A stretch of 64,000 nt of DNA from Cognatishimia maritima (lineage in GTDB: Bacteria; Pseudomonadota; Alphaproteobacteria; Rhodobacterales; Rhodobacteraceae). The translations under genes were made by a program, and so were the position numbers. The first letter of the stretch is position 1; each line of letters begins with the position of its first letter. The stretch covers positions 1 to 64,000 of the forward strand of contig NZ_FQWM01000002.1 in NCBI RefSeq assembly GCF_900129685.1. The letters are read 5' to 3'. The notes beneath the pieces were generated by a model, which worked only from the letters and a program-made list of their open reading frames with translations, was not told where the DNA came from and made no database searches. Below, piece after piece: positions 1-64,000 of the stretch.

Positions 1-115
1 TCAGCGTCGACATACCAACACCCAGATCGTCAGCAACCTGCTTGCGCGTCAGCCCACTGGTTAACGCGATGCGCACCGCATCTTTGCGGAATTCGTCCGT
101 CCGTTTCAGTCCCAT
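1..115 (-). CDS. IS3-family transposase OrfA, N-terminal part only
   Basis: Reading leftwards from the ATG at 115 gives a 38-residue open start, MGLKRTDEFRKDAVRIALTS followed by GLTRKQVADDLGVGMSTL. This is the helix-turn-helix N-terminus of IS3 OrfA (HTH_Tnp_1), which binds the element ends. A GGAG-type ribosome site lies just upstream. The gene runs off the left edge, so completeness and activity cannot be judged. Confidence 0.75.
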   Translation of the reverse strand, partial: MGLKRTDEFRKDAVRIALTSGLTRKQVADDLGVGMSTL

Positions 116-178
116 AGTTCGTCTCCTTTGCTGCAGTAAATGCTATCAAAGGAGCGGCATCAAACCGTGACAGGTCCA
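1..178 (-). mobile_element. End of an IS3-type insertion sequence (cut by left window edge)
   Basis: The stretch holds the 5' part of an OrfA-type transposase gene and its short upstream region. On the minus strand the element appears to begin at TGGACCTGTCACGG (178 leftwards), a terminus of the kind I recall for IS3-family elements with this type of OrfA in Roseobacters. The reading frame of the TPR gene to the right runs straight into it, so the boundary is set where TPR-like sequence stops. The rest of the element, its second terminus and any target duplication lie outside the window. Confidence 0.7.
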
Positions 179-1007
179 CCACAGCTGCGACGATTGTACG
201 GCTGGCCTCATCTTCGATCAGCGCGTCAATCGACGGTTCGAGCATCTCCATGGCTCGCTCCGGCGCATTCGCGATCCGAAACCCGGTGATGGCATTCTGA
301 AGAAGCGAGATATGTGTCTTGTGGGCGGGGTTCTCTGTCATGAGCAAGGTCGTCCAAAGATCTGCTAAATCCTCTGCAGCCTCCTCGGCGCGACGCCGAA
401 CCTCGGCGACCTGCGCAATGGTCGACGATGTAGCAAGCAGCACTTCCACAGCTTCATCGAGAACGGCTTCAGCGGCGTAGCGTCTGGCAGGGCGCGAGTT
501 GGGATGAGCAGCGATAGTGTCGCGCGCCTTCGATCTCCAGGAGATATCATCACGCGCCCTGAGAACGTTCAACGTGGTAAGCATCAACTGTTCATCGTAC
601 CGAACGGAAACCGGCACGTCGTCAAGGTAGGAAAGGTCTGCGCCCATGGCTCCGTTCGCCTGAATGAAGTTAATCCAGTGATGCGGCGTTTCCGGGTATT
701 CATCGATAAGGCCCTGCGCGGTCTGGACCGCCGTCTCCAACTCCTGGCGTATCAAGTAGCCGGCAACGGCATTGCTGCGGATTTTCGGGGAGGCAGGGTC
801 GAGCTCGTAGGCTCGAAGAAACAGAGCGCCCGCCAGATACGCATCCCCAATATGAAGATGGCAGTTTCCTCTCAGCGAAGCGATTTTCGCATGCCACTGA
901 GGGTCGTCCTGTATGGATGGGCCATCTTGCTCCACGGCATCAAAGATCCCAAGGGCCGTGACGTACTTCCGCTCCTCGATCAGTTTGCGCCCTGGCTGGA
1001 GAACCAA
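179..1007 (-). pseudogene. TPR-like protein, truncated by the IS insertion
   Basis: An open frame of about 276 native residues made of helical, TPR-like segments (for example around LFLRAYELDPASPKIRSNAV) typical of scaffold or tetratricopeptide proteins. The frame then continues about 49 codons into the IS terminus and ends at 30, so the native C-terminus has been replaced by IS-encoded residues after ...ASRTIVAAV. The start is unclear: 1007 is a TTG, and the frame stays open to a TAA at 1086-1088 with no ATG or GTG, so an ATT near 1076 or a lost start is possible. It lies just downstream of the small gene at 1098-1349 on the same strand and was probably co-transcribed. Function is unknown. 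Confidence 0.55.
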
Positions 1008-1097
1008 GTCGCTGAAATCGGTCCTGACTGCTTCAGGGCGTGCGTTTTGCTCGACGATCTCCAGTCTCGTCGAAATACCATTCAGTTACTTGGTGGT

Positions 1098-1349
1098 TCA
1101 GTCTTCGAGTTCAAGATGCCGCCGCTCCTGTTCGGCGATACGTTCAACCTGTTCATTCAGCTTGTCAGAAACATCCGAATGCCATTCGACCGTTTTGCGA
1201 TCTCGCTCTGACGGAAGGACTTGTCGCCCGATCGCTGCGAGAGGTCCGCCAACCCCCGGAACGGCTGAAACAGCAGCATCCACGGCGTTGCGGTAGCCTT
1301 CGGAGGCATTGGTCATTTCCTCGGGTGGGCGAATTTTCTTGCTCGACAT
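1098..1349 (-). CDS. Small hypothetical protein (83 aa)
   Basis: Not recognised. The protein has a hydrophilic start, a Gly/Ala/Pro segment (AVSAVPGVGGPLAAIGR) and a charged, probably helical C-terminus (KLNEQVERIAEQERRHLELE). The ATG at 1349 is preferred over a TTG at 1376; neither has a good Shine-Dalgarno sequence. It directly precedes the truncated TPR gene and probably formed a two-gene unit with it, within a stretch that looks accessory (IS element, no core genes, next to a tRNA). Confidence 0.45.
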   Translation of the reverse strand: MSSKKIRPPEEMTNASEGYRNAVDAAVSAVPGVGGPLAAIGRQVLPSERDRKTVEWHSDVSDKLNEQVERIAEQERRHLELED

Positions 1350-1379
1350 GACACTTATTGTTCTTGGTGTATTCAATTG

Positions 1380-2073
1380 ATACTGCGCCTAGCGGCAGCT
1401 TTCACGAGTAATAATGGCGCTTTAGCTTAGCTTCGTAGAAGCTGACGAAGGCCTCAGTGACAATCAACACGTAATTGGGAAAATGAAAGCGTCATCGACA
1501 TGTGCGTCAATTGCGCCAAACAGCGACCTGAAAACGGAGGGTGAAGCGATACAGAAAGTGCTAATGCATTACATGGGCAATTACGCTTCCACAAATATCG
1601 CATGTGTTGCGCGGTACTTTTGCATTTTACGTCGTTCCGAATGCACTCGTTTCCCGCGTAAGCGTCGGGCGCTTTCATCAAGTCGATCGATATTCACCCG
1701 AACGTCCGCTTTGATCGCGCAGCTACCTAAGTGGCGCCCTTGCAGCGAATGACCACATCCGCCCTCTCTACAAAAAGAGCTAGGGGACTTCGTCCCCACG
1801 CGCCTGCAACGCAATTAGACAGAGCCGTGTCTTCGGCTGCGCGTGCGGGCCGCTCCAACCCAGTCGAATTGTATTTCACTTGCTACCCCCCCCAAACCTA
1901 GCCGGGAGCAGGTTTTATAGACAAGCTCACTGAAGCGCTTTTCTCAGAACCAGTTTTGAAACTGAAATCGTGACAGACATCATCTCAAGCCATAAAAGGC
2001 AAACCTATGCGTCAAAAATGGAAAGGTTCCGTCGCAAAAGGCAGAATAATGTGTCGTTTCACAGAGGAAAAAA
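1380..2073. other. Gene-poor stretch downstream of tRNA-Arg
   Basis: About 690 bases with no convincing gene. Open frames here (1454-1681, 1483-1752, 1581-1814) overlap each other on both strands and lack ribosome sites or familiar motifs. One small GGGGAC-TTC-GTCCCC hairpin lies near 1786-1800. The stretch is on the 3' side of tRNA-Arg, the side where integrative elements usually insert. Confidence 0.5.
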
Positions 2074-2150
2074 TGGCGCTCTGGGGAGGATTCGAACCCC
2101 CGACCCCTTGATTCGTAGTCAAGTACTCTATCCAGCTGAGCTACCAGAGC
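2074..2150 (-). tRNA. tRNA-Arg (anticodon ACG)
   Basis: The minus strand folds as a complete 77-nt tRNA with encoded CCA (2076-2074). Acceptor stem GCTCTGG / CCAGAGC, discriminator G, D-arm GCTCAGCTGGATAGAGT, anticodon stem CTTGA / TCAAG around loop CTACGAA, T-arm with GTTCGAATC. Loop positions 34-36 read ACG, so it is the arginine tRNA whose A34 is normally deaminated to inosine to read CGU, CGC and CGA. Confidence 0.97.
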
Positions 2151-2212
2151 GCGGTGTGAGGGGCGGTTTAATGGTAACGCCGAAAGGGCGCAAGGGCAAA
2201 ATCTGAAAAAAA

Positions 2213-3601
2213 TCAGATTTCTGCAACGTCGCCCTTCGGTAGGCTGATTTCAAAGCTGGTTCCGCTTTCATCGCTTTGCAACAGTGTCAAATTTCCGCCG
2301 TGCCCGCGGATCAGTTCAGACGAAATTGCCAGCCCCAGCCCTGTGCCCCCTTTGCGGGCACCGCCTTGAAAAGGTTGAAACAAATGCTCCTTGGCTTTCG
2401 GCGGCAGGCCCGGACCTGTGTCTGTGACACGGACTTTCCAACAGTCTGCCATTTCTTCAGCAGAGACCATGATCTCTGCCGGTTTGCCTGCCGTGATTAT
2501 CGCCTGACGGGCATTGCGCACGAGGTTTGAAATCACGCGATAAAGCTGTTCTGAATCGGCGCGCACCATCAGGTGATCCGGCACGTTGTCGGCAAGGCTC
2601 AGATCAAAATCGCCGACCGCGAGTCGTTCAGAATCCAGCACATCTTCGACCAAGTCGGCCAAATGAACTTGTGTAAGACGCGGAGCGGGTTCTTCGGCTT
2701 TTCCGAAGGCTAGCGTGCTTTCGCAAAGGTGAACCGCGCGGGTGATCGAATTCACCAGTTTGGGCGCCATGCGTTTGACCGCAGGGTCCTCGGACATTTC
2801 GATCCGATCGGTGAAAAGCTGCGCCGAGGTCAGGATGTTGCGGAGGTCGTGGCTGACTTTGGCGACGGCACCGCCAAGCTGGGCGAGCCTTTCCTTTTGG
2901 CGCAGCGCCGCAGTCAGTTCGGTCTGCAGGCTTTGCAAGGCTTCTTCGGCTTCGCGCAGTTCGACCACGCCTGAACGCGGTTGAATAATGCGCCGCGCAT
3001 CTTCAGGAGCGGCCGCGTAGCTTTGCATATAGCCCACCACGCCCTTGATGGGCTTCACGAGGATCATGCGCACTGCAAAAAACAACAATGTCGCCGTAAA
3101 CACAGAGATCACCGCAGAGAGCCATAAGATGTTCAGCCCGTAGTCGATCATTGCGGACCGCAGGTCCTTGGTCCAGATCGTGACCTCGATCAGCAAGCCG
3201 GCCTCGCGCACCGGCGCGCCGATCACGCGGATCACCTCGGGGTTGGGGTTAAACAGCCGCGCCATGGCGTCCATGATCAGCTTGGTGGCAGAGCGTTCCC
3301 GCAGGTCAAAAGTTTTGTCAATCGGCGCAGGCATCGGGGAGGACAGCATCAACTGCCGCACCTCATCGCGGCGCAGAACGACGTTGTAGACCTCCGCGTT
3401 GCGCAGCAATTCGGCCTCAAGGTCTTCGTCAATCATGTCATCCGCCAGCAAAGCCAGAGAGGCGATCTGCGCGCGCTCAAGGCGTGACAGCAGGTAATCT
3501 TCGCGAAAACGGGCGACGGATGGGACAAAGATCAGAACTTCTGCCAGCATCACGAAGATAATGGTCAGAAACAGGAAACGCCCCGATAGTGTCTTCAACA
3601 T
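2213..3601 (-). CDS. Membrane sensor histidine kinase
   Basis: Inner-membrane sensor kinase of 462 aa. Order: transmembrane helix ~8-29, periplasmic sensor ~30-150, second helix ~156-181, HAMP-like linker to ~235, HisKA with the phosphoacceptor H251 in VSHDLRN, and a C-terminal ATPase domain with N box NLVRNARQA, G1 DTGPGLP, F box LFQPF and G2 GTGLGLAI. The gene starts 17 bp after the disulfide reductase gene and is last in an apparent three-gene operon. No response regulator is nearby, so its partner is elsewhere. A short palindrome (2199-2220) covers the stop codon. A redox-related signal is only an inference from context. Confidence 0.9.
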   Translation of the reverse strand: MLKTLSGRFLFLTIIFVMLAEVLIFVPSVARFREDYLLSRLERAQIASLALLADDMIDEDLEAELLRNAEVYNVVLRRDEVRQLMLSSPMPAPIDKTFDLRERSATKLIMDAMARLFNPNPEVIRVIGAPVREAGLLIEVTIWTKDLRSAMIDYGLNILWLSAVISVFTATLLFFAVRMILVKPIKGVVGYMQSYAAAPEDARRIIQPRSGVVELREAEEALQSLQTELTAALRQKERLAQLGGAVAKVSHDLRNILTSAQLFTDRIEMSEDPAVKRMAPKLVNSITRAVHLCESTLAFGKAEEPAPRLTQVHLADLVEDVLDSERLAVGDFDLSLADNVPDHLMVRADSEQLYRVISNLVRNARQAIITAGKPAEIMVSAEEMADCWKVRVTDTGPGLPPKAKEHLFQPFQGGARKGGTGLGLAISSELIRGHGGNLTLLQSDESGTSFEISLPKGDVAEI

Positions 3602-3618
3602 GAACCTTCACCCAGTTC

Positions 3619-5037
3619 TTACGGCAACCAGCGTTGAACAAACCCAACGATCCGTTTCACCTTAGGGTTCTCAAACAGCCTTGGCGAGAAATATGCACCC
3701 GCAGCGCGTTTGTTCAACTCGCCGATGGTTGGGTATGGGGCCACCATATTCGCCACCGCGCTCATCTTGAGTCTATTTGCTATCACCAGCGCCCATAGGT
3801 TGATCAACTCCCCAGCCTGATAGCCCGCAATCGAGGCCCCAACCGGGCGGCCTTTGACCACCATGACCTTAATCAGGCCAGCCGTTTTGCGTTCGGCGAT
3901 GGCGCGATCATTGTGGGTGAAGTGAAAGCGGGCAACCTCTAGTGCGGTGCCGTGTTTCTCCCGCGCCTGCGCTTCGGTCAGCCCCACTTGCGCCAGCTCT
4001 GGGTCCGTGTAGGTGGCCCAAGGAATGTGATCTGTGCGTTCTTTGGCGGGCAGACCAAACAGTGCAGACCGAATAATCAGCCCAGCGTGATAGCCCGCGA
4101 CATGGGTGAATTGCAGCCCACCGGCCACGTCCCCAATCGCATAGACCTTTTTGTTGGTGGTGCGCATGCCGCTGTCTACCTTGATGCCATTGCGGGCGCG
4201 TTCAATCCCCGCCGCCTCTAGGTTCAGCTTGTCGATATTGGCTTTGCGGCCAACGGCCATCAAAAGATGCGTGCCCTTGAAAACACGGCCGTCTTTGGTC
4301 TCAACCTCGATGGCCCCTGCCCCACCACGGATTTCCTGCGCCAAGGCGTCTTCTTCGATTGCGATGCCTTCTGCGCGCAGGTTTTCCAGCACAATCGCCG
4401 CCAGTTCCGGGTCATCCTTGCCCAGCGCCTTCATGCCTTCAATGACGGTGACCTTGCTGCCCAAACGACGATGCGCCTGCGCCATCTCTAGTCCAATGGG
4501 GCCGCCACCGATGATCAACAGATGCTCTGGCTGCTCTCGCAGTTCAAACAGGGTTTCGTTGGTTAGGTAAGGCACATTTTCCAATCCGGGGATCGGTGGT
4601 ACGAGCGGTGATGAGCCCGTCGCAATCACAATCCGGCGCGCGGTGATGATGTGGTCACCGGCCTTCACCTCGGTCGGAGAGAGGAATTCGCCATATTCCT
4701 GAATAACACGCACGCCGAGGCCTTCGAACCGCTCAACTGAATCATTGGGTTCGATCTCGGCAATGACATCTGCAACGTGATCTTTGGCGGCGGCGTAGTC
4801 GACCTTTGGTGCGACATTCGCAACGCCATATTTCTGCGCATGGCTTTGCCCCCATGCGGCCTTGCCCGAGGCGATCAGCGCCTTTGAGGGCACGCAGCCG
4901 TAATTCAGACAATCACCGCCCATCTTGTGGCCTTCCAAAAGGGTCACATCTGCGCCCATTTGAACTGCGCCGGCAGCTACTGAAAGCCCGCCAGAGCCTG
5001 CACCGATGACAAGCAAATCCGTTTTGATCTTGGTCAT
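3619..5037 (-). CDS. FAD-dependent pyridine-nucleotide disulfide oxidoreductase (mercuric reductase/Lpd-like)
   Basis: Class I flavoprotein disulfide reductase of 472 aa: N-terminal FAD site GAGSGG (12-17), redox-active pair C43/C48 in GGDCLNYGCVPSK, central NAD(P) site IIGGGPIGLEMA, second FAD motif YAIGDVAGG and a C-terminal dimerisation domain. True lipoamide dehydrogenases carry the catalytic His in an HPT-E motif here; this protein has APYPTIGE, so the His is a Tyr. It is therefore better called a MerA/Lpd-like reductase of unknown substrate than Lpd, and no 2-oxo acid dehydrogenase genes are nearby. It lies 12 bp after the TVP38 gene, a pairing I recall from many bacteria, and is followed by a histidine kinase. 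Confidence 0.85.
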   Translation of the reverse strand: MTKIKTDLLVIGAGSGGLSVAAGAVQMGADVTLLEGHKMGGDCLNYGCVPSKALIASGKAAWGQSHAQKYGVANVAPKVDYAAAKDHVADVIAEIEPNDSVERFEGLGVRVIQEYGEFLSPTEVKAGDHIITARRIVIATGSSPLVPPIPGLENVPYLTNETLFELREQPEHLLIIGGGPIGLEMAQAHRRLGSKVTVIEGMKALGKDDPELAAIVLENLRAEGIAIEEDALAQEIRGGAGAIEVETKDGRVFKGTHLLMAVGRKANIDKLNLEAAGIERARNGIKVDSGMRTTNKKVYAIGDVAGGLQFTHVAGYHAGLIIRSALFGLPAKERTDHIPWATYTDPELAQVGLTEAQAREKHGTALEVARFHFTHNDRAIAERKTAGLIKVMVVKGRPVGASIAGYQAGELINLWALVIANRLKMSAVANMVAPYPTIGELNKRAAGAYFSPRLFENPKVKRIVGFVQRWLP

Positions 5038-5049
5038 GGGAAAGAGTCC

Positions 5050-5772
5050 TTACTTGCCACGAAGGGCTTTGATGGCGATGGGCAATGCGGCCAAGGCGCA
5101 AAGGCCAAGGATGGGCAGCAGTATCTGCGGCTCAAAGATAATACCGAGATTTGGCGTCTCGCCGCGCTCAAAGACCTCGCCAAGACCCGCACCGACCGAG
5201 GTATACACAACGCCGCCCGGAATAATGCCAAGGAAAGTGGACATCGCAAAGCGGCGCAGCGGAACACCCACCAAGGCAGGCACAAGGTTGGCCACGAAGA
5301 ATGGCACAGCTGGAACCAGCCGGATCAGAAACAGCATCGACCATTGGTTTTCATCGATACCATCTTTGATCTTCTTCACCGCCCCTTCAGAGCCTTCCAT
5401 CTTGGCGGCAAGCTTTTCTCCCAGACCCCAGCGGGCGGCCATAAAGATCAGCACCGCGCCGATGGTGGCCGCTGTGACGTTAAAGAGCGCGCCCGGGAAG
5501 GTCGCGAACAGAAAACCGCCTGTCAGCGTGGCAATGGTTGCCCCCGGCAGGCTGAACGCGACGATGACGACATAGGCCAACATAAAGATACCCACCGTCA
5601 GCGCATAGTTGGCATCTCGAAAGGCCAACAGCGACTCGCGGTTGTCCCGAAGGGTTTCAAAACTCAGGTAATCTCGCAAGGTGAAGGCTCCGACGGCGGC
5701 CACCAATAAAATGGCGATCAGCGGCAAATTTTTGGTAAACCCGCGTTTGGGAGTGTCAGTCATATCGCTCAT
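5050..5772 (-). CDS. TVP38/TMEM64 family (DedA-like) inner-membrane protein
   Basis: Integral membrane protein of 240 aa with about five or six hydrophobic segments. The SNARE-associated/VTT core includes FSLPGATIATLTGGFLF and LIRLVPAVPFFVANLVPAL, where the Pro/Arg-rich re-entrant pattern is typical of the family. Members are thought to act in lipid or small-molecule movement across the membrane; the substrate here is unknown. The ATG at 5772 is chosen because GAGAGA lies before it; an upstream in-frame ATG at 5823 gives an unlikely hydrophilic extension. First gene of the apparent TVP38-reductase-kinase operon. Confidence 0.88.
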   Translation of the reverse strand: MSDMTDTPKRGFTKNLPLIAILLVAAVGAFTLRDYLSFETLRDNRESLLAFRDANYALTVGIFMLAYVVIVAFSLPGATIATLTGGFLFATFPGALFNVTAATIGAVLIFMAARWGLGEKLAAKMEGSEGAVKKIKDGIDENQWSMLFLIRLVPAVPFFVANLVPALVGVPLRRFAMSTFLGIIPGGVVYTSVGAGLGEVFERGETPNLGIIFEPQILLPILGLCALAALPIAIKALRGK

Positions 5773-5955
5773 CGTTTTATCTCTCGTCCTATCCGGTTTC
5801 CCCCAAGATGCGAACGGGCGCAAGAAATGGGTATAGACTTCACGGGCCGTTGATGATCTTCACGACTTCTGTGAACGACAGACGCCGATTGCGACGGTTT
5901 TGAAACATATCGCCGGATTCCACCGGATTTTTGTTGCAAAACCCGTTTTGGACGT

Positions 5956-5984
5956 TTGACTTATCTAAAACCCACCCCTATTAG
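5956..5984 (+). promoter_or_regulatory. Predicted sigma-70-type promoter of rpmH-rnpA-yidD
   Basis: -35 TTGACT (5956-5961), 17-bp spacer, -10 TATTAG (5979-5984), about 70 bp before the rpmH start. The spacing equals that of the ribosomal-block promoters elsewhere in the window. Confidence 0.7.
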
Positions 5985-6054
5985 CAGGGCTTCGAATAGA
6001 TCACGCACCCGATGTGAGTCGCGGAGCGTTCACAATAAGTACGGAGACGGAGCG

Positions 6055-6189
6055 ATGAAACGCACCTACCAACCCTCGAACCTGGTTCGCAAACGCCGCC
6101 ACGGCTTCCGTGCGCGCATGGCCACAAAAGCTGGTCGCAAGATCCTGAACGCGCGCCGCGCGCGTGGCCGCAAGGCGCTGAGCGCGTAA
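6055..6189 (+). CDS. rpmH: 50S ribosomal protein L34
   Basis: 44 aa, the usual L34 length, very basic, with the family signature [20 protein letters not shown] at the start and ending GRKALSA. L34 is a late-assembling large-subunit protein that contacts 23S rRNA. The ATG at 6055 follows GGAGACGGAGCG. It heads the conserved rpmH-rnpA-yidD cluster; rnpA starts 23 bp downstream. Confidence 0.98.
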
Positions 6190-6212
6190 GCCTCAGACAC
6201 TGCGAGTAAGAC

Positions 6213-6656
6213 ATGACGCCGCCGGAGGCCCCATTGGATGGCAACGCCAGCCGAAGGGATGTACCTCCGGCGGCTTCGTCGTGTCTGCTTGTCCTTAAGA
6301 AACGTTCAGACTTTCTGTTGGCTGCTCGGGCACGTAAACAGGGCGTCGGCTCGATGATGGTTCAGGCGCGCAGGCGTCGTGAGGGTGAAAGCGAAACCCC
6401 AAACGCGATCCGCGTTGGATTCACCTGCTCCAAGAAGGTCGGCAATGCCGTGGCCCGCAACCATGCCAAACGCCGCATGCGCGAAGTGGCCCGCGCGGTC
6501 CTTCCGACTTTGGGCAAACCCGGCTGGGACTATGTGCTGATCGGACGCGCAGACTCCACTGCTGCGCGCCCGTTCGAAGACCTCAAAAGCGACCTGCGCT
6601 ATGCATTGAAAAAGCTGCATGCGCCCGCCGCAAAACGCGCGCCAAACCAAAAATGA
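6213..6656 (+). CDS. rnpA: Ribonuclease P protein component
   Basis: 147 aa. The RNase P protein binds the catalytic RNA and the pre-tRNA leader and helps remove 5' leaders. The basic RNR signature is seen in [20 protein letters not shown], preceded by [20 protein letters not shown], the usual substrate-groove start. The ~28-residue extension before the conserved core is usual in this lineage. Its end overlaps the yidD start by 4 bp, so the two are probably translationally coupled. Confidence 0.96.
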
Positions 6657-6904
6657 GCCCCCTCGCCCATATCGTCGCCCTGCCCATTCGGGCATACCGG
6701 CTGATCTTTAGCCCTTGGGTCGGGTTCAATTGTCGCTATCAGCCCACCTGCTCTGCCTACGCGCTGGAGGCGCTGGAAAAACACGGGCCGATCAAAGGAA
6801 CGGCACTGACCGTGAAACGCATCGGGCGCTGCCATCCCTTTGGCGGTGATGGCTATGACCCAGTGCCGGGCGATGACCCAGGGAACGACAATCTCAAAGA
6901 CTGA
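6653..6904 (+). CDS. yidD: Membrane protein insertion efficiency factor YidD
   Basis: 83 aa. YidD is a small membrane-associated protein that helps YidC insert inner-membrane proteins. Family marks are the N-terminal amphipathic stretch [14 protein letters not shown], the [15 protein letters not shown] motif with its conserved cysteines, and the [15 protein letters not shown] signature. It overlaps rnpA by 4 bp and stops one base before the stop of the convergent glycosyltransferase gene. Confidence 0.96.
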
Positions 6905-7642
6905 TCAGCGCAAAGCGGCTTTCGCCCTGAGCGCAAGTCTATACAGTGTCGAAAACGGCGGCGTGCGTTCATACCACCTGGGCGGATGAATGTCTGACAG
7001 CGATGGCCTTTGGATCGCGAGTGAGTCCTTCGCTGCATAGGTGACAACATCAGGATGCGCTGCGCGGAACCATGTCAGCGCGCCGTCAAGATGCATGGCG
7101 CCGCCGTTCGGATCATTCATCGGGCGCCCATAGATGCCCTGCAAATAAGGCAACGCTTGCCGTGCAGCATCGCCGCTGAACGCGACGAAATGCGTGCATC
7201 TGACCCCCACCTCCGGATCGACAAAGCGCAGAGGCCCCGGCGCATCGACCGGCTCAAGCTCGGTCGAATAGCCATAAACCAGGCCCCAGTTTTTTCCGGA
7301 CAGAAACGCTGCGGCCTCGGGCATCTGCGCCTCAAAACCTCGCGCAAAGTCCGCGTCGTCTTCGATCACCAAAAACCTGTCGTGACCAGCGGCCAGCGCG
7401 TCCGTCAGGATCGCAAGATAACTTTCGAAACACCCACGCGTCCCGATGGTCGGGAACTCCCCTGCCTCTCTCGGTTTGCAGGCAGGAAAAAGCGTAATCT
7501 TTGGGTGCTCTAGACTCAGACCAACCCGCGCAAGCTGCTGCGCCATCTGCATCCGGCGGTCGCGTCGTTCTGGCAAGTTGAGAACGTAAATCATGTCAAA
7601 CAATGACAAGAGCGCCTGACCGCCCGCGGTGATTTCAGACAT
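6905..7642 (-). CDS. Glycosyltransferase family 25-like protein
   Basis: 245 aa from the preferred ATG at 7642 (an ATG at 7660 is also possible; GAGAGA between them favours the shorter form). Family 25 transferases add sugars such as galactose to lipooligosaccharide. Visible family motifs: IYVLNLPERRDRRMQMAQQL near the N-terminus, GTRGCFESYLAIL, and the metal-binding acidic motif LVIEDDADF. The acceptor is unknown and no envelope-polysaccharide operon surrounds it. It is a single gene convergent with yidD and splits the usual rpmH-yidC neighbourhood. Confidence 0.8.
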   Translation of the reverse strand: MSEITAGGQALLSLFDMIYVLNLPERRDRRMQMAQQLARVGLSLEHPKITLFPACKPREAGEFPTIGTRGCFESYLAILTDALAAGHDRFLVIEDDADFARGFEAQMPEAAAFLSGKNWGLVYGYSTELEPVDAPGPLRFVDPEVGVRCTHFVAFSGDAARQALPYLQGIYGRPMNDPNGGAMHLDGALTWFRAAHPDVVTYAAKDSLAIQRPSLSDIHPPRWYERTPPFSTLYRLALRAKAALR

Positions 7643-7776
7643 GAAATTGTGTTCTCTCATTTTGACCGAGTGCCAGTGCTTTCGCTGTCTACCTTAAATA
7701 CATGGGAAGATGTGAAAACAAGTCGCGTGCAACGCATGCGCAGCGCGGCGATGCTTGTGGCCGGACAACAACAACC

Positions 7777-8472
7777 CTAATGATCAGTCAAAGTTGTGAG
7801 CTTTGACCAAGAACCATCAGAAATTTGATATTCAAATAAACGAAAGTCCTTGTCTATCTCAGCTTTCACCAAGACTACATCCTCACCCCAATTCTCGACG
7901 AACTCGATGCCTTGTATGTCTTCTAACAATAACTTCTTTTCTTGGTAGTCTGCTGTCGTGACATAGAGCTGTTTTTTGTCCCTACCGGATAGGCGTTGAT
8001 CATCGTTGGTATCCATTGGCACGACAGTCAGAAAAACAGCGACCACCTGCATTTGTTTCTCATCACCATTGATAGGTCGTCGAGCCCTGTTTTCATCAAC
8101 GATCAGTTGCGAAAAGTCTTTAAATAGCCACTCTTGCCGGCCATCGCGCCAAATCATCTTGTAGTTAACTGTGTTGCGTGACGTGGATTTGCTATTTCGG
8201 ATCAGCGAATAGCTTTGCTCCGTATAGAGCGGGGCGACCAATGCTGGACCATTATCATTATCGACAACTTGAAGCCGCCCGTAGGTATAGGTTTCTATAA
8301 GAGTTTGATCTTCTGTATCGGTGTTGACCACATTCGACACGTACACGTCACGTGTTGCGTCTTGATACAATTCAAAAGCAATGAGGCCCAAAACCACTAT
8401 TGTAACCGTTGCGGCACCGGCAATTGCGAATGCATTGTACCGCCACAACCATTTAAAAAAACCACTCTCCAT
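7777..8472 (-). CDS. Hypothetical membrane-anchored protein
   Basis: 231 aa, not recognised. A single N-terminal transmembrane helix (~13-34, AIAGAATVTIVVLGLIAFEL) with a short cytoplasmic start implies a periplasmic domain of about 195 residues rich in beta-type and charged segments. No cysteines and no catalytic motif are evident. AGGATTTTCTG gives a good ribosome site before the ATG at 8472. The gene is clearly AT-richer than its neighbours, which suggests recent acquisition. Confidence 0.6.
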   Translation of the reverse strand: MESGFFKWLWRYNAFAIAGAATVTIVVLGLIAFELYQDATRDVYVSNVVNTDTEDQTLIETYTYGRLQVVDNDNGPALVAPLYTEQSYSLIRNSKSTSRNTVNYKMIWRDGRQEWLFKDFSQLIVDENRARRPINGDEKQMQVVAVFLTVVPMDTNDDQRLSGRDKKQLYVTTADYQEKKLLLEDIQGIEFVENWGEDVVLVKAEIDKDFRLFEYQISDGSWSKLTTLTDH

Positions 8473-8666
8473 CAGAAAATCCTACTCATCTCACCGCCTC
8501 AGAACCACGGCCTCACCACTTACTGTATGGTGGCCCTACTTCTGTACGGAGTACAGAATAGTAGCAACATTGCAACAACCTTACCGGGTATGCATTTCCT
8601 GACTTGGCTTTGAACGCCTCATCGTTAGTTTGCCCGCACGTTCAACATCAACAAAGGAGGCACAAT

Positions 8667-8738
8667 ATGACATCGTTCAATCACACATGCGCATTTGCGA
8701 CCTGCCTCCGAACCGCGTTTGTCTGGCGAACCGCCTAG
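8667..8738 (+). CDS. Very short ORF (23 codons) with a near-perfect ribosome site
   Basis: The ATG at 8667 sits 6 nt after AAAGGAGG, the strongest Shine-Dalgarno sequence in this part of the window. The predicted peptide is MTSFNHTCAFATCLRT then AFVWRTA, with the stop at 8736-8738. It may be a real microprotein or a leader peptide for the small gene at 8880. No similar peptide is known to me; the case rests on the ribosome site and position. Confidence 0.4.
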   Translation: MTSFNHTCAFATCLRTAFVWRTA

Positions 8739-8879
8739 TCTTTCGCACCGGGGCCGTAGTGCCTCATCTCTGAACGTTTCCCAGCACTGTTTTTGACCTC
8801 ACGGGTGTGATCCGTCTGCAGTGTATTTCACCACTTCAACCTCAAGGGGCCACGCAGCTATGGCGCGTGGAAGATTAAA

Positions 8880-9104
8880 ATGACTCGCAATGACTCTCAT
8901 CATGCTCTGATCGAGCTGGACATCAAAATCGCCGACCTCGTCGCAAAACTTGGCGTCCGGCGGACGGCGATTGCACTGCTGCGTGGCCTTCTTGCCGCCA
9001 GACCTCGGCCGCCGGACGTCGCTGACAGCCTCAGCCCGCATGTAAAGCGGGATATCGGCCTGCCGCCCGATGGGTATGCGCGGCACCGTGATCACCGTTT
9101 TTGA
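8880..9104 (+). CDS. Small protein with a DUF1127-like C-terminal motif
   Basis: 74 aa. The N-terminal half is helical (ELDIKIADLVAKLGVRRTAI) and the C-terminal part contains LSPHVKRDIGLPPDGYA, which resembles the L-x-x-H-x-x-RDIGL core of DUF1127 small proteins that bind RNA or affect regulatory RNAs in some alphaproteobacteria. That link is only by eye. The ribosome site is GGAAGATTAAA. A terminator follows at 9110, so the gene is monocistronic or forms a unit with the 23-codon ORF at 8667. Confidence 0.6.
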   Translation: MTRNDSHHALIELDIKIADLVAKLGVRRTAIALLRGLLAARPRPPDVADSLSPHVKRDIGLPPDGYARHRDHRF

Positions 9105-9109
9105 AATCG

Positions 9110-9144
9110 AAAAGGGCAAGACGACATGCACGCTTTGCCCTTTT
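9110..9144 (+). terminator. Intrinsic terminator after the small gene
   Basis: AAAAGGGCAA (9110-9119) pairs with TTGCCCTTTT (9135-9144) around a 15-nt loop, with a U-rich 3' arm. It separates the 74-aa gene from ttcA. Confidence 0.6.
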
Positions 9145-9176
9145 CCTATTGCCAATTCGATGGCATAGGAACGCGC

Positions 9177-10049
9177 ATGCTTGATGATGATCTCGATGAT
9201 ATCCACCCGCTGTTTCATGGCGCGCCCTCCTCTGCCAGCTTTAAGAAGCTGCGCAAACGGATCGTGCGTTATACGCGTGAGGCGATCGAGCAATATGGCA
9301 TGATCGAACGCGACGCGCGTTGGCTTGTGTGCCTATCAGGCGGCAAAGACAGCTACACCTTGCTGGCGGTGCTTTACGAACTCAAGTGGCGCGGGTTGCT
9401 GCCGGTGGAGTTGCTGGCCTGTAACCTTGACCAAGGCCAGCCGAACTTTCCCGCCACGGTGCTGCCTGAGTTTCTCAAGAAGATGAGCGTACCGCATCGG
9501 ATCGAATACCAAGACACCTATTCGATTGTGAAAGACAAAGTCCCCGCCGGACGCACTTATTGCGCGCTCTGTTCGCGCCTGCGTCGTGGCAACCTCTACC
9601 GGATCGCCCGCGAAGAGGGCTGTTCTGCCGTGGTCCTTGGACATCATCGCGATGATATCCTTGAGACGTTCTTTATGAACCTGTTTCATGGTGGACGTCT
9701 GGCGACCATGCCGCCGAAACTGGTGAACGAAGAAAAAGACCTATTTGTCTATCGCCCGCTTGCGCATGTTGCCGAAGAAGACTGCGAAAAGTTTGCCAAG
9801 GCGATGAACTATCCGATCATCCCGTGTGACCTTTGCGGCAGCCAAGACGGTTTACAGCGCCAGCAGGTAAAACAAATTCTTGACCAGTGGGAAAAGAACA
9901 GCCCAGGTCGCCGTCAGGTTATGTTCCGGTCGTTGATGAACATTCGACCAAGCCACATGTTGGACCCCAAGATTTTCGATTTCGTCGGCCTCATGCGCGA
10001 AACCGGAAATTTTGAAGAAAATCAGGCCGACATTCCAAAGCTGCGTTAA
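9177..10049 (+). CDS. ttcA: tRNA 2-thiocytidine(32) synthetase TtcA
   Basis: 290 aa. TtcA thiolates cytidine 32 of certain tRNAs using ATP and a [4Fe-4S] cluster. Seen: the ATP-pyrophosphatase P-loop [11 protein letters not shown], the cysteine pairs CALC and CDLC that hold the cluster, and the [19 protein letters not shown] motif. The ATG at 9177, preceded by TAGGAA, is chosen over 9126 because the upstream ATG lies inside the preceding terminator hairpin. A tRNA-modifying enzyme fits the translation-rich surroundings. Confidence 0.93.
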
Positions 10050-10139
10050 GCCGCGCCCTACCCTTTGATGCCTATGCTGCCCGTTGCGGGGCAACCTGTC
10101 TGCTGATCTCTTCGGCAGCAGCGCCGCATTGGAGGCACC

Positions 10140-10871
10140 ATGCGGCGGCTATTTCTGACATTTCTATTTCGGACACCATGGATGGGTTGGCGCGTGGGCA
10201 TGCGCTTGCCAGCATTGCTGCGTCGGTTTTGGCGGATGGAACAAAGTGCGCATTATGAGCCCCATTCGCCAAATGGACCCGCGATGCGACGTGCCCAGCA
10301 ATTGCTCGCGACCGCGAAGAAAAACGGCCGCAAGACATGCGTATATGTACTTGGGTCCACCAAACCTGAGTCACGGCTCTCGCCAACCGGCGCGCAAAAG
10401 CTACGTCATTACCTTCGCCCAAGTGATCTGCTGATCGAGCAAGGCGACGGCACGCTTGTCGTTGTTCAGACGGCTGCAAAACACCTAAGCAAAGATGACT
10501 GCGCGCGGCAGGCATCTCGTCTGAAAGTGGCAGCCGCGGCCATCGCATCATCAGACGGCAGACGAGTCGCAGACACCCTCGCAGTTGGCTACTGTCTGAG
10601 CGACCACGTTGTGACGTCTGATATCACCGCGCTCGTCTCTGCTGCCCAAGAGGTTTGGCGGGCGACAAGTGACCGCGCGAGGAACAATGTTCATGCGCAT
10701 CCGCCGCTCACGGTACCGCGAACCAGCCATCTGACTGCAGCTAAATTGCCGATCTATGTCCAGCCGCGCCCTCACCCAACCAGCATTCGCTTTCCCAAAT
10801 CTATGGAAAACGTGACACCGCCTAGCCGAGACGCCCACATTTCAAGGAATCCTCTTGACCTTTCGGCCTGA
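10140..10871 (+). CDS. Degenerate GGDEF-like protein upstream of yidC
   Basis: 243 aa, ATG at 10140 with TTGGAGGCACC as ribosome site. After a basic hydrophobic start (MRRLFLTFLFRTPWMGWRVG) a domain near residues 60-170 has the pattern of a diguanylate cyclase core: LRPSDLLIEQGDGTLVVVQ aligns with the R-x-x-D ... R-GGDEF-x-V strand, but the catalytic GGDEF is QGDGT. It would therefore not be expected to make c-di-GMP. The Pro/Arg-rich tail (~200-243) is probably unstructured. It is co-directional with yidC, 134 bp upstream. The GGDEF relationship is tentative. Confidence 0.5.
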   Translation: MRRLFLTFLFRTPWMGWRVGMRLPALLRRFWRMEQSAHYEPHSPNGPAMRRAQQLLATAKKNGRKTCVYVLGSTKPESRLSPTGAQKLRHYLRPSDLLIEQGDGTLVVVQTAAKHLSKDDCARQASRLKVAAAAIASSDGRRVADTLAVGYCLSDHVVTSDITALVSAAQEVWRATSDRARNNVHAHPPLTVPRTSHLTAAKLPIYVQPRPHPTSIRFPKSMENVTPPSRDAHISRNPLDLSA

Positions 10872-11005
10872 CCTCTGTTGAACCACCCTGAACAGATCCA
10901 GCCCCCAAACCATGGGTGGCACGCATATGGATCAAGGTTTGAAAACGGATGAAGTCAGCGAGGCCCGCCAGTGGACTTGCTGAGACAGACAGGTGGCCCA
11001 GCGCA

Positions 11006-12826
11006 ATGGACGACAATAACAAGAACCTCATTCTTGCAACGGTACTCAGCATCTCTGTGCTGGTCGGATGGTTTTATTTCTTTCCACCCCCCGAAGCAGC
11101 GCTGACCGACGACCCGAATGCTGTTGCCACCGCGACGGGGGTTTCTCCAACAGCACCCGTGCCGAGCGCAACCGCAACAACCGGCGCAACGGCGTCAAGC
11201 GCCCCTGCTGTCGAGGCAAAAGAAGCCACCGACGCACCACGTGTCGCCATTGAAACACCTAGCGTGATGGGTTCCATCTCTTTGCTGGGGGGACGCATTG
11301 ATGACCTCTCACTGAAAAACTACCGCGAAACCTTGGACGCCGATTCCGACATCGTGCACCTGTTCAAGCCAACCGGCGCACCAAGCAGCTACTATGCGCT
11401 TTACGGCTGGGCGCCGGGCGCAGGTCTTGGGCTGGACGCGGTTCCAGGTGCAAACACCGTTTGGACAGCCGCCGAAGGCGCGAAGCTGACCGAGACAACC
11501 CCCGTGACCCTGACATGGGACAACGGCGCGGGTCTTGTGTTTAGCCGCGAAATTTCCATTGACGAGAACTACATGTTCTCTGTCAAACAAAGCGTTCAGA
11601 ACACCGGTGCGGGCACGGTTTCTCTGGCGCCTTATGGTATTCTTGCACGTCATGGCGAACCCGCAGATCTGAAGAATTTCTTCATCCTGCACGAAGGTCT
11701 GATCGCCATGTCCGATGGCGAATTGACCGAAGCGTCCTATGACGATCTGGTGGATTACGACTTTAACGCCAACGAAGGTGCAAAGGCCGAAGTTACCCAA
11801 GTCACTGAAAGCGGCTGGATCGGTTTCACCGACCACTACTGGATGGCGACCCTGATCCCTGCGCAGACAAGCCCGTTCAAATCCGTTTCCAAATACGATG
11901 AACGCCGCAATATCTATCAGACTGAGGCCGTTCTGCCGACACAGACACTGGCCGATGGTCAGTCGGTTTCGGTCGACAGTCAGCTGTTCGCCGGTGCCAA
12001 AGAATGGGCGACGATCCGTGACTATCAAAACGAAGGCGGCGTTCAGGGCTTCCTTGACAGCATCGACTGGGGTTGGTTCTTCTTCCTGACCAAACCAATG
12101 TTCGCTGTGCTGCATTGGCTGAACACGATCATTGGCAACATGGGTTGGGCCATCATCGGCTTGACCGTGCTTATCAAGATCATCGTGTTCCCACTGGCCT
12201 ATAAATCCTATGCCTCGATGGCGCGGATGAAAGAACTGCAGCCAGAGATGGAGAAGCTGAAAGAAAAGCACGGCGATGACCGTCAGAAGATGCAGCAATC
12301 CATGATGGAGCTTTACAAGAAAGAAAAGGTGAACCCGGCGGCGGGCTGTCTGCCGATCCTGCTGCAGATCCCGATCTTCTTCTCGCTCTACAAGGTGATC
12401 TTTGTCACGCTCGAACTGCGTCATGCGCCTTGGGTTGGCTGGTTGAAAGACCTGTCCGCACCTGATCCAACTTCGATCTTTAACCTGTTCGGCGCACTGC
12501 CCTACGGCGTGCCAGAGCTTGGGTTCTTTGAAATCTTCTCCCTCGGTATCCTGCCGATCCTGTTGGGTGTATCCATGTGGCTGCAGCAAAAGCTGAACCC
12601 GGCCCCAACCGATCCAACCCAAAAGATGATCTTTGCATGGATGCCTTGGGTCTTCATGTTCATGCTGGGCACCTTTGCATCGGGTCTCGTGATCTACTGG
12701 ATTGCGAACAACACGATCACCTTCATTCAGCAATATTCGATCATGCGCATTCACGGCTATAAGCCGGACGTCTTTGGCAACATCAAGTCAGGCTTCAAGC
12801 GCAAATCCAAGGCTGAAGAAAAGTGA
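11006..12826 (+). CDS. yidC: Membrane protein insertase YidC
   Basis: 606 aa, full length for a Gram-negative YidC. It inserts proteins into the inner membrane alone or with SecYEG. Order: N-terminal anchor helix (NLILATVLSISVLVGWFYFF), an Ala/Thr-rich linker, the large periplasmic P1 beta-sandwich (~90-350), then the conserved five-helix core with MARMKELQPEMEKLKEKHGD and NPAAGCLPILLQIPIFFSLY, ending in a basic tail. ATG at 11006 preceded by AGGTGG. The MOSC gene overlaps its stop by 4 bp. Confidence 0.97.
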   Translation: MDDNNKNLILATVLSISVLVGWFYFFPPPEAALTDDPNAVATATGVSPTAPVPSATATTGATASSAPAVEAKEATDAPRVAIETPSVMGSISLLGGRIDDLSLKNYRETLDADSDIVHLFKPTGAPSSYYALYGWAPGAGLGLDAVPGANTVWTAAEGAKLTETTPVTLTWDNGAGLVFSREISIDENYMFSVKQSVQNTGAGTVSLAPYGILARHGEPADLKNFFILHEGLIAMSDGELTEASYDDLVDYDFNANEGAKAEVTQVTESGWIGFTDHYWMATLIPAQTSPFKSVSKYDERRNIYQTEAVLPTQTLADGQSVSVDSQLFAGAKEWATIRDYQNEGGVQGFLDSIDWGWFFFLTKPMFAVLHWLNTIIGNMGWAIIGLTVLIKIIVFPLAYKSYASMARMKELQPEMEKLKEKHGDDRQKMQQSMMELYKKEKVNPAAGCLPILLQIPIFFSLYKVIFVTLELRHAPWVGWLKDLSAPDPTSIFNLFGALPYGVPELGFFEIFSLGILPILLGVSMWLQQKLNPAPTDPTQKMIFAWMPWVFMFMLGTFASGLVIYWIANNTITFIQQYSIMRIHGYKPDVFGNIKSGFKRKSKAEEK

Positions 12827-13569
12827 CAATCTCGGTCGCGGCCCTCTGGCGCCATCCTATTAAGGCTCATGGCCGAGAACCGCTTCAGCGCGTTGCGTTA
12901 GAGGTAGGCAAATGCATGCCATGGGATCGCCATTGGGCCGTGACCCATGAAGCCACAAAGGCAGATGGGTCTGAATGGGTCCGCTGCATTAACTTCTCTC
13001 GCGGGGCCAGCGCGCCACAACTGATGGCGCTGACCGCGCGGCTGAATGAGGCTGACAAAACCGTCACGCTGTCTCATCCTGACCTCTGGGATCTGACCTT
13101 TGATCCCGACGCGGATGCCGCAAAATTCCTAGAGTGGGTGCGCCCGATTATGCCGCCACAAAAGCGGCAGTCGGTGGGGATAGTGAAAGTGCCGGGGGTT
13201 GGGCTGACAGATTCCAGCTGGCCCTCGATCAGCATTGTGAATCTGGCGTCAAACGCGGCACTTGGTGAGACCTTTGGCACATCACTCGACATGGATCGCT
13301 GGCGCGGCAATATCCATCTGGATGGCTTGCAGCCCTGGCAGGAATTCGACTGGATCGGCCAAACGATCCGCATCGGCACCGCTGAATTCGAAATCCGCGA
13401 ACGCATCGAACGCTGCAGCGCCACAACCGTTGACCCCGCGACTGGCAACTACGATTGGGACACGCTGAAACACCTGCGTGACCATTTCGGCCACAAGGAT
13501 TTCGGCGTCAAAGCCTACGTTATCAAAGCCGGCGAAATTGCGCGCGGCGACACAGTAGAGGTGCTGTGA
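12823..13569 (+). CDS. MOSC domain protein
   Basis: 248 aa from a GTG that overlaps the yidC stop. An N-terminal beta-barrel (LWRHPIKAHGREPLQRVAL) precedes a MOSC sulfurase-carrier domain with the conserved cysteine in RIERCSATTVDPATG and GNIHLDGLQPWQEFDW. MOSC proteins handle molybdenum-cofactor or persulfide chemistry; mARC-type enzymes also reduce N-hydroxylated compounds. The exact substrate is unknown. A place between yidC and engB is usual for Rhodobacteraceae. Confidence 0.88.
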   Translation: MTISVAALWRHPIKAHGREPLQRVALEVGKCMPWDRHWAVTHEATKADGSEWVRCINFSRGASAPQLMALTARLNEADKTVTLSHPDLWDLTFDPDADAAKFLEWVRPIMPPQKRQSVGIVKVPGVGLTDSSWPSISIVNLASNAALGETFGTSLDMDRWRGNIHLDGLQPWQEFDWIGQTIRIGTAEFEIRERIERCSATTVDPATGNYDWDTLKHLRDHFGHKDFGVKAYVIKAGEIARGDTVEVL

Positions 13570-14222
13570 TGCAACTCCCCTTCCCTTTGGTTGAAGAACC
13601 TGACGACATCAGCCGCGAAAAAGGCCGCAAGCTTTTTGTTGGCAGTAATGCGGACTTCCTAAAAGGCGTCGTCGCCATGAACGGCCTGCCAGGCGATGAC
13701 CGGATCGAAGTCTGTTTTGCGGGGCGCTCGAACGTTGGTAAATCCAGCCTGATCAATGCTCTGACCGGGCGCAAAGGGTTGGCGCGCGCCTCCAACACGC
13801 CGGGGCGCACGCAGGAAATCAACTACTTCACCTTGGCCGAAAGCCACTACCTCGTCGACCTACCCGGCTACGGCTTTGCAAACGCGCCCCTGCCCGTCAT
13901 CGAGAAATGGCAAAAGCTGCTGAAGCAATACCTGTCTGGTCGCGTTAGCCTGCGCCGCGCCTTTGTTCTGATCGATAGCCGCCATGGCGTGAAAACTGTC
14001 GATGAAGAGATCATGTCCCTGCTGGACAGTTCGGCGGTCACCTTTCAGGTCGTGATGACAAAGGCCGACAAGGTTAAGGAAAAAGACCGCGAAAAGATCA
14101 TGGAACAGGTGCGTAAAGCCCTGGCCAAGCACCCTGCGGCTTTCCCGGAAATCGTCATGACCTCCAGCGAAAAGGGGTGGGGCCTGCCCACCCTGCGCGC
14201 GCTCATCGCGAATTTGACCTGA
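13569..14222 (+). CDS. engB: Ribosome biogenesis GTPase YihA/EngB
   Basis: 217 aa TrmE-Era-EngA-EngB class GTPase needed for large-subunit assembly. Motifs in order: G1 GRSNVGKSS (52-60), G2 in NTPGRTQEIN, G3 DLPGYG, G4 TKAD, and an SS-containing G5 near the end. The ATG at 13569 shares bases with the stop of the MOSC gene; an in-frame GTG at 13566 is less likely. The operon yidC-MOSC-engB therefore has no gaps. Confidence 0.95.
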   Translation: MQLPFPLVEEPDDISREKGRKLFVGSNADFLKGVVAMNGLPGDDRIEVCFAGRSNVGKSSLINALTGRKGLARASNTPGRTQEINYFTLAESHYLVDLPGYGFANAPLPVIEKWQKLLKQYLSGRVSLRRAFVLIDSRHGVKTVDEEIMSLLDSSAVTFQVVMTKADKVKEKDREKIMEQVRKALAKHPAAFPEIVMTSSEKGWGLPTLRALIANLT

Positions 14223-14291
14223 CTGTTCGCTTAAGAAGGCTGGAATGCCCGCGGCAAACCCGGTAACAGGATCAGCCAGAGGACCCAGCAC

Positions 14292-15158
14292 ATGAAGAAG
14301 CAAAACATGAACCGTGATTGGATTGCCACCGCCCGCACCCTGTCTCAGGCCCTGCCCTACCTGCAGCGCTATACGGGGGCGATTGTTGTTATCAAGCTGG
14401 GCGGTCACGCCATGGGCAGTGACGAGGCGATGGAAGAATTCGCGCGCGATGTAGTGCTGATGCAGATGGTTGGCATCCACCCGGTTGTGGTGCATGGCGG
14501 CGGCCCGATGATCAATGCCATGCTGGACAAGCTGCAGATCAAATCCGAGTTTGTGAATGGCAAACGGGTAACGGATGCGGCCACTGTCGAAGTGGTTGAA
14601 ATGGTTCTGTCCGGCACTGTTAACAAACGCATCGTTCAGGCGATCAACCGTCAGGGTGGTAAGGCTGTCGGCCTGTCAGGCAAAGACGCCAATCTGATGG
14701 TTTGCACCCAGACAAATGCGGACCTCGGGTTTGTCGGCACCCCAAGCAAGATGGACCCCGAAGTCCTGCATGACCTTTTTGCCAAGAACACGATCCCCGT
14801 CATCGCACCTTTGGGAGCTGGCGAAAACGGCGAAACATTCAACGTCAACGGCGACACCGCTGCGGGAGCCATTGCGGCGTCCCTCAATGCCGACCGTCTT
14901 TTGCTGCTGACAGATGTCGCAGGCGTCAAGAATGGCGCGGGTGAGGTGATGACCGAACTTAAGGCCCAGCAGATCAAAGAGCTGACGGCCGAAGGCGTCA
15001 TTGCCGGCGGTATGATCCCTAAAACCGAGACCGCGTTGAATGCCATCGAAGGTGGCGTGCGCGCCGTGGTCATCCTCGATGGTCGTGCACCAAACGCCTG
15101 TCTGCTAGAGCTGTTCACCGAACACGGGGCCGGGTCTTTGATCCGGGGCGACGCCTAA
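14292..15158 (+). CDS. argB: Acetylglutamate kinase
   Basis: 288 aa. Catalyses ATP-dependent phosphorylation of N-acetylglutamate, the second step of arginine synthesis. Amino-acid kinase fold: ATP site [10 protein letters not shown], acetylglutamate site [21 protein letters not shown], and C-terminal [17 protein letters not shown]. The N-terminal extension of ~30 residues ([20 protein letters not shown]) matches the arginine-sensitive hexameric form, so feedback inhibition by arginine is likely by family knowledge. Same direction as engB with a 69-bp gap. Confidence 0.96.
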
Positions 15159-15214
15159 CCGAATTGTGACGGTAAGCCGTTTGACTTGCCGCGCCCTGCG
15201 CCTAATCTCGGCGC

Positions 15215-16009
15215 ATGGATAATGAACTCGCAATCCGCCTTGGCGTATTCTTCGGCCTCTTCCTGCTATTGGCAGGGATCGAAGCGGCCGTACCGCGCCG
15301 CGCACGGCGGCAACCACGCAAAACGCGGTGGGTCACCAATTGGGCGGTCTCTGTTCTAAACACCGGAACGCTGCAGGTGATGGCGCTCGCCCTGCCCGCG
15401 CTGGCCGCAGGCGCGGCTTTTGATGCTGCCCAAAATGGTTGGGGACTGCTCAACCAAATCGAAGCCCCAGTATGGATCGAAGTGATCTTGGCGATCCTGA
15501 TCTTTGACTTCGCGATCTGGTTGCAACATCTGATCACCCACAAAGTGCCAATCCTTTGGCGTTTGCACCGAGTCCACCACGCTGACCGCGATATGGACGT
15601 GACCACCGCCATCCGCTTTCACCCGGTGGAAATTGCGCTGTCGATGCTGCTGAAAATCGCGCTGGTTTACGCGCTTGGCCCCAGTGTTCTGGCGATTGTG
15701 CTGTTCGAAGCCCTGCTGAACGGCACGGCCATGTTCAATCACGCCAATATCCGATTGCCGCATGCCGTGGATTCTGTTGTGCGTCGCGTGCTGGTGACCC
15801 CAGACATGCACCGCGTTCATCATTCCGTGCATCGTTATGAGCATGACAGCAACTATGGCTTCTCGCTTTCGATCTGGGATCGCCTGTTTGGCACCTATAT
15901 CGCACAGCCTGAGGCAGGGCATGACGACATGACTGTCGGCCTTCAGTGGCAGGATGAACGCCCCTCAAAACTGGGCTGGACCCTGTCCCTGCCGTTCAAA
16001 CGAAAATGA
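15215..16009 (+). CDS. Sterol desaturase / fatty acid hydroxylase family protein
   Basis: 264 aa membrane di-iron protein. Three to four transmembrane helices and the histidine clusters of the superfamily: HLITH, HRVHHAD, HANIRLP and HRVHHSVHRYEHD. Bacterial members hydroxylate lipids or carotenoids; the substrate here is not known. It is first of three genes joined by 4-bp overlaps (this, an Fe-S protein, SixA), so all three are probably made together. Confidence 0.85.
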   Translation: MDNELAIRLGVFFGLFLLLAGIEAAVPRRARRQPRKTRWVTNWAVSVLNTGTLQVMALALPALAAGAAFDAAQNGWGLLNQIEAPVWIEVILAILIFDFAIWLQHLITHKVPILWRLHRVHHADRDMDVTTAIRFHPVEIALSMLLKIALVYALGPSVLAIVLFEALLNGTAMFNHANIRLPHAVDSVVRRVLVTPDMHRVHHSVHRYEHDSNYGFSLSIWDRLFGTYIAQPEAGHDDMTVGLQWQDERPSKLGWTLSLPFKRK

Positions 16010-16638
16010 TAGAGGATGCCCTAAAGGCCGCGGGCCTCACAATCTTTGGTGGGTTTCATCCACACCAAGACCCGTGGTTCGACGACTACCTAACCGCCTT
16101 GCTGATCGGCCCCGACGAGCCGCGTTTTTGGCACCATTTCACGCAGCAGCACGAATATCGGGACGGCTTGCCAGACGCGATGGACCGCTATTCCAAGCGC
16201 GTTCTGAACGTGATCGCTGCTGAGCACAACGGTAAGGCGCTCTACCCCTCTGATGGGCCGCCCTACCCACCCTTCATTCAATGGGCGCTTTCGTCGGGGT
16301 GCGCGCAATCTCCGGTGGGCTTGCTGGTCAGTGATAAGGCAGGTCTTTTTGCGTCATTCCGGGGTATCCTAGCGCTCCCTAACCCGCTCGACCTACCCAT
16401 TGCAACGCATTCCCCGTGCGCGACCTGCACAGAGCAGCCCTGCCGCACCGCATGCCCCATCGGCGCGCTGACGCCCGCGGGCTACGACGTCGCGGCTTGC
16501 AAGGCCTATCTGCGCACAGAGGCCGGCCAGCCCTGTTTGTCCGGCTGCAAGGTCAGATTAAGCTGCCCAGCCTCGCAAAAATTTGGCAGGCTGCAGGCAC
16601 AGTCGCGATTCCATATGAAGGCGTTTCTTGGCGAATGA
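16006..16638 (+). CDS. Ferredoxin-like 4Fe-4S cluster protein
   Basis: 210 aa, overlapping the genes before and after by 4 bp. The N-terminal ~130 residues have no motif known to me; a C-terminal iron-sulfur region has CATCTEQPCRTACPIGAL followed by four more cysteines (ACKAYL, PCLSGC, LSCPAS). The first group, with its CP, is typical of a 4Fe-4S ligand set, and the layout recalls the tail of epoxyqueuosine reductase-like proteins. It might supply electrons to the upstream di-iron protein; that is inference from context. Confidence 0.7.
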   Translation: MIEDALKAAGLTIFGGFHPHQDPWFDDYLTALLIGPDEPRFWHHFTQQHEYRDGLPDAMDRYSKRVLNVIAAEHNGKALYPSDGPPYPPFIQWALSSGCAQSPVGLLVSDKAGLFASFRGILALPNPLDLPIATHSPCATCTEQPCRTACPIGALTPAGYDVAACKAYLRTEAGQPCLSGCKVRLSCPASQKFGRLQAQSRFHMKAFLGE

Positions 16639-17123
16639 CAAAACGATTGATCTTAATGCGGCACGCGAAATCGGCTTGGGACCAGCCCGGACCGGATCAC
16701 GACCGCCCGCTGAATACACGCGGCCAGAACTCTGCCGAGGCTATGGGCAACTGGCTGCGCGAGAACGGGTATGTGCCCGACGCGGTCCTCAGCTCCAGCG
16801 CGAAACGCACACGCGAAACCTTTGACCGACTTGGTTTTGATGTCCCCAGCCGGTTTGAGCGGCGGCTCTATTTGCCCACTTCTGAAGAGATGTTGAGCGA
16901 ACTTAGAAAAGAAAGCGCGGCCTGTGTGCTGATGCTGGGGCACAATCCCGGCATTGCCGAATTTGCAGAGCGTCTGCTGTCCGAAACACCAGAGCATGAC
17001 CGTTTCTACGCCTACCCGACCTGCGCAACCACCGTGATGGATTTTGACATCGTGGATTGGACGGCGCTGCAATACGGCACAGGCACCGTGGTCAACTTCA
17101 CTGTCCCCCGCGATTTGACCTAA
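16635..17123 (+). CDS. sixA: Phosphohistidine phosphatase SixA-like
   Basis: 162 aa histidine-phosphatase superfamily protein: the RHG-type catalytic motif LMRHAKSAW carries the phosphoacceptor His, LSSSAKRTRETF the arginine, and MLGHNPGIAEF the second His. SixA removes phosphate from phosphohistidine in phosphorelay or PTS proteins. Chosen ATG at 16635 overlaps the stop of the Fe-S gene. Last gene before the bidirectional terminator at 17162. Assignment to SixA rather than another RHG phosphatase rests on its small size. Confidence 0.82.
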   Translation: MTKRLILMRHAKSAWDQPGPDHDRPLNTRGQNSAEAMGNWLRENGYVPDAVLSSSAKRTRETFDRLGFDVPSRFERRLYLPTSEEMLSELRKESAACVLMLGHNPGIAEFAERLLSETPEHDRFYAYPTCATTVMDFDIVDWTALQYGTGTVVNFTVPRDLT

Positions 17124-17161
17124 ATGCGTATAGCGAGTTTTCTTCAACCGCTAGGCAAACA

Positions 17162-17188
17162 AAAAGCCCCGCACAATGGCGGGGCTTT
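17162..17188. terminator. Bidirectional intrinsic terminator
   Basis: AAAAGCCCCGC and GCGGGGCTTTT pair around a short ACAATG-type loop, giving runs of T in both directions. It separates the convergent sixA operon and the end of the bzt transporter operon. Confidence 0.85.
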
Positions 17189-17210
17189 TCTTTGATAACT
17201 ACGATCAGGC

Positions 17211-18002
17211 TCAGTGACCCAAAATCTGGCTGAGGAACAACTTGGTCCGTTCGCTCTTTGGATTGTTGAAGAACTCTTCTGGCTCGTTCTGTTCCACGAT
17301 CTGGCCCGCGTCCATAAAGATCACGCGGTTTGCGACCTGACGCGCGAAGCCCATTTCGTGGGTCACACACAGCATGGTCATGCCTTCCTCGGCCAACTCG
17401 ATCATGGTGTCCAGAACCTCTTTGATCATCTCCGGGTCAAGCGCAGATGTCGGTTCGTCAAACAGCATGATCCGTGGCTTCATGCAAAGCGAGCGGGCAA
17501 TCGCCACACGCTGCTGCTGACCACCGGACAGCTGGCCTGGATACTTGTTCGCCTGATCAGGGATCTTCACCTTCTCAAGGAAATGCATTGCCCGTTCGAT
17601 GGCTTCTTTCTTGGGTGTCTTACGAACCCAGATCGGCGCCAGCGTACAGTTTTCCAGAATGGTCAGATGCGGGAACAGGTTGAAGTGCTGAAAGCACATG
17701 CCAACCTCTGATCGGATCTTATCGATATTCTTCAGATCAGATGTCAGCTCTGTCCCATCGACGATGATCTGCCCCTGCTGATGCTCTTCCAAAGCGTTCA
17801 AGCAGCGGATCAAGGTTGACTTACCAGAACCGGACGGACCCGCGATAACGATGCGTTCGCCCCGGTTTACAGTCAGGTCGATGTCGCGCAGCACGTGGAA
17901 CGTGCCGTACCACTTGTTCATGCCACTGATTTGGATTGCGACCTCATCAGAGACCTGCATTTTGGAGCGATCGATTTCGCGTTCAATTGCTAGTTCAGAC
18001 AT
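17211..18002 (-). CDS. bztD: Amino-acid ABC transporter ATP-binding protein (BztD/AapP type)
   Basis: 263 aa ATPase with Walker [11 protein letters not shown]-loop [11 protein letters not shown], signature [15 protein letters not shown], Walker [13 protein letters not shown] and H-loop VTHE, the pattern of polar amino-acid importers. It powers uptake through the two permeases encoded just upstream (12 bp from bztC). In Rhodobacter capsulatus Bzt takes up glutamate, glutamine, aspartate and asparagine; rhizobial Aap is broader. Last gene of the operon. Confidence 0.93.
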
Positions 18003-18014
18003 TGTGTGAACTCC

Positions 18015-19301
18015 TTAGCGGTGATCTGTGGCAAGACGACGCTCCAGCCACTGTGAATATTGTGAAATGCCATAGCAGACGACGAAGAACAGGAAGGCGG
18101 CAAAGCCCAGAAGTTCCCAATAGACGCCGTTCCATTCGGTGGACGCCAGAATTGGGCCGCGGATCATGCCAACGAGGTCAAACATCGAGATAACAGAAAC
18201 CAGCGTGGTGTCTTTGAACAGACCCACCGCAACGTTGACGATACCTGGGATCGAGATCTTCAGCGCCTGTGGCAGGATGATCAGGCGCATAGCCTGAGGA
18301 TAATCCAACCCAAGGCTGTCCGCCGCTTCATACTGACCTTTCGGCAACGCGGCCAAACCACCCCGGATCACCTCGGCGATATAGGCCGCCGAGAACATGG
18401 TGATCATGATGACAACGCGCAGGAACAAGTCCACGGTGCTGTCAGGTGGGAAGAAGTAGGCCAGCATCACAGATGCCACGAAGAGCAATGTGATCAGAGG
18501 CACGCCACGAACGAATTCAATGAAGACGACCGAAATACCTTTGATCAAAGGCATGTTCGACTGACGCCCCAGTGCCAATGCAATGCCCAATGGCAGGGAC
18601 AAGGACACACAGGTCACGCCCAACATCAGGTTCAGCATAAAGCCACCCAGATCACGGCTTGGCACGGCGGCCAACAATGAATTCTCAGACGCCGTCTCTG
18701 GGATCAGACCGCCTCCGATTATCCAAACCGCAAAGGCTGCGATGATCGCCCCAAAGAAACCCGCTGCGAAGCTTTTGAAGGACAGACGCATGAAGGCAAA
18801 GCCGCCCGCAACGAAGCCCAAAAGCGCAACAAGTGGACCCAAGATCGTACCGCCCCAGATCAGCCAGTAGGCCAGGAAAGGATAGATCGCGGTAAAGATC
18901 AGCATCTTGCGTGGCAAATCAAAGAACATCACCGGTGCTGCCGCAAAGGCCAACAGGATCAAGGCAGTGTTCGGACGCCAGTAGGAATCGACCGGGTATT
19001 TGAATCCATAAAGGATCTGGTTCCACCGTTCACTCAGAACAGAGAAACACGCCCCCGTCTTGCCTTGTAGGACTTCGCGACATTCCGTCAGGGATGACGT
19101 GTTCCAGACACCATTGGCCATCCAAGGCACAACCACCATCAAAACCGTGTAGATCAGCCAGATCGTCACGATGGTCAAAATGGTGTTCGGGATGCTCGAA
19201 AAGAGGTTATCCTTGATCCATTTTTTCGGACCAATCGCGCTCGATGGCGGCGGTGACGGCGGGATTTGTTCGGTGCGTACAAATGCGAGTTCAGTGCTCA
19301 T
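18015..19301 (-). CDS. bztC: Amino-acid ABC transporter permease (BztC/AapM type)
   Basis: 428 aa permease, longer than ordinary HisM-type permeases because of an N-terminal region with extra helices, as in BztC/AapM. The C-terminal transport domain starts about residue 225 (LNLMLGVTCVSLSLPLGIAL) and has the EAA coupling loop EAADSLGLDYPQAMRLIILP. It pairs with BztB. One base separates its end of frame from the bztB stop region upstream. Confidence 0.92.
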   Translation of the reverse strand: MSTELAFVRTEQIPPSPPPSSAIGPKKWIKDNLFSSIPNTILTIVTIWLIYTVLMVVVPWMANGVWNTSSLTECREVLQGKTGACFSVLSERWNQILYGFKYPVDSYWRPNTALILLAFAAAPVMFFDLPRKMLIFTAIYPFLAYWLIWGGTILGPLVALLGFVAGGFAFMRLSFKSFAAGFFGAIIAAFAVWIIGGGLIPETASENSLLAAVPSRDLGGFMLNLMLGVTCVSLSLPLGIALALGRQSNMPLIKGISVVFIEFVRGVPLITLLFVASVMLAYFFPPDSTVDLFLRVVIMITMFSAAYIAEVIRGGLAALPKGQYEAADSLGLDYPQAMRLIILPQALKISIPGIVNVAVGLFKDTTLVSVISMFDLVGMIRGPILASTEWNGVYWELLGFAAFLFFVVCYGISQYSQWLERRLATDHR

Positions 19302-19302
19302 A

Positions 19303-20535
19303 TCAACGCTCCTTCAGCTTCACGGCGTTGTTGTAGGTGTTCATCACGACTGAAATCAGCAAAGAGATCGTCAGATAGAACAGCATCAACAGCAGGACGC
19401 ATTCAATTGCACGGCCGGTTTGGTTCAGCGTGATACCACCCAAGGTCGCTGTGATGTCGGCATAGCCAACGGCAATCGCCAGCGAAGAGTTCTTGGTGAT
19501 GTTCAGATACTGAGAAATCAGCGGTGGAATGATCACACGCAGCGCCTGCGGCAGAACCACCAGGTTCATCACGCGGCTTGGACGCAGACCCAATGCAGAG
19601 GCAGCCTCTGTTTGACCCTTTGAGATCGCTTGAATACCCGCACGCACGTTCTCCGCGATGAAAGCACCCGTGTAGATCGAAAGCGCAAACCAAAGCGCGA
19701 TCAGCGGTCCACCAACTTTGATACCACCTGCGAAGTTAAACCCTTTCAAGGCCGGAACTTCCCAAGACAGGCCCATAATCAACATCAACAGGATGACCGG
19801 GACAAACCAAATCGCCAGATTGATCCAGAACGTGGATGGCCGAACACCGGTTGCCTCTTGCTTTGCGGTCGCCCAAGCAGAGACGCGACGCGTTGCGAAG
19901 AAGGACCCGACCAGAAACGCGATGACCAGCAGCCAATTTTGGACTGCGCTGTCAAACAGGCCGCTTTCAAAGTGCGGGCTTGGGATATAGATGCCGCGGT
20001 TCGTGAAGGCAAAAAGATCCAGCACCATGCTGGCGGTTGCATTGTCGCCTCGGAACGCGCGTGGTCCTGGCAAAACCGCGGTCATGATGGTGAAGATGAT
20101 GATGATCCAGATCAGCACCGGAATGTTGCGGAAGATTTCCACGTAAACCGACATGACCTTGGCCACGAGCCAGTTATTTGACAGTCGCAAAACCCCTGCA
20201 ATCACCCCGAAGATCGTAGCGGTGATACAGGCAAAGAAAGCGACCAGAAGGGTGTTCAAAATCCCGACGATGGCAGCCCGCAGGTGCGTCGACCGACTGT
20301 CGTAGTCAATCAGCACTTGGTTGATGTCATAGCCGGAGGTTTCACCCAAGAAACTGTAAGAAATGTTCAAACCTGCAGCGCGCAAGTTCTGAATCAGGTT
20401 GTTCCCCAGAAACCAGAATGAAAGAGCAAGGACAAGCGCAGCGATTACTTGGAATGTAAGCGACCTGTAGCGCGTGTCGTATATCAGCATCGATGGCCGA
20501 AACGACTCCTTCGGAGGATCGGTAAGTGTAGTCAT
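19303..20535 (-). CDS. bztB: Amino-acid ABC transporter permease (BztB/AapQ type)
   Basis: 410 aa from the ATG at 20535, preceded by GGGGAAC at a fitting distance; a start at 20562 is possible. Helices at ~34-55 and from ~100 onward (GILNTLLVAFFACITATIFG), and the EAA loop TEAASALGLRPSRVMNLVVL that contacts the ATPase. The large insert between helices is typical of BztB. Between it and bztA lies a strong hairpin (20622-20647) that may lower permease output relative to the binding protein. Confidence 0.92.
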   Translation of the reverse strand: MTTLTDPPKESFRPSMLIYDTRYRSLTFQVIAALVLALSFWFLGNNLIQNLRAAGLNISYSFLGETSGYDINQVLIDYDSRSTHLRAAIVGILNTLLVAFFACITATIFGVIAGVLRLSNNWLVAKVMSVYVEIFRNIPVLIWIIIIFTIMTAVLPGPRAFRGDNATASMVLDLFAFTNRGIYIPSPHFESGLFDSAVQNWLLVIAFLVGSFFATRRVSAWATAKQEATGVRPSTFWINLAIWFVPVILLMLIMGLSWEVPALKGFNFAGGIKVGGPLIALWFALSIYTGAFIAENVRAGIQAISKGQTEAASALGLRPSRVMNLVVLPQALRVIIPPLISQYLNITKNSSLAIAVGYADITATLGGITLNQTGRAIECVLLLMLFYLTISLLISVVMNTYNNAVKLKER

Positions 20536-20621
20536 ATGAGAGTTCCCCGTCATTTCGATCAATATTGTTGGTTATGTCGCGTAAAGCGTGTGATCGAACT
20601 TTTTTGGTCGGCAAAGTAGTT

Positions 20622-20647
20622 GGGGCGCAGGCTGATGCCCACGCCCC
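20622..20647 (-). promoter_or_regulatory. Hairpin between bztA and bztB
   Basis: GGGGCG (20622-20627) pairs with CGCCCC (20642-20647), and the inside can pair further (GGC/GCC). There is no U-run, so it is more likely a 3'-end stabiliser or partial processing site than a full terminator, a common device for making more binding protein than permease. The role is inferred. Confidence 0.55.
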
Positions 20648-20661
20648 CACTTGTTAGGCTA

Positions 20662-21681
20662 TTAGCGTACTGGCGGAGAGTACTGCAGACCGCCTTCGGT
20701 CCAGAGCGCGTTCAGACCGCGCGCAAGGCCGATTGCAGATTGGGAACCAAGGTTGCGCTCGAAGCTTTCACCGTAGTTACCAACTGCAGAGATGATGCGA
20801 ACCGCCCAGTCCGCGTCCAGACCCAGCATCTCGCCCATGCTGCCTTCTTTGCCAAGCAGACGGTTGATTTCTGGGTTGTCGGAGCCGGACTCAGCCAGCG
20901 TGCCGATGTTTGCAGAGGTTACGCCCAGTTCTTCGGCTGCAACCAGCGCGTTGTAGGACCAGCGAACAACGTCTGCCCACTCATCATCGCCGTGACGTAC
21001 TGTTGGGCCAAGCGGCTCTTTCGAAATGATGTCACCCAGGATCACGTGATCGGATGGGTTTTCGAAAGTCGCACGAGTTGATGCCAGCTGGGACGCGTCC
21101 GTTGTGAAAACGTCGCAAGAGCCTGCGATATACTGCTGCTGTGCTTCAGCAACGGTTTCGATTGGCACTGGCTCGTAGCTGATGTTGTTCGAGCGGAAGA
21201 AGTCCGCCAGGTTCAGCTCGGTTGTAGTACCGGTCTGAATACAAACAGTCGCGCCGTCCAGTTCTTTTGCAGAAGACACACCCAGTTCCTGTGGAACCAT
21301 GAAGCCCTGACCGTCGTAGTAGTTGACACCAACGAAGGTGAACTTCAGGTCAGCGTCGCGGGACAGAGTCCATGTTGTCACGCGGGACAGCATGTCGATT
21401 TCGCCAGCGGAGAGCGCTGTAAAACGTGTTTTTGGCGTGGTTGGAACGAATTCCACAGCAGTGGAGTCGCCCAGAACCGCAGCCGCAACAGCACGACATA
21501 CGTCGACATCAAAACCTTCCCAAACGCCTTCGGCATTTGGTGCAGAGAAGCCAACGACACCGGTCGTCACACCACAGTTCAACTTGCCACGTGCTTTCAC
21601 GTCGTCAAGTGTACCAGCGGTGGCGGCGACTGCAGACATGCAAGCTAAAGTCGCGGCGCCATAAATTACGGATTTTTTCAT
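20662..21681 (-). CDS. bztA: Amino-acid ABC transporter substrate-binding protein (BztA/AapJ type)
   Basis: 339 aa periplasmic protein. Signal peptide MKKSVIYGAATLACMSAVAA with cleavage near ATA-GT, then a family 3 solute-binding domain: KARGKLNCGVTTGVVGFSAP, GFDVDVCRAVAAAVLG, VQTGTTTELNLADFF-type segment (IQTGTTTELNL) and the CDVFTTDASQLASTRA motif. Binds acidic or polar amino acids for the BztBCD importer. First gene of the operon with about 200 bp of upstream space for control. Confidence 0.94.
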   Translation of the reverse strand: MKKSVIYGAATLACMSAVAATAGTLDDVKARGKLNCGVTTGVVGFSAPNAEGVWEGFDVDVCRAVAAAVLGDSTAVEFVPTTPKTRFTALSAGEIDMLSRVTTWTLSRDADLKFTFVGVNYYDGQGFMVPQELGVSSAKELDGATVCIQTGTTTELNLADFFRSNNISYEPVPIETVAEAQQQYIAGSCDVFTTDASQLASTRATFENPSDHVILGDIISKEPLGPTVRHGDDEWADVVRWSYNALVAAEELGVTSANIGTLAESGSDNPEINRLLGKEGSMGEMLGLDADWAVRIISAVGNYGESFERNLGSQSAIGLARGLNALWTEGGLQYSPPVR

Positions 21682-21889
21682 ATTTACCTCTTCCTGAGTT
21701 GCTGCCCCTTTGCGGAGCAGACCACCGGTTTTGCTTCACCGGCACTTTTGGTCGCTGAATAGGGTCTCGCCCCCCTCAGCGCGGACTAGTGTGGTTCGAA
21801 AGATCAAGAAAGGTCAAGGGGGTGGTCACAGATTTTGATTATTTAGTAAGAGAAATCTCAAAATTTGGGCGCCCACCCTTTAAGTCATT

Positions 21890-22603
21890 TCAATCGCTAC
21901 ATAAATCGAAATGATTGCGCGCCTGCACAAAGGCGGATTTTTTGGTTTCAGCCAGCGCATGTGCCTCTTCATCGCGGCCCCACTGCTCTTCTTGCCATAG
22001 CTCGTCCAGCCGAGAGCAATTCCAAAGCTCTGTAACCGGTTTCAAATCTTCGACTGCTGCAAAGCCCAGAATCAGAGAGCCAGAAAGCGACACAAGATCG
22101 TGAAAAGCCGCCAATTCGAAATTTGAGAATGCGTGAACCTCTTGCCGAAGCCGCTCGAGCGCGCCAGCGTCCTGCGCTTGAAACATAACGCCGCGCACCG
22201 GCACCAGCCGCGCGTTGTAACGTTCTGCGGCCCAGTCAAGAAGCGGGTCCCAAGCCTCTGCTTGACGCGCAACCAGAGCCTCTGGGCTGACGGCGCGGTA
22301 GCAAAGCAAATCTGTACCGCCATAGTCCGCCAGCATATCTGCAACCTCCGCATGTTGCAGCGCAACCTTGTCCAATGCGGCATTGGCCCAGCGCATGACC
22401 GGCATGGACAGGGGGTCAATCTGGTCGCCCTGCGCATCCCACTCTGCAGCAATCGCTTCGGCAATCTTCGCATTTGGCACAATCACCGCTGTTTTGGCCG
22501 GCGTTTTCAGACTGCGCCCATCCAACAGCACGCCAAATCCCGCATCTTGCTCGGACACGCTGACATCTTTCCAAAAGCGTTTTTTGGTGTTCCAGCCGGA
22601 CAT
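21890..22603 (-). CDS. ATP12-family chaperone for F1-ATPase assembly
   Basis: 237 aa. The bacterial ATP12 protein helps assembly of the F1 alpha subunit. Seen: KKRFWKDVSVSEQDAGFGVL, LDGRSLKTPAK, AIAAEWDAQGDQIDPLSMPV and RWANAALDKV, all family motifs. The ATG at 22603 overlaps the region after the HAD stop and is preceded by GGGGGT; an in-frame TTG at 22615 is less likely. End of the rluC-HAD-ATP12 run, an order common in Rhodobacteraceae. Confidence 0.9.
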   Translation of the reverse strand: MSGWNTKKRFWKDVSVSEQDAGFGVLLDGRSLKTPAKTAVIVPNAKIAEAIAAEWDAQGDQIDPLSMPVMRWANAALDKVALQHAEVADMLADYGGTDLLCYRAVSPEALVARQAEAWDPLLDWAAERYNARLVPVRGVMFQAQDAGALERLRQEVHAFSNFELAAFHDLVSLSGSLILGFAAVEDLKPVTELWNCSRLDELWQEEQWGRDEEAHALAETKKSAFVQARNHFDLCSD

Positions 22604-22605
22604 AA

Positions 22606-23277
22606 CTACCCCCAAAAGCCTTTCAAAACGGCAGGTAAATCTTGAAATTTGTCAATGATGACATCCGCTTGGGCCAATTGATCCCGGTCATGGTAGCCCC
22701 AGCTGACACCAACCGCATAAAGCCCCGCAGCCTTAGCCATTTCCATGTCATAGGCTGTATCGCCAATCATCACCGCGCGCTCTGCAGCGACGCCCGTGTC
22801 GCTGAGACACGCCTGCAACATCGATGGATGGGGTTTTGATGGGTGATGATCTGCCACATGTTCGGTGACAAAGGTCTTGGTCAAGCCGTGGCTCTCCAGA
22901 ACCTTGTCGAGCCCCCGGCGGGATTTGCCGGTTGCCACGCCCAACAACAGGTCGGGCTGCGCCTGTAGTTCGGCCAATGTCTCTAGCGCCATCGGGAATA
23001 GCGGCATGGTATCGCCAACTGTGGACTCCGTCCGCAGCTGCACAAACGCATCCTTGTAGCCCTCGACCAGCGCGCCATGCACGTCTTTGTCAGCTTGCGG
23101 TGCAAGCCGTGGCATCATCACGTGCAGCGACAAGCCAACGAGGCCCAACACGGCTTCGCGCGTCGGCACGTCCAAACCAAGGTTAGAAAACGCCAGTGAC
23201 ATGGCGGCCATGATATGGGCCTGACTGTCGACGAGCGTTCCGTCAACGTCAAACACCGCCAGTTTCAGATCGCTCAT
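22606..23277 (-). CDS. HAD-superfamily hydrolase (phosphoglycolate phosphatase-like)
   Basis: 223 aa. Motif I FDVDGTLVDS holds the nucleophilic Asp and the acid/base Asp; motif II is GVATGK, motif III lysine lies in HHPSKPHPSM, motif IV GDTAYDMEMAK. The helical cap type fits phosphoglycolate phosphatases and related sugar-phosphate phosphatases; substrate not fixed by sequence. Its start overlaps the rluC stop by 4 bp. Confidence 0.85.
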   Translation of the reverse strand: MSDLKLAVFDVDGTLVDSQAHIMAAMSLAFSNLGLDVPTREAVLGLVGLSLHVMMPRLAPQADKDVHGALVEGYKDAFVQLRTESTVGDTMPLFPMALETLAELQAQPDLLLGVATGKSRRGLDKVLESHGLTKTFVTEHVADHHPSKPHPSMLQACLSDTGVAAERAVMIGDTAYDMEMAKAAGLYAVGVSWGYHDRDQLAQADVIIDKFQDLPAVLKGFWG

Positions 23278-24320
23278 TGCAACGCCTCAAATGGATCTTC
23301 CGCCGCCATATCTGGCGTCCAATCAAAGGTTTCGAACGTATGGGCCATATGATCTGGCAGCGGCGCATGGATCGTCAGGATTTGCCTCGTTGCCGGATGC
23401 TCAAAGCTGATGGTGCGCGCATGCAGGTGTAGCTTTTTAGAGATGATGCCGCCCAGTTGCGCGCCCCAGCCATCTCCAAGGTTTTCTTGCCCAGAACCGC
23501 CGTATTTGCCATCGCCGATGATCGGATGACCAATCTCCGCCATATGCGCACGCAGTTGGTGTGTGCGCCCGGTGATTGGTTCCATCGCCACCCAAGCCGC
23601 GCGGCTCGCGACGCGATAAAGCGTGGCGTATTGTGTGATCGCCCGCTTTGCCCCCGGCGTATTGGAGACATCGCGCGGATGCACCGCCAGCATTTTCTCG
23701 CCTTCGCCCTTGCGCCCATGCCCCGGTGCTTTGACCAAACCGTATTTGATTTCGCCCAAATAGGGGGTCGGCACGCCTGCGACCACGGCCCAATAGATTT
23801 TGCGGGTCGCGTGGTGGCGGAAGGCTGTGGTCAGGTCCGACGCCATCTTGCGGCTCCGCGCCAGCACCAGAACACCGGATGTGTCCTTGTCCAACCGGTG
23901 CACCAGACGCGGCTTTTCTTCATAGCCAAAGGTCAGCGCCTCGCTTAGCCCGTCCACATGACGGGTCTGTTTGCTACCACCCTGCGTGGGCAGGCCCGCA
24001 GGTTTGTTCAGAATGATGATGTGATCATCGCGGTAGATCACGCAGTTGCGGATCAGCTTTTCGTCGGCCGCAGAAATCTTGACCTCAGTGCGCGGACCAG
24101 CCTCAGGCGCTTTGTCCGGCAAGGGCGGCACGCGCACGCTTTGCCCCTCTTGCAGACGCGTCGCAGGTTTGACCCGCCCGCCATCCACACGCAATTCGCC
24201 TTTGCGGCACATTTTTTCGATGCGGATCTGATTGAGCTGCGGGAACTTCGCGCGCAGCCAACGGTCCAGCCGCATCTCGGCATCATCTGCAGTTATTTCA
24301 ATTGTCTGTACGCCACTCAT
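23274..24320 (-). CDS. rluC: Ribosomal large subunit pseudouridine synthase RluC
   Basis: 348 aa. N-terminal S4 RNA-binding domain (MRLDRWLRAKFPQLNQIRIE) and the RluA-type catalytic domain with HRLDKDTSGVLVLAR, containing the nucleophilic Asp; GRTHQLRAHMAEIGHPIIGD follows. RluC makes pseudouridines 955, 2504 and 2580 of 23S rRNA in E. coli. Start at 24320 chosen for the AGGAG seven bases before it and the ATGA overlap with crcB; 24326 is an alternative. Confidence 0.9.
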   Translation of the reverse strand: MSGVQTIEITADDAEMRLDRWLRAKFPQLNQIRIEKMCRKGELRVDGGRVKPATRLQEGQSVRVPPLPDKAPEAGPRTEVKISAADEKLIRNCVIYRDDHIIILNKPAGLPTQGGSKQTRHVDGLSEALTFGYEEKPRLVHRLDKDTSGVLVLARSRKMASDLTTAFRHHATRKIYWAVVAGVPTPYLGEIKYGLVKAPGHGRKGEGEKMLAVHPRDVSNTPGAKRAITQYATLYRVASRAAWVAMEPITGRTHQLRAHMAEIGHPIIGDGKYGGSGQENLGDGWGAQLGGIISKKLHLHARTISFEHPATRQILTIHAPLPDHMAHTFETFDWTPDMAAEDPFEALQ

Positions 24321-24694
24321 GCCCATACTCCTCGCGCCAACCAGACGCCAAGCGCCAGGGCCAATATCGACCCTATGACGGATATCAAAACATAGGCCAG
24401 CGCCGCCATGTTCTGCCCTTTTTCAATCAGCGTCACTGTTTCCAGCGAAAAGGCTGAGAAGGTCGTAAAACCGCCCAGCACCCCCGTCAGGATCAGCGGG
24501 TTCAGATGGTCAAACCCGCGCTTAGCCGCCATGACCACCAAGAGCCCCATCAGGAACGACCCAAGGATATTCACCGTGATGATCGCCAAAGGAAACCCAC
24601 CGCCTGCCAAACGCAGGACTCCAAGCCCGGTGACATAGCGCAATACAGCACCCACCGCACCGCCAAAAGCGACGTATATCAGGTTGATCATCAT
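24317..24694 (-). CDS. crcB: Fluoride exporter CrcB/Fluc
   Basis: 125 aa with four transmembrane helices. Fluc channels work as antiparallel dimers that expel fluoride. The hallmark GVLGGFTTFSAFSLE (fluoride-facing Phe/Ser/Thr) and NILGSFLMG with the pore Asn are present. It overlaps rluC by 4 bp. I found no crcB-type riboswitch upstream, so control may be constitutive. Confidence 0.94.
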   Translation of the reverse strand: MMINLIYVAFGGAVGAVLRYVTGLGVLRLAGGGFPLAIITVNILGSFLMGLLVVMAAKRGFDHLNPLILTGVLGGFTTFSAFSLETVTLIEKGQNMAALAYVLISVIGSILALALGVWLARGVWA

Positions 24695-24813
24695 CGGCTG
24701 TCTCTCACCCGCGCCACGTCAATTGTCAACCGCAGCCGCCGCTTCACCTTTGAACAAATACTCTTACAAATAGTCTGTGGTGACTGGCGAAACGCGCAAG
24801 AGGGGCGAAGCCC

Positions 24814-26133
24814 CTAGGTCTCGTCCTGCCGCTTCGCGCGCAGCTTGTTGAAATAGGCCACACGCTTTTGCAAATCGCGCTCAAATCCACGTTCAACTGG
24901 CGCGTATAACGCCGGGCGCTCCATGTCTTCGGGGAAATAGTTCTGCCCTGAAAACCCGTCTTCGGCATCATGGTCATAGGCGTAGCCTGCGCCATACCCT
25001 TGGTCTTTCATCAGACCGGTTGGCGCATTCAGAATATGTTTGGGCGGCATCTGCGACCCGGTTTTGCGTGCCATACGTCGGGCGTCTTTGTAGGCCGTGT
25101 AAATCGCATTGGATTTCGGGGCGAGCGCCAGATAGACCAAGGCCTGCGCGAGCGCCAACTCGCCTTCGGGCGATCCAAGCCGTTCATACGTCTCCCAACC
25201 CTGCAGACACACCGACTGCGCTTGCGGGTCCGCGAGCCCGATATCCTCCACCGCCATGCGCGTGATGCGACGCGCCAGAAACCGTGGGTCCTCGCCCCCT
25301 TCCAGCATCCGCGCAAACCAATACAGTGCCGCGTCTGGGTCCGACCCGCGCACGGATTTATGCAGCGCCGAAATCAGGTTGTAATGCTCTTCGCCCGATT
25401 TGTCGTATTTCGCTGCGCGTTTCATTAGGCGCTTGGAAAGTTGCTCGGAGTTAAGCGCTGCGTCGGTTTTCCAGGCCGCGATCTGCTCGATCAAATTCAG
25501 CAGCGCGCGACCATCCCCATCCGCCATCTCAAGCAAGGCCGCTCGCGCAGCCGTGTCCAAAGGCAACGACTTGGCCAGCTCCGTCTCTGCCCGTTGCGCC
25601 AGCTTTTCGAGTTCCGTCGTCGAGAGCCTCTCCAGCACCAAAACCTGCGCACGGCTAAGAACCGCAGCGTTCAGTTCGAAACTCGGGTTTTCGGTTGTGG
25701 CCCCGACCAAAAGGATCGTGCCGTCTTCCATATGGGGCAGAAAGCCGTCTTGCTGCGCCTTGTTGAAACGGTGAATTTCATCAACGAACAACAATGTGCC
25801 CTGCCCGTTCTGCCGCCGTATCTTGGCGGCTTCAAAAACCTTCTTTAGATCCGGCACACCCGTGAAAATCGCGCTGATCTGAACGAAATGAAGATCCGTT
25901 TCCTGTGCCAGCAACCGGGCAATTGTGGTTTTCCCCACGCCGGGCGGTCCCCAGAAGATCAAGGAACTAAGCGAGCCAGACGCCAGCATCACCCCCAAGG
26001 GCGCATCCGGCCCAAGCACTTGATCCTGACCGATCACCTCTGACAGTGTTTTGGGCCGCAAGCGATCCGCCAGCGGGCGCGGGGCGTTGTCGGGCACCGC
26101 TTTGGGTGTGTCATCTGCAAATAGGTCAGCCAT
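24814..26133 (-). CDS. rarA: Replication-associated recombination protein A (RarA/MgsA)
   Basis: 439 aa AAA+ ATPase related to eukaryotic WRNIP1, acting at stalled replication forks. PLADRLRPKTLSEVIGQDQV start, Walker A GPPGVGKTT, Walker B LLFVDEIHRFNKAQQD, sensor ATTENPSFELN, and the C-terminal MgsA tetramer domain (ARITR-like RRITRMAVEDIGLADPQA). 2 bp separate it from the upstream protease gene. A GGGGC-GAA-GCCCC hairpin lies just beyond the stop (24791-24807). Confidence 0.95.
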   Translation of the reverse strand: MADLFADDTPKAVPDNAPRPLADRLRPKTLSEVIGQDQVLGPDAPLGVMLASGSLSSLIFWGPPGVGKTTIARLLAQETDLHFVQISAIFTGVPDLKKVFEAAKIRRQNGQGTLLFVDEIHRFNKAQQDGFLPHMEDGTILLVGATTENPSFELNAAVLSRAQVLVLERLSTTELEKLAQRAETELAKSLPLDTAARAALLEMADGDGRALLNLIEQIAAWKTDAALNSEQLSKRLMKRAAKYDKSGEEHYNLISALHKSVRGSDPDAALYWFARMLEGGEDPRFLARRITRMAVEDIGLADPQAQSVCLQGWETYERLGSPEGELALAQALVYLALAPKSNAIYTAYKDARRMARKTGSQMPPKHILNAPTGLMKDQGYGAGYAYDHDAEDGFSGQNYFPEDMERPALYAPVERGFERDLQKRVAYFNKLRAKRQDET

Positions 26134-26135
26134 GG

Positions 26136-27518
26136 CTACAGTCTAAAGCGCAATGTCACGCGACGCGACCCACGTTCGACCACTATGCTGACACGGCGCG
26201 GCGTTTCCCGCAGTGCAGTTTCCACATCTGCCGGTGTGTTGATCAGCCGGTCATTGATGGCCAATAGGATATCACCAGCCCGCAATCCCGCGCGTTGACC
26301 CAATGGACCCGCTGCCTCCACCACAATGCCTTCGGCATTAAGAGGCAGGCCCATCTCGGCAATCAAAGCAGGGTTCAGGTTTGACACCCGCACCCCCGGC
26401 AATATTGTCTGGCGCGAGGTTTCAACCGTATCCCGCGCGGGGACCTCGGGCGGCAGCATAAGGTCCACTGTGACAGTGCCCGGTTCTCCGCCAAAGATAC
26501 CGCCGATTTCAGCTTCATCGCCGACGCCTGCAACGGACATGCGGAAAATCATCTCGGCGGCGTTGGTCACGGCTTGCCCGTCAACGGTCAGGATCACATC
26601 ACCAGGGCGCACACCCGCCGTGCGAAACGGGCTGGCCTCATGCAGTGCCGAGATCAAGATGCCGCCGGGGCGATCCAACCCGAGGCCTTCGGCGATATCA
26701 ACATCCACAGGCTGCCCCGTCGCCCCAGCCCAGGGTGTTTCAAACCGCGTATTACCCGCTTTGGCTTGCTTAACGAATTCCGCAACCAGATTGGCCGGGA
26801 TGGCAAAGCCAATCCCATTGCTGCCACCCGACCGCGTCAGAATGCGGGTGTTGATCCCGATCAATCGCCCATTCACATCAATCAATGCGCCGCCAGAGTT
26901 GCCCGGATTGATGGGCGCGTCGGTCTGGATGAAATACCCCTGCCCGACCCCCGCCGCAGCCCCAGTGCGCGCCAGCCCCGACACAATCCCGCTGGACACC
27001 GTTTGCCCGACCCCGAAGGGGTTGCCGATGGCCAGCACCAATTCTCCGACTTCGACACTGTCGCTGTCCCGAAGGCTAAGGGACGGGAGTTCCTCTGGCG
27101 CAGTCATTTGCAACACCGCAAGGTCATTGCCTTCGTCCGCCAGCAATACCTCTGCCGAGAACTCACGCCCATCATTCAGTACAATGCGAATATCCGTGGC
27201 CATGCCAACAACATGGTAGTTGGACACAACAATCCCGTCAGAGGACAGGATGACGCCAGACCCAAGCGAATTCTGCACCTGCGGGCGCTGCGAGCCGAAA
27301 TCACGAAACAGGTTCTGAAAGAAGGGATCACCCCGGAATGGGCTTTCCCGCACGGCAACCACACGTTTGGCATAAATGTTGACCACAGCCGGGGCTGCTT
27401 CTTTCACGAGCGGCGCAAATCCCAAAGAAACTTCCGCCTGACTGGTCGGCACGCGGGTCTCGGCCCCTGCTGCTGCTGCCAAACCCATGCTGATTGCTAT
27501 AATCGCCGCTCGAAACAT
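26136..27518 (-). CDS. DegP/DegQ-type periplasmic serine protease
   Basis: 460 aa HtrA protease that degrades misfolded envelope proteins. Signal peptide (~1-19), trypsin-like domain with catalytic triad H102 (SNYHVVG), D132 (GNDLAVLQM) and S208 (NPGNSGGAL), then two PDZ domains (~260-350 and ~375-460, the second with GLRAGDILLAINDRLI). Two PDZ domains fit DegP/DegQ rather than DegS. Followed closely by rarA. Confidence 0.93.
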   Translation of the reverse strand: MFRAAIIAISMGLAAAAGAETRVPTSQAEVSLGFAPLVKEAAPAVVNIYAKRVVAVRESPFRGDPFFQNLFRDFGSQRPQVQNSLGSGVILSSDGIVVSNYHVVGMATDIRIVLNDGREFSAEVLLADEGNDLAVLQMTAPEELPSLSLRDSDSVEVGELVLAIGNPFGVGQTVSSGIVSGLARTGAAAGVGQGYFIQTDAPINPGNSGGALIDVNGRLIGINTRILTRSGGSNGIGFAIPANLVAEFVKQAKAGNTRFETPWAGATGQPVDVDIAEGLGLDRPGGILISALHEASPFRTAGVRPGDVILTVDGQAVTNAAEMIFRMSVAGVGDEAEIGGIFGGEPGTVTVDLMLPPEVPARDTVETSRQTILPGVRVSNLNPALIAEMGLPLNAEGIVVEAAGPLGQRAGLRAGDILLAINDRLINTPADVETALRETPRRVSIVVERGSRRVTLRFRL

Positions 27519-27654
27519 CTGGCCTCCGGTACTTTCCGCTCTGATCTTTGCGGGATATGCGAAGGACTGGCGCGTTTTGCAACCCGGCCAAGGGGCTTTG
27601 CCCCTCAGCGCGATGCGCTTTCACCCCAGAGTATTTTGGCAAAGGTGAAAAGGA

Positions 27655-28980
27655 TCAGCGTTGCAACGGGTTCTTGATCTGCTCTGGCAGGGCAATCCGG
27701 TTGAACAGGGCGTTCGCCAGCGTTTGCAAACCGACGCCGGTGCGGATTTCGAACTCTTCGTATTTAAAATGACGTCCTGAAACGCCCTCTTTGGCAAACC
27801 CATCTTTCAGCGCCGCGCGCATGGGTTTTGGGCCACAAAAGGCCACGGTCAATTGGCTTGGGTTCTGCCCGGTCAGCGCAAGCAAGGCTGCGGCATCCAA
27901 GCGGCCTTGCGTTGTGGAGCTGTGAATATGCAGCGTCAGGTTCGGCTTGGTATGTGCGAGGGTCTTAAGTTCATCCAGATGCGCCGCCGCTGCCTCGGAT
28001 TTCACGCAGTAGATCAAATGCACCGGGCTATCCTCTGCCCCAAGCGCCTGTGCCCAGGCGAGAAAGGGCGTGATGCCGACGCCTGCGCCGATCCAAAGCT
28101 GTTGTCGACCGTTGTCGCGGTATTCGAAATGCCCAAACGGCCCTTCGACAGCCACCTGCGTACCAACGGCAAGATTGCGATGCAGGCGCGTTGTGAAATC
28201 CCCCAGCCGCGCCACAGAAAACCGCAGATGGCCATCGTCCGAGGGCGCTTTGGAGACCGTAAAGGGGTGCGGCTCTGCGCCGTGAAAGCTTGCAAAGGCA
28301 AACTGCCCGGCGCGGTAGCGCATTGGGCGGCTTTCCGGTTTCAGAGTGATGGCCTGAACCTGTCCAGTGCTTTCGATGCTTTCCACCACATAGCGCCGCG
28401 AAGGGCGCAGGCGCGCGGGCAAAAGGCGATAGCTGAAACAGATGATCCCCAACACACAGAAGCCTGCCGTATAAAGGCCAATGGGGTCGCTATTGTCGAA
28501 GGGTTTCAGAATGAACAGAAAATGCGCCGCCCCGGCCACAAAGAAGAACCCCATCAACCGATGGGTCCAGCGCCAAAGGTGATAGGGAACGAAGGTCGCA
28601 ACCGTGATCACAACAAGGATTAACAGGCCATAAAGGCTGAATTCGCCCAGCGTTTCGGCCAGTTCTTCCAATAGATTCTGCCCGCCAAGGTGGCGCATGT
28701 CGGCATCAATGGTGTCATGCAGCAGAATGAATGCCATGGCCGATATCCCCAGCCATTTATGAAACACATAGGCCTGATCCAGCCCGCCAAAGACCCATTC
28801 CACAATCCGCCAGCGCGTCGCGATCAACTGCACAATCGCCATCGCAATCAACGCCGCCATGCCCATGTATTGGCTGAACAGCGCCAGCGCGTCACCGCCG
28901 TGGTTCAGTGCTGGCAGCCACATGATTGGGGTCAAAATCGCGACCACGGTTGGAATAAGACCAATTGGATTTAGGCGCAT
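27655..28980 (-). CDS. Ferric reductase-like transmembrane flavoprotein
   Basis: 441 aa. Six predicted N-terminal helices with paired histidines (HKWLG, LLHDT, WRWTHRLMGF, AGAAHFLF) for heme binding, then a ferredoxin-reductase module: FAD site MRYRAGQFAFASF and HPFTVSKAPSD, NAD(P) site WIGAGVGITPFLAWAQ and a C-terminal FCGPKPMR motif. Such proteins move electrons from NAD(P)H across the membrane to ferric iron or oxygen. No siderophore or iron transport genes are nearby, so the acceptor is unknown. Confidence 0.86.
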   Translation of the reverse strand: MRLNPIGLIPTVVAILTPIMWLPALNHGGDALALFSQYMGMAALIAMAIVQLIATRWRIVEWVFGGLDQAYVFHKWLGISAMAFILLHDTIDADMRHLGGQNLLEELAETLGEFSLYGLLILVVITVATFVPYHLWRWTHRLMGFFFVAGAAHFLFILKPFDNSDPIGLYTAGFCVLGIICFSYRLLPARLRPSRRYVVESIESTGQVQAITLKPESRPMRYRAGQFAFASFHGAEPHPFTVSKAPSDDGHLRFSVARLGDFTTRLHRNLAVGTQVAVEGPFGHFEYRDNGRQQLWIGAGVGITPFLAWAQALGAEDSPVHLIYCVKSEAAAAHLDELKTLAHTKPNLTLHIHSSTTQGRLDAAALLALTGQNPSQLTVAFCGPKPMRAALKDGFAKEGVSGRHFKYEEFEIRTGVGLQTLANALFNRIALPEQIKNPLQR

Positions 28981-29212
28981 GAACGTCCCTCAGAGCTGGC
29001 CCGTTATGGTCCGGGCAATTGGGGCATAGGTCTGAGGAGTGAGGGTATTCAAGTCAACAGCACATGAGCAAAAAACAGGAAACAAAGGCTATACTCTGTG
29101 GATTGTCCCGCCCATTGAGCAGGGCCTGCCCCCGTCGGTGCATTGACGACGGAACTCACCACAGCAGAGACGCGTTAATCCCGTAGAGTTGAATGTCAGA
29201 TAAGAGGATCAA

Positions 29213-29422
29213 ATGATGGCAGAACGACATCGTTCCAAAGACGGGAAACGCGAAACCGAGGACTACCTTGATGACGCCGCGACACCAAGACATCACGGCC
29301 GCGCACAGGGCAATCTCGAACGCAAAGTGGGAACCCGTGATATGCTGAAACGCGCAACACAAGATCGTCCGGGTGCGACCCGTGTACGCAAATCTGACGA
29401 AAAGACCGGAAAGGCAAGCTGA
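29213..29422 (+). CDS. Small basic hydrophilic protein (69 aa)
   Basis: Not recognised. Highly charged throughout (many Arg, Lys, Asp, Glu) with no hydrophobic core, so probably disordered or nucleic-acid binding. ATG at 29213 follows AGAGGATCAA. The stop shares one base with the ATG of the next gene, so the two are co-translated; a dedicated partner role is likely but unproved. Confidence 0.6.
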   Translation: MMAERHRSKDGKRETEDYLDDAATPRHHGRAQGNLERKVGTRDMLKRATQDRPGATRVRKSDEKTGKAS

Positions 29423-29877
29423 TGGCACGTTTGAAGGAAGGCACTTGGGTTGTGGTAACAGACAGCGAAAAAGCGCTCTTTATTCGCAACCTCACGGATC
29501 ATCAGGATCCAAATTTCGAGGTGCTGGGCGAAGAAGCGCAAGAGAACCCGTCAGATATCGAACAGTCCGCCAATCGTCCCGGGCGCATGCATGATGGGGG
29601 TCCGGGGCACCGCTCGGCGATGGATGACACAGATTGGCATGAGTTGGCCAAAGAGCGCTTTGCTAAGGATCTGTCAGACATACTTTATGAGAAAGCGCAT
29701 AAAGGTGCCTTTGACCGACTGGTGATTGCGGCCTCTCCGCAAGTCTTAGGCGTGTTGCGCGCTGAGATGCACAAGGAAGTGACGGACAAGATCATTGCTG
29801 AAATACCGAAAACCTTGACCAATCATCCGATGGAAAAAATCGAAGAGATCATCAAAGCTGAACTTGTTGATCAATAA
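29422..29877 (+). CDS. Host attachment protein family (baeRF-like)
   Basis: 151 aa. Resembles the 'protein required for attachment to host cells' family first reported in Agrobacterium: WVVVTDSEKALFIRN at the start, an ANRPGRMHDGGPG linker, and the C-terminal FDRLVIAASPQVLGVLRAEM and DKIIAEIPKTLTNHP motifs. The fold is related to eukaryotic release factor 1 domains. The exact role is not known. Second gene of a two-gene unit ending in a terminator. Confidence 0.78.
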   Translation: MARLKEGTWVVVTDSEKALFIRNLTDHQDPNFEVLGEEAQENPSDIEQSANRPGRMHDGGPGHRSAMDDTDWHELAKERFAKDLSDILYEKAHKGAFDRLVIAASPQVLGVLRAEMHKEVTDKIIAEIPKTLTNHPMEKIEEIIKAELVDQ

Positions 29878-29879
29878 GA

Positions 29880-29908
29880 AAAACCCCGCCTACTTCTAGG
29901 CGGGGTTT
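29880..29908. terminator. Bidirectional terminator between the attachment gene and rplQ
   Basis: AAAACCCCGCCTA and TAGGCGGGGTTT pair around CTTC with T-runs either way. It ends the plus-strand unit and the alpha-operon block (rpsM-rpsK-rpoA-rplQ) coming from the right. Confidence 0.88.
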
Positions 29909-29936
29909 CTAACTCAATCGCAAGAGAGAGCGCGGA

Positions 29937-30353
29937 TTATTCCGCGTCTTCGACCTCTACGATACGTGCTTTGTCAGCTGCGCCTTTGGCGTCAACGTCA
30001 CGCTCAACGAATTCGATGATCGCCATTGGCGCCATGTCGCCGTAACGGAAGCCCGCTTTCAGAACGCGGATGTAACCACCGCTACGTTCTGCAAACCGAG
30101 GGCCGAGCACTTCGAACAGTTTCGCTACATGCTTGTCTTGCTTCAGCTGTGCAGCAGCCTGACGGCGCGCGTGCAGATCGCCGCGCTTGCCCAGCGTGAT
30201 CAGTTTTTCAACGATCGGGCGCAGTTCTTTTGCTTTTGGCAGAGTTGTTTTGATCTGTTCGTGTTCGATCAGAGAGCCTGCCATGTTGGCGAACATCGCT
30301 TTGCGGTGTTCGTGTGTACGGTTCAGGCGGCGGTAACCACGTGCGTGACGCAT
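29937..30353 (-). CDS. rplQ: 50S ribosomal protein L17
   Basis: 138 aa. Family start [20 protein letters not shown] and the central [21 protein letters not shown]17 sits near the exit tunnel of the large subunit. Last gene of the alpha block, 161 bp after rpoA, a larger gap than usual. The acidic tail (IVEVEDAE) is common in this lineage. Confidence 0.97.
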
Positions 30354-30514
30354 TTTCTATATCCTTCTTTGGTGCCCTTGGTCAGGCGATACTTTGTCTG
30401 GCTTCCGATGCGTGTCGGTTGCTCTCCTTGGGGCAGGATTGCCCTTGCTTTCCTCGCTAGTGCGAGCATGTGGCGGGCCATCTACATGCCCCGCCAGAAT
30501 TTTTCAAGACGCTC

Positions 30515-31531
30515 TTAGAAGGCGTCTTCGAATTTCTTTGCCAGATCTTCGATATTGTCTGGTGGCCAGTCGTCCACGTCCATGCCGAGGTGCAGACCCA
30601 TGCCGGACAGCACTTCTTTGATCTCGTTCAAAGATTTGCGGCCGAAGTTCGGGGTGCGCAGCATTTCTGCTTCGGTTTTCTGGATCAGATCGCCGATGTA
30701 AACGATGTTGTCGTTCTTCAGGCAATTCGCAGACCGTACGGACAGCTCCAGTTCGTCCACTTTCTTCAGCAGAAGTGGGTTGAACTCAAGACCATCGTCC
30801 TCGTCCTGACGACCAGCCGCTTCTGGCTCGTCGAAGTTCACGAAGATAGACAGCTGGTCCTGCAGAATGCGCGCTGCGTATGCAACCGCGTCTTCTGGTG
30901 TGATAGAGCCATCTGTTTCGATCTTCATGGTCAGCTTGTCATAGTCCAGAACCTGACCTTCACGGGTTGGCTGAACGTCGTAGGACACGCGCTTGACCGG
31001 AGAGTAGATTGCATCGATTGGCATCAGGCCAATAGGTGCATCTTCTGGCTTGTTTTTGTCCGCAGACACATAGCCTTTGCCGGTGTTGACGGTCAGTTCA
31101 ACGAAGAGGTCCGCGCCGTCATCCAAGTGACAGATCACGTGATCTTTGTTCAGAACTTCAATGCCTGCAGAGTCAGAGATATCAGCCGCAGTCACAGCAC
31201 CCGGACCCTTTGCATTGATCGAAAGACGCTTTGGTCCTTCGACTTCCATGCGCAGCGCAACCTGCTTGAGGTTCAGGATGATGTCGGTGACGTCTTCACG
31301 CACACCCGCCACAGAAGAGAACTCATGCAGAACGTTGTCGATTTGCACAGACGTGATGGCCGCACCTTGCAGCGAGCTCATCAGAACGCGACGCAGCGCG
31401 TTGCCCAATGTCAGACCAAAGCCGCGTTCCAGCGGTTCGGCGACGACAGTCGCTTGGCGTGCAGGGTCATTGCCCGGCTTAATTTCAAGCTGGGTTGGCT
31501 TGATCAATTCTGCCCAGTTTTTGTGGATCAT
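30515..31531 (-). CDS. rpoA: RNA polymerase alpha subunit
   Basis: 338 aa. N-terminal domain (~1-230; [20 protein letters not shown]-like assembly motif) dimerises and nucleates core enzyme; the C-terminal domain (~250-338) with [20 protein letters not shown] and [12 protein letters not shown] binds UP elements and activators. ATG at 31531 follows GGAGGGACGC; an upstream ATG at 31552 lacks such a site. Between rpsK (115 bp) and rplQ. Confidence 0.98.
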
Positions 31532-31646
31532 GCGTCCCTCCATTCTTGTCAAACCCCCATGATCAATCAGGGTTCGACTCCCGAGGTTTCAAAATGACGA
31601 ACTGGGGCCGTGACGAAATACGCGGCCCCAGGTACCAATACTTAGA

Positions 31647-32036
31647 TTAAACGCGGCGGCGCTTTGGTGGGCGGCAGCCGTTGTGTGCGATTGGGGTCAC
31701 GTCACGGATAGATGTGATATTGAACCCAATGGCAGCCAATGCGCGCAGTGCGGATTCACGACCGGACCCTGGACCTTGAACTTCAACTTCCAGAGTTTTT
31801 ACGCCGTGATCCTGTGCTTTTTTGCCAGCATCTTCCGCAGCCATCTGAGCCGCATATGGGGTAGACTTACGGGAGCCTTTGAAACCCATGGTGCCAGCAG
31901 AGGACCAAGAAATTGCGTTACCCTGAACGTCAGAGATCAGGATTTTTGTGTTGTTGAACGAAGAGTTCACGTGAGCAACACCAGCGGCGATGTTCTTACG
32001 TTCTTTGCGCTTAGGCGCTCTCTTATCGCGTGCCAT
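31647..32036 (-). CDS. rpsK: 30S ribosomal protein S11
   Basis: 129 aa. [20 protein letters not shown] and the C-terminal [18 protein letters not shown] are unmistakable. S11 forms part of the platform near the mRNA exit. 14 bp after rpsM. Confidence 0.98.
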
Positions 32037-32050
32037 CTAATCAGCCCCCC

Positions 32051-32419
32051 TTATTTCTTCTTACCAGCAATGGCCTTTGCAGGACCTTTGCGAGTACGAG
32101 CGTTGGTGTGGGTACGCTGACCGCGAACCGGTAGGTTACGACGGTGACGCAGACCGCGGTAGCAGCCCAGGTCCATCAGACGTTTGATGTTCATCTGAAC
32201 TTCACGGCGCAGGTCACCTTCAACGGTGAAGTTTGCGTCGATGTGTTCACGAACGGCCAGAACTTCTGCGTCGGACAGTTCGTTTACGCGGCGAGTGGCG
32301 TCGATACCAACTGCTTCGCAGATTGCTTTTGCAGAGGTGTGGCCAATGCCAGTGATATAAGTCAGGGCGATCGGGACCCGTTTGTGGGTCGGGATATTAA
32401 CGCCGGCGATACGTGCCAA
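32051..32419 (-). CDS. rpsM: 30S ribosomal protein S13
   Basis: 122 aa. [20 protein letters not shown] start and the [19 protein letters not shown]-terminal motif that contacts tRNA and the intersubunit bridge. First gene of the alpha block, which starts at its own promoter (32580-32608) and has a ~155-nt leader. rpmJ is not next to it, and rpsD is absent between rpsK and rpoA, as usual in alphaproteobacteria. Confidence 0.98.
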
Positions 32420-32477
32420 GTGTCTTAGTCCTTCATTGTTGCGGTTCCGTAGCTCCAGAACCTTTTTTCACAACATA

Positions 32478-32505
32478 AGCCCGAGGCGTTTAGGGCCATC
32501 GGGCT
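32478..32505 (-). promoter_or_regulatory. Hairpin in the rpsM leader
   Basis: AGCCCGA (32478-32484) and TCGGGCT (32499-32505) pair in the transcript about 60 nt before the rpsM start. It may regulate the alpha block, whose E. coli counterpart is controlled by S4 through a leader structure; here that is only inferred from position. Confidence 0.45.
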
Positions 32506-32579
32506 ATAGCTGATCAGGTGATCTGTTTCGCGGGCGCGACCCGAAAAACAAGAATTTGATTCTCTTAAAGAGATAGGGG

Positions 32580-32608
32580 TGCATACGGGGGAATTGGGGG
32601 TGGGTCAA
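32580..32608 (-). promoter_or_regulatory. Predicted promoter of rpsM-rpsK-rpoA-rplQ
   Basis: On the minus strand: -35 TTGACC (32608-32603), 17-bp spacer, -10 TATGCA (32585-32580). It gives the alpha operon independent transcription after its separation from secY-adk. Confidence 0.7.
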
Positions 32609-32626
32609 GTGGCTGAACCCTGCCAA

Positions 32627-32959
32627 TCATAATTCAGTAGTTTGCACCGAATTCAATAAACGTTTGATCACCGCTGGCCAGTAAATCAGGTAGGCGAGCC
32701 CAAGCGTAACGATTGAAAGTAAGAGCCAAACAAGCGCATGACCCAAAATATCGACAAACGCTACCTCAACATTCAGTTTGGCTATCTTACTACCAGCTCC
32801 ATCGACAACATAAGTCCGATTAATTGGTGCCTTTAAAAAATAGTATGGCAGAACAAAAAGAGCCAAGCCAAAGGTCACCACTGACAGAATGATCCAAATT
32901 ACGAGTTGTCCGATTGCCTCGCCAACACTGAATTCGCACTTAAGATTTTTGCCAAGCAT
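32627..32959 (-). CDS. Small hypothetical membrane protein
   Basis: 110 aa (ATG at 32959; a TTG at 32971 would add four residues). Two repeated hydrophobic units, LVIWIILSVVTFGLALFVLP and LVWLLLSIVTLGLAYLIYWP, suggest an internal duplication and two to four membrane passes. It resembles small DUF6693-type proteins by eye; function unknown. AT-richer than the flanking ribosomal genes, it occupies the gap between the alpha block and the antiporter gene. Confidence 0.55.
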   Translation of the reverse strand: MLGKNLKCEFSVGEAIGQLVIWIILSVVTFGLALFVLPYYFLKAPINRTYVVDGAGSKIAKLNVEVAFVDILGHALVWLLLSIVTLGLAYLIYWPAVIKRLLNSVQTTEL

Positions 32960-33079
32960 TTCCGCATCCAATTTCTACTTAAAATTGAACTCTCAATACT
33001 GAGTTATGCCTTGTTGGGCAAGAGAGCTAATTCTGCTGCGTGCAGTTAGTCCGCCAAGCAATAATCAAGGACTTTGCCC

Positions 33080-34945
33080 CTACCCCTTCTCCGCCATAAT
33101 CTCCCCGGCGCGCTGCGCCATTTCGGCCTCCCACTCTGCACGACGATCTTGGATCGAGGCCAAATAAGCCTCGTTCTCTGTCGCGGGAATGGACGGATCG
33201 TAATGTTCGGCCACGGCCAACATCCCCTTGCGGTCCACCTCGGCAAAGACATCGGCGATCCGCTGCGCCTGATCGCGGGAATAGCCCAGCCCTTCGAAGG
33301 CCGACCGGCCCATGCGCAAAGAACTGTCGTAGGTCTCGCGGATAATGTCGCGGCATCCCAGTGCCCAAAGGTCATAGACATGGTTCCGGTCCATTGCGCG
33401 GGCAACAACGTGCACGTCTGGATAGTGGCTTTTCAGATAGTGAACGAGTTCTGAAATCTGATCTTTTTCATCAATCGCCACCACAACGAGTTTCGCGTGT
33501 TCAATCCCTGCGGCGTGCAAGAGGTCAGGTCGCGTCGCGTCACCGTAATAGGCCTGCACCCCAAACAGTTTCAGCATCTCTAGCTGGCGCGCACTATAGT
33601 CGATCACCGTCGGGTTCAGCCCGGCCCCACGGAGCATCCGCGCAACAATCCCGCCCACACGGCCATGGCCTGCAATGATGATATCGTTCTCCTCGGCGAT
33701 CTCATCCATCTCGCGTTCTTCGGCTTCCGAGAACCGGGGGGCCACGACACGGTCGTACAGAATAAACAGCGCGGGCGTTAGCAGCATCGAGAGCGCCACG
33801 ACCAGCAACAAGCGATCTGCAAGGTCAGCGGGGATCACCGCATTGCTGACTGTGAACGAGAGCAGCACAAACCCAAATTCCCCCGCCTGCGCCAAGCCCA
33901 GCGCGAAAAGCCAACGGTCCGCGCCCTCGATCTTGAAAATCACCGCCAGCACCAACAGCACCGCCGCCTTCAGCACCATCAAGCCAAGCGTCAGCACAAC
34001 GATCAGCGCCAGATTGTCAAACAGCAGACCAAAGTTGATGCCCGCGCCCACCGTCATAAAGAACAAGCCCAGCAGCAGCCCTTTGAACGGGTCAATATCG
34101 CTTTCCAACTCGTGGCGGTATTCACTGTTCGCCAGCACAACACCCGCAAGGAAGGTGCCAAGCGCCGGAGAGAGACCGACCAGCGACATCAATAAGGCAA
34201 TGCCGATGACCATCATCAAAGCGGTCGCCACAAAGAGTTCCCGAAGATTCGCCCCGGCGATAAACCTGAATATTGGGCTGGTCAGGAACATCCCGCCGCC
34301 AACCACAGCCGCGATTGAGCCAAGCGTCACAAGTGCAACGCCCCACCCCGGCAGCCCGTCAACCAGGCTGAGCGACGCGCCATGATGCGCATCATCCCCG
34401 TGGGATGCATGCGACATCGCCTCGACCAGGTCCGGCAACGCCAGCAAAGGCACCAGCGCCAGCATCGGGATCACCGCGATATCTTGAAACAGCAAGACCG
34501 AGAAGCTCGACTGCCCGCCGTCGCTTTTCATCAGGCCTTTCTCGCCCAGCGTCTGCAAAACAATCGCTGTCGAGGAGAGCGCAAAGACCAGCCCAATCGC
34601 CAAGGCAACGGTCCAAGGCTGACCAAACAGCATCGCAACCGCCATCACCAAAGCCGCGGTGATCCCCACCTGCCCACCGCCCAGGCCCAGCAATTTCGCC
34701 CGCATGGACCACAGCAGCTTAGGCTCCAATTCCAGCCCTACCAGAAACAGCATCATCACAACGCCGAATTCCGCAAAATGCTGGATCGACACCACATCCA
34801 CATGCAGCCATGCAAGGATCGGGCTAATGACAATACCCGCGATCAGATAGCCCAGCACCGACCCCAGCCCGAGCCGCGAGGCAATTGGCACAGACACAAC
34901 GCCAGCCACCAGAAATACAAAAGCTAGCAAAAGAAAATCGGTCAT
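33080..34945 (-). CDS. Monovalent cation:proton antiporter-2 (KefB-like) with RCK domain
   Basis: 621 aa. About twelve transmembrane helices (CPA2 family; GVVMMLFLVGLELEPKLLW and ALSSTAIVLQTLGEKGLM with the signature Gln-Thr-Leu region), then a TrkA-N/RCK NAD-binding domain, DIIIAGHGRVGGIVARML, and an acidic/amphipathic tail. Kef systems export K+ when activated, for example by glutathione adducts; the ligand here is unknown. ATG at 34945 chosen over 34984, which adds a cysteine-containing non-hydrophobic start. It is a foreign gene between secY-adk and the alpha block. Confidence 0.9.
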   Translation of the reverse strand: MTDFLLLAFVFLVAGVVSVPIASRLGLGSVLGYLIAGIVISPILAWLHVDVVSIQHFAEFGVVMMLFLVGLELEPKLLWSMRAKLLGLGGGQVGITAALVMAVAMLFGQPWTVALAIGLVFALSSTAIVLQTLGEKGLMKSDGGQSSFSVLLFQDIAVIPMLALVPLLALPDLVEAMSHASHGDDAHHGASLSLVDGLPGWGVALVTLGSIAAVVGGGMFLTSPIFRFIAGANLRELFVATALMMVIGIALLMSLVGLSPALGTFLAGVVLANSEYRHELESDIDPFKGLLLGLFFMTVGAGINFGLLFDNLALIVVLTLGLMVLKAAVLLVLAVIFKIEGADRWLFALGLAQAGEFGFVLLSFTVSNAVIPADLADRLLLVVALSMLLTPALFILYDRVVAPRFSEAEEREMDEIAEENDIIIAGHGRVGGIVARMLRGAGLNPTVIDYSARQLEMLKLFGVQAYYGDATRPDLLHAAGIEHAKLVVVAIDEKDQISELVHYLKSHYPDVHVVARAMDRNHVYDLWALGCRDIIRETYDSSLRMGRSAFEGLGYSRDQAQRIADVFAEVDRKGMLAVAEHYDPSIPATENEAYLASIQDRRAEWEAEMAQRAGEIMAEKG

Positions 34946-35048
34946 CGTCCGCGCGTCCTCACAAAATGTCTCTGCCCCAAGCATTCACAGCGACATGCCC
35001 AAAGTAAAGAAAATGCTGCGCCCACGTCCCGACAAAGACCCAGACAAA

Positions 35049-35080
35049 GAAAAACGCCCCACCGGTGACCGATGGAGCGT
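35049..35080 (-). terminator. Terminator after adk
   Basis: Minus-strand transcript: CGCTCCATCGG pairs with CCGGTGGGGCG around TCA, followed by TTTTTCTTT. Ends the rplO-secY-adk block. Confidence 0.8.
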
Positions 35081-35104
35081 CCTGAAACTTCGATGTGGCG
35101 TGAC

Positions 35105-35680
35105 TTAGTCGAGCGCAGCCGCGATCTCGGCCTGAACGTCTTTGATCGGCGCAAGGCCATCAACCCAGATCAGGTTGCCCTTGGCGTGGTAATAGCCGAT
35201 CAGCGCGTTGGTCTTTTTGTAGTATTCCATCAAGCGCACTTTCAGGCTCTCGGCATTGTCGTCCGCACGGGCGACGCCACCTGCAGCCACAGCCTCTGCC
35301 GCACGACCGACGATGCGATCGACCAGAACCTCATCGTTCACGGCCAGTGCGATCACAGCGTCCAGCTTTTCGCCGGTCTCTTTCAGAAGCTCTTCCAGAG
35401 CGTCTGCTTGAGTCAAAGTGCGTGGGAAGCCGTCAAAGATGAAACCACCTTTTTTGTCGCCTTCCAGCTTTTCGCGGATCAGGCCGATGACGATCTCATC
35501 TGTGACCAACTCGCCTGCGTCCATAATGGCCGCAACCTTTTTGCCCATCTCAGAGCCACTGGTCTTTGCTTCACGCAGCATATCGCCAGTGGACAGTTGG
35601 ATCATGTCACGGGTTTCAACCAGATGGGCCGCTTGTGTGCCCTTACCTGCGCCCGGAGGGCCTAGGATAATAATATTCAT
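35105..35680 (-). CDS. adk: Adenylate kinase
   Basis: 191 aa, the short form. Converts ATP + AMP to 2 ADP. P-loop [17 protein letters not shown] site [23 protein letters not shown], and a LID much shorter than the 214-aa enterobacterial enzyme ([20 protein letters not shown]) and without zinc cysteines. It overlaps secY by 4 bp, the usual secY-adk order. Confidence 0.97.
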
Positions 35681-37041
35681 CGACGAGCAGCTCCCTTTCT
35701 CCCGCGCTTCTTGGAACCCTTTCCACGCAGCTGCGATTTTTCAATCAGGCCTTCATACTGGTGTGCCAGCAGATGGCTCTGAACCTGCTGAATGGTATCC
35801 ATTGTCACAGACACAACAATCAGCACCGAAGTCCCGCCAAAATAGAAAGGAATTGCCAGTTGGCCACGGAGAATCTCTGGTAGGAGACAAACTGCCGCAA
35901 GGTAACCTGACCCCAGGACCAGAATACGCGTCACAACGTACTCAAGATACTCCGCCGTTTTCTTACCGGGGCGAATACCTGGCACAAAACCGTTTTGGTT
36001 TTTCAGGTTGTCCGCTACTTCGTCGACCTTGAACGACACGTTGAAGGTGTAGAAGAAGGCGAAGAAGACGATCATCGCTGTAAAGAACAACAGATACAGC
36101 GGCTGACCCGGACCGAAATAGGCCAGAATGGTCGACATGATCGGGCTGGTCTGGTTGCCAGAGAAGGTCGAAATCGTTGTCGGCAGCAGCAGCAGAGAAC
36201 TTGCAAAGATCGCCGGGATCACGCCTGCTGGGTTTACTTTGACCGGCAAGTGGCTGGAGCCACCGTCATAGACTTTCATGCCCACCTGACGGCGCGGGTA
36301 TTGAATGTGGATCTTGCGCAGCGCGCGCTCCATGAAGACCACGAAGGCGATGGTCGCAACAACCATGACAATCACGCCCACAATCACCGCCGGGCTGATC
36401 GCGCCAGAGCGGCCAGAGGCAAAGAATTGTGCCAGTGCCGCAGGCACTTCGGCGATGATGCCGACGAAGATGATCAATGAGATACCGTTACCGATGCCAC
36501 GTGCGGTGATCTGCTCACCCAGCCACATCAGGAACATGGTGCCACCCACCAGCGTGACCATGCAGGATACGATAAAGAACAGCCCCGGTTGGGTCACAAG
36601 GTCGCCAGACTGCAAAGACACGGCCAAGCCATAGGACTGCAGCGTCGCCAACAATACCGTGCCATAGCGGGTGTATTGGTTGATCTTCTTGCGGCCCTGC
36701 TCGCCTTCTTTCTTCAACTGCTCCAAAGCTGGAACCATTGATGTCAGAAGCTGCACGATGATCGAGGCGGAGATGTAAGGCATAATGCCAAGGGCAAAGA
36801 TGCCCATCCGGCCCAATGCACCCCCTGTAAACATGGTCAGGATGCCGCCAATACCCTGCGCCGCGCCTTCCATAAATTCACGCAGCGCATTCGCATCAAT
36901 GCCCGGCACCGGAATATAGGTGCCCAAGCGATAAACGATCAAAAGCGCGATGGTGAACAGAATGCGGTTGCGAAGATCGGTCGCTTTACCAAGCGCGGCC
37001 CAGCTTGTGTTGGCCGCCATTTGTTCTGCTGCAGATACCAT
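35677..37041 (-). CDS. secY: Protein translocase subunit SecY
   Basis: 454 aa, ten transmembrane helices, the channel of the Sec translocon. Marks: [60 protein letters not shown]-like loop ([16 protein letters not shown]), and the cytosolic [16 protein letters not shown] loop that meets the ribosome. It follows rplO by 110 bp and overlaps adk. Confidence 0.98.
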
Positions 37042-37151
37042 TCGGATCTCTCTTCAAATGACAACGCCGCCAAGAGCGTTTTCCAGCTCCGGCGGCGTTA
37101 AATAGGAAAACTAGAGTGTATGTAAGCGGGTTGCCCCCCGCTCACAACCTC

Positions 37152-37625
37152 TTATTCAGCCGCTGGCGCGGAAGTGACCTTTAGGGAGCCACCTGCTTTT
37201 TCAACAGCTTCAACGGCAGATTTGGACGCGCCGGTAACTTCGATGTTGGCTTTCGCGGTGATTTCACCTTTTGCCAATACACGAACACCGTCTTTCACGC
37301 GACGGATCAGGCCAGAAGCAACCAGTGCTTCTTCGGTGATCGGCGCGGAAGCGTCCAGTTTCTTTTCGTCGATGAATTTCTGAATCAGGCCCAGATTTAC
37401 AACCGCGAAAGCCTTGCGGTTTGGCTTGTTGAAGCCACGCTTAGGCAGACGTTGGTACAAAGGCATTTGGCCGCCTTCGTAACCCTTGATCGCAACACCA
37501 GAACGGGATTTCTGACCTTTGATACCACGGCCACCCATTTTACCTTTGCCGGAACCCGGACCACGTGCAACACGTGTACGTTTCTTGGCGGCACCTGGGT
37601 TGTCGCGCAACTCATGCAGTTTCAT
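37152..37625 (-). CDS. rplO: 50S ribosomal protein L15
   Basis: 157 aa. [20 protein letters not shown] and the Gly-rich [20 protein letters not shown] are diagnostic. The ATG at 37625 follows GGAGAAGCGAT; the longer frame to 37751 would run through the predicted promoter region. First gene of the rplO-secY-adk block, cut off from rpmD by the HNH and DUF1127 genes. Confidence 0.98.
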
Positions 37626-37722
37626 ATCGCTTCTCCTTGCCGGAACTGACCCCTGAAGCGTAAGCGGGCCAAACACGGCTTTTCTTGATTTGTGATTCTG
37701 TGGCGTTTGAGGCCACTGGGGG

Positions 37723-37751
37723 CGTATAGGCGTAGTCTTTAAGGGAATCAA
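37723..37751 (-). promoter_or_regulatory. Predicted promoter of rplO-secY-adk
   Basis: Minus strand: -35 TTGATT (37751-37746), 17-bp spacer, -10 TATACG (37728-37723). It sits 15 bases past the stop of the HNH gene, so the block can be transcribed without the genes upstream. Confidence 0.75.
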
Positions 37752-37766
37752 GTGGACTCAGTTCAT

Positions 37767-38528
37767 TCAGCCATTCACCCATCCAACCCGGGGGTTTTTC
37801 ATCAGGTAATTGGGGAACTGAACCAGCATATTTGAAGCGCCGTAATCTATTCCACCGCCGCAATTCTTGATGGTACAACCGCTCATCGCTAGCCCCCCAA
37901 CATTAGTTGAGCTTTCGCTGAAAACAAACCGCTCTCCGCCGATGACAATATTGCCGGTGACTTTTGCATGCTCTCCTGAAAGATCTATTGTAAAAAAATT
38001 CTCGCCATGCCGCTTTCTAATTTTAAGATAATCGGCCCTGAACTCCACGTCCCAAAGACCTTGAGTATGAACCAGCACATCATTGTTGACTATTTTCAGC
38101 TCCGGCCAAAAGTCGTCTCTTGGTAGATAAACGCTGATCAAGCTTTGATTATCACGGACTGAATAACTGATTATGGATTGACCATAATAGCTGACTATGT
38201 TGGGCGTATTGATGAAGGTATTGGAGCCCAGAACAAACGAAGACTTTTCGCGATCAGTACCGAGCTCACCTCTTAGTTTTCCTTTGCCTTTATTCTCCGG
38301 TGCGGATTTTAACTCGTATTGTCGGTCTCTGTGCCATTTCGCCACTATTCGATGACATGTTGGACATAGTGCGATCATATCTTCAGGCCGGTTATGATGC
38401 TCTTCTTGCCAAGGTACGATGTGGTGATAGTCCAAAATTGGATTTCCACATTTCGCGCAGCCAAAAAATGCTTCTTGCCTTAATTGGGTCCGCACCGGCA
38501 GAGGAATGTATCTATGTTTTTCGGTCAA
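37767..38528 (-). CDS. HNH endonuclease domain protein inside the spc operon
   Basis: 253 aa. N-terminal HNH nuclease: zinc pair CAKC, catalytic DYHHIVPWQ, second pair CPTC and HR. From ~90 a beta-rich domain with repeating hydrophobic/Asn-Gly pattern (NTFINTPNIVSYYGQSIISY; KVTGNIVIGGERFVF; GGLAMSGCTIKNCGGGIDYG) looks like a small beta-solenoid; its target is unknown. ATG at 38528 follows AGGAGA. The gene is AT-rich compared with its neighbours and splits rpmD from rplO. A defence or selfish role is possible but unproved. Confidence 0.75.
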   Translation of the reverse strand: MTEKHRYIPLPVRTQLRQEAFFGCAKCGNPILDYHHIVPWQEEHHNRPEDMIALCPTCHRIVAKWHRDRQYELKSAPENKGKGKLRGELGTDREKSSFVLGSNTFINTPNIVSYYGQSIISYSVRDNQSLISVYLPRDDFWPELKIVNNDVLVHTQGLWDVEFRADYLKIRKRHGENFFTIDLSGEHAKVTGNIVIGGERFVFSESSTNVGGLAMSGCTIKNCGGGIDYGASNMLVQFPNYLMKNPRVGWVNG

Positions 38529-38581
38529 TGCTCATCTCCTAAAATCAGCTGATAGAATAACCGATTTAATCAACTAAAGAA

Positions 38582-38657
38582 GCCCGGCACCGCCGGGCAG
38601 CGCCCGACCGCCCCCATGGGCGGGCGCTTTGCTTCCGCCCGCGGTCAAGCGATGCCC
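38582..38657. repeat. Branched palindromic repeat (copy A)
   Basis: A GCCCGGC/GCCGGGC hairpin (38582-38598) is followed by an outer stem GACCGC/GCGGTC enclosing CCC-AT-GGG and a GGGCGG...CCGCCC arm with GCTTTGCTT loop. Same plan as copies at 45901, 50571, 56963 and 63400. Confidence 0.6.
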
Positions 38658-38680
38658 TCAATTCAGAAACCACATCCCCC

Positions 38681-38712
38681 AAAAAACAAAACGCCCCCCA
38701 AATGGGAGGCGT
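38681..38712 (-). terminator. Terminator after the DUF1127 gene
   Basis: Minus strand: CGCCTCCC pairs with GGGGGGCG around ATTT, followed by TTTTGTTTTTT. Confidence 0.85.
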
Positions 38713-38738
38713 GAAAATCTCAAATGGTATGTCTCGGC

Positions 38739-38954
38739 TTATGCGCCGTAGACGTGCTCGCGTGCCAGATAGTGGATATCGTAACGAGAGATACCCAGAT
38801 CGGACAGATCACGGTCAGACAGATCGCTCAACTCGCGTACGGTTGCGGCGTATTTTGCACGCAGCGCGCGGGCGGCTTTGAAGTCTGCGAAAGCCACACG
38901 AATGCGGTCTGCAAAGCTGATGGCGTTGTAAGATGTTGTTGCTACGGTTGCCAT
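38739..38954 (-). CDS. DUF1127 small protein
   Basis: 71 aa from the ATG at 38954 (AAGGA site nine bases before; a GTG at 38960 is too close). The C-terminal SDLSDRDLSDLGISRYDIHY is the DUF1127 core. Similar arginine-rich small proteins in Rhodobacter and Agrobacterium act with stress-induced regulatory RNAs or phosphate/carbon pathways. Monocistronic, with terminators on both sides, in the gap between rpmD and rplO. Confidence 0.85.
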   Translation of the reverse strand: MATVATTSYNAISFADRIRVAFADFKAARALRAKYAATVRELSDLSDRDLSDLGISRYDIHYLAREHVYGA

Positions 38955-39145
38955 GTTCACGTTTCCTTAAAAGAGGACCAGGACCTATTTCCCGGTGATT
39001 TCACTTTGTTTCTCCTCGTGAGCCACAGATAGGCCGAGGGGTTAGCGCAAACAACTGACAATAAGGTCTGGCCGTTATGCAGTTGCAGCATGGCTGTTTT
39101 CAGGGCGTTCGTAGTTGCAGCATCGCCCCGAAAAAACTGCACAAA

Positions 39146-39176
39146 AAAACGCCCCCGGAAAAACCGAGGGCGTTTT
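39146..39176 (-). terminator. Terminator after rpmD
   Basis: Minus strand: AAAACGCCCTCGG pairs with CCGGGGGCGTTTT around a TTTTT-type loop and runs into more T. It ends the rpmC-to-rpmD block, so rplO is not read from it. Confidence 0.88.
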
Positions 39177-39210
39177 GAAACCTAAGACCGGGCCAAAACC
39201 CGGCGCGGGC

Positions 39211-39399
39211 TTATTCTTTCTCTTCGATGATCTCAACAAGATGCGGGATCTTGTTGACCATGCCGCGCACGGAAGGTGTGTCTTCCAATTCGCGGGTGCG
39301 GTTCATCTTGTTCAGACCCAGACCGATCAGCGTTGCGCGCTGTTCTTGTGGGCGACGAATCGGAGAACCGATCTGCTTTACAACGATAGTCTTAGCCAT
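39211..39399 (-). CDS. rpmD: 50S ribosomal protein L30
   Basis: 62 aa. [20 protein letters not shown] and [20 protein letters not shown] are diagnostic. Last gene of this block, 12 bp after rpsE; normally rplO would follow directly. Confidence 0.97.
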
Positions 39400-39411
39400 T
39401 GTCCGCTCTCC

Positions 39412-39990
39412 TTACGCTTCTGCTTCCGCAGGCGCTTCGTCCTTGCGCAGGATGTCAGCAACTTTTTTGCCACGACGTGCGGCAACCTGACGTGGGCTCG
39501 CTTCGCCCTTCAGGCCGTCCAAAGTGGCGCGGATCATGTTGTATGGGTTCTGGGAACCGATGGACTTGGAAACCACGTCCTTCACACCCAGCATTTCGAA
39601 CACGGCACGCATTGGACCACCGGCGATGATACCGGTACCTTCAGGTGCTGTGCGCATGATGACCTTGCCTGCGCCGTGACGACCTTCGACGTCGTGGTGC
39701 AACGTGCGGCCCTCACGCAGAGGAACACGGATCATCTGGCGTTTTGCTTGCTCAGTCGCTTTGCGGATCGCCTCAGGGACTTCTTTCGCCTTCCCTTTGC
39801 CGAAGCCAACGCGGCCTTTTTGGTCGCCGACGACAACCAGAGCAGCGAAGCCAAAGCGCTTACCACCTTTTACGGTCTTGGAAACGCGGTTGATCGCAAC
39901 CAAGCGATCTGCGAATTCAGGTGTTTCGTCTTCGCGGTTACGACCGCGGCCACGACGATTTTCACGTTCTGCCATTTGGCATTCCTTCAT
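39412..39990 (-). CDS. rpsE: 30S ribosomal protein S5
   Basis: 192 aa. N-terminal [20 protein letters not shown] and [21 protein letters not shown]-terminal [21 protein letters not shown]5 helps decoding accuracy and mRNA entry. Preceded by a 95-nt spacer with a strong UUCG hairpin. Confidence 0.98.
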
Positions 39991-40058
39991 ATTCTGGCGC
40001 GCCTAGCGCCGTTAAACCAATCCTGGTGCCACGCCATTCAGCCCAGCCCGGATCATCG

Positions 40059-40078
40059 GGGGGACGCGAACGTCCCCC
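40059..40078 (-). promoter_or_regulatory. UUCG hairpin between rplR and rpsE
   Basis: In the transcript GGGGGACG pairs with CGUCCCCC around UUCG, eight perfect pairs just after the rplR stop. No U-run follows, so it is not a standard terminator; an RNA processing or stability role is possible. Confidence 0.6.
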
Positions 40079-40085
40079 TCAAGTC

Positions 40086-40445
40086 TTAGACTTTCAAGCC
40101 ACCTTCACGCGCGGCGTCGGCCAGGGCCTTCACTTTGCCGTGGAACAGGCGACCGCCACGATCGAAGTACGCTTCGGTGTGACCCGCTTTGACTGCACGT
40201 TCTGCAATCGCCGCGCCAACCTTGGCAGCTGCTTCGATGTTGTTTTTGCCAACAACGCCCAGATCTTTTTCCAGAGAGGAAGCCGATACCAGGGTGACCC
40301 CTTGAACGTCGTCGATCAGCTGAGCGCTGATGTTCTTGTTCGAGCGGTTCACGGACAAGCGAAGCTTGCCAACGTTGACCTTGCGAAGTTTGTTCCGGAC
40401 GCGCAGGCGGCGCTTTAGGAACAGTTCCCGTTTGCTGTTTGCCAT
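40086..40445 (-). CDS. rplR: 50S ribosomal protein L18
   Basis: 119 aa. [20 protein letters not shown] and the C-terminal [20 protein letters not shown] are diagnostic. L18 binds 5S rRNA with L5. 11 bp after rplF. Confidence 0.98.
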
Positions 40446-40456
40446 TTTGCTGGTCC

Positions 40457-40990
40457 TTACTTCTTCTTACCTTCCTTGCGGAAGATATACTCGTCTTTGT
40501 ATTTGATGCCCTTGCCTTTGTAAGGCTCCGGCTTGCGCCATTCGCGGATGTTTGCCGCGACTTGGCCGACGAGTTGTGAATCGGTGCCTTCAATGATGAT
40601 CTCAGTTGGCTTCGGTGCGGTGACCGTTACGCCTTCTGGAACTTCAAAGTTGACGTCGTGTGACAGGCCCAAAGACAGCTTCAGGATTTTGCCTTGTGCT
40701 TGTGCACGGTAACCAACACCAACGATCTCCAGCTCTTTTTTGAAGCCTTCGGTTACGCCGGTGACAAGGTTTTGCACAACAGTGCGGGACATGCCCCACT
40801 GCTGACGCGCGCGCTTGGACTTACCGCGAGGAGTAACGACAACAGCGTTCTCTTCAACGGACAGTGTCACATCGTCGGTTGCGGTGAAGCTATGGGTCGC
40901 TTTTGGACCTTTCACTTCGATGGTCTGGCCGGAGACAGAGGCAGTTACGCCGCTGGGCAGCTCGACCGGTTTTTTACCAATACGAGACAT
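40457..40990 (-). CDS. rplF: 50S ribosomal protein L6
   Basis: 177 aa. Start [20 protein letters not shown] at 40990 (the longer frame to 41044 overlaps rpsH and is rejected); C-terminal [21 protein letters not shown]6 lies near the factor-binding site. Confidence 0.98.
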
Positions 40991-41000
40991 CAGCTTCTCC

Positions 41001-41393
41001 CTAGAAGACCGTGCAAAGCACTTCGCCACCAACATTGTTGGCACGAGCGTTTGCGTCCGACATCACACCTTTAGAGGTGGAGACAATCGACACACCCAAG
41101 CCCTGACGGACGGTTGGGATGTCATTGACAGCCATGTAAACGCGACGGCCAGGTTTGGAAACCCGCTTCACTTCACGAATAACAGGGGTGCCTTCGTAGT
41201 ATTTCAGGCTGATTTCCAACGCCGGATGGCCGTCGGAACCAGTCGTCTTCTCGTAGCCGCGGATGTAGCCTTCGTCAGCCAATACATCCAGAACCCAGCC
41301 GCGCAGTTTCGATGCAGGCGAAGACACTGTGGACTTGCCGCGCATTTGACCGTTGCGGATACGGGTCAGCATATCACCGATAGGATCGTTCAT
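41001..41393 (-). CDS. rpsH: 30S ribosomal protein S8
   Basis: 130 aa. [20 protein letters not shown] at the start and [20 protein letters not shown] near the end. In E. coli S8 represses the spc operon by binding the rplE start region; whether this holds here is not visible. Confidence 0.98.
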
Positions 41394-41405
41394 AGTGTGC
41401 TCTCC

Positions 41406-41711
41406 TTACCAGCTAGATTTGACCATGCCTGGGATTTGGCCATTGGAGCCAAGTTCCCGAAGCGCGATACGGCTGACTTTCAGCTTACGGTAGTAAGCGT
41501 GCGGACGGCCGGTCAGTTGGCAACGGTTGTGCAAACGAGTTGCAGAGCTGTTGCGTGGCAATTTCGCCAGTTTCAGACGCGCTTTGAAGCGCTCTTCCAT
41601 TGGCTTGCTTTCGTCGTTTGCGATCTCTTTAAGCTCGGCGCGTTTGGCAGCGTATTTAGCAACCAAAGCTTCGCGCTTTTTCTCGCGTGCGATCATAGAT
41701 TTTTTAGCCAT
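41406..41711 (-). CDS. rpsN: 30S ribosomal protein S14 (zinc-independent form)
   Basis: 101 aa, the long form without CxxC pairs. [20 protein letters not shown] start and [20 protein letters not shown] motif. 17 bp after rplE. Confidence 0.98.
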
Positions 41712-41728
41712 GATTTCCTCTCCCGCGC

Positions 41729-42289
41729 TTAAGCGTTGAATGGCATGTTGAAGTGTTTCAACAGGCTCTTTGCTTCCGCGTCGGTGTTAGCGTTGGTTGC
41801 AATTACGATGTCCATGCCCCAGTTCTCATCAACTTTATCAAAGTCGATTTCTGGGAATACGATGTGTTCCTTCAGGCCCATGGCAAAGTTGCCACGACCG
41901 TCAAAGGATGGCTTCACACCGCGGAAGTCGCGGATGCGAGGCATCGCGATGGTGATCAGACGATCCAGGAATTCGTACATACGTTCGCCGCGCAGAGTCA
42001 CCTTTGCGCCCATCGGCATGCCGTCACGAACACGGAAGCCAGCGATGGAGTTTTTCGCAACTGTGGTCAAAGCTTTTTGACCCGCGATCAAAGTCAGATC
42101 AGCCTGAGCGGATTTGGCTTTCTTGGAGTCTTTTACAGCCGCACGACCGCAACCGATGTTCAGAACGATTTTCTCCAACTTAGGGATCATCATGTCGTTC
42201 TTATAGCCGAACTCTTCTTTCAGAGCGGCACGGATGCTGTCTTTGTACAGAGACTGCAGACGTGGAGTGTAGTCAGCGTTATCAAGCAT
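41729..42289 (-). CDS. rplE: 50S ribosomal protein L5
   Basis: 186 aa. [20 protein letters not shown] and [20 protein letters not shown] are diagnostic; L5 binds 5S rRNA and contacts the P-site tRNA. Its start overlaps rplX by 8 bp. Confidence 0.98.
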
Positions 42290-42593
42290 CGATCACATCT
42301 CCTGTGGTTTTTGCGTAGCGCACTTTTTTGCCGTCTTCGACTTTGAAGCCAACGCGTGTCGCTTTGCCGTTTGCGTCCAGGAATGCCAGGTTGCTCAGTT
42401 GGATCGGCATAGCTTTTGGCTTGCGACCACCTTGATCAGTCTGGGATTGCTTTGTGTGACGGATCGCCATGTTCACGCCATCCACCACTGCTTTGCCCGC
42501 CTTAGGATCAACAGAAGAGATTGTACCCTCTTTGCCTTTGTCCTTGCCGGCCAGAACGACGACCTTGTCGCCTTTTTTCAGCTTAGCAGCCAT
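42282..42593 (-). CDS. rplX: 50S ribosomal protein L24
   Basis: 103 aa with a KOW domain ([20 protein letters not shown]) and [20 protein letters not shown]. An assembly initiator at the tunnel exit. One base after rplN. Confidence 0.98.
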
Positions 42594-42594
42594 C

Positions 42595-42963
42595 TTACAG
42601 CACCTCCGGCGCGAGTGAGATGATTTTCATGAAGTTCTTTGCACGCAGTTCACGAACAACTGGGCCAAAGATACGTGTACCGACTGGCTCACCTGCGTTG
42701 TTCAGGATCACTGCAGCGTTGCGATCAAAACGGATCGCTGTACCGTCTTCACGACGAACTTCTTTTGCGGTGCGCACGACAACGGCCTTACGGACGTCAC
42801 CTTTTTTAACGCGACCACGTGGAATGGCTTCCTTAACTGAGACGACGATAACGTCACCTACAGATGCGTATTTACGCTTGGAGCCACCCAGAACCTTGAT
42901 GCACTGAACTCGGCGAGCGCCAGAGTTGTCAGCAACATCCAGGTTTGTTTGCATCTGGATCAT
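42595..42963 (-). CDS. rplN: 50S ribosomal protein L14
   Basis: 122 aa. [20 protein letters not shown] start, [20 protein letters not shown] and [20 protein letters not shown]. Lies 89 bp after rpsQ. Confidence 0.98.
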
Positions 42964-43052
42964 TTGGTTTCTCCCGACCTTTGGGAACGGCGATGCGTGC
43001 CATATGTTCCCAGGGTTTCGACTTTGTTAAGTCGTTCGGGAAGCTTGTTTGA

Positions 43053-43283
43053 TTAAGCTTCCAGAACTTCCCAACGTTTCGTTTTCGACTTTGGTGCGCA
43101 CTCAATGATTTTGACTTTGTCACCAACGTTGAAAGCGTTCTTCTCATCGTGAGCCCGGTATTTCTTGGACTTACGGATGGTTTTCTTCAGAACTGGGTGT
43201 GTAAAGCGACGCTCTACAGATACAGTTACGGTCTGTTCGTTTGCGTTGCTTGTGACAACGCCGCGAAGAATACGTTTAGGCAT
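43053..43283 (-). CDS. rpsQ: 30S ribosomal protein S17
   Basis: 76 aa. [20 protein letters not shown] and [20 protein letters not shown] are diagnostic. Binds 16S helix 11 early in assembly. 13 bp after rpmC. Confidence 0.98.
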
Positions 43284-43296
43284 ATCTCAAAGCTCC

Positions 43297-43497
43297 TTAT
43301 TCTGCGGCTTGCGCGGCTTTTTCGTTCAGGATGGTTTTCACACGAGCAGCATTGCGGCGCGCCGCTTTGATGCCTGCAGTGTTTTCCAGCTGACCGGTTG
43401 CCTGTTGAAAGCGCAGATTGAAGCTTTCTTTTTTCAGGTTTGCGAGTTCTTCACGCAGTTGATCTGCGGACTTCTCGCGAAGTTCATTGGCGTTCAT
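43297..43497 (-). CDS. rpmC: 50S ribosomal protein L29
   Basis: 66 aa. Start [20 protein letters not shown] at 43497 after GGAAGAGG; the longer frame to 43581 runs through the leader and is rejected. C-terminal [20 protein letters not shown]. First gene of its block; in the ancestral order rplP would lie just upstream, here displaced by 3.4 kb. Confidence 0.97.
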
Positions 43498-43516
43498 GTC
43501 GCCTCTTCCTTTCTTA

Positions 43517-43607
43517 CACCAGAGGGCGCCTGACGATATGTTCAGGGTGACCCTTTGATCTGGTGGACCAAAACAAAACACACGAATCCCGTCGCCGGGA
43601 ATCCGTG
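43517..43607 (-). promoter_or_regulatory. Structured leader of the rpmC block with terminator-like hairpin
   Basis: After the promoter the transcript first forms CACGGATTCCCG / CGGGATTCGTG (43607-43581) followed by TGTTTTGTTTT, an attenuator-like hairpin. Next, CACCAGA and TCTGGTG close a second region that contains CCTGA/TCAGG and GGG/CCC helices (43564-43517). Possible transcription or translation control by a ribosomal protein is inferred. Confidence 0.55.
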
Positions 43608-43616
43608 AGATGTGGC

Positions 43617-43645
43617 TCTATACGGGTGGCACAGGGTTAGGGCAA
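43617..43645 (-). promoter_or_regulatory. Predicted promoter of the rpmC-to-rpmD block
   Basis: Minus strand: -35 TTGCCC (43645-43640), 17-bp spacer, -10 TATAGA (43622-43617), about 120 bp before rpmC. Confidence 0.7.
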
Positions 43646-43796
43646 GGGAAAGATTCGGTTTTCTTGAGAAAAACAAGATGTTTGCGCGTGCTCTTGCGCG
43701 CTGCCCTCTGTGTAAAGCCGGGGCTGCGAAATAGGGAACAAACATACACCCAATCCACAACTTCCCCGCCCTGCCCGCGCGCGGTATAGACTCCGC

Positions 43797-44420
43797 ATGT
43801 CACAGATTGAATCACTCTTCGTCACCCGCCTCTATCGCGCACCTTTATCCGAGTATGCTCCGTCCGTTGATGCAAAGGAACTGGAAACCTCTTGCATTGT
43901 CATCGCTGATGACGACGAGGCCGGCCAGGAATGGTGCGAGGAACAGGGCTATCCGGGCTATACATCCTATGCGTCCCTCACAGACCTGCCGTGGCGGTTC
44001 CCGATCTTTGCCGATCTCGTAAAGGTGCTTGATCAGCATGTCATGGCCTTTGCCAAAGACCTCGAATTCGATCTGGGCGAGGGCAAGCTGGTCCTCGAAG
44101 ACCTCTGGATCAATATCCTGCCCGAAGGTGGCTCGCACGGCAGCCACATTCACCCGCATTCGGTCATTTCCGGCACGACCTATGTGTCGATGCCCGAAGG
44201 CACCAGCGCCCTAAAACTCGAAGACCCGCGCCATGCGATGATGATGGCCGCCCCGGCCCGCGTGAAATCCGCGCGGCGCGAGATGCAGAATTTCATCTAT
44301 ATGAAACCAGACGTCGGCGATGTTCTGCTTTGGGAAAGCTGGCTGCGCCATGAGGTCCCCATGAACATGGCCGAAGACGAACGTATCTCAGTCAGCTTCA
44401 ACTACAAATGGGCTGAGTGA
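43797..44420 (+). CDS. TIGR02466 family putative 2OG-Fe(II) oxygenase
   Basis: 207 aa, the only complete plus-strand gene in this gap. SLFVTRLYRAPLSEYAPSVD start, iron-ligand region GGSHGSHIHPHSVISGTTYV, DVGDVLLWESWLRHEVPMN and SVSFNYKW fit the double-stranded beta-helix oxygenase family. Many members are phage-borne; the substrate is unknown. It is divergent from the rpmC block. Confidence 0.85.
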   Translation: MSQIESLFVTRLYRAPLSEYAPSVDAKELETSCIVIADDDEAGQEWCEEQGYPGYTSYASLTDLPWRFPIFADLVKVLDQHVMAFAKDLEFDLGEGKLVLEDLWINILPEGGSHGSHIHPHSVISGTTYVSMPEGTSALKLEDPRHAMMMAAPARVKSARREMQNFIYMKPDVGDVLLWESWLRHEVPMNMAEDERISVSFNYKWAE

Positions 44421-44462
44421 ACCTGCCGGGCAAAACGCCCGACATTTCATTATCCAAGGGGC

Positions 44463-45056
44463 TTACCCAGAATGGCTCATCAATTCTTCGCCATTCAACA
44501 TCAGCCGAGAACGCCACGGGATCGGGTTGCGCAGCGCGAAATGCGCCATGCAGGCATTTTCGGCTTCTTCCATCAGGTCCTGAATGCGCTCTGCTGGCTC
44601 ATCACTCTCAATCAAAACATGGGTTTCAATGCCCTGCATCTTGCCGGTGGTTGTATGCCCAAGTTGACGCATGTTTGATAGGTTGGTTTCAAACCCGACC
44701 TTCTGTTCAATCTTCATCGACTTAATGTTGATACCCCGCGCCGTGTAGATATCCGTCAGATGGGTCATCAAACAGAAGCCAATCCCAGCACACATATAGG
44801 CCAAAGGCGGCGGCGCCGTGTCATCGCCAATCGGCGTCTGCTCATCGCAATAGAGCCGCACTGACGAAAACCCCGGAATATTCACCTGCACCACCCCGGT
44901 CTTTTTCTGTCGCTCTGTCGCTTCGGCGGTGAGGACGACCTCAAACTCCAGTGGCTCCGGCGGCTTGGCTTTCTTAAAGGGCTTGGAGTCAAATTGCGTC
45001 GGCTGCGGCAACGCGTCGTTGCGCTCTCCGACATGGAAAAACGTTTCCTCGCTCAC
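44463..45056 (-). CDS. OsmC family protein
   Basis: 197 aa. PPPLAYMCAGIGFCLMTHL with the redox cysteine and GINIKSMKIEQKVGFETN fit OsmC/Ohr-type proteins that reduce organic peroxides or bind small molecules. The usual second OsmC cysteine lies in AYMCAGIG; the first may be replaced, so peroxidase function is uncertain. Same strand as the LysE gene 107 bp upstream. Confidence 0.78.
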   Translation of the reverse strand: MSEETFFHVGERNDALPQPTQFDSKPFKKAKPPEPLEFEVVLTAEATERQKKTGVVQVNIPGFSSVRLYCDEQTPIGDDTAPPPLAYMCAGIGFCLMTHLTDIYTARGINIKSMKIEQKVGFETNLSNMRQLGHTTTGKMQGIETHVLIESDEPAERIQDLMEEAENACMAHFALRNPIPWRSRLMLNGEELMSHSG

Positions 45057-45163
45057 GGGTCACTCCTGTCTGGTCTGAATTCCTGCGCCCTAGGGGCACA
45101 GCCCCACCTTTGCAGAGCACAGAGCGATTGGAAACCGGCCGAATATGAAGACCCGGCGAAACC

Positions 45164-45805
45164 CTATGCGCGCCGCAACGCGGCAGATGTGGCCTCGGCC
45201 AAGATCAACGACCCTGCCCCGCCAATAAACGCAGCCGCAAACCGGTTCAGCCGTTTCAGCGCCTTTGGCTGAGTCATCAAAGTCCGCGCCTTGGACGCCA
45301 ACAGCATGTAGGGTGCAAGCGCAGAAAATATCACAAGGATCGTCAGCACGGACAAAATGGCCCATTGGGTCACGTGCACATTGTTCAAATCCAGCACCGT
45401 CGGCAAAAGCGCCAGATAGAACACAATGGTCTTTGGATTGCCCAGCGTCACGAAATAGCCTGCCAGAAAGGATTCGCCGTCAGACTGCGCGCGCGCCCTC
45501 TTTACATGGGTCAACGCGCCTTCGCTCGTCCAGAATTTGTAGGCGAGATACAGCAGATAAGCCGCGCCAAGGAATTTGATCACGATAAAGGCGCTGGCAA
45601 AGGTCTTGGCGATGGCCGCAAGGCCAACTACGGCCACCGTCAAATAGGTCACATCCCCAAGCGCAATCCCCGCCAAAAACATCGTCGACGCGCGCTGGTT
45701 CCCCCCAAGCGCCTGCCCGACCAAAGCGGCAATCCCCGGACCGGGAATGACAGCAGCAATGCCAAGCGCAGCGATATATGCAAAATAGGGCGCGAGAGTT
45801 TCCAT
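45164..45805 (-). CDS. LysE family amino-acid exporter (translocator)
   Basis: 213 aa, six hydrophobic helices. Family motif AAVIPGPGIAALVGQALGGN at the start and GNPKTIVFYLALLPTVLDLN. LysE/RhtB proteins export amino acids or homoserine lactones. ATG at 45805 follows AAAGGACATCCACC. Confidence 0.88.
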   Translation of the reverse strand: METLAPYFAYIAALGIAAVIPGPGIAALVGQALGGNQRASTMFLAGIALGDVTYLTVAVVGLAAIAKTFASAFIVIKFLGAAYLLYLAYKFWTSEGALTHVKRARAQSDGESFLAGYFVTLGNPKTIVFYLALLPTVLDLNNVHVTQWAILSVLTILVIFSALAPYMLLASKARTLMTQPKALKRLNRFAAAFIGGAGSLILAEATSAALRRA

Positions 45806-45879
45806 GGTGGATGTCCTTTGGTCAGTAGGGCACAAAAGCACGCACCGTCTGTTCGCTCAAGCCCTTCTATTTCTCAGAT

Positions 45880-45986
45880 TGCAAAATCAAAGATTTTGCA
45901 GCGCCCGAACCGCCCCCGTCAAACCATAGGTTTGCCTACGGCAAAGCGCGGGCACTTCGCTTCCACCCCGCGGTTCGGTCGTTGGG
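45880..45986. repeat. AT palindrome plus branched repeat (copy B)
   Basis: TGCAAAATC-AAA-GATTTTGCA (45880-45900) directly precedes a branched element: outer stem CGAACCGC/GCGGTTCG, inner arms AAACC-ATA-GGTTT and GCGGG...CCCGC with a CACTTCGCTTCCA-type loop. Copy D (56942-57046) has the same composite order. Confidence 0.6.
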
Positions 45987-46031
45987 TTACTGAAACGCTC
46001 GGAATTCGTGCGGCACCCAAGTAGCACCATT

Positions 46032-46718
46032 TCACTTTCTTTCTTGGGCATGTTCAGGAAAAAAAGTCGTGTCTCTGTCTATTGGGTCTCGCGTCATTGA
46101 GTTCTCTCGCACGATTTGACAAACGAGTTCCCAAACCGGATCAAAGTCTGGATTTGACTTAGCCTTTGCTTTCACCAAATCATAAGGTTCACCTATCGTT
46201 TCCAGATCTGAAGCTTCATCGTCCGTTAGCTTGAGGTCGAAAGCCCTCTCTATTGCCTCCAGCAAATCTACATCATCCCCGTCACCAACAAGATCGACAG
46301 TATTCAGGCGCTCTGTCTTTCTCGGTTTCGAATATTGAATCAAAAAGATAATTGTCAGAACCAGAACGATAACGTTCAGGACCGGCCAAGCGCGGCATCC
46401 TTCCGCAATAGCGGCTAAAGCAACACCGTCACTTGGCCAAAGCACACCTGCAACATTCAAGACAGCGGTCATACCGAAAAGCGCCGCGGCACTCCATGAA
46501 AGCCACCGTTTCCTGAAATAGATTGCGAGTGCAAGCACAGCGATCAAAACCAACCCGAATGGGCTTGTGAAAAAGAAATAGAGTTCCCCGAACTGATCTA
46601 CGACACCATCGTTAGGACTCCACCTTGGCCTAACCTTATCGCAAACTTCAGCAGCTGCTGACGATGCCAAACACGTAAATGCCTGTATGAACGGCCAAGC
46701 CTTGAACTTTAGGAGCAT
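46032..46718 (-). CDS. Membrane protein with an acyl-carrier-like C-terminal domain
   Basis: 228 aa. N-terminal signal-like helix, transmembrane helices at ~53-68, ~74-94 and ~111-128, and a soluble tail (~148-205) with the pattern of carrier-protein domains: LLEAIERAFDLKLTDDEASD and LETIGEPYDLV resemble the helix II-III region, but the phosphopantetheine serine (D-S-L) is missing. The domain may be a non-carrier relative. No strong ribosome site at 46718. AT-rich orphan in the rplP-rpmC gap. Confidence 0.55.
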   Translation of the reverse strand: MLLKFKAWPFIQAFTCLASSAAAEVCDKVRPRWSPNDGVVDQFGELYFFFTSPFGLVLIAVLALAIYFRKRWLSWSAAALFGMTAVLNVAGVLWPSDGVALAAIAEGCRAWPVLNVIVLVLTIIFLIQYSKPRKTERLNTVDLVGDGDDVDLLEAIERAFDLKLTDDEASDLETIGEPYDLVKAKAKSNPDFDPVWELVCQIVRENSMTRDPIDRDTTFFPEHAQERK

Positions 46719-46826
46719 AATTAGTTCACTAAATATTTGATTGGTAAGTTAGAATACTCCTCGAAGTTATCTGACTTTGCGTAATCCATGCAAATCAAAC
46801 ATGCATTGGTGGTTGGAGCATCACAA

Positions 46827-46857
46827 AACAAAAAACCCCGTCGCTTGCGCGCCGGGG
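46827..46857 (-). terminator. Terminator after rplP
   Basis: Minus strand: CCCCG (46856-46852) pairs with CGGGG across GCGCGCAAGCGA and is followed by TTTTTTG. Ends the rplB-to-rplP block. Confidence 0.8.
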
Positions 46858-46868
46858 CTAATCTCATC

Positions 46869-46891
46869 GTAGGGTGGGGTTTCACCCCACC
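46869..46891 (+). repeat. GTAG-headed REP-like hairpin
   Basis: GTAGGGTGGGGTTTCACCCCACC: GTAG foot then GGTGGGG/CCCCACC stem with a TTT-type loop, just after the rplP stop on the opposite strand. Confidence 0.7.
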
Positions 46892-46898
46892 GCCACTT

Positions 46899-47312
46899 TT
46901 ACCAGTCTTCGCGCAGAACGACGCGGGTTTTCACCGGGAGTTTCATCGCGGCCAGACGCAGCGCTTCACGCGCAACTTCGTCAGAAACACCGTCGATTTC
47001 AAACATCACGCGGCCAGGCTTCACCTTGCAGACCCAACGGTCCACAGAACCTTTACCTTTACCCATACGAACCTCGATCGGCTTTGCCGTCACTGGTACA
47101 TCTGGGAAGATGCGGATCCATACGCGACCCTGACGTTTCATGTGACGGGTCATCGCACGACGTGCCGCCTCAATCTGACGCGCGGTGACACGCTCTGGGG
47201 TGGTGGCTTTCAGACCATAGGAACCGAAGTTCAGGTCAGACCCGCCCTTCGCCAAACCTTTGATCCGGCCTTTGTGCGCCTTGCGGAACTTTGTACGCTT
47301 TGGTTGCAGCAT
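46899..47312 (-). CDS. rplP: 50S ribosomal protein L16
   Basis: 137 aa. [20 protein letters not shown] start and [21 protein letters not shown]16 organises the A site of the large subunit. Last gene of its block; rpmC should follow but is 3.4 kb away. Confidence 0.98.
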
Positions 47313-47326
47313 AACTTATGTCTCCC

Positions 47327-48034
47327 TTAGCGACGACCGCCTGCACCGCGAGGTGCTGGGCCGTCCTGGAGTTCTTGTGCTTTACGGTCACGCGCCGCTG
47401 GATCGTGCTCCATGATCTCACCTTTGAAGATCCAGACCTTGATCCCGATGATACCGTAAGGCGTCATCGCTTCGGAGTGTGCGTAATCGATGTCAGCACG
47501 CAGAGTGTGCAAAGGCACGCGACCTTCACGGTACCATTCGGTACGCGCGATTTCCGCGCCGCCAAGACGGCCTGCTACGTTTACGCGGATGCCCAGGGCA
47601 CCCATGCGCATTGCGTTCTGAACAGCCCGTTTCATCGCACGGCGGAAAGAGACACGGCGCTCCAGCTGCTGAGCGATCGACTCGCCAACCAGCTGAGCGT
47701 CAAGCTCTGGCTTACGTACTTCAACGATGTTCAGGTGCAGTTCGGATGCGGTCATCGCAGCAATTTTCTTGCGCAGAACTTCGATGTCCGCGCCTTTCTT
47801 GCCGATGATCACACCTGGACGTGCAGTGTGGATTGTCACGCGGCACTTTTTGTGCGGACGTTCGATGATCACACGTGCGATGCCAGCTTGCTTGCACTCT
47901 TTTTTGATGAACTCACGGATTTTCAGGTCTTCAAGCAGAAGATCACCGTAATCTTTGGTGTCCGCGTACCAGCGGCTGTCCCAAGTACGGTTGATCTGCA
48001 GGCGCATGCCGACCGGATTGACTTTATGTCCCAT
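47327..48034 (-). CDS. rpsC: 30S ribosomal protein S3
   Basis: 235 aa. [22 protein letters not shown] domain with [20 protein letters not shown] (VIIGKKG loop) and C-terminal [18 protein letters not shown]. Shares one base with the rplV stop. Confidence 0.98.
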
Positions 48035-48414
48035 TAGGCTTGCTCCTCTACTTGACGCACCTTGATGGTGATCTCAGCAAATGGCTTGATGATCTTGCCG
48101 AAACGGCCACGTGCCCGAGGGCGACCGCGCTTCATGGTCAGGTTCTTACCAACGTAAGCTTCTGCCACGATCAGCTCGTCGACGTCGAGGTTGTGGTTGT
48201 TTTCAGCATTGGCGATGGCGGACTGAAGACATTTCTTCACATCCTGAGCAACACGCTTGTTGGAGAAAGTCAGATCGGTCAGCGCCCGTTCCACTTTCTT
48301 GCCGCGGATCATGCCAGCAACCAGGTTCAGTTTTTGCGGGGAAGTCCGGAGCATGCGCAGTTTTGCCATTGCTTCGTTATCTGCCACGCGGCGGGGATTC
48401 TTTGCCTTGCCCAT
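48034..48414 (-). CDS. rplV: 50S ribosomal protein L22
   Basis: 126 aa. [40 protein letters not shown] and the hairpin loop [19 protein letters not shown] that lines the exit tunnel (macrolide region). 3 bp after rpsS. Confidence 0.98.
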
Positions 48415-48417
48415 GAC

Positions 48418-48696
48418 TTACTTCCGTTTCGCTTTTTTGTCAGCGGCGTGACCGTAATAGGTGCGAGTCGGGGAATATTCACCGAACTTCTGACCGATCA
48501 TGTCTTCCGTGACGTTGACAGGGACGTGTTTCTGACCGTTGTACACACCAAATGTCAGGCCAACGAACTGTGGCAGGATGGTGGAACGACGGGACCAGAT
48601 TTTGATCACTTCGTTGCGGCCGCTTTCGCGGGCAGCTTCTGCCTTTTTGAGGACATAAGAGTCAACAAAAGGGCCTTTCCAGACTGAACGAGACAT
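48418..48696 (-). CDS. rpsS: 30S ribosomal protein S19
   Basis: 92 aa. [40 protein letters not shown] and [20 protein letters not shown] are diagnostic. 3 bp after rplB. Confidence 0.98.
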
Positions 48697-48699
48697 AGA

Positions 48700-49542
48700 T
48701 TAACGTCCCTTCTTCTTGGCGTGACGCGAGCGGACAATCAGCTTTTGCGACGCTTTGTTCTTGTTGCGAGTGCGCTTACCCTTGGTCGGCTTACCCCATG
48801 GTGTCACTGGGTGACGACCACCAGAGGTACGACCCTCACCACCACCGTGTGGGTGGTCGACCGGGTTCATAACAACACCACGAACGGACGGGCGGATGCC
48901 TTTGTGGCGCATACGACCGGCTTTACCGTAGTTCTGGTTGGAGTTGTCAGGGTTGGATACCGCACCAACGGTTGCCATGCATTCCTGACGGACCAGGCGC
49001 AGTTCACCTGAGGACAGGCGGATCTGAGCATAGCCACCGTCACGGCCTACGAACTGAGCGTAGGTGCCGGCTGCACGTGCGATCTGACCACCTTTGCCAG
49101 GCTTCAGCTCGATGTTGTGCACGATGGTACCGATAGGCATGCCAGAGAACGGCATTGCGTTACCTGGTTTGATGTCTGCCTTTGCAGACGCGACGACCTG
49201 ATCACCTTCGGCCAAGCGCTGAGGCGCGAGGATGTAGGCTTGCTCGCCGTCTTCGTATTTGATCAATGCGATGAACGCGGTCCGGTTCGGGTCGTATTCG
49301 ATCCGCTCTACAGTTGCCGCGACATCAAACTTGTTGCGTTTGAAATCAACGATCCGGTACAGACGCTTTGCGCCACCGCCACGACGACGAGAAGTGATCC
49401 GTCCGGTATTGTTCCGGCCGCCCGATTTCGTCAAACCCTCAGTAAGGGATTTGACTGGACGTCCTTTCCAAAGCTCCGAACGGTCGATCAGAACCAGCCC
49501 ACGCTGGCCCGGCGTCGTCGGTTTATACGACTTGAGTGCCAT
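48700..49542 (-). CDS. rplB: 50S ribosomal protein L2
   Basis: 280 aa. [40 protein letters not shown] and the peptidyl-transferase region [20 protein letters not shown] with its conserved His. First gene of this block; the upstream 190 bp hold no clear 17-bp-spaced promoter (TTGACC at 49593-49588 has only a weak -10). Confidence 0.98.
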
Positions 49543-49578
49543 GTTTACTGTCTTCCGTTTAGCAATGCGAGCTTGCCC

Positions 49579-49719
49579 TTATGATGGGTCAATCCCGCGA
49601 TGTAAGCCCCCCACCTTGGAAAAATGGGTGACCGTATGAAGGGCCCCGAAGGTCCCGGTAAAAAAGGCAATCAGCCCCAGAACGAATCTGAGGCCGAATG
49701 CGATGGCTGCGTTTAGCAG
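49579..49719 (-). pseudogene. Possible C-terminal fragment of a small membrane protein
   Basis: An open minus-strand frame reads LLNAAIAFGLRFVLGLIAFF, then TGTFGALHTVTHFSKVGGLH and RGIDPS, ending with TAA at 49579-49581. It has a plausible transmembrane helix and coding-like codon use but no ATG, GTG or TTG start; upstream it runs into the 49736-50404 gene. It may be the remnant of a gene displaced when that gene was inserted, or chance. Confidence 0.35.
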
Positions 49720-49735
49720 GGATGGGGTTGGGTGT

Positions 49736-50404
49736 CTATTGTTCTTCTTCGGATATCAGAATTTTCAGGTGTTTCTTCAGATGCCCTATCGCTCTTTCCA
49801 TAAAGAAGTGGAAACGAAGCTCACTTTGTTCTTCGCTAGATAAGCTTTCAAACTCCCATAGCATTGCTTTTACGGATAAATACTTTTCATCACCTTCTTT
49901 GGTGCGCTTAGTAAAGCTGTAGGGAACTGCCCCAAGAACAGCTATCGTCGTGGCAGCAATTGTTGTCGTGAAGGGGTCTACAATAAGATTGCGCCCCTCA
50001 AGCTCTCGTAGCTCTTCTGTCAGCCGCTCTTCTGCAACGGGTATCTTAAGCTTCTTGACAGGCGTGCCGAAGTTCTTTCGTATAGCCTGAAAAGAGCCAG
50101 GCTTGGCGCGTACGTACTGACTACCCGCATTTGAAAAATCTACAGGGTTACTTTTTAAGAATTCGGACATATGCCGAGAAATATACTCATTTATGTTTCG
50201 CAGCTCTGCCTCATATTGAGGCCCTTTTCTCTTCTTCTCCTGCAAATGCCAAACGTATGCAGCAAACACCAAGGGCCAAACGTATACAGACTTCCCAGTT
50301 ACAAGGCAGGAAAATTCGTCACATTCAGGTTCATTTGGTCGTTCATGCGGATTGGTTAGAGAAAGAAGTCCGTAGGAAAATGGACTGATATCTGGGATTT
50401 TCAT
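49736..50404 (-). CDS. Hypothetical AT-rich orphan protein
   Basis: 222 aa, not recognised. A short hydrophobic segment (VYVWPLVFAAYVWHL) near residue 40, a charged middle, and a second hydrophobic stretch (TTTIAATTIAVLGAVPYSF) around 145-163. No enzyme motif. The ATG at 50404 has no good ribosome site. Low GC and placement between rplW and rplB suggest a recent arrival. Confidence 0.5.
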   Translation of the reverse strand: MKIPDISPFSYGLLSLTNPHERPNEPECDEFSCLVTGKSVYVWPLVFAAYVWHLQEKKRKGPQYEAELRNINEYISRHMSEFLKSNPVDFSNAGSQYVRAKPGSFQAIRKNFGTPVKKLKIPVAEERLTEELRELEGRNLIVDPFTTTIAATTIAVLGAVPYSFTKRTKEGDEKYLSVKAMLWEFESLSSEEQSELRFHFFMERAIGHLKKHLKILISEEEQ

Positions 50405-50570
50405 TATATCTATACCGTCAAATTCTTTTGTAAGATTAAATGTCCAGCAAACAGAAAAAGCCAGCGCTAATTCCGCCTTCGTTTGCCCACTTCACCAAAG
50501 AAAACTCGAACACCTTTTCTCGGTCACGCAAATAAAGATAACCTATTCGCCTGGCGGAACGCCGGGCAGC

Positions 50571-50645
50571 CCCCGACCGCCCCGGTTTCCCGAAGGCAAA
50601 CCTTCGGTTTGACGGCGGGGGCTTCACCCCCACCCGCGGTCGGGA
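50571..50645. repeat. Branched palindromic repeat (copy C)
   Basis: Outer stem CCCGACCGC/GCGGTCGGG; inner arms CGAAGG-CAAA-CCTTCG and GGGGGCTTCACCCCC. This is the clearest copy of the cloverleaf-like plan. Confidence 0.75.
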
Positions 50646-50670
50646 GCAGCCCTTGGTGATCGATGGCACT

Positions 50671-50857
50671 GTAGGGTGCGTGTTCACACGCACCGCTCCA
50701 CCCAAGCCAAACGCAACATCGGTGCGTGAAATCACGCACCCTACCCTCGTCCGTAGGGTGGGGTTTCACCCCACCAACCCAAAACCGACGTAGGCCGGGC
50801 TTCAGCCCGGCTATCCCAACACCACCAATAAAAAAGCCGGGCTGAAGCCCGGCCTAC
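50671..50857. repeat. Cluster of five GTAG-headed REP-like hairpins
   Basis: Plus: 50671-50694 (GTAGGGTGCGTG...), 50753-50775 (GTAGGGTGGGG...), 50790-50811 (GTAGGCCGGGC...). Minus: 50721-50744 and 50836-50857. Two inverted pairs (50671/50744 and 50790/50857) share the same stem sequence with opposite feet, the REPIN arrangement. No RAYT transposase is in the window. Confidence 0.8.
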
Positions 50858-50880
50858 GTGTTGCGACGTTGTGTTTGCTG

Positions 50881-51069
50881 CTACTGCACCATCGTGGGCG
50901 GGTTGGGGATAAGATGGCTCATGTCCATGCTCATGCCGGACAGACCTACATAGGCCACACCACCCAGCACGGCGACCATGGTGCCAAAGACGGCAACGGA
51001 CAGCAAAACGCGCTGCAGCGCCTTTGCGTTGCGGTTGCGTTCCATTTCGTCCAGATGAGACATATACAT
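50881..51069 (-). CDS. Small single-pass membrane protein
   Basis: 62 aa. A basic N-terminus (HLDEMERNRNAKALQRV), one transmembrane helix (~21-45, LLSVAVFGTMVAVLGGVAYV) and a Met-rich tail (SGMSMDMSH). Function unknown. It appears monocistronic, in the gap between the desaturase gene and the orphan gene at 49736. Confidence 0.6.
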   Translation of the reverse strand: MYMSHLDEMERNRNAKALQRVLLSVAVFGTMVAVLGGVAYVGLSGMSMDMSHLIPNPPTMVQ

Positions 51070-51188
51070 AGGGCGATCCTCTATCCCGGGCTGTGTCCCT
51101 TTCTGTCTGGTCCTGAAATGTGGCGAATTGGGGGCGGCAACCCGTCGATTGCGAGGCGGCTGCAGATTTCAACCAAAGCGCGAACACC

Positions 51189-51214
51189 GTAGGCCGGGCT
51201 TCAGCCCGGACTAC
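51189..51214 (+). repeat. GTAG-headed REP-like hairpin
   Basis: GTAGGCCGGGCTTCAGCCCG followed by GACTAC. The same stem as 50790-50811, here with feet at both ends. A partial copy (GGGTTTCACCCC, 51235-51246) touches the desaturase stop. Confidence 0.7.
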
Positions 51215-51238
51215 CAAATCAAAACACAGCTTCGGGTT

Positions 51239-52273
51239 TCACCCCACCAAATCCCGTGCCTCTTTGTAAGACAAGAGCCGCTTCCCATCCTCGTCCCACA
51301 GATGCAGCTTTGCTGTCTGCAGGCTTTCGCGGATCGTCAACCGCGCGCCCACGGCCAAATCTTTATGATCCCGCAGAACCTCCGGCAGCCGGTAAAACGG
51401 AATGCGGCTTTGCAGGTGATGCACGTGATGGATGCCAATATTTGCGCTGAGCCATTGCAACAGTGGCGGCAAGACATAATGCGAGCTGCCATGCAGCGCG
51501 GCTTCGTGCATGTCCCAGTCGTGTTCGTTTTCCCAATGGGCATGCTCAAACTGGTGCTGGACGTAGAACAGCCAGACGCCAATCGACGCGGCGAAAATGG
51601 TCGATGGCAGGAAAATCAGCAAGATCGGAGCCCAACCTCCGACCAAATAGATCGGACCGAGCAATGCCAGAAGGCCAAGGTTATTACCCATAGCGCTGAT
51701 CCAGAACTTGCGTTGATCCATAAAGCCAAAGGGCAAGCGGTTCACCAGAAGGAACAAGATCCCCGGCGCGATGAGGAACGTCATGATCGGATTGCGATAG
51801 ATGCGATAATACAGCCGCTCGAGCGTGCTAGCCTCATTATATTCGCGCACCGTCATCGTGCGGATATCCCCCAGCCCACGTCGATCCAAGTTGCCTGACG
51901 CGCTATGGTGAACGGCATGCGCGTGGCGCCACATTTCATAAGGCGTCACGGTCAGCACACCCAAACAACGCCCGATCCAATCGCCAAACTTTCGGTTTTC
52001 CACAAAAGACCGGTGCCCGCAGTCATGCTGGATCGCAAAGAGCCGCACCAGAAACGGACCGTTCAGCAAGGCAATCGCGACCGCCAGCCCATAGCTGATC
52101 GACATCGCCGCCCAGGCCAAGGCCCAGATCGTCACAAAGGGTACAAGAGTTGCGACCAGTTCAAACAAGCTGCGCGAGAGCTTCGGTGTGCGATACTTTG
52201 ACAATATCCTAACCCACTCCTTTGCAGAGGTGGGCGTGGCCACTGACGATGATTTAGAGGTCAGATCAAACAT
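51239..52273 (-). CDS. Membrane fatty acid desaturase
   Basis: 344 aa. Four to six hydrophobic segments and the three histidine boxes of the FADS family: HDCGH (after FLVRLFAIQ), HAHAVHH and HHVHH (in IGIHHVHHLQSRIPFYRLPE). Omega-3/delta-12-like desaturases introduce double bonds in lipid acyl chains. Start at 52273 preferred; 52297 would add eight residues. It lies between rplW and rplB. Confidence 0.88.
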   Translation of the reverse strand: MFDLTSKSSSVATPTSAKEWVRILSKYRTPKLSRSLFELVATLVPFVTIWALAWAAMSISYGLAVAIALLNGPFLVRLFAIQHDCGHRSFVENRKFGDWIGRCLGVLTVTPYEMWRHAHAVHHSASGNLDRRGLGDIRTMTVREYNEASTLERLYYRIYRNPIMTFLIAPGILFLLVNRLPFGFMDQRKFWISAMGNNLGLLALLGPIYLVGGWAPILLIFLPSTIFAASIGVWLFYVQHQFEHAHWENEHDWDMHEAALHGSSHYVLPPLLQWLSANIGIHHVHHLQSRIPFYRLPEVLRDHKDLAVGARLTIRESLQTAKLHLWDEDGKRLLSYKEARDLVG

Positions 52274-52450
52274 GCGCTCGCTTCTTTGTCGTAACATCCA
52301 GCGACGCGATCATTGGCGTGTGCCAACTTAGGCGACTGACCCCCTCGGACGGCGTCCTGATGGCCCAGTAGGAAGTCAGAATATCGTTATCTGCAACTCA
52401 GCACGAGAGGCGTCCGCCCCATTTACGTTTTGGTCACAGTCTTGGCTCGA

Positions 52451-52483
52451 AAAACAAAAGCCCCCGCTTTCGCAGGGGCTTTC
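52451..52483 (-). terminator. Terminator after rplW
   Basis: Minus strand: AAAGCCCCTGC pairs with GCGGGGGCTTT around GAAA, then TTGTTTT. Ends the rpsJ-to-rplW block. Confidence 0.88.
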
Positions 52484-52505
52484 ATAGAGTTTACCAACGC
52501 ACCAA

Positions 52506-52802
52506 TCAGAGACCGGTGGAGACGTCGATTGTGTTGCCCTCTTCGAGCGTCACATATGCTTTTTTAACGTCCTTGCGTTTACCCATGGTACCACGGAAAC
52601 GCTTGGTTTTACCTTTGGTGATTGTGGTGTTCACAGCTTTAACCTTTACACCAAACAGCGCCTCAACGGCCTCTTTGATCTGTGGTTTGTTGCTGTCGAT
52701 TGCCACTTCAAACACGATCGCACCGTTTTCAGACGCCATTGTCGCCTTTTCGGTGATGACCGGCTTGCGGATCACATCGTAGTGTTCTGCCTTCGCGCTC
52801 AT
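52506..52802 (-). CDS. rplW: 50S ribosomal protein L23
   Basis: 98 aa. [20 protein letters not shown] and [20 protein letters not shown]. The tunnel-exit protein that receives trigger factor and SRP. Overlaps rplD by 4 bp; rplB should follow but is 3 kb away. Confidence 0.98.
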
Positions 52803-53416
52803 TTCAGTCGAGCCTCCAGTGCTTCGATACCCGCTTTGGTGATCACCAGAGTGTCACGCTTCAGGATATCATAAACGTTTGCGCCCATTGTCGGCAGGAT
52901 ATCCAGACCTTCAATGTTGCGGGATGCCTTCAGGAAATCCTGGTTGGCTTCCGCACCGTCGATGACCAGCGCGCGTTTCCAGCCCAGGTTCTTCACCTGT
53001 TTCGCCAGAGCAGCGGTTTTGCCTTCGGTGGACGCGTCTTCGATCACAACCAACTCACCTGCTTTTGCTTTCGCAGACAGAGCGTGCTTCAGACCAAGCT
53101 TGCGGAACTTCTTAGGCAGGTCGTGGCCGTGAGACCGGACAACTGGGCCTTTGTAGATACCACCACCGCGGAAGATCGGCGCGTTACGGTCACCGTGGCG
53201 AGCGCCACCGGTGCCTTTTTGGCGATAGATCTTTTTGGTGGAGTAAGAAGTTTCAGACCGTGTCTTAACCTTGTGCGTACCCGCCTGCGCGTTGTTACGC
53301 TGCCAGCGCACAACACGGTGCAGGATGTCCGCACGTGGTTCCAGACCGAACAGATCTTCTGACAGCTCAACGGAACCCGCTTTGCCGCCGTCCAGTTTGA
53401 TGACGTCTAGTTTCAT
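52799..53416 (-). CDS. rplD: 50S ribosomal protein L4
   Basis: 205 aa. The extended loop [20 protein letters not shown] and [20 protein letters not shown] lines the tunnel. In E. coli L4 represses its own S10 operon by attenuation and translation block in the leader; a terminator-like hairpin is present in the leader here too. Confidence 0.98.
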
Positions 53417-54138
53417 GCTTCACCACCTTCCGCAGGTGCTTCTTCAGCAGGTGCTTCAGTTGCAGCAGATTTCAGGCCTGCTGGGAACGGAACGTTCTCA
53501 GGCAGTTTCTTTTTCACGGCGTCTTTCACTGTGACCCAGCCACCTTTGGAGCCAGGAACGGCACCTTTGATGAACACAAGACCACGGTCCGCGTCAGTTT
53601 TGACGACTTCCAGGTTTTGTGTCGTCACGCGAACCGCACCCATGTGACCCGCCATTTTCTTACCTTTGAAAACGCGGCCTGGGTTCTGACACTGACCGGT
53701 CGAACCGTGGGAACGGTGAGAGATGGACACACCGTGAGACGCACGCAGACCGCCGAAGTTGTGGCGCTTCATCGCACCGGCAAAACCTTTACCGATAGAT
53801 GTGCCCGCAACGTCAACTTTCTGACCTTCAACAAAGTGCTCTGCAGAGATTTCTGCACCGACTTCGATCAGGTTTGCTTCGTCAACGCGGAATTCTGCAA
53901 CCTTGCGCTTAGGCTCAACATTCGCTTTCGCGAAGTGACCACGCATGGCTTTAGATGTACGCTTTGCTTTGGCAGAGCCAGCACCCAGCTGAACAGCTGT
54001 ATAGCCGTCACGATCATTGGTGCGCTGATCTACAACTTGCAGACCGTCGAGAGAAAGAACGGTTACAGGGATCTGCTTGCCGTCTTCCATGAACAAGCGG
54101 GTCATGCCCACTTTCTTTGCGATAATACCGGAACGCAT
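53413..54138 (-). CDS. rplC: 50S ribosomal protein L3
   Basis: 241 aa. [20 protein letters not shown] start at 54138 (upstream ATG at 54171 overlaps the end of rpsJ and is rejected); [20 protein letters not shown] loop. An Ala/Glu-rich tail ([13 protein letters not shown]) extends beyond the usual end. Confidence 0.98.
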
Positions 54139-54148
54139 ATCAGACCCC

Positions 54149-54457
54149 TTATACTGAGATCTGTACGTCAACGCCCGCAGCCAGGTCGAGCTTCATCAGC
54201 GCGTCCACGGTCTGTGGGGTTGGGTTTACGATGTCGAGCAGACGCTTGTGCGTGCGGATCTCGAACTGATCGCGAGATTTCTTGTCAACGTGTGGACCAC
54301 GCAGAACTGTGAATTTCTCAATTTTGTTTGGCAGTGGGATCGGGCCACGCACGTCAGCGCCTGTGCGCTTTGCGGTGTTTACGATTTCCTGAGTGCTTGC
54401 ATCCAGCACGCGGAAGTCGAATGCCTTCAGCCGAATGCGAATGTTTTGACTTTGCAT
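54149..54457 (-). CDS. rpsJ: 30S ribosomal protein S10
   Basis: 102 aa. [20 protein letters not shown] and the [20 protein letters not shown] loop. S10 is also NusE, a transcription antitermination factor. Start at 54457; the longer frame to 54511 lies in the leader. First gene of its block, 3 kb from tuf, which normally precedes it. Confidence 0.98.
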
Positions 54458-54526
54458 TTCGTCAGCCTTTTTTGGCGTCGGAGTTGAGAGGAGGACCAGC
54501 GACCACCGCAAACCCTCATCGAACCC

Positions 54527-54550
54527 AAAAGGCGGGAATCACCCCGCCTT
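54527..54550 (-). promoter_or_regulatory. Terminator-like hairpin in the rpsJ leader
   Basis: Transcript AAGGCGGG (54550-54543) pairs with CCCGCCTT (54536-54529) followed by TT, a short distance after the predicted start of transcription. A second small helix GTTCC/GGGAAC precedes it. Candidate attenuator. Confidence 0.55.
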
Positions 54551-54574
54551 GACGTTCCCAATAGGAACTCGGGC

Positions 54575-54603
54575 CGTATACGGGCTGTAACCCTAGGTGA
54601 CAA
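54575..54603 (-). promoter_or_regulatory. Predicted promoter of the S10 block
   Basis: Minus strand: -35 TTGTCA (54603-54598), 17-bp spacer, -10 TATACG (54580-54575), about 120 bp before rpsJ. Confidence 0.75.
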
Positions 54604-54698
54604 GAGGTTTCGCGCGCGAAACGTGTTGTTTTATGGGCGTTCGGCGGGCTTGGGGTTTGTTAAGGTGCGTGGTCGGTGGGCGATGACGACGCCACAAA

Positions 54699-54719
54699 TG
54701 CAAAATCGAAGATTTTGCA
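54699..54719. repeat. 21-bp AT palindrome
   Basis: TGCAAAATC-GAA-GATTTTGCA, followed by GCG as in copy B at 45880. It lies just past the stop of the TPR gene at 54728. Confidence 0.65.
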
Positions 54720-54727
54720 GCGTCCCC

Positions 54728-56038
54728 CTACTCAATCGCCTTGCCAAACTCCGCCGCGCGTTTGAATTCGCCTTTGGCCACCATCTCTTTGGCAAGGACA
54801 GACACTTCGCCAAGAGGCAATCCACGTAAAAGCGCCTCTTTGAAACGGGCTTGGGCTTCCTCAAATCTGTCCTCGCGGATCAATATCCTTGCGTCCACCA
54901 GCATGGCCCAAGGCAGCCACGCCCCTTCGGTCATCAGCGCGGGACCGACCGCCAGCCGTGCTTTGGGTGTGTCATCCTGCGATAGTGCAATTTCCGCCCG
55001 CAATTTGTGGAGGTACCCATCCGCGTCATTGTTGTGTTTGATCCCCTCGGTCGCATCCCAAGCAGGGTCAAATTGCTGATCCGTGTATAGAATTTCGGCC
55101 AGCCAATAGGTCACGTAATACTGATCGGCCTCATCGACCTTTGCTTCCGAGAGGACCGATACCGCCTCTTTCACACGCCCCATATCGCTGAGGATGCGGG
55201 CGCGCATGACATAGCCAGTGCTGCGATCAGCATAGTGTTCCATCAGGAAATCTGCGTCTTTCAAGGCCTGCCGGTAACGTCCAAGCGACCACAGACCAAA
55301 GCTGCGCCGTTCGTGAAACCAATGCAGCGCCGGGTCATCGTGATCAGTCAAGGCGATGGCTTCGCTTGCGTGATGAACAGAGCCAGTAAAATCTTCGAGT
55401 TCGTAAAGCGCGTTGGAAAGCCCGTAGTGGGCATTGATATCCTCATCCCAATTCTCCAACGCCTTTTTGAAACTGCTGCGCGCGGTGGCGAAATTCCCGG
55501 CATCATGGTTGATCCAGGCATGTTCGCGCAAAATCCAATTGGCTTCTGGGGCCATGATGATCGCCGTGTCGAAATAGGCGTTCAAATCCTCAAGCGACAG
55601 CGCGTCGATCCGGTACTGCGCTGAGGCCATGCCAGCGAGGCGAAAACCCGAAGGGTCCGCGCTGACGGAGTGTTCAAACGCCGTTGCAGCGGCAGCATAA
55701 TCGTCCTGCGCAAAGGCGACCCAGCCCAGCCCTTCCTGTGCTGCGGCATCCCCCAAGACGAGGCCCATCATGCTTTCATATGCCGCGCGCGCCTCTTCCC
55801 ACTGGTTCAAATCGCGATAGCTGTCGCCAATCACTTCAAGCAGATCGTGGCGCACCTTTTTAGAAAGATTGGCGTCTTCTAGGGCTTTTCGGCAGCCCTC
55901 AATCAGGCGTTCAGAGGTATCCTCCCGATCTTGGCAGAAGGTGACGTAAGTATTTTCGGAATCTGTGATCAGGGGTTTTGCCAAGACAGGGCTGCAGAAA
56001 CACAGCACTGCTAGGACGAAATAAAGAGAACGTGGCAT
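54728..56038 (-). CDS. Exported TPR-repeat protein
   Basis: 436 aa. Signal peptide MPRSLYFVLAVLCFCSPVLA, then tandem tetratricopeptide helices over nearly the whole length (for example WEEARAAYESMMGLVLGDAA, ALGKALE-type and LGRYRQALKDADFLMEHYAD). Likely a periplasmic or outer-membrane scaffold; partner unknown. ATG at 56038 chosen because the signal peptide starts there; 56128 is in frame but adds a basic extension. It lies in the tuf-rpsJ gap. Confidence 0.75.
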   Translation of the reverse strand: MPRSLYFVLAVLCFCSPVLAKPLITDSENTYVTFCQDREDTSERLIEGCRKALEDANLSKKVRHDLLEVIGDSYRDLNQWEEARAAYESMMGLVLGDAAAQEGLGWVAFAQDDYAAAATAFEHSVSADPSGFRLAGMASAQYRIDALSLEDLNAYFDTAIIMAPEANWILREHAWINHDAGNFATARSSFKKALENWDEDINAHYGLSNALYELEDFTGSVHHASEAIALTDHDDPALHWFHERRSFGLWSLGRYRQALKDADFLMEHYADRSTGYVMRARILSDMGRVKEAVSVLSEAKVDEADQYYVTYWLAEILYTDQQFDPAWDATEGIKHNNDADGYLHKLRAEIALSQDDTPKARLAVGPALMTEGAWLPWAMLVDARILIREDRFEEAQARFKEALLRGLPLGEVSVLAKEMVAKGEFKRAAEFGKAIE

Positions 56039-56346
56039 AAGTTTTATTTCCAAATTGATACCGCCAGATACCACGGACAAGAGTTTCAGAGCAATCCGCG
56101 CTGGTCGAGTTGTGCGCACTGTTTCCACAAGTCAAACCCCCTGGATCAGGCTTTGATCATAACAAATCTGTGATTGGAAAATCGCAAAGGCCCGGGCTTA
56201 GCGCGCGGGTCAGGGTTTTCAAGCCGCTTCCGAGCGCATTTTAGGCATCAACCCTCTGATCCAAATGCGCGACTCCCCCGTATCGCTCCTGATGTTTGAC
56301 ACATCGTGTTGAGACCAATGATGAAACCAAAGAGGAGACCTCATCT
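56039..56346. other. Divergent intergenic region between the TPR and fasciclin genes
   Basis: About 300 bases. A consensus -35 TTGACA lies at 56296-56301, before the fasciclin start, but the -10 at 17 bp is poor. No RNA gene or repeat was seen. Confidence 0.4.
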
Positions 56347-56820
56347 ATGATCCGTGCAACAAGCTTTGCCCTGGCCCTGATGGCCGCCCCTGCCTTTGCA
56401 GGCGGAAATTCCAAAGACATCGTCGATACGGCTGTCGGCGCCGGAGATTTCGGCACTTTGGTTGCTGCAGTGCAGGCTGCGGGCCTCGTGGAAACGCTGA
56501 AAGGCGACGGCCCATTCACTGTATTTGCCCCAACCGACGAAGCCTTTGCCGCCCTGCCTGAGGGTACGGTTGAGAACTTGCTGAAGCCCGAAAACAAGGA
56601 CCAGCTGATCGCGATCCTGACCTACCACGTGGTGCCGGGTAAAGTGATGTCGACAGATCTGTCTGACGACATGAAAGCGGCGACCGTACAGGGTGGCGAG
56701 ATCACCATTGATCTGGACAATGGCGTGATGATCAACGACGCCAGCGTCGCAGCGGCGGATATCGTCGCGAGCAATGGCGTGATCCACGTGATCGACAAGG
56801 TGATCCTGCCGGACAGCTGA
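56347..56820 (+). CDS. Secreted fasciclin (FAS1) domain protein
   Basis: 157 aa. Signal peptide [20 protein letters not shown]; one FAS1 domain with [52 protein letters not shown] and [16 protein letters not shown]1 proteins mediate adhesion or surface association. ATG at 56347 follows GAGGAG; 56296 is in frame but has no signal peptide at its start. A terminator follows at 56847. Confidence 0.9.
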
Positions 56821-56846
56821 TAGCTCTTTGTGCTTTTGAAGACTGG

Positions 56847-56873
56847 AAAGGCCGCTCATTTGAGTGGCCTTTC
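56847..56873 (+). terminator. Terminator after the fasciclin gene
   Basis: AAAGGCCGCTCA pairs with TGAGTGGCCTTT, followed by CTTGGTTT. Confidence 0.8.
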
Positions 56874-56880
56874 TTGGTTT

Positions 56881-56903
56881 GGTGGGGTGAAACCCCACCC
56901 TAC
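56881..56903 (-). repeat. GTAG-headed REP-like hairpin
   Basis: Minus strand GTAGGGTGGGGTTTCACCCC then ACC; the same sequence as the copies at 46869 and 50753. Confidence 0.75.
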
Positions 56904-56941
56904 GGATGGCTTTTCATCCGCATTGCTTCGCCAATACCAAA

Positions 56942-57046
56942 TGCAAAATCGCAAATTTTGAAACGCCCGAACCGCCCCCGTCAGACCGAAGGTTTGCCTC
57001 CGGCAAAACGCGGGCGCTTTGCGCCCTTCCCTCGGTTCGTGCGCGG
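56942..57046. repeat. AT palindrome plus branched repeat (copy D)
   Basis: An imperfect TGCAAAATC...ATTTTG palindrome (56942-56962), then outer stem CGAACCG/CGGTTCG with inner arms ACCGAAGGTTTG-type and GCGGGCGCTTTGCGCCC. Composite order as in copy B. Confidence 0.6.
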
Positions 57047-57106
57047 GATTTATTGGGCATCTCGCGAAATTTGCATCAACTAAGCAATGATTAAACGGAA
57101 AATATT

Positions 57107-57310
57107 ATGAGCTGCCAGAACGATTACTGTTGCACACGATTGAAGTCCGATTTGGAACAGACATGCGCGTTGCACGCCGACAGATTTGAATGCCCAGATG
57201 CACTAATCAACAAATCTAAATACGGCTACGGCATCATCATTCACGATGGCGGCAGTAGTTCAATTTCGATTAGCTTCTGCCCTTGGTACGGCACTAAACT
57301 AGACAAATGA
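57107..57310 (+). CDS. Small cysteine-rich protein (DUF6980-like)
   Basis: 67 aa. Cysteines in NDYCCTRL, TCAL, FECPD and SFCPWYG, and YGIIIHDGGSSSISISFCPW, resemble the DUF6980 family, probably a small metal-binding fold. Function unknown. Ribosome site ACGGAAA. AT-rich orphan between tuf and the fasciclin gene. Confidence 0.65.
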   Translation: MSCQNDYCCTRLKSDLEQTCALHADRFECPDALINKSKYGYGIIIHDGGSSSISISFCPWYGTKLDK

Positions 57311-57341
57311 ACGAACCATCTGTGTAATACTGTTCGTAGTC

Positions 57342-57364
57342 GGTGGGCTAAAAGCCCACCCTAC
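57342..57364 (-). repeat. GTAG-headed REP-like hairpin
   Basis: Minus strand GTAGGGTGGGCTTTTAGCCC then ACC. Stem GGTGGGCT/AGCCCACC. Confidence 0.7.
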
Positions 57365-57381
57365 GGGTGTTACCAAAGAGA

Positions 57382-57408
57382 GAAGGCCCCCCTTTCGGGA
57401 GGCCTTTC
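57382..57408 (-). terminator. Terminator after tuf
   Basis: Minus strand: AAGGCCTCCC pairs with GGGGGGCCTT around GAAA. Ends the rpsL-rpsG-fusA-tuf block. Confidence 0.75.
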
Positions 57409-57420
57409 CGTAAGTCTTGC

Positions 57421-57443
57421 GTAAGGTGGGGTGTTACCCCACC
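57421..57443 (+). repeat. REP-like hairpin, variant foot GTAA
   Basis: GTAAGGTGGGGTGTTACCCC then ACC; between the tuf terminator and the tuf stop codon. Confidence 0.5.
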
Positions 57444-57452
57444 GTCTGCGAT

Positions 57453-58628
<1,176 letters not shown>

Positions 58629-58649
58629 GATGGCCTCCTATTTGGGGAT

Positions 58650-58700
58650 GCCGGGCTGAAGCCCGGCCTACAGTGGGTGGGTAGGGCGGGTTTCCCCGCC
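58650..58700. repeat. Two REP-like hairpins between fusA and tuf
   Basis: Minus copy GTAGGCCGGGCTTCAGCCCG then GC at 58650-58671; plus copy GTAGGGCGGGTTTCCCCGCC at 58681-58700. They lie inside the str block transcript. Confidence 0.7.
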
Positions 58701-58707
58701 GCCCCCG

Positions 58708-60825
58708 TTAAGCAAATTTCGCCTGAATTTCTTCAGAGATGTTGTTTGGCACTGGGTCGTAGTGGTCAAACTGCATGGTGAACTGCGCGCGGCCAGAAGA
58801 CATCGAACGCAGTGTGTTGATGTAGCCGAACATGTTCGCCAGAGGCACAAATGCGTCGATCGCAACCGCGTTACCACGTGGTTCCTGACCGGACACTTGA
58901 CCGCGACGGGATGTCAGGTCGCCGATGATGCCGCCGGTGTACTCTTCAGGAGTGATCACCTCGACCTTCATCATTGGTTCCAGCAGTTTCGCACCCGCCA
59001 GTTTCATACCTTCACGCATACACATACGCGCTGCGATTTCGAAGGCCAGAACGGAGGAGTCAACGTCGTGGAACTTACCGTCGATCAGAGCAACCTTGAA
59101 GTCGATCACTGGGAAGCCTGCCAGAGGGCCGGAGTCCATGACAGACTGGATGCCTTTTTCAACACCCGGGATGTATTCCTTCGGAACAGCACCACCAACG
59201 ATGCGGCTTTCGAAAGAGTAACCCTCGCCCGGCTCGGTTGGCGTGATGATGAGTTTGACCTCAGCATACTGACCAGAACCACCAGACTGTTTCTTGTGGG
59301 TGTAGGTGTGCTCGACTTCGTGGCCGATGGTTTCACGGTATGCAACCTGTGGTGCACCGATGTTCGCCTCAACCTTGAATTCACGCTTCAGACGGTCAAC
59401 CAGGATGTCCAAGTGCAGTTCGCCCATGCCCTTCATGATGGTCTGACCGGATTCCAGGTCAGTTTCCACACGGAAGGATGGATCTTCGGCTGCCAGACGC
59501 TGCAGACCCTGAGACATTTTCTCTTGGTCGGCTTTGGTCTTTGGCTCAACTGCGATCTCGATCACCGGATCTGGGAAGGTCATGGTTTCCAGAACCACAG
59601 GATCGTTGACAGCGCAGAGCGTGTCACCGGTTGTGGTGTCTTTCAGACCTGCCAGCGCGATGATGTCACCGGCGAATGCTTCGGTGATTTCTTCACGGTT
59701 GTTGGAGTGCATCATCATCATACGACCGATGCGCTCTTTACGGCCTTTGGTGGAGTTCAGCAGCGTGTCGCCTTTGTTCAGCGTACCAGAGTAGATACGT
59801 GTGAAGGTCAGGGAGCCAACGAACGGGTCGTTCATGATTTTGAACGCCAGACCAGAGAAGGCCATGTCGTCATCCGCGCGGCGCGCGATGTTACGAACTT
59901 CGTCTTCGTCGCCTGGTTTGAAGCCCATGTAATCAACAACGTCCAGTGGGGACGGCAGATAGTCGATCACAGCGTTGAGCAGTGGCTGAACACCTTTGTT
60001 TTTGAACGCAGAACCACCCAGAACCGGCACAAATGCCATTTCCAGAGTACCTTTACGCAGCAGTTTGCGCAGGGTTGGAACGTCAGGCTCTTCGCCTTCC
60101 AGGTAAGCTTCCATCGCGTCGTCGTCCATTTCGACGGCCGCTTCGATCATCTTACCGCGCCATTCTTCGGCCATGTCTTTCAACTCGGCACGAATTTCAC
60201 GCTTGTCCCAGGATGCGCCCAGATCTTCGCCTTCGTAGACCCATTCTTGCATGGTCACGAGGTCAACCAGACCTTCCAGCTCGGTTTCAGAACCGATAGG
60301 AATGCCAACAGGCACGGCAGTTGCGCCTGTGCGGTCTTCGATCATGTTAACGCAGTTGAAGAAGTCCGCGCCGATCTTGTCCATTTTGTTAACGAACACG
60401 ATACGTGGAACTTTGTAGCGGTCAGCCTGACGCCAAACGGTTTCAGTCTGAGGCTCAACACCTGCGTTTGCGTCCAGAACACAAACCGCACCGTCGAGAA
60501 CCGCCAAGGAACGTTCAACTTCGATGGTGAAGTCAACGTGGCCCGGGGTGTCGATGATGTTCAAGCGGTGCTTAGGAGTGTCGGCAGTAACGCCGTCCTC
60601 TGTGCGTTCCCAGAAAGTGGTGGTTGCAGCAGAAGTGATGGTGATACCACGTTCCTGTTCCTGCTCCATCCAGTCCATGGTCGCCGCACCATCGTGCACT
60701 TCGCCGATGTTGTGGGATTTACCTGTGTAATACAGGATGCGCTCGGAACAGGTGGTTTTACCCGCATCGATGTGCGCCATGATACCGAAGTTACGGTAGT
60801 GGTTAAGGGTATAGTCGCGTGCCAT
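58708..60825 (-). CDS. fusA: Translation elongation factor G
   Basis: 705 aa translocase. G1 [15 protein letters not shown]-type switch ([14 protein letters not shown]), G3 DTPGHVDF, G4 NKMD; domain IV and C-terminal [20 protein letters not shown]. 22 bp after rpsG. The long antisense open frame here (58762-60867) is a codon-bias shadow. Confidence 0.98.
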
Positions 60826-60847
60826 TGGTCAAATAAGCCTTTTGGGA

Positions 60848-61318
60848 TTACCAGCGATAATGGCTGAAAGCTTTGTTCGCTTCGGCCATCTTGTGAGTAT
60901 CTTCGCGCTTCTTCACGGCAGTACCGCGAGAGTTTACGGCGTCCAGAAGCTCACCTGCGAGGCGCTCTTCCATGGTGTTTTCGTTGCGCTTACGGGACGC
61001 GGTGATCAGCCAGCGGATGGCCAATGCTTCGCGGCGCTCTGGGCGCACGTCAACAGGCACCTGGTAGGTCGCACCACCCACACGACGAGAGCGAACCTCG
61101 ACGGATGGTTTGATGTTGTCCAACGCTTCGTGGAACACTTCGACAGGCGCGCGTTTTACTTTTGCTTCAACGCGATCCAGCGCGTTGTAAACGATTTTTT
61201 CTGCGACGGATTTTTTGCCATCGATCATGAGGTTGTTCATGAACTTGGACAGAACGCGGTCACCAAACTTTGCGTCTGGCAGGATTTCGCGTTTTTCAGC
61301 AGCGTGACGACGAGACAT
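60848..61318 (-). CDS. rpsG: 30S ribosomal protein S7
   Basis: 156 aa. [40 protein letters not shown] and [20 protein letters not shown]. Organises the 16S 3' domain; in E. coli S7 represses the str operon between rpsL and rpsG. Here that gap is 15 bp. Confidence 0.98.
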
Positions 61319-61333
61319 CTATAAATATCCTTC

Positions 61334-61705
61334 TTACTTAGGACGCTTCGCGCCGTACTTGGAGCGACGTTGCTTACGGTCTTTAACGCCCTGAGTATCC
61401 AGAACACCGCGCAGGATGTGGTAACGAACACCTGGAAGGTCTTTTACACGGCCGCCACGGATCAGAACCACAGAGTGTTCCTGAAGGTTGTGGGATTCAC
61501 CTGGGATGTAAGAGATGACTTCGTAACCGTTGGTCAGACGAACCTTCGCAACTTTACGCATCGCGGAGTTCGGTTTCTTCGGTGTGGTGGTGTAAACGCG
61601 TGTGCAAACGCCGCGTTTCTGTGGGCACTGCTCCAAGTGCTGCGACTTGGAGCGCTTGATTTTAGGCTGACGCGGTTTGCGGATCAGCTGTTGGATCGTT
61701 GGCAT
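61334..61705 (-). CDS. rpsL: 30S ribosomal protein S12
   Basis: 123 aa. [40 protein letters not shown] and [20 protein letters not shown]. The lysine in KKPNSA is the classic streptomycin-resistance position; it is wild-type here. First gene of the str block. Confidence 0.98.
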
Positions 61706-62154
61706 AGGGGCTTCCCGTTTCCTAACTCATTCTGCATGGGTTGCCCCACACGGTTCTCATATTCTGCCGCCACGCGTTGCCACATAGCGAAAAGCCGCAA
61801 ATGTTCCCATTCCGAGGCGAACATCGCGGTTAGTTTCCAGAGGGTGCACGCTTCAAAGTAGCGCGGACCTTAGCCACTGAAATTTTGATTTCGGCGCAAG
61901 GCGCACTACGCCCATGACCGGATAGGCGCGCGTATAGGGGGAGTCGGGAGGGTTGTCAACCGGAGGTAGCCGATCCCGCAGGTAGTGAACGGCCCAAGAT
62001 TAGACCACTTTCTAGTAGGCCCGCTACCAAATGCCCTTCGCAAGTGCTGGCAGAAATCGCCCTTACCTAACCTGTGGTCATTTCACATGACAACAGGGTT
62101 GCCCTGACAGGTCTAAGCTGACCCTTAATTCGCCCCCTTCAAAGGAGACCCAGC
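61706..62154. other. rpsL leader and promoter region
   Basis: About 450 bases without a gene. It contains the rpsL promoter (61931-61959), a leader of roughly 220 nt, and the region upstream of the small gene at 62155. No clear hairpin or RNA gene was seen in the leader. Confidence 0.5.
61931..61959 (-). promoter_or_regulatory. Predicted promoter of rpsL-rpsG-fusA-tuf
   Basis: Minus strand: -35 TTGACA (61959-61954), 17-bp spacer, -10 TATACG (61936-61931). The best match to consensus in the window. Confidence 0.8.
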
Positions 62155-62364
62155 ATGGATCCGACATATATTTTAACATCCGGGATCAACGCCACACCTC
62201 AACAGTCAGGCCACTCTGCCGCTGAAATTGATGAGTTCTACAAGCGCCACGGGGTCGCGTGGTACACTGTGCTGATCGCCCCTGTCAGCAAGATTCGCGC
62301 CGCCTTACAAAGGCGTCGGCCCGAGGCAAATGCCGTTGGAGATTTGGCCCATGAGCCACGATAG
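62155..62364 (+). CDS. Small hypothetical protein (69 aa)
   Basis: Not recognised. ATG at 62155 follows AAAGGAGACCCAGC. One hydrophobic stretch (VAWYTVLIAPVSKI) near the middle and a basic Arg-rich region after it. It stops 6 bp before the LuxR-type gene and is probably its operon partner. Confidence 0.55.
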   Translation: MDPTYILTSGINATPQQSGHSAAEIDEFYKRHGVAWYTVLIAPVSKIRAALQRRRPEANAVGDLAHEPR

Positions 62365-62370
62365 TTTAAG

Positions 62371-63375
62371 ATGAACCCGATGTATGAACTCTCTGGCCAA
62401 AGCGCCCTTTCCAGAATTGACGGCGACCCTCAAGCCGAAATCATGGCGGTCATTTGTGACGAAACACAGGCCTTTATTGACGATGACTACGCTGCCTGGG
62501 CGCGCTGCTGGCTGCAATCGGAACAGGCCACGATGATTGCTGTCACATCGACGACAGGTGTGGATGCGACATACGGCTGGTCGGCCATTTCGACAGAAAT
62601 GCAAACAGTCATGAACAACGGCTATGGCTGTGACATGGTGACCTACGAAAACTCGGACTGGCGCATTCATATCGCTGAAGATGTGGCTTGGGTGACCTAC
62701 CGACAGTTTGCAACCAACCGCAGCGGTGAAAGCTGGAGATCATTTGAAACGCGTTTTCTGCAACGCCAGAGCGATGGTTGGAAAATCGCCTACTGCGCCT
62801 TTGTCGGGCAAGAGCGCGCTATTACCGGGCAACGTGTTTTGTCCGTCGACCCAAAAGGTCAGATGCTTTGGGCAAGTAAGGATGCTTTGGCCGCCATCGC
62901 ATCGCACCCTATTCTGACACTGTCAGCGGGTCGCCTGCGGGCACGCAGGCTGGATTGGGATAAAGCGCTGCAAGCGGCGATTTCACGTGCGGGTAAGTTT
63001 CACAATTTTTACCAGCTTCGACATTTTGAGGACGAGACCGGAGGCCCGTTTCGTTACCCAGCTGTATTGGGGGAGACCGATGAGGGCGGTGTCGCGGTTG
63101 TCATGGTCAGCGTCCGTGATGGCGTGACTTACATAGATTTCGATGTCACCCAGACCATTTATTGCAAGCTTACGGTCGCACAGGCTGTCTTTGGCCTGTC
63201 TGACGCCCAAACCAAAGTCGCGCAACACATCGCCGAAGGGTTGGGGCCGAAAGGTGCCGCGGAAAAGCTAGATATCAGCATCAACACCGCCCGCACCCAT
63301 CTGACCCGTTTATATGAAAAAACCGGCGTCAACTCGCAGGCGGCACTGGTTCGCATTTTGCTGAGCGTTGGCTAA
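62371..63375 (+). CDS. SnoaL/NTF2-like plus LuxR-HTH transcriptional regulator
   Basis: 334 aa. Residues ~20-140 look like a SnoaL/NTF2-like cup (YAAWARCWLQSEQATMIAV; WVTYRQFATNRSGESWRSFE; RFLQRQSDGWKIAYCAFVG), then a ~100-residue linker domain that may be PAS-like, and a C-terminal LuxR HTH (~265-334): LSDAQTKVAQHIAEGLGPKG and NTARTHLTRLYEKTGV. A ligand-binding NTF2 fold in front of a LuxR DNA-binding domain is unusual. Target genes are unknown. Confidence 0.75.
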   Translation: MNPMYELSGQSALSRIDGDPQAEIMAVICDETQAFIDDDYAAWARCWLQSEQATMIAVTSTTGVDATYGWSAISTEMQTVMNNGYGCDMVTYENSDWRIHIAEDVAWVTYRQFATNRSGESWRSFETRFLQRQSDGWKIAYCAFVGQERAITGQRVLSVDPKGQMLWASKDALAAIASHPILTLSAGRLRARRLDWDKALQAAISRAGKFHNFYQLRHFEDETGGPFRYPAVLGETDEGGVAVVMVSVRDGVTYIDFDVTQTIYCKLTVAQAVFGLSDAQTKVAQHIAEGLGPKGAAEKLDISINTARTHLTRLYEKTGVNSQAALVRILLSVG

Positions 63376-63399
63376 GAGCACTTAAATACAGCCGGCGAC

Positions 63400-63466
63400 G
63401 CCAGCCAGCCCCCGACCCTCCCCACGGGAGGGGGCTTTACCCCCACCCTAGGGTCAGAGGCTGGCC
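63400..63466. repeat. Branched palindromic repeat (copy E)
   Basis: Outer GCCAGCC...GGCTGGC and CGACCCT/AGGGTCAG stems; inner arms CCTCCC-CAC-GGGAGG and GGGGGCTTTACCCCC. It ends just before the putative transferase gene. Confidence 0.65.
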
Positions 63467-63532
63467 TTCTTGCTATTCGCATGCCCCGCTGACATGTTGA
63501 GAAAAACGGCAGCAAACACAAAGGGCAATCAG

Positions 63533-64000
63533 ATGCGGGCAAGCGACATGCAAGTCATCGGACTTTGCCGGTTTTCTTACCCTGCGCTCGGCGGTTTTCA
63601 GGTTGAACATGAGACCATAGATGAACGTCGCGCGTTTCTTTATGCGCCTGCGCGGATGGAAGAGCGGCTGCGCACTTTTGAAACCATTGCCCTGCCCGGC
63701 CTCAAGGCACAGACCGACCCGAAATTTGACTTTCTGATTGTCGTTGGCACCTGCCTGCCCGCGGCGTATCGAGCGCGGCTTGAGGCGATGATTGCCGATA
63801 TGCCGCAAGCGAAGATTGTCGCCGAAGAACCGGCGCAGCATCGGCCGATCATGAAAAAGATCATCAACCGCCATCTGCGCGATGGGGCGACCCTTCCGAG
63901 CCTGCAATTTCGCCATGACGACGATGACGCCGTGGCTGTGAACTTTGTTCAACGGTTCCGCGAAGCGGCTGATGATAGCAGTGGATTACTGGCCAAACAC
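63533..64000 (+). CDS. Putative rhamnosyltransferase, N-terminal part (cut by right edge)
   Basis: At least 156 residues, open to the window end. GLCRFSYPALGGFQVEHETI and ETIALPGLKAQTDPKFDFLI resemble the 'putative rhamnosyl transferase' family (PF11316), and RHDDDDAVAVNFVQ supplies an acidic DxD-like site. Start ATG at 63533 after AAGGG; a second ATG at 63548 is possible. The acceptor is unknown. Confidence 0.7.
   Translation, partial: MRASDMQVIGLCRFSYPALGGFQVEHETIDERRAFLYAPARMEERLRTFETIALPGLKAQTDPKFDFLIVVGTCLPAAYRARLEAMIADMPQAKIVAEEPAQHRPIMKKIINRHLRDGATLPSLQFRHDDDDAVAVNFVQRFREAADDSSGLLAKH

What the first reader, a model, noticed from the sequence alone, without database searches (positions are those of the whole stretch)
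29880..61959. The str-S10-spc-alpha superoperon is split into six self-contained blocks
Seen: ancestral gene order is kept, but foreign genes lie between tuf/rpsJ, rplW/rplB, rplP/rpmC, rpmD/rplO and adk/rpsM. Every block ends in an intrinsic terminator (57382, 52451, 46827, 39146, 35049, 29880). Five of six have a promoter with exactly 17-bp spacing (61931, 54575, 43617, 37723, 32580); only the rplB block lacks a clear one. In most bacteria these genes form one or a few long transcripts. Splitting them should allow separate control of each block.
Basis: partly seen in the sequence, partly recalled or inferred. Interest (0 to 1): 0.75.

Follow-up and report, generated by a model that had tools for sequence, protein, structure and literature searches.

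The report
Ribosomal superoperon broken into regulated modules
In this marine bacterium and its family, the long gene string that makes most ribosomal proteins is cut into six units that appear to have their own start, control and stop signals, and unrelated genes keep landing in the five gaps between them.

Summary
Confirmed, and a family trait. In 63 Rhodobacterales genomes 182 of 259 gaps at these five junctions are 250 bp or longer, against 3 of 1349 elsewhere in the cluster. In 55 other alphaproteobacteria the inner splits are absent but for one possible case.

A 17-bp spacer is conserved (115 of 308 block starts against 0-7 at other spacings), carried by rpsL, rpsJ, rpmC and rplO. The -10 mostly lacks the last T, a type linked to CarD. 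rplB has a weaker candidate.

rplB has the known L2 leader (RF03142); rpsJ, rpmC, rplO and rpsM have covarying leaders without an Rfam family. The rpsM and rplO ones occur in 120 and 121 of 121 Rhodobacterales.

Inserts turn over fast (456 ORFs, 348 families), on both strands; the rplO block is apart from rplB in up to 29 of 121 genomes. One gap was already shown by RT-PCR in Ruegeria pomeroyi.

Best reading: self-sufficient modules arose first; the gaps then became landing sites. Ligands and transcript ends are untested.

The parts
61931..61959 (-). promoter of block 1 (str): TTGACA-17-TATACG
   Evidence: TTG-N3-17-TATACG upstream of rpsL in 22 of 37 Rhodobacterales
57453..61705 (-). block 1: rpsL, rpsG, fusA, tuf
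57383..57406 (-). terminator of block 1
54728..56128 (-). insert tuf/rpsJ: TPR protein
   Evidence: Pfam; no relative among the 456 insert ORFs
54575..54603 (-). promoter of block 2 (S10): TTGTCA-17-TATACG
   Evidence: TTG-N3-17-TATA in 14 of 54
54455..54539 (-). rpsJ leader (no Rfam family; alignment A3, model R3)
   Evidence: 94.7% paired, 152 double-change cells, 0 of 500 shuffles; R3 hit 78.3 bits
52506..54457 (-). block 2: rpsJ, rplC, rplD, rplW
52450..52482 (-). terminator of block 2
51239..52297 (-). insert rplW/rplB: fatty-acid desaturase, followed by unassigned ORFs 50741-51217, 50436-50735, 49736-50404
49671..49697 (-). terminator-like hairpin at the predicted 5' end of the rplB transcript (GATTCGT loop)
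   Evidence: GATTCGT core upstream of rplB in 45 of 63 Rhodobacterales and 0 of 10 outgroups
49545..49657 (-). L2-Alphaproteobacteria ribosomal leader RF03142
   Evidence: 37.9 bits, gathering score 37.8
46899..49542 (-). block 3: rplB, rpsS, rplV, rpsC, rplP
46826..46857 (-). terminator of block 3
   Evidence: by eye; the script scan did not pick this one
44463..46718 (-). inserts rplP/rpmC: 46032-46718 unassigned, LysE-type 45164-45841, OsmC-like 44463-45056
43797..44420 (+). insert rplP/rpmC on the opposite strand: 2OG-Fe(II) oxygenase, PF13759/TIGR02466
   Evidence: its family is in the rplP/rpmC gap of 36 genomes
43617..43645 (-). promoter of block 4: TTGCCC-17-TATAGA
   Evidence: TTG-N3-17-TATA in 34 of 57
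43495..43572 (-). rpmC leader (no Rfam family; alignment A4)
   Evidence: 97.4% paired, 38 double-change cells, 0 of 500 shuffles; seed motif in 39 of 57 Rhodobacterales, 0 of 10 outgroups
39211..43500 (-). block 4: rpmC, rpsQ, rplN, rplX, rplE, rpsN, rpsH, rplF, rplR, rpsE, rpmD
39991..40085 (-). structured RNA in the rplR/rpsE spacer inside block 4 (no Rfam family; alignment A5)
   Evidence: 97.1% paired, 137 double-change cells, 0 of 500 shuffles; no TTG-17-TATA in front (0 of 57)
39143..39172 (-). terminator of block 4
37767..38960 (-). inserts rpmD/rplO: DUF1127 ORF 38739-38960 and HNH protein 37767-38528
37723..37751 (-). promoter of block 5: TTGATT-17-TATACG
   Evidence: TTG-N3-17-TATACG in 34 of 49
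37620..37687 (-). rplO leader (no Rfam family; alignment A2, model R2)
   Evidence: 97.9% paired, 51 double-change cells, 0 of 500 shuffles; R2 in 121 of 121 Rhodobacterales
35105..37625 (-). block 5: rplO, secY, adk
35051..35083 (-). terminator of block 5
32627..34984 (-). inserts adk/rpsM: KefB/C-type antiporter 33080-34984, DUF6693 32627-32971
32580..32608 (-). promoter of block 6 (alpha): TTGACC-17-TATGCA; a promoter is in place here in other alphaproteobacteria too
   Evidence: 8 of 9 outgroups show TTGAC-16-TATAAT; in Rhodobacterales TTGAC is conserved but TATA is not (0 of 48)
32414..32482 (-). rpsM leader (no Rfam family; alignment A1, model R1)
   Evidence: 99.8% paired, 24 double-change cells, 0 of 500 shuffles; R1 in 120 of 121 Rhodobacterales
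29937..32419 (-). block 6: rpsM, rpsK, rpoA, rplQ
29879..29910 (-). terminator of block 6

Best explanation
The str-S10-spc-alpha superoperon of Rhodobacterales has been rebuilt as six separate transcription units: rpsL-tuf, rpsJ-rplW, rplB-rplP, rpmC-rpmD, rplO-adk and rpsM-rplQ. Each starts at a sigma-70 promoter with a 17-bp spacer and a -10 that lacks the last T, which makes coordinated activation by CarD plausible. Each of the five downstream units then begins with its own structured 5' leader and ends at an intrinsic terminator. The leaders most likely work as ribosomal-protein leaders: a protein made in excess binds the leader of its own block and lowers its expression, so each block is balanced locally. 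Once a block carries promoter, leader and terminator it no longer needs its neighbour. The stretch between one terminator and the next promoter then became a nearly neutral place where genes are gained and lost, and blocks can move away altogether. Shown by sequence comparison: conserved boundaries, promoters, terminators, leaders and their covariation, insert turnover, and relocation. Inferred: independent transcription in this strain, CarD dependence, feedback by a ribosomal protein, and leader before insert.
For: Fixed boundaries: 182 of 259 against 3 of 1349 junctions of 250 bp or more. Other alphaproteobacteria: rplC-rplB distance 844-1155 bp in 55 of 55; rplB-secY 6.7-8.2 kb in 51 of 52 on one contig, one at 9.3 kb. 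Promoters: 17-bp spacing 115 of 308 block starts against 0-7 of 308 at other spacings, and 0 at most interior genes. Terminators at block ends. Leaders: known L2 leader and four covarying ones. R1 finds one site in each of 120 of 121 Rhodobacterales, R2 in 121 of 121. In a class draw of 143 genomes RF03142, R1 and R3 match 3 genomes, all of this family, and R2 those and one weak site in G146. Leader without insert: RF03142 in 6 of 8 tested genomes with an rplW/rplB gap of 300 bp or less (18 such genomes exist). Inserts: 348 families among 456 ORFs, both strands. Relocation: rplO leader on another contig than rplB in 20, inverted in 5 and more than 28 kb away in 4 of 121 genomes. R. pomeroyi RT-PCR (PMC3305630, passages). 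-10 without T and CarD (PMC8407463, abstract and passages).
Against: No transcript data for this organism were available. The pooled promoter count rests on rpsL 26/37, rpmC 34/57, rplO 36/49 and rpsJ 14/54; rplB has 5/63 and rpsM 0/48 with that pattern. Terminators are found after adk in only 15 of 49 and after tuf in 28 of 47. Some genomes with rpmD/rplO spacers of about 100-175 bp have the leader but no promoter that my pattern detects (G018, G057, G067, G110), so there blocks may still be joined by read-through. G110, sister to all others, lacks the rpsM leader and RF03142. One outgroup (G155) has a 476-bp tuf/rpsJ gap, and tuf/rpsJ and adk/rpsM were measured in only the 10 fetched outgroups. 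Leader alignments were seeded by a short motif, so they lean towards conserved cases; the rpmC seed is in only 39 of 57 genomes. Insert ORFs were called mechanically, so spurious ORFs inflate the number of singleton families and even out the strands. Short gaps could also be secondary losses of inserts.
Confidence: 0.72

Rival explanations
1. Insertion first: foreign genes landed between ribosomal genes and cut the transcript; promoters and leaders evolved afterwards to restore expression of the stranded part.
For: The promoter and leader lie downstream of the insert, next to the stranded block. The fetched relatives outside the order have spacers of only 2-63 bp at rplW/rplB, rplP/rpmC and rpmD/rplO.
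Against: The same five sites are used throughout the family although inserts differ. Leaders are present where there is no insert. Cutting an essential operon before a promoter exists should be lethal or costly (inference).
Confidence: 0.13
2. Read-through: the promoters are ordinary secondary promoters and the blocks are still largely co-transcribed across the gaps, so the split has little regulatory effect.
For: Several terminators are not found in some genomes, and some spacers are too short for a promoter after the upstream stop.
Against: 205 of 456 insert ORFs point against the ribosomal genes (mechanical calls). The rplO block has moved or inverted in up to 29 of 121 genomes. R. pomeroyi RT-PCR found no product across the rpmD/rplO gap boundaries (PMC3305630, passages).
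Confidence: 0.08
3. Recruitment: the gaps are kept because genes placed there profit from high expression or from their position near the ribosomal genes, so insertion is adaptive.
For: One insert family, a 2OG-Fe(II) oxygenase, is kept in the rplP/rpmC gap of 36 genomes. In R. pomeroyi an orphan in the rpmD/rplO gap is abundantly detected as protein (PMC3305630, section 7).
Against: 304 of 348 insert families are singletons, strands are close to evenly used, and gaps may be empty.
Confidence: 0.15

Closest known systems
L2-Alphaproteobacteria ribosomal leader (RF03142; Eckert and Weinberg 2020, PMC7247131)
   Same: The rplB leader of the window is a match above the gathering score, directly in front of rplB-rpsS-rplV-rpsC, as in their Table 1.
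   Different: The published entry is one leader with the rating '?' and a guessed ligand. The sections and passages I read do not tie it to a split superoperon or mention leaders of the other blocks; its supplement was not read.
Ribosomal-protein leaders of the E. coli S10 (L4), spc (S8) and alpha (S4) operons
   Same: Same genes; a structured mRNA element in the same superoperon.
   Different: Different places: five block leaders here instead of the E. coli sites (as summarised in PMC2704228, passages). Alpha_RBS is not met at rpsM (20.6 bits against 38, match driven by coding sequence).
Variable gap between two ribosomal protein operons in Ruegeria pomeroyi (PMC3305630)
   Same: The rpmD/rplO gap with orphan genes, variable 0.1-1.5 kb among roseobacters, terminator found, no RT-PCR product joining it to rpmD or rplO.
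   Different: One gap in one strain; no leaders, no promoter footprint and no family-wide five-site pattern in the section and passages I read.
Insertions in the rpoBC-str-S10-spc-alpha cluster of Gammaproteobacteria and Bacilli (Brandis 2021, PMC8046335)
   Same: Genes inserted into the same cluster, followed by loss of linkage.
   Different: Of the four insertions described in the passages I saw, three lie between whole operons and one inside rpoBC. Here S10 and spc themselves are cut at inner points and the same five sites recur.
Sigma-70 promoters lacking -7T with CarD activation (PMC8407463)
   Same: The block promoters have TTG, 17 bp and TATACG-like -10 boxes mostly without the last T.
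   Different: CarD dependence of these promoters was not tested; that this type precedes the six blocks comes from my footprint.

Membership tests
RF03142 L2-Alphaproteobacteria leader (rplB) | covariance-model score above the gathering score | tested here: met
   37.9 against 37.8 bits; barely, with a 67-base insert where the model has 22
RF03142 L2-Alphaproteobacteria leader (rplB) | directly upstream of rplB-rpsS-rplV-rpsC | tested here: met
   49657-49545, rplB start 49542
RF03142 L2-Alphaproteobacteria leader (rplB) | bound by L2 | not testable with these tools
   needs a binding assay; L2 is a best guess also in the source paper
Ribosomal-protein leaders in general (rpsJ, rpmC, rplO, rpsM) | located in the 5' region of a ribosomal-protein transcript, always with the same genes | tested here: met
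   R1 one site in 120 of 121 and R2 in 121 of 121 genomes, with a second weak R2 site in G081; R3 in 62 of 78 named loci; no model was built for rpmC
Ribosomal-protein leaders in general (rpsJ, rpmC, rplO, rpsM) | conserved secondary structure with compensatory changes | tested here: met
   double-change cells 24 (rpsM), 51 (rplO), 152 (rpsJ), 38 (rpmC), 0 of 500 shuffles each; the count of pairs with such a change was reached by shuffles for rplO (99/500) and rpsJ (267/500), and that of further pair types for rpsM, rplO and rpmC
Ribosomal-protein leaders in general (rpsJ, rpmC, rplO, rpsM) | binding of, and repression by, a protein of the block | not testable with these tools
   none
Ribosomal-protein leaders in general (rpsJ, rpmC, rplO, rpsM) | mimicry of the rRNA site of the ligand (optional) | not tested
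   none
Alpha_RBS RF00140 (rpsM) | gathering score 38 bits | tested here: not met
   20.6 bits, the well-matched part inside the rpsM coding region
CarD-type (-7 not T) sigma-70 promoters | TTG -35, 17-bp spacer, -10 without T at the last place | tested here: met
   in the window for five blocks, rplB with TAG for TTG; across relatives mainly rpsL, rpsJ, rpmC, rplO
CarD-type (-7 not T) sigma-70 promoters | activation by CarD | not testable with these tools
   none
Canonical contiguous str-S10-spc-alpha cluster | no unrelated genes between tuf and rplQ | tested here: not met

The most novel reading that the evidence does not exclude
Rhodobacterales replaced the shared control of the ribosomal superoperon by a set of self-sufficient modules. 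Each has its own promoter of one common CarD-type, its own autoregulatory RNA (at least four RNA families without an Rfam entry, plus a further one before rpsE) and its own terminator. This modularity turned an otherwise nearly inviolable gene string into movable parts with permanent insertion sites.
Probability: 0.6. Interest if true: 0.78.

Novelty: new variant of a known kind. Interest (0 to 1): 0.62.

Why it matters
The order of these genes is among the most conserved in bacteria, and why it holds is debated. Here is a whole family in which the string is cut at five fixed points, in all states from empty spacers of about 100 bp to a 17-kb gap and full dispersal. That makes the link between cis-regulation and gene order testable. 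The leaders give four or five RNA elements, apparently undescribed, whose protein ligands can be sought directly, in blocks that mix ribosomal genes with secY, adk and rpoA.

Tried and rejected
Rejected as a test because it demands a T at the last -10 place.

Alpha_RBS as identity of the rpsM leader: rejected. Other weak Rfam matches below the gathering score (isrJ, BSnc120, sX6; KDPG-aldolase, blv_FSE, CrcZ) were taken as chance.

A first, stricter terminator script undercounted and was replaced, which still misses the rplP terminator of the window.

The rplC/rplD spacer of about 110-150 bp in many genomes (33 aligned) gave no consensus structure.

Literature: ten searches listed no paper that by title or abstract describes the rpsJ, rpmC, rplO or rpsM leaders or the five-site pattern; most listed papers were not opened. 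Opened, in sections or passages only: PMC7247131, PMC8625941, PMC8046335, PMC2864571, PMC2704228, PMC3305630, PMC8407463. Subscription papers are not held, the CarD paper in PNAS was not held, and supplements were not read.

Rows dropped: leader alignments took only genomes with a short, loose seed motif. Seed present in 47 of 48 (rpsM), 49 of 49 (rplO), 54 of 58 (rpsJ) and 39 of 57 (rpmC) Rhodobacterales; the rpsJ and rplO seeds also occur in 4 and 3 of 10 outgroups. Identical sequences were dropped, giving 44, 48, 53 and 39. From rpsJ I left out 3 (L062, L090, L108), so A3 has 50. From rpmC I left out 4 (one by choice, three because the printed list was cut), so A4 has 35. A5 used 39 of 48: seven left out for extra length, two as near copies. 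One search used 78 of 80 named loci. The tree used 71 of 73 genomes. One search tested 8 of 18 genomes with short rplW/rplB gaps. The class draws list only the first non-matching genomes, so further family members without a match cannot be excluded there.

Full report
What was checked. Genes between 29.9 and 61.7 kb on the minus strand run rpsL-rpsG-fusA-tuf, rpsJ-rplC-rplD-rplW, rplB-rpsS-rplV-rpsC-rplP, rpmC-rpsQ-rplN-rplX-rplE-rpsN-rpsH-rplF-rplR-rpsE-rpmD, rplO-secY-adk and rpsM-rpsK-rpoA-rplQ. Between them lie a TPR protein; a desaturase with unassigned ORFs; LysE- and OsmC-like proteins with an opposite-strand 2OG-Fe(II) oxygenase; an HNH and a DUF1127 protein; and a KefB/C-type antiporter with a DUF6693 protein. 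Every stated terminator is a hairpin with a T-run. Every stated promoter is present at the stated base with a 17-bp spacer.

Is it more than chance, and is it this genome only? The cluster was read in 63 Rhodobacterales genomes and 10 other alphaproteobacteria. At the five junctions 182 of 259 gaps are 250 bp or longer. At all other junctions it is 3 of 1349, two of them fusA/tuf and one rpoA/rplQ. Of 34 genomes with all five gaps measured, 30 have at least one gap of 400 bp or more and 6 have all five; 4 have none. In the 10 outgroups the five gaps are short, except tuf/rpsJ of 476 bp in G155. In 55 alphaproteobacteria outside the family the rplC-rplB distance is 844-1155 bp; in the 52 of them with both genes on one contig, rplB-secY is 6.7-8.2 kb in 51 and 9.3 kb in one, G152. 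In 80 named loci around rplB (Shimia, Leisingera, Phaeobacter, Ruegeria, Sulfitobacter and others) the gap is 400 bp or more in 55 of 67 for rplW/rplB, 58 of 62 for rplP/rpmC, 15 of 24 for rpmD/rplO and 12 of 32 for tuf/rpsJ; three inner junctions counted alongside give 0.

Promoters. Aligned upstream regions show conserved TTG and TA blocks at the block starts. Over the six block starts TTG-N3-Nx-TATA occurs in 115 of 308 cases at x = 17 and in 0-7 of 308 at each other x from 11 to 24. The 115 are rpsL 26/37, rpsJ 14/54, rplB 5/63, rpmC 34/57, rplO 36/49 and rpsM 0/48, so the control supports four blocks and says little about rplB and rpsM. At most interior genes the count is 0 (exceptions tuf 4/48 and rplV 3/63). 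The last base of the -10 is rarely T in the hexamers listed; TATACG is commonest at rpsL (22), rplO (33) and rpmC (14). At rpsM the -35 TTGAC is conserved at a fixed distance, followed after 17 bp by a varied TA box. A paper reports that most alphaproteobacterial promoters analysed lack this T and that CarD raised transcription from several such Rhodobacter sphaeroides promoters in vitro (PMC8407463, abstract and passages; the primary PNAS paper was not held). The rpsM promoter is older than the family, since 8 of 9 outgroups show TTGAC-16-TATAAT there. The rplB block has TAGACA-17-TAAACG at 49738-49710.

Terminators. A hairpin with at least six pairs and a T-rich tail lies within 150 nt of the stop after tuf in 28 of 47 genomes, rplW 49/58, rplP 56/63, rpmD 49/57, adk 15/49 and rplQ 40/46. 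Shuffled sequence gives 0.4-1.0 in each. Interior genes give 0-2 except rplO 4/49 and rpsK 13/47.

Rfam finds RF03142, the L2-Alphaproteobacteria leader, at 49657-49545 (37.9 bits, gathering score 37.8). In a draw of 143 alphaproteobacteria it matches 3, all of this family. The other four downstream blocks carry leaders without an Rfam match above a gathering score. Counts for their consensus helices are: rpsM 99.8% of cells paired with 24 double-change cells; rplO 97.9% and 51; rpsJ 94.7% and 152; rpmC 97.4% and 38. No shuffle of 500 reached the observed percentage paired, double-change count or covariation score, and slid pairings score far lower. Two cruder measures were reached by shuffles in some cases: pairs with a change on both sides for rplO and rpsJ, further pair types for rpsM, rplO and rpmC. 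These alignments were seeded by motif and some rows were left out, as told under Tried and rejected. Models R1 (rpsM), R2 (rplO) and R3 (rpsJ) match 3, 4 and 3 of 143 class genomes: three of this family each, and for R2 a weak site in G146. In 121 Rhodobacterales R1 finds one site in 120 (all but G110) and R2 a site in 121, with a second weak one in G081. For R1, 78 of these genomes gave no row to the model and 77 of them are found; for R2, 74 gave none and all 74 are found. Some of those may carry copies identical to model rows. R3 finds 62 of 78 named loci, several of which do not reach rpsJ.

Order of events. A tree of 71 genomes puts G110 beside all other Rhodobacterales; its four measured gaps are short (42, 116, 175 and 224 bp). 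Long gaps (400 bp or more) need at least 11, 8, 6, 10 and 9 changes on the tree, against 18, 22, 16, 18 and 14 for shuffled labels, so they are partly inherited and have arisen or vanished many times. RF03142 is present in 6 of 8 tested genomes with a short rplW/rplB gap (G067, G016, G062, G018, G094, G081) and absent in G110, G113 and the outgroup G159. R2 is found in every genome with a short rpmD/rplO gap, R1 in every one with a short adk/rpsM gap except G110. At rplO some short-gap genomes have no promoter that my pattern detects (G018, G057, G067, G110), while others do (G016, G081, G070, G089). This favours leader first, then promoter and terminator, then insert, but secondary loss of inserts cannot be excluded.

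Inserts and movement. The gaps of 400 bp or more in the 63 genomes hold 456 mechanically called ORFs of 70 aa or more in 348 families, 304 of them singletons, 251 co-directional and 205 opposite; spurious ORFs will be among them. Even within the genus the contents differ: G000, G177 and G182 have tuf/rpsJ gaps of 2995, 994 and 4405 bp. The exception is the oxygenase family in the rplP/rpmC gap of 36 genomes, of 49 with a long gap there. The rplO leader lies on another contig than rplB in 20 of 121 genomes (some may be assembly breaks), is inverted in 5 and is more than 28 kb away on the same strand in 4; one of the inverted, G111, is about 645 kb apart.

What is known. [quoted passage not shown] by RT-PCR the inserted genes were not joined to rpmD or rplO. 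So one of the five gaps is in print, and it is the only experimental support I found. Passages of Brandis 2021 (PMC8046335) describe insertions in this cluster in Gammaproteobacteria and Bacilli, with later loss of linkage. My ten searches listed no report of the four leaders or of the family-wide pattern; most listed papers were not opened. Novelty is therefore rated as a new variant of known kinds: ribosomal leaders and operon splitting.

Limits. There is no transcript, binding or fitness evidence for this organism. Ligands are not assigned. E-values of the home-made models are rough.

Noticed in passing
window 39991-40085 (-), rplR/rpsE spacer: A further structured RNA without an Rfam family, with a nearly invariant CGATGATC, strongly covarying (137 double-change cells); absent (gap -11 to 1 bp) in G018, G046, G055, G057, G062, G067, G081, G094 and G110. 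No promoter pattern in front.
   Followed up: partly
window 37042-37151, 31553-31646, 30354-30514, 42964-43052 and 61706-61930 (-): Other spacers in the cluster (rplO/secY, rpsK/rpoA, rpoA/rplQ, rpsQ/rplN) and the rpsL 5' region also show conserved, partly covarying hairpins; rpsK is followed by a terminator-like hairpin in 13 of 47 genomes.
   Followed up: partly
window 43797-44420 (+): 2OG-Fe(II) oxygenase (PF13759/TIGR02466) is the only widely kept insert family, in the rplP/rpmC gap of 36 genomes next to the gene of L16; whether it acts on a ribosomal protein is open.
   Followed up: no
window 49671-49697 (-): A terminator-like hairpin with a GATTCGT loop sits at the predicted 5' end of the rplB transcript, upstream of the RF03142 model. 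It follows rplW closely in many short-gap genomes and stays with rplB in long-gap ones, so the Rfam model may be too short or this may be an attenuator.
   Followed up: partly
window 38739-38960 (-): DUF1127 small protein with a strong terminator behind it (38712-38691) inside the rpmD/rplO gap.
   Followed up: no
L070/L071 (genome G096): The rplO leader follows rplB after only 6.4 kb and the rpmC block was not found in the fetched stretch, suggesting that the rpmC block itself has moved.
   Followed up: no
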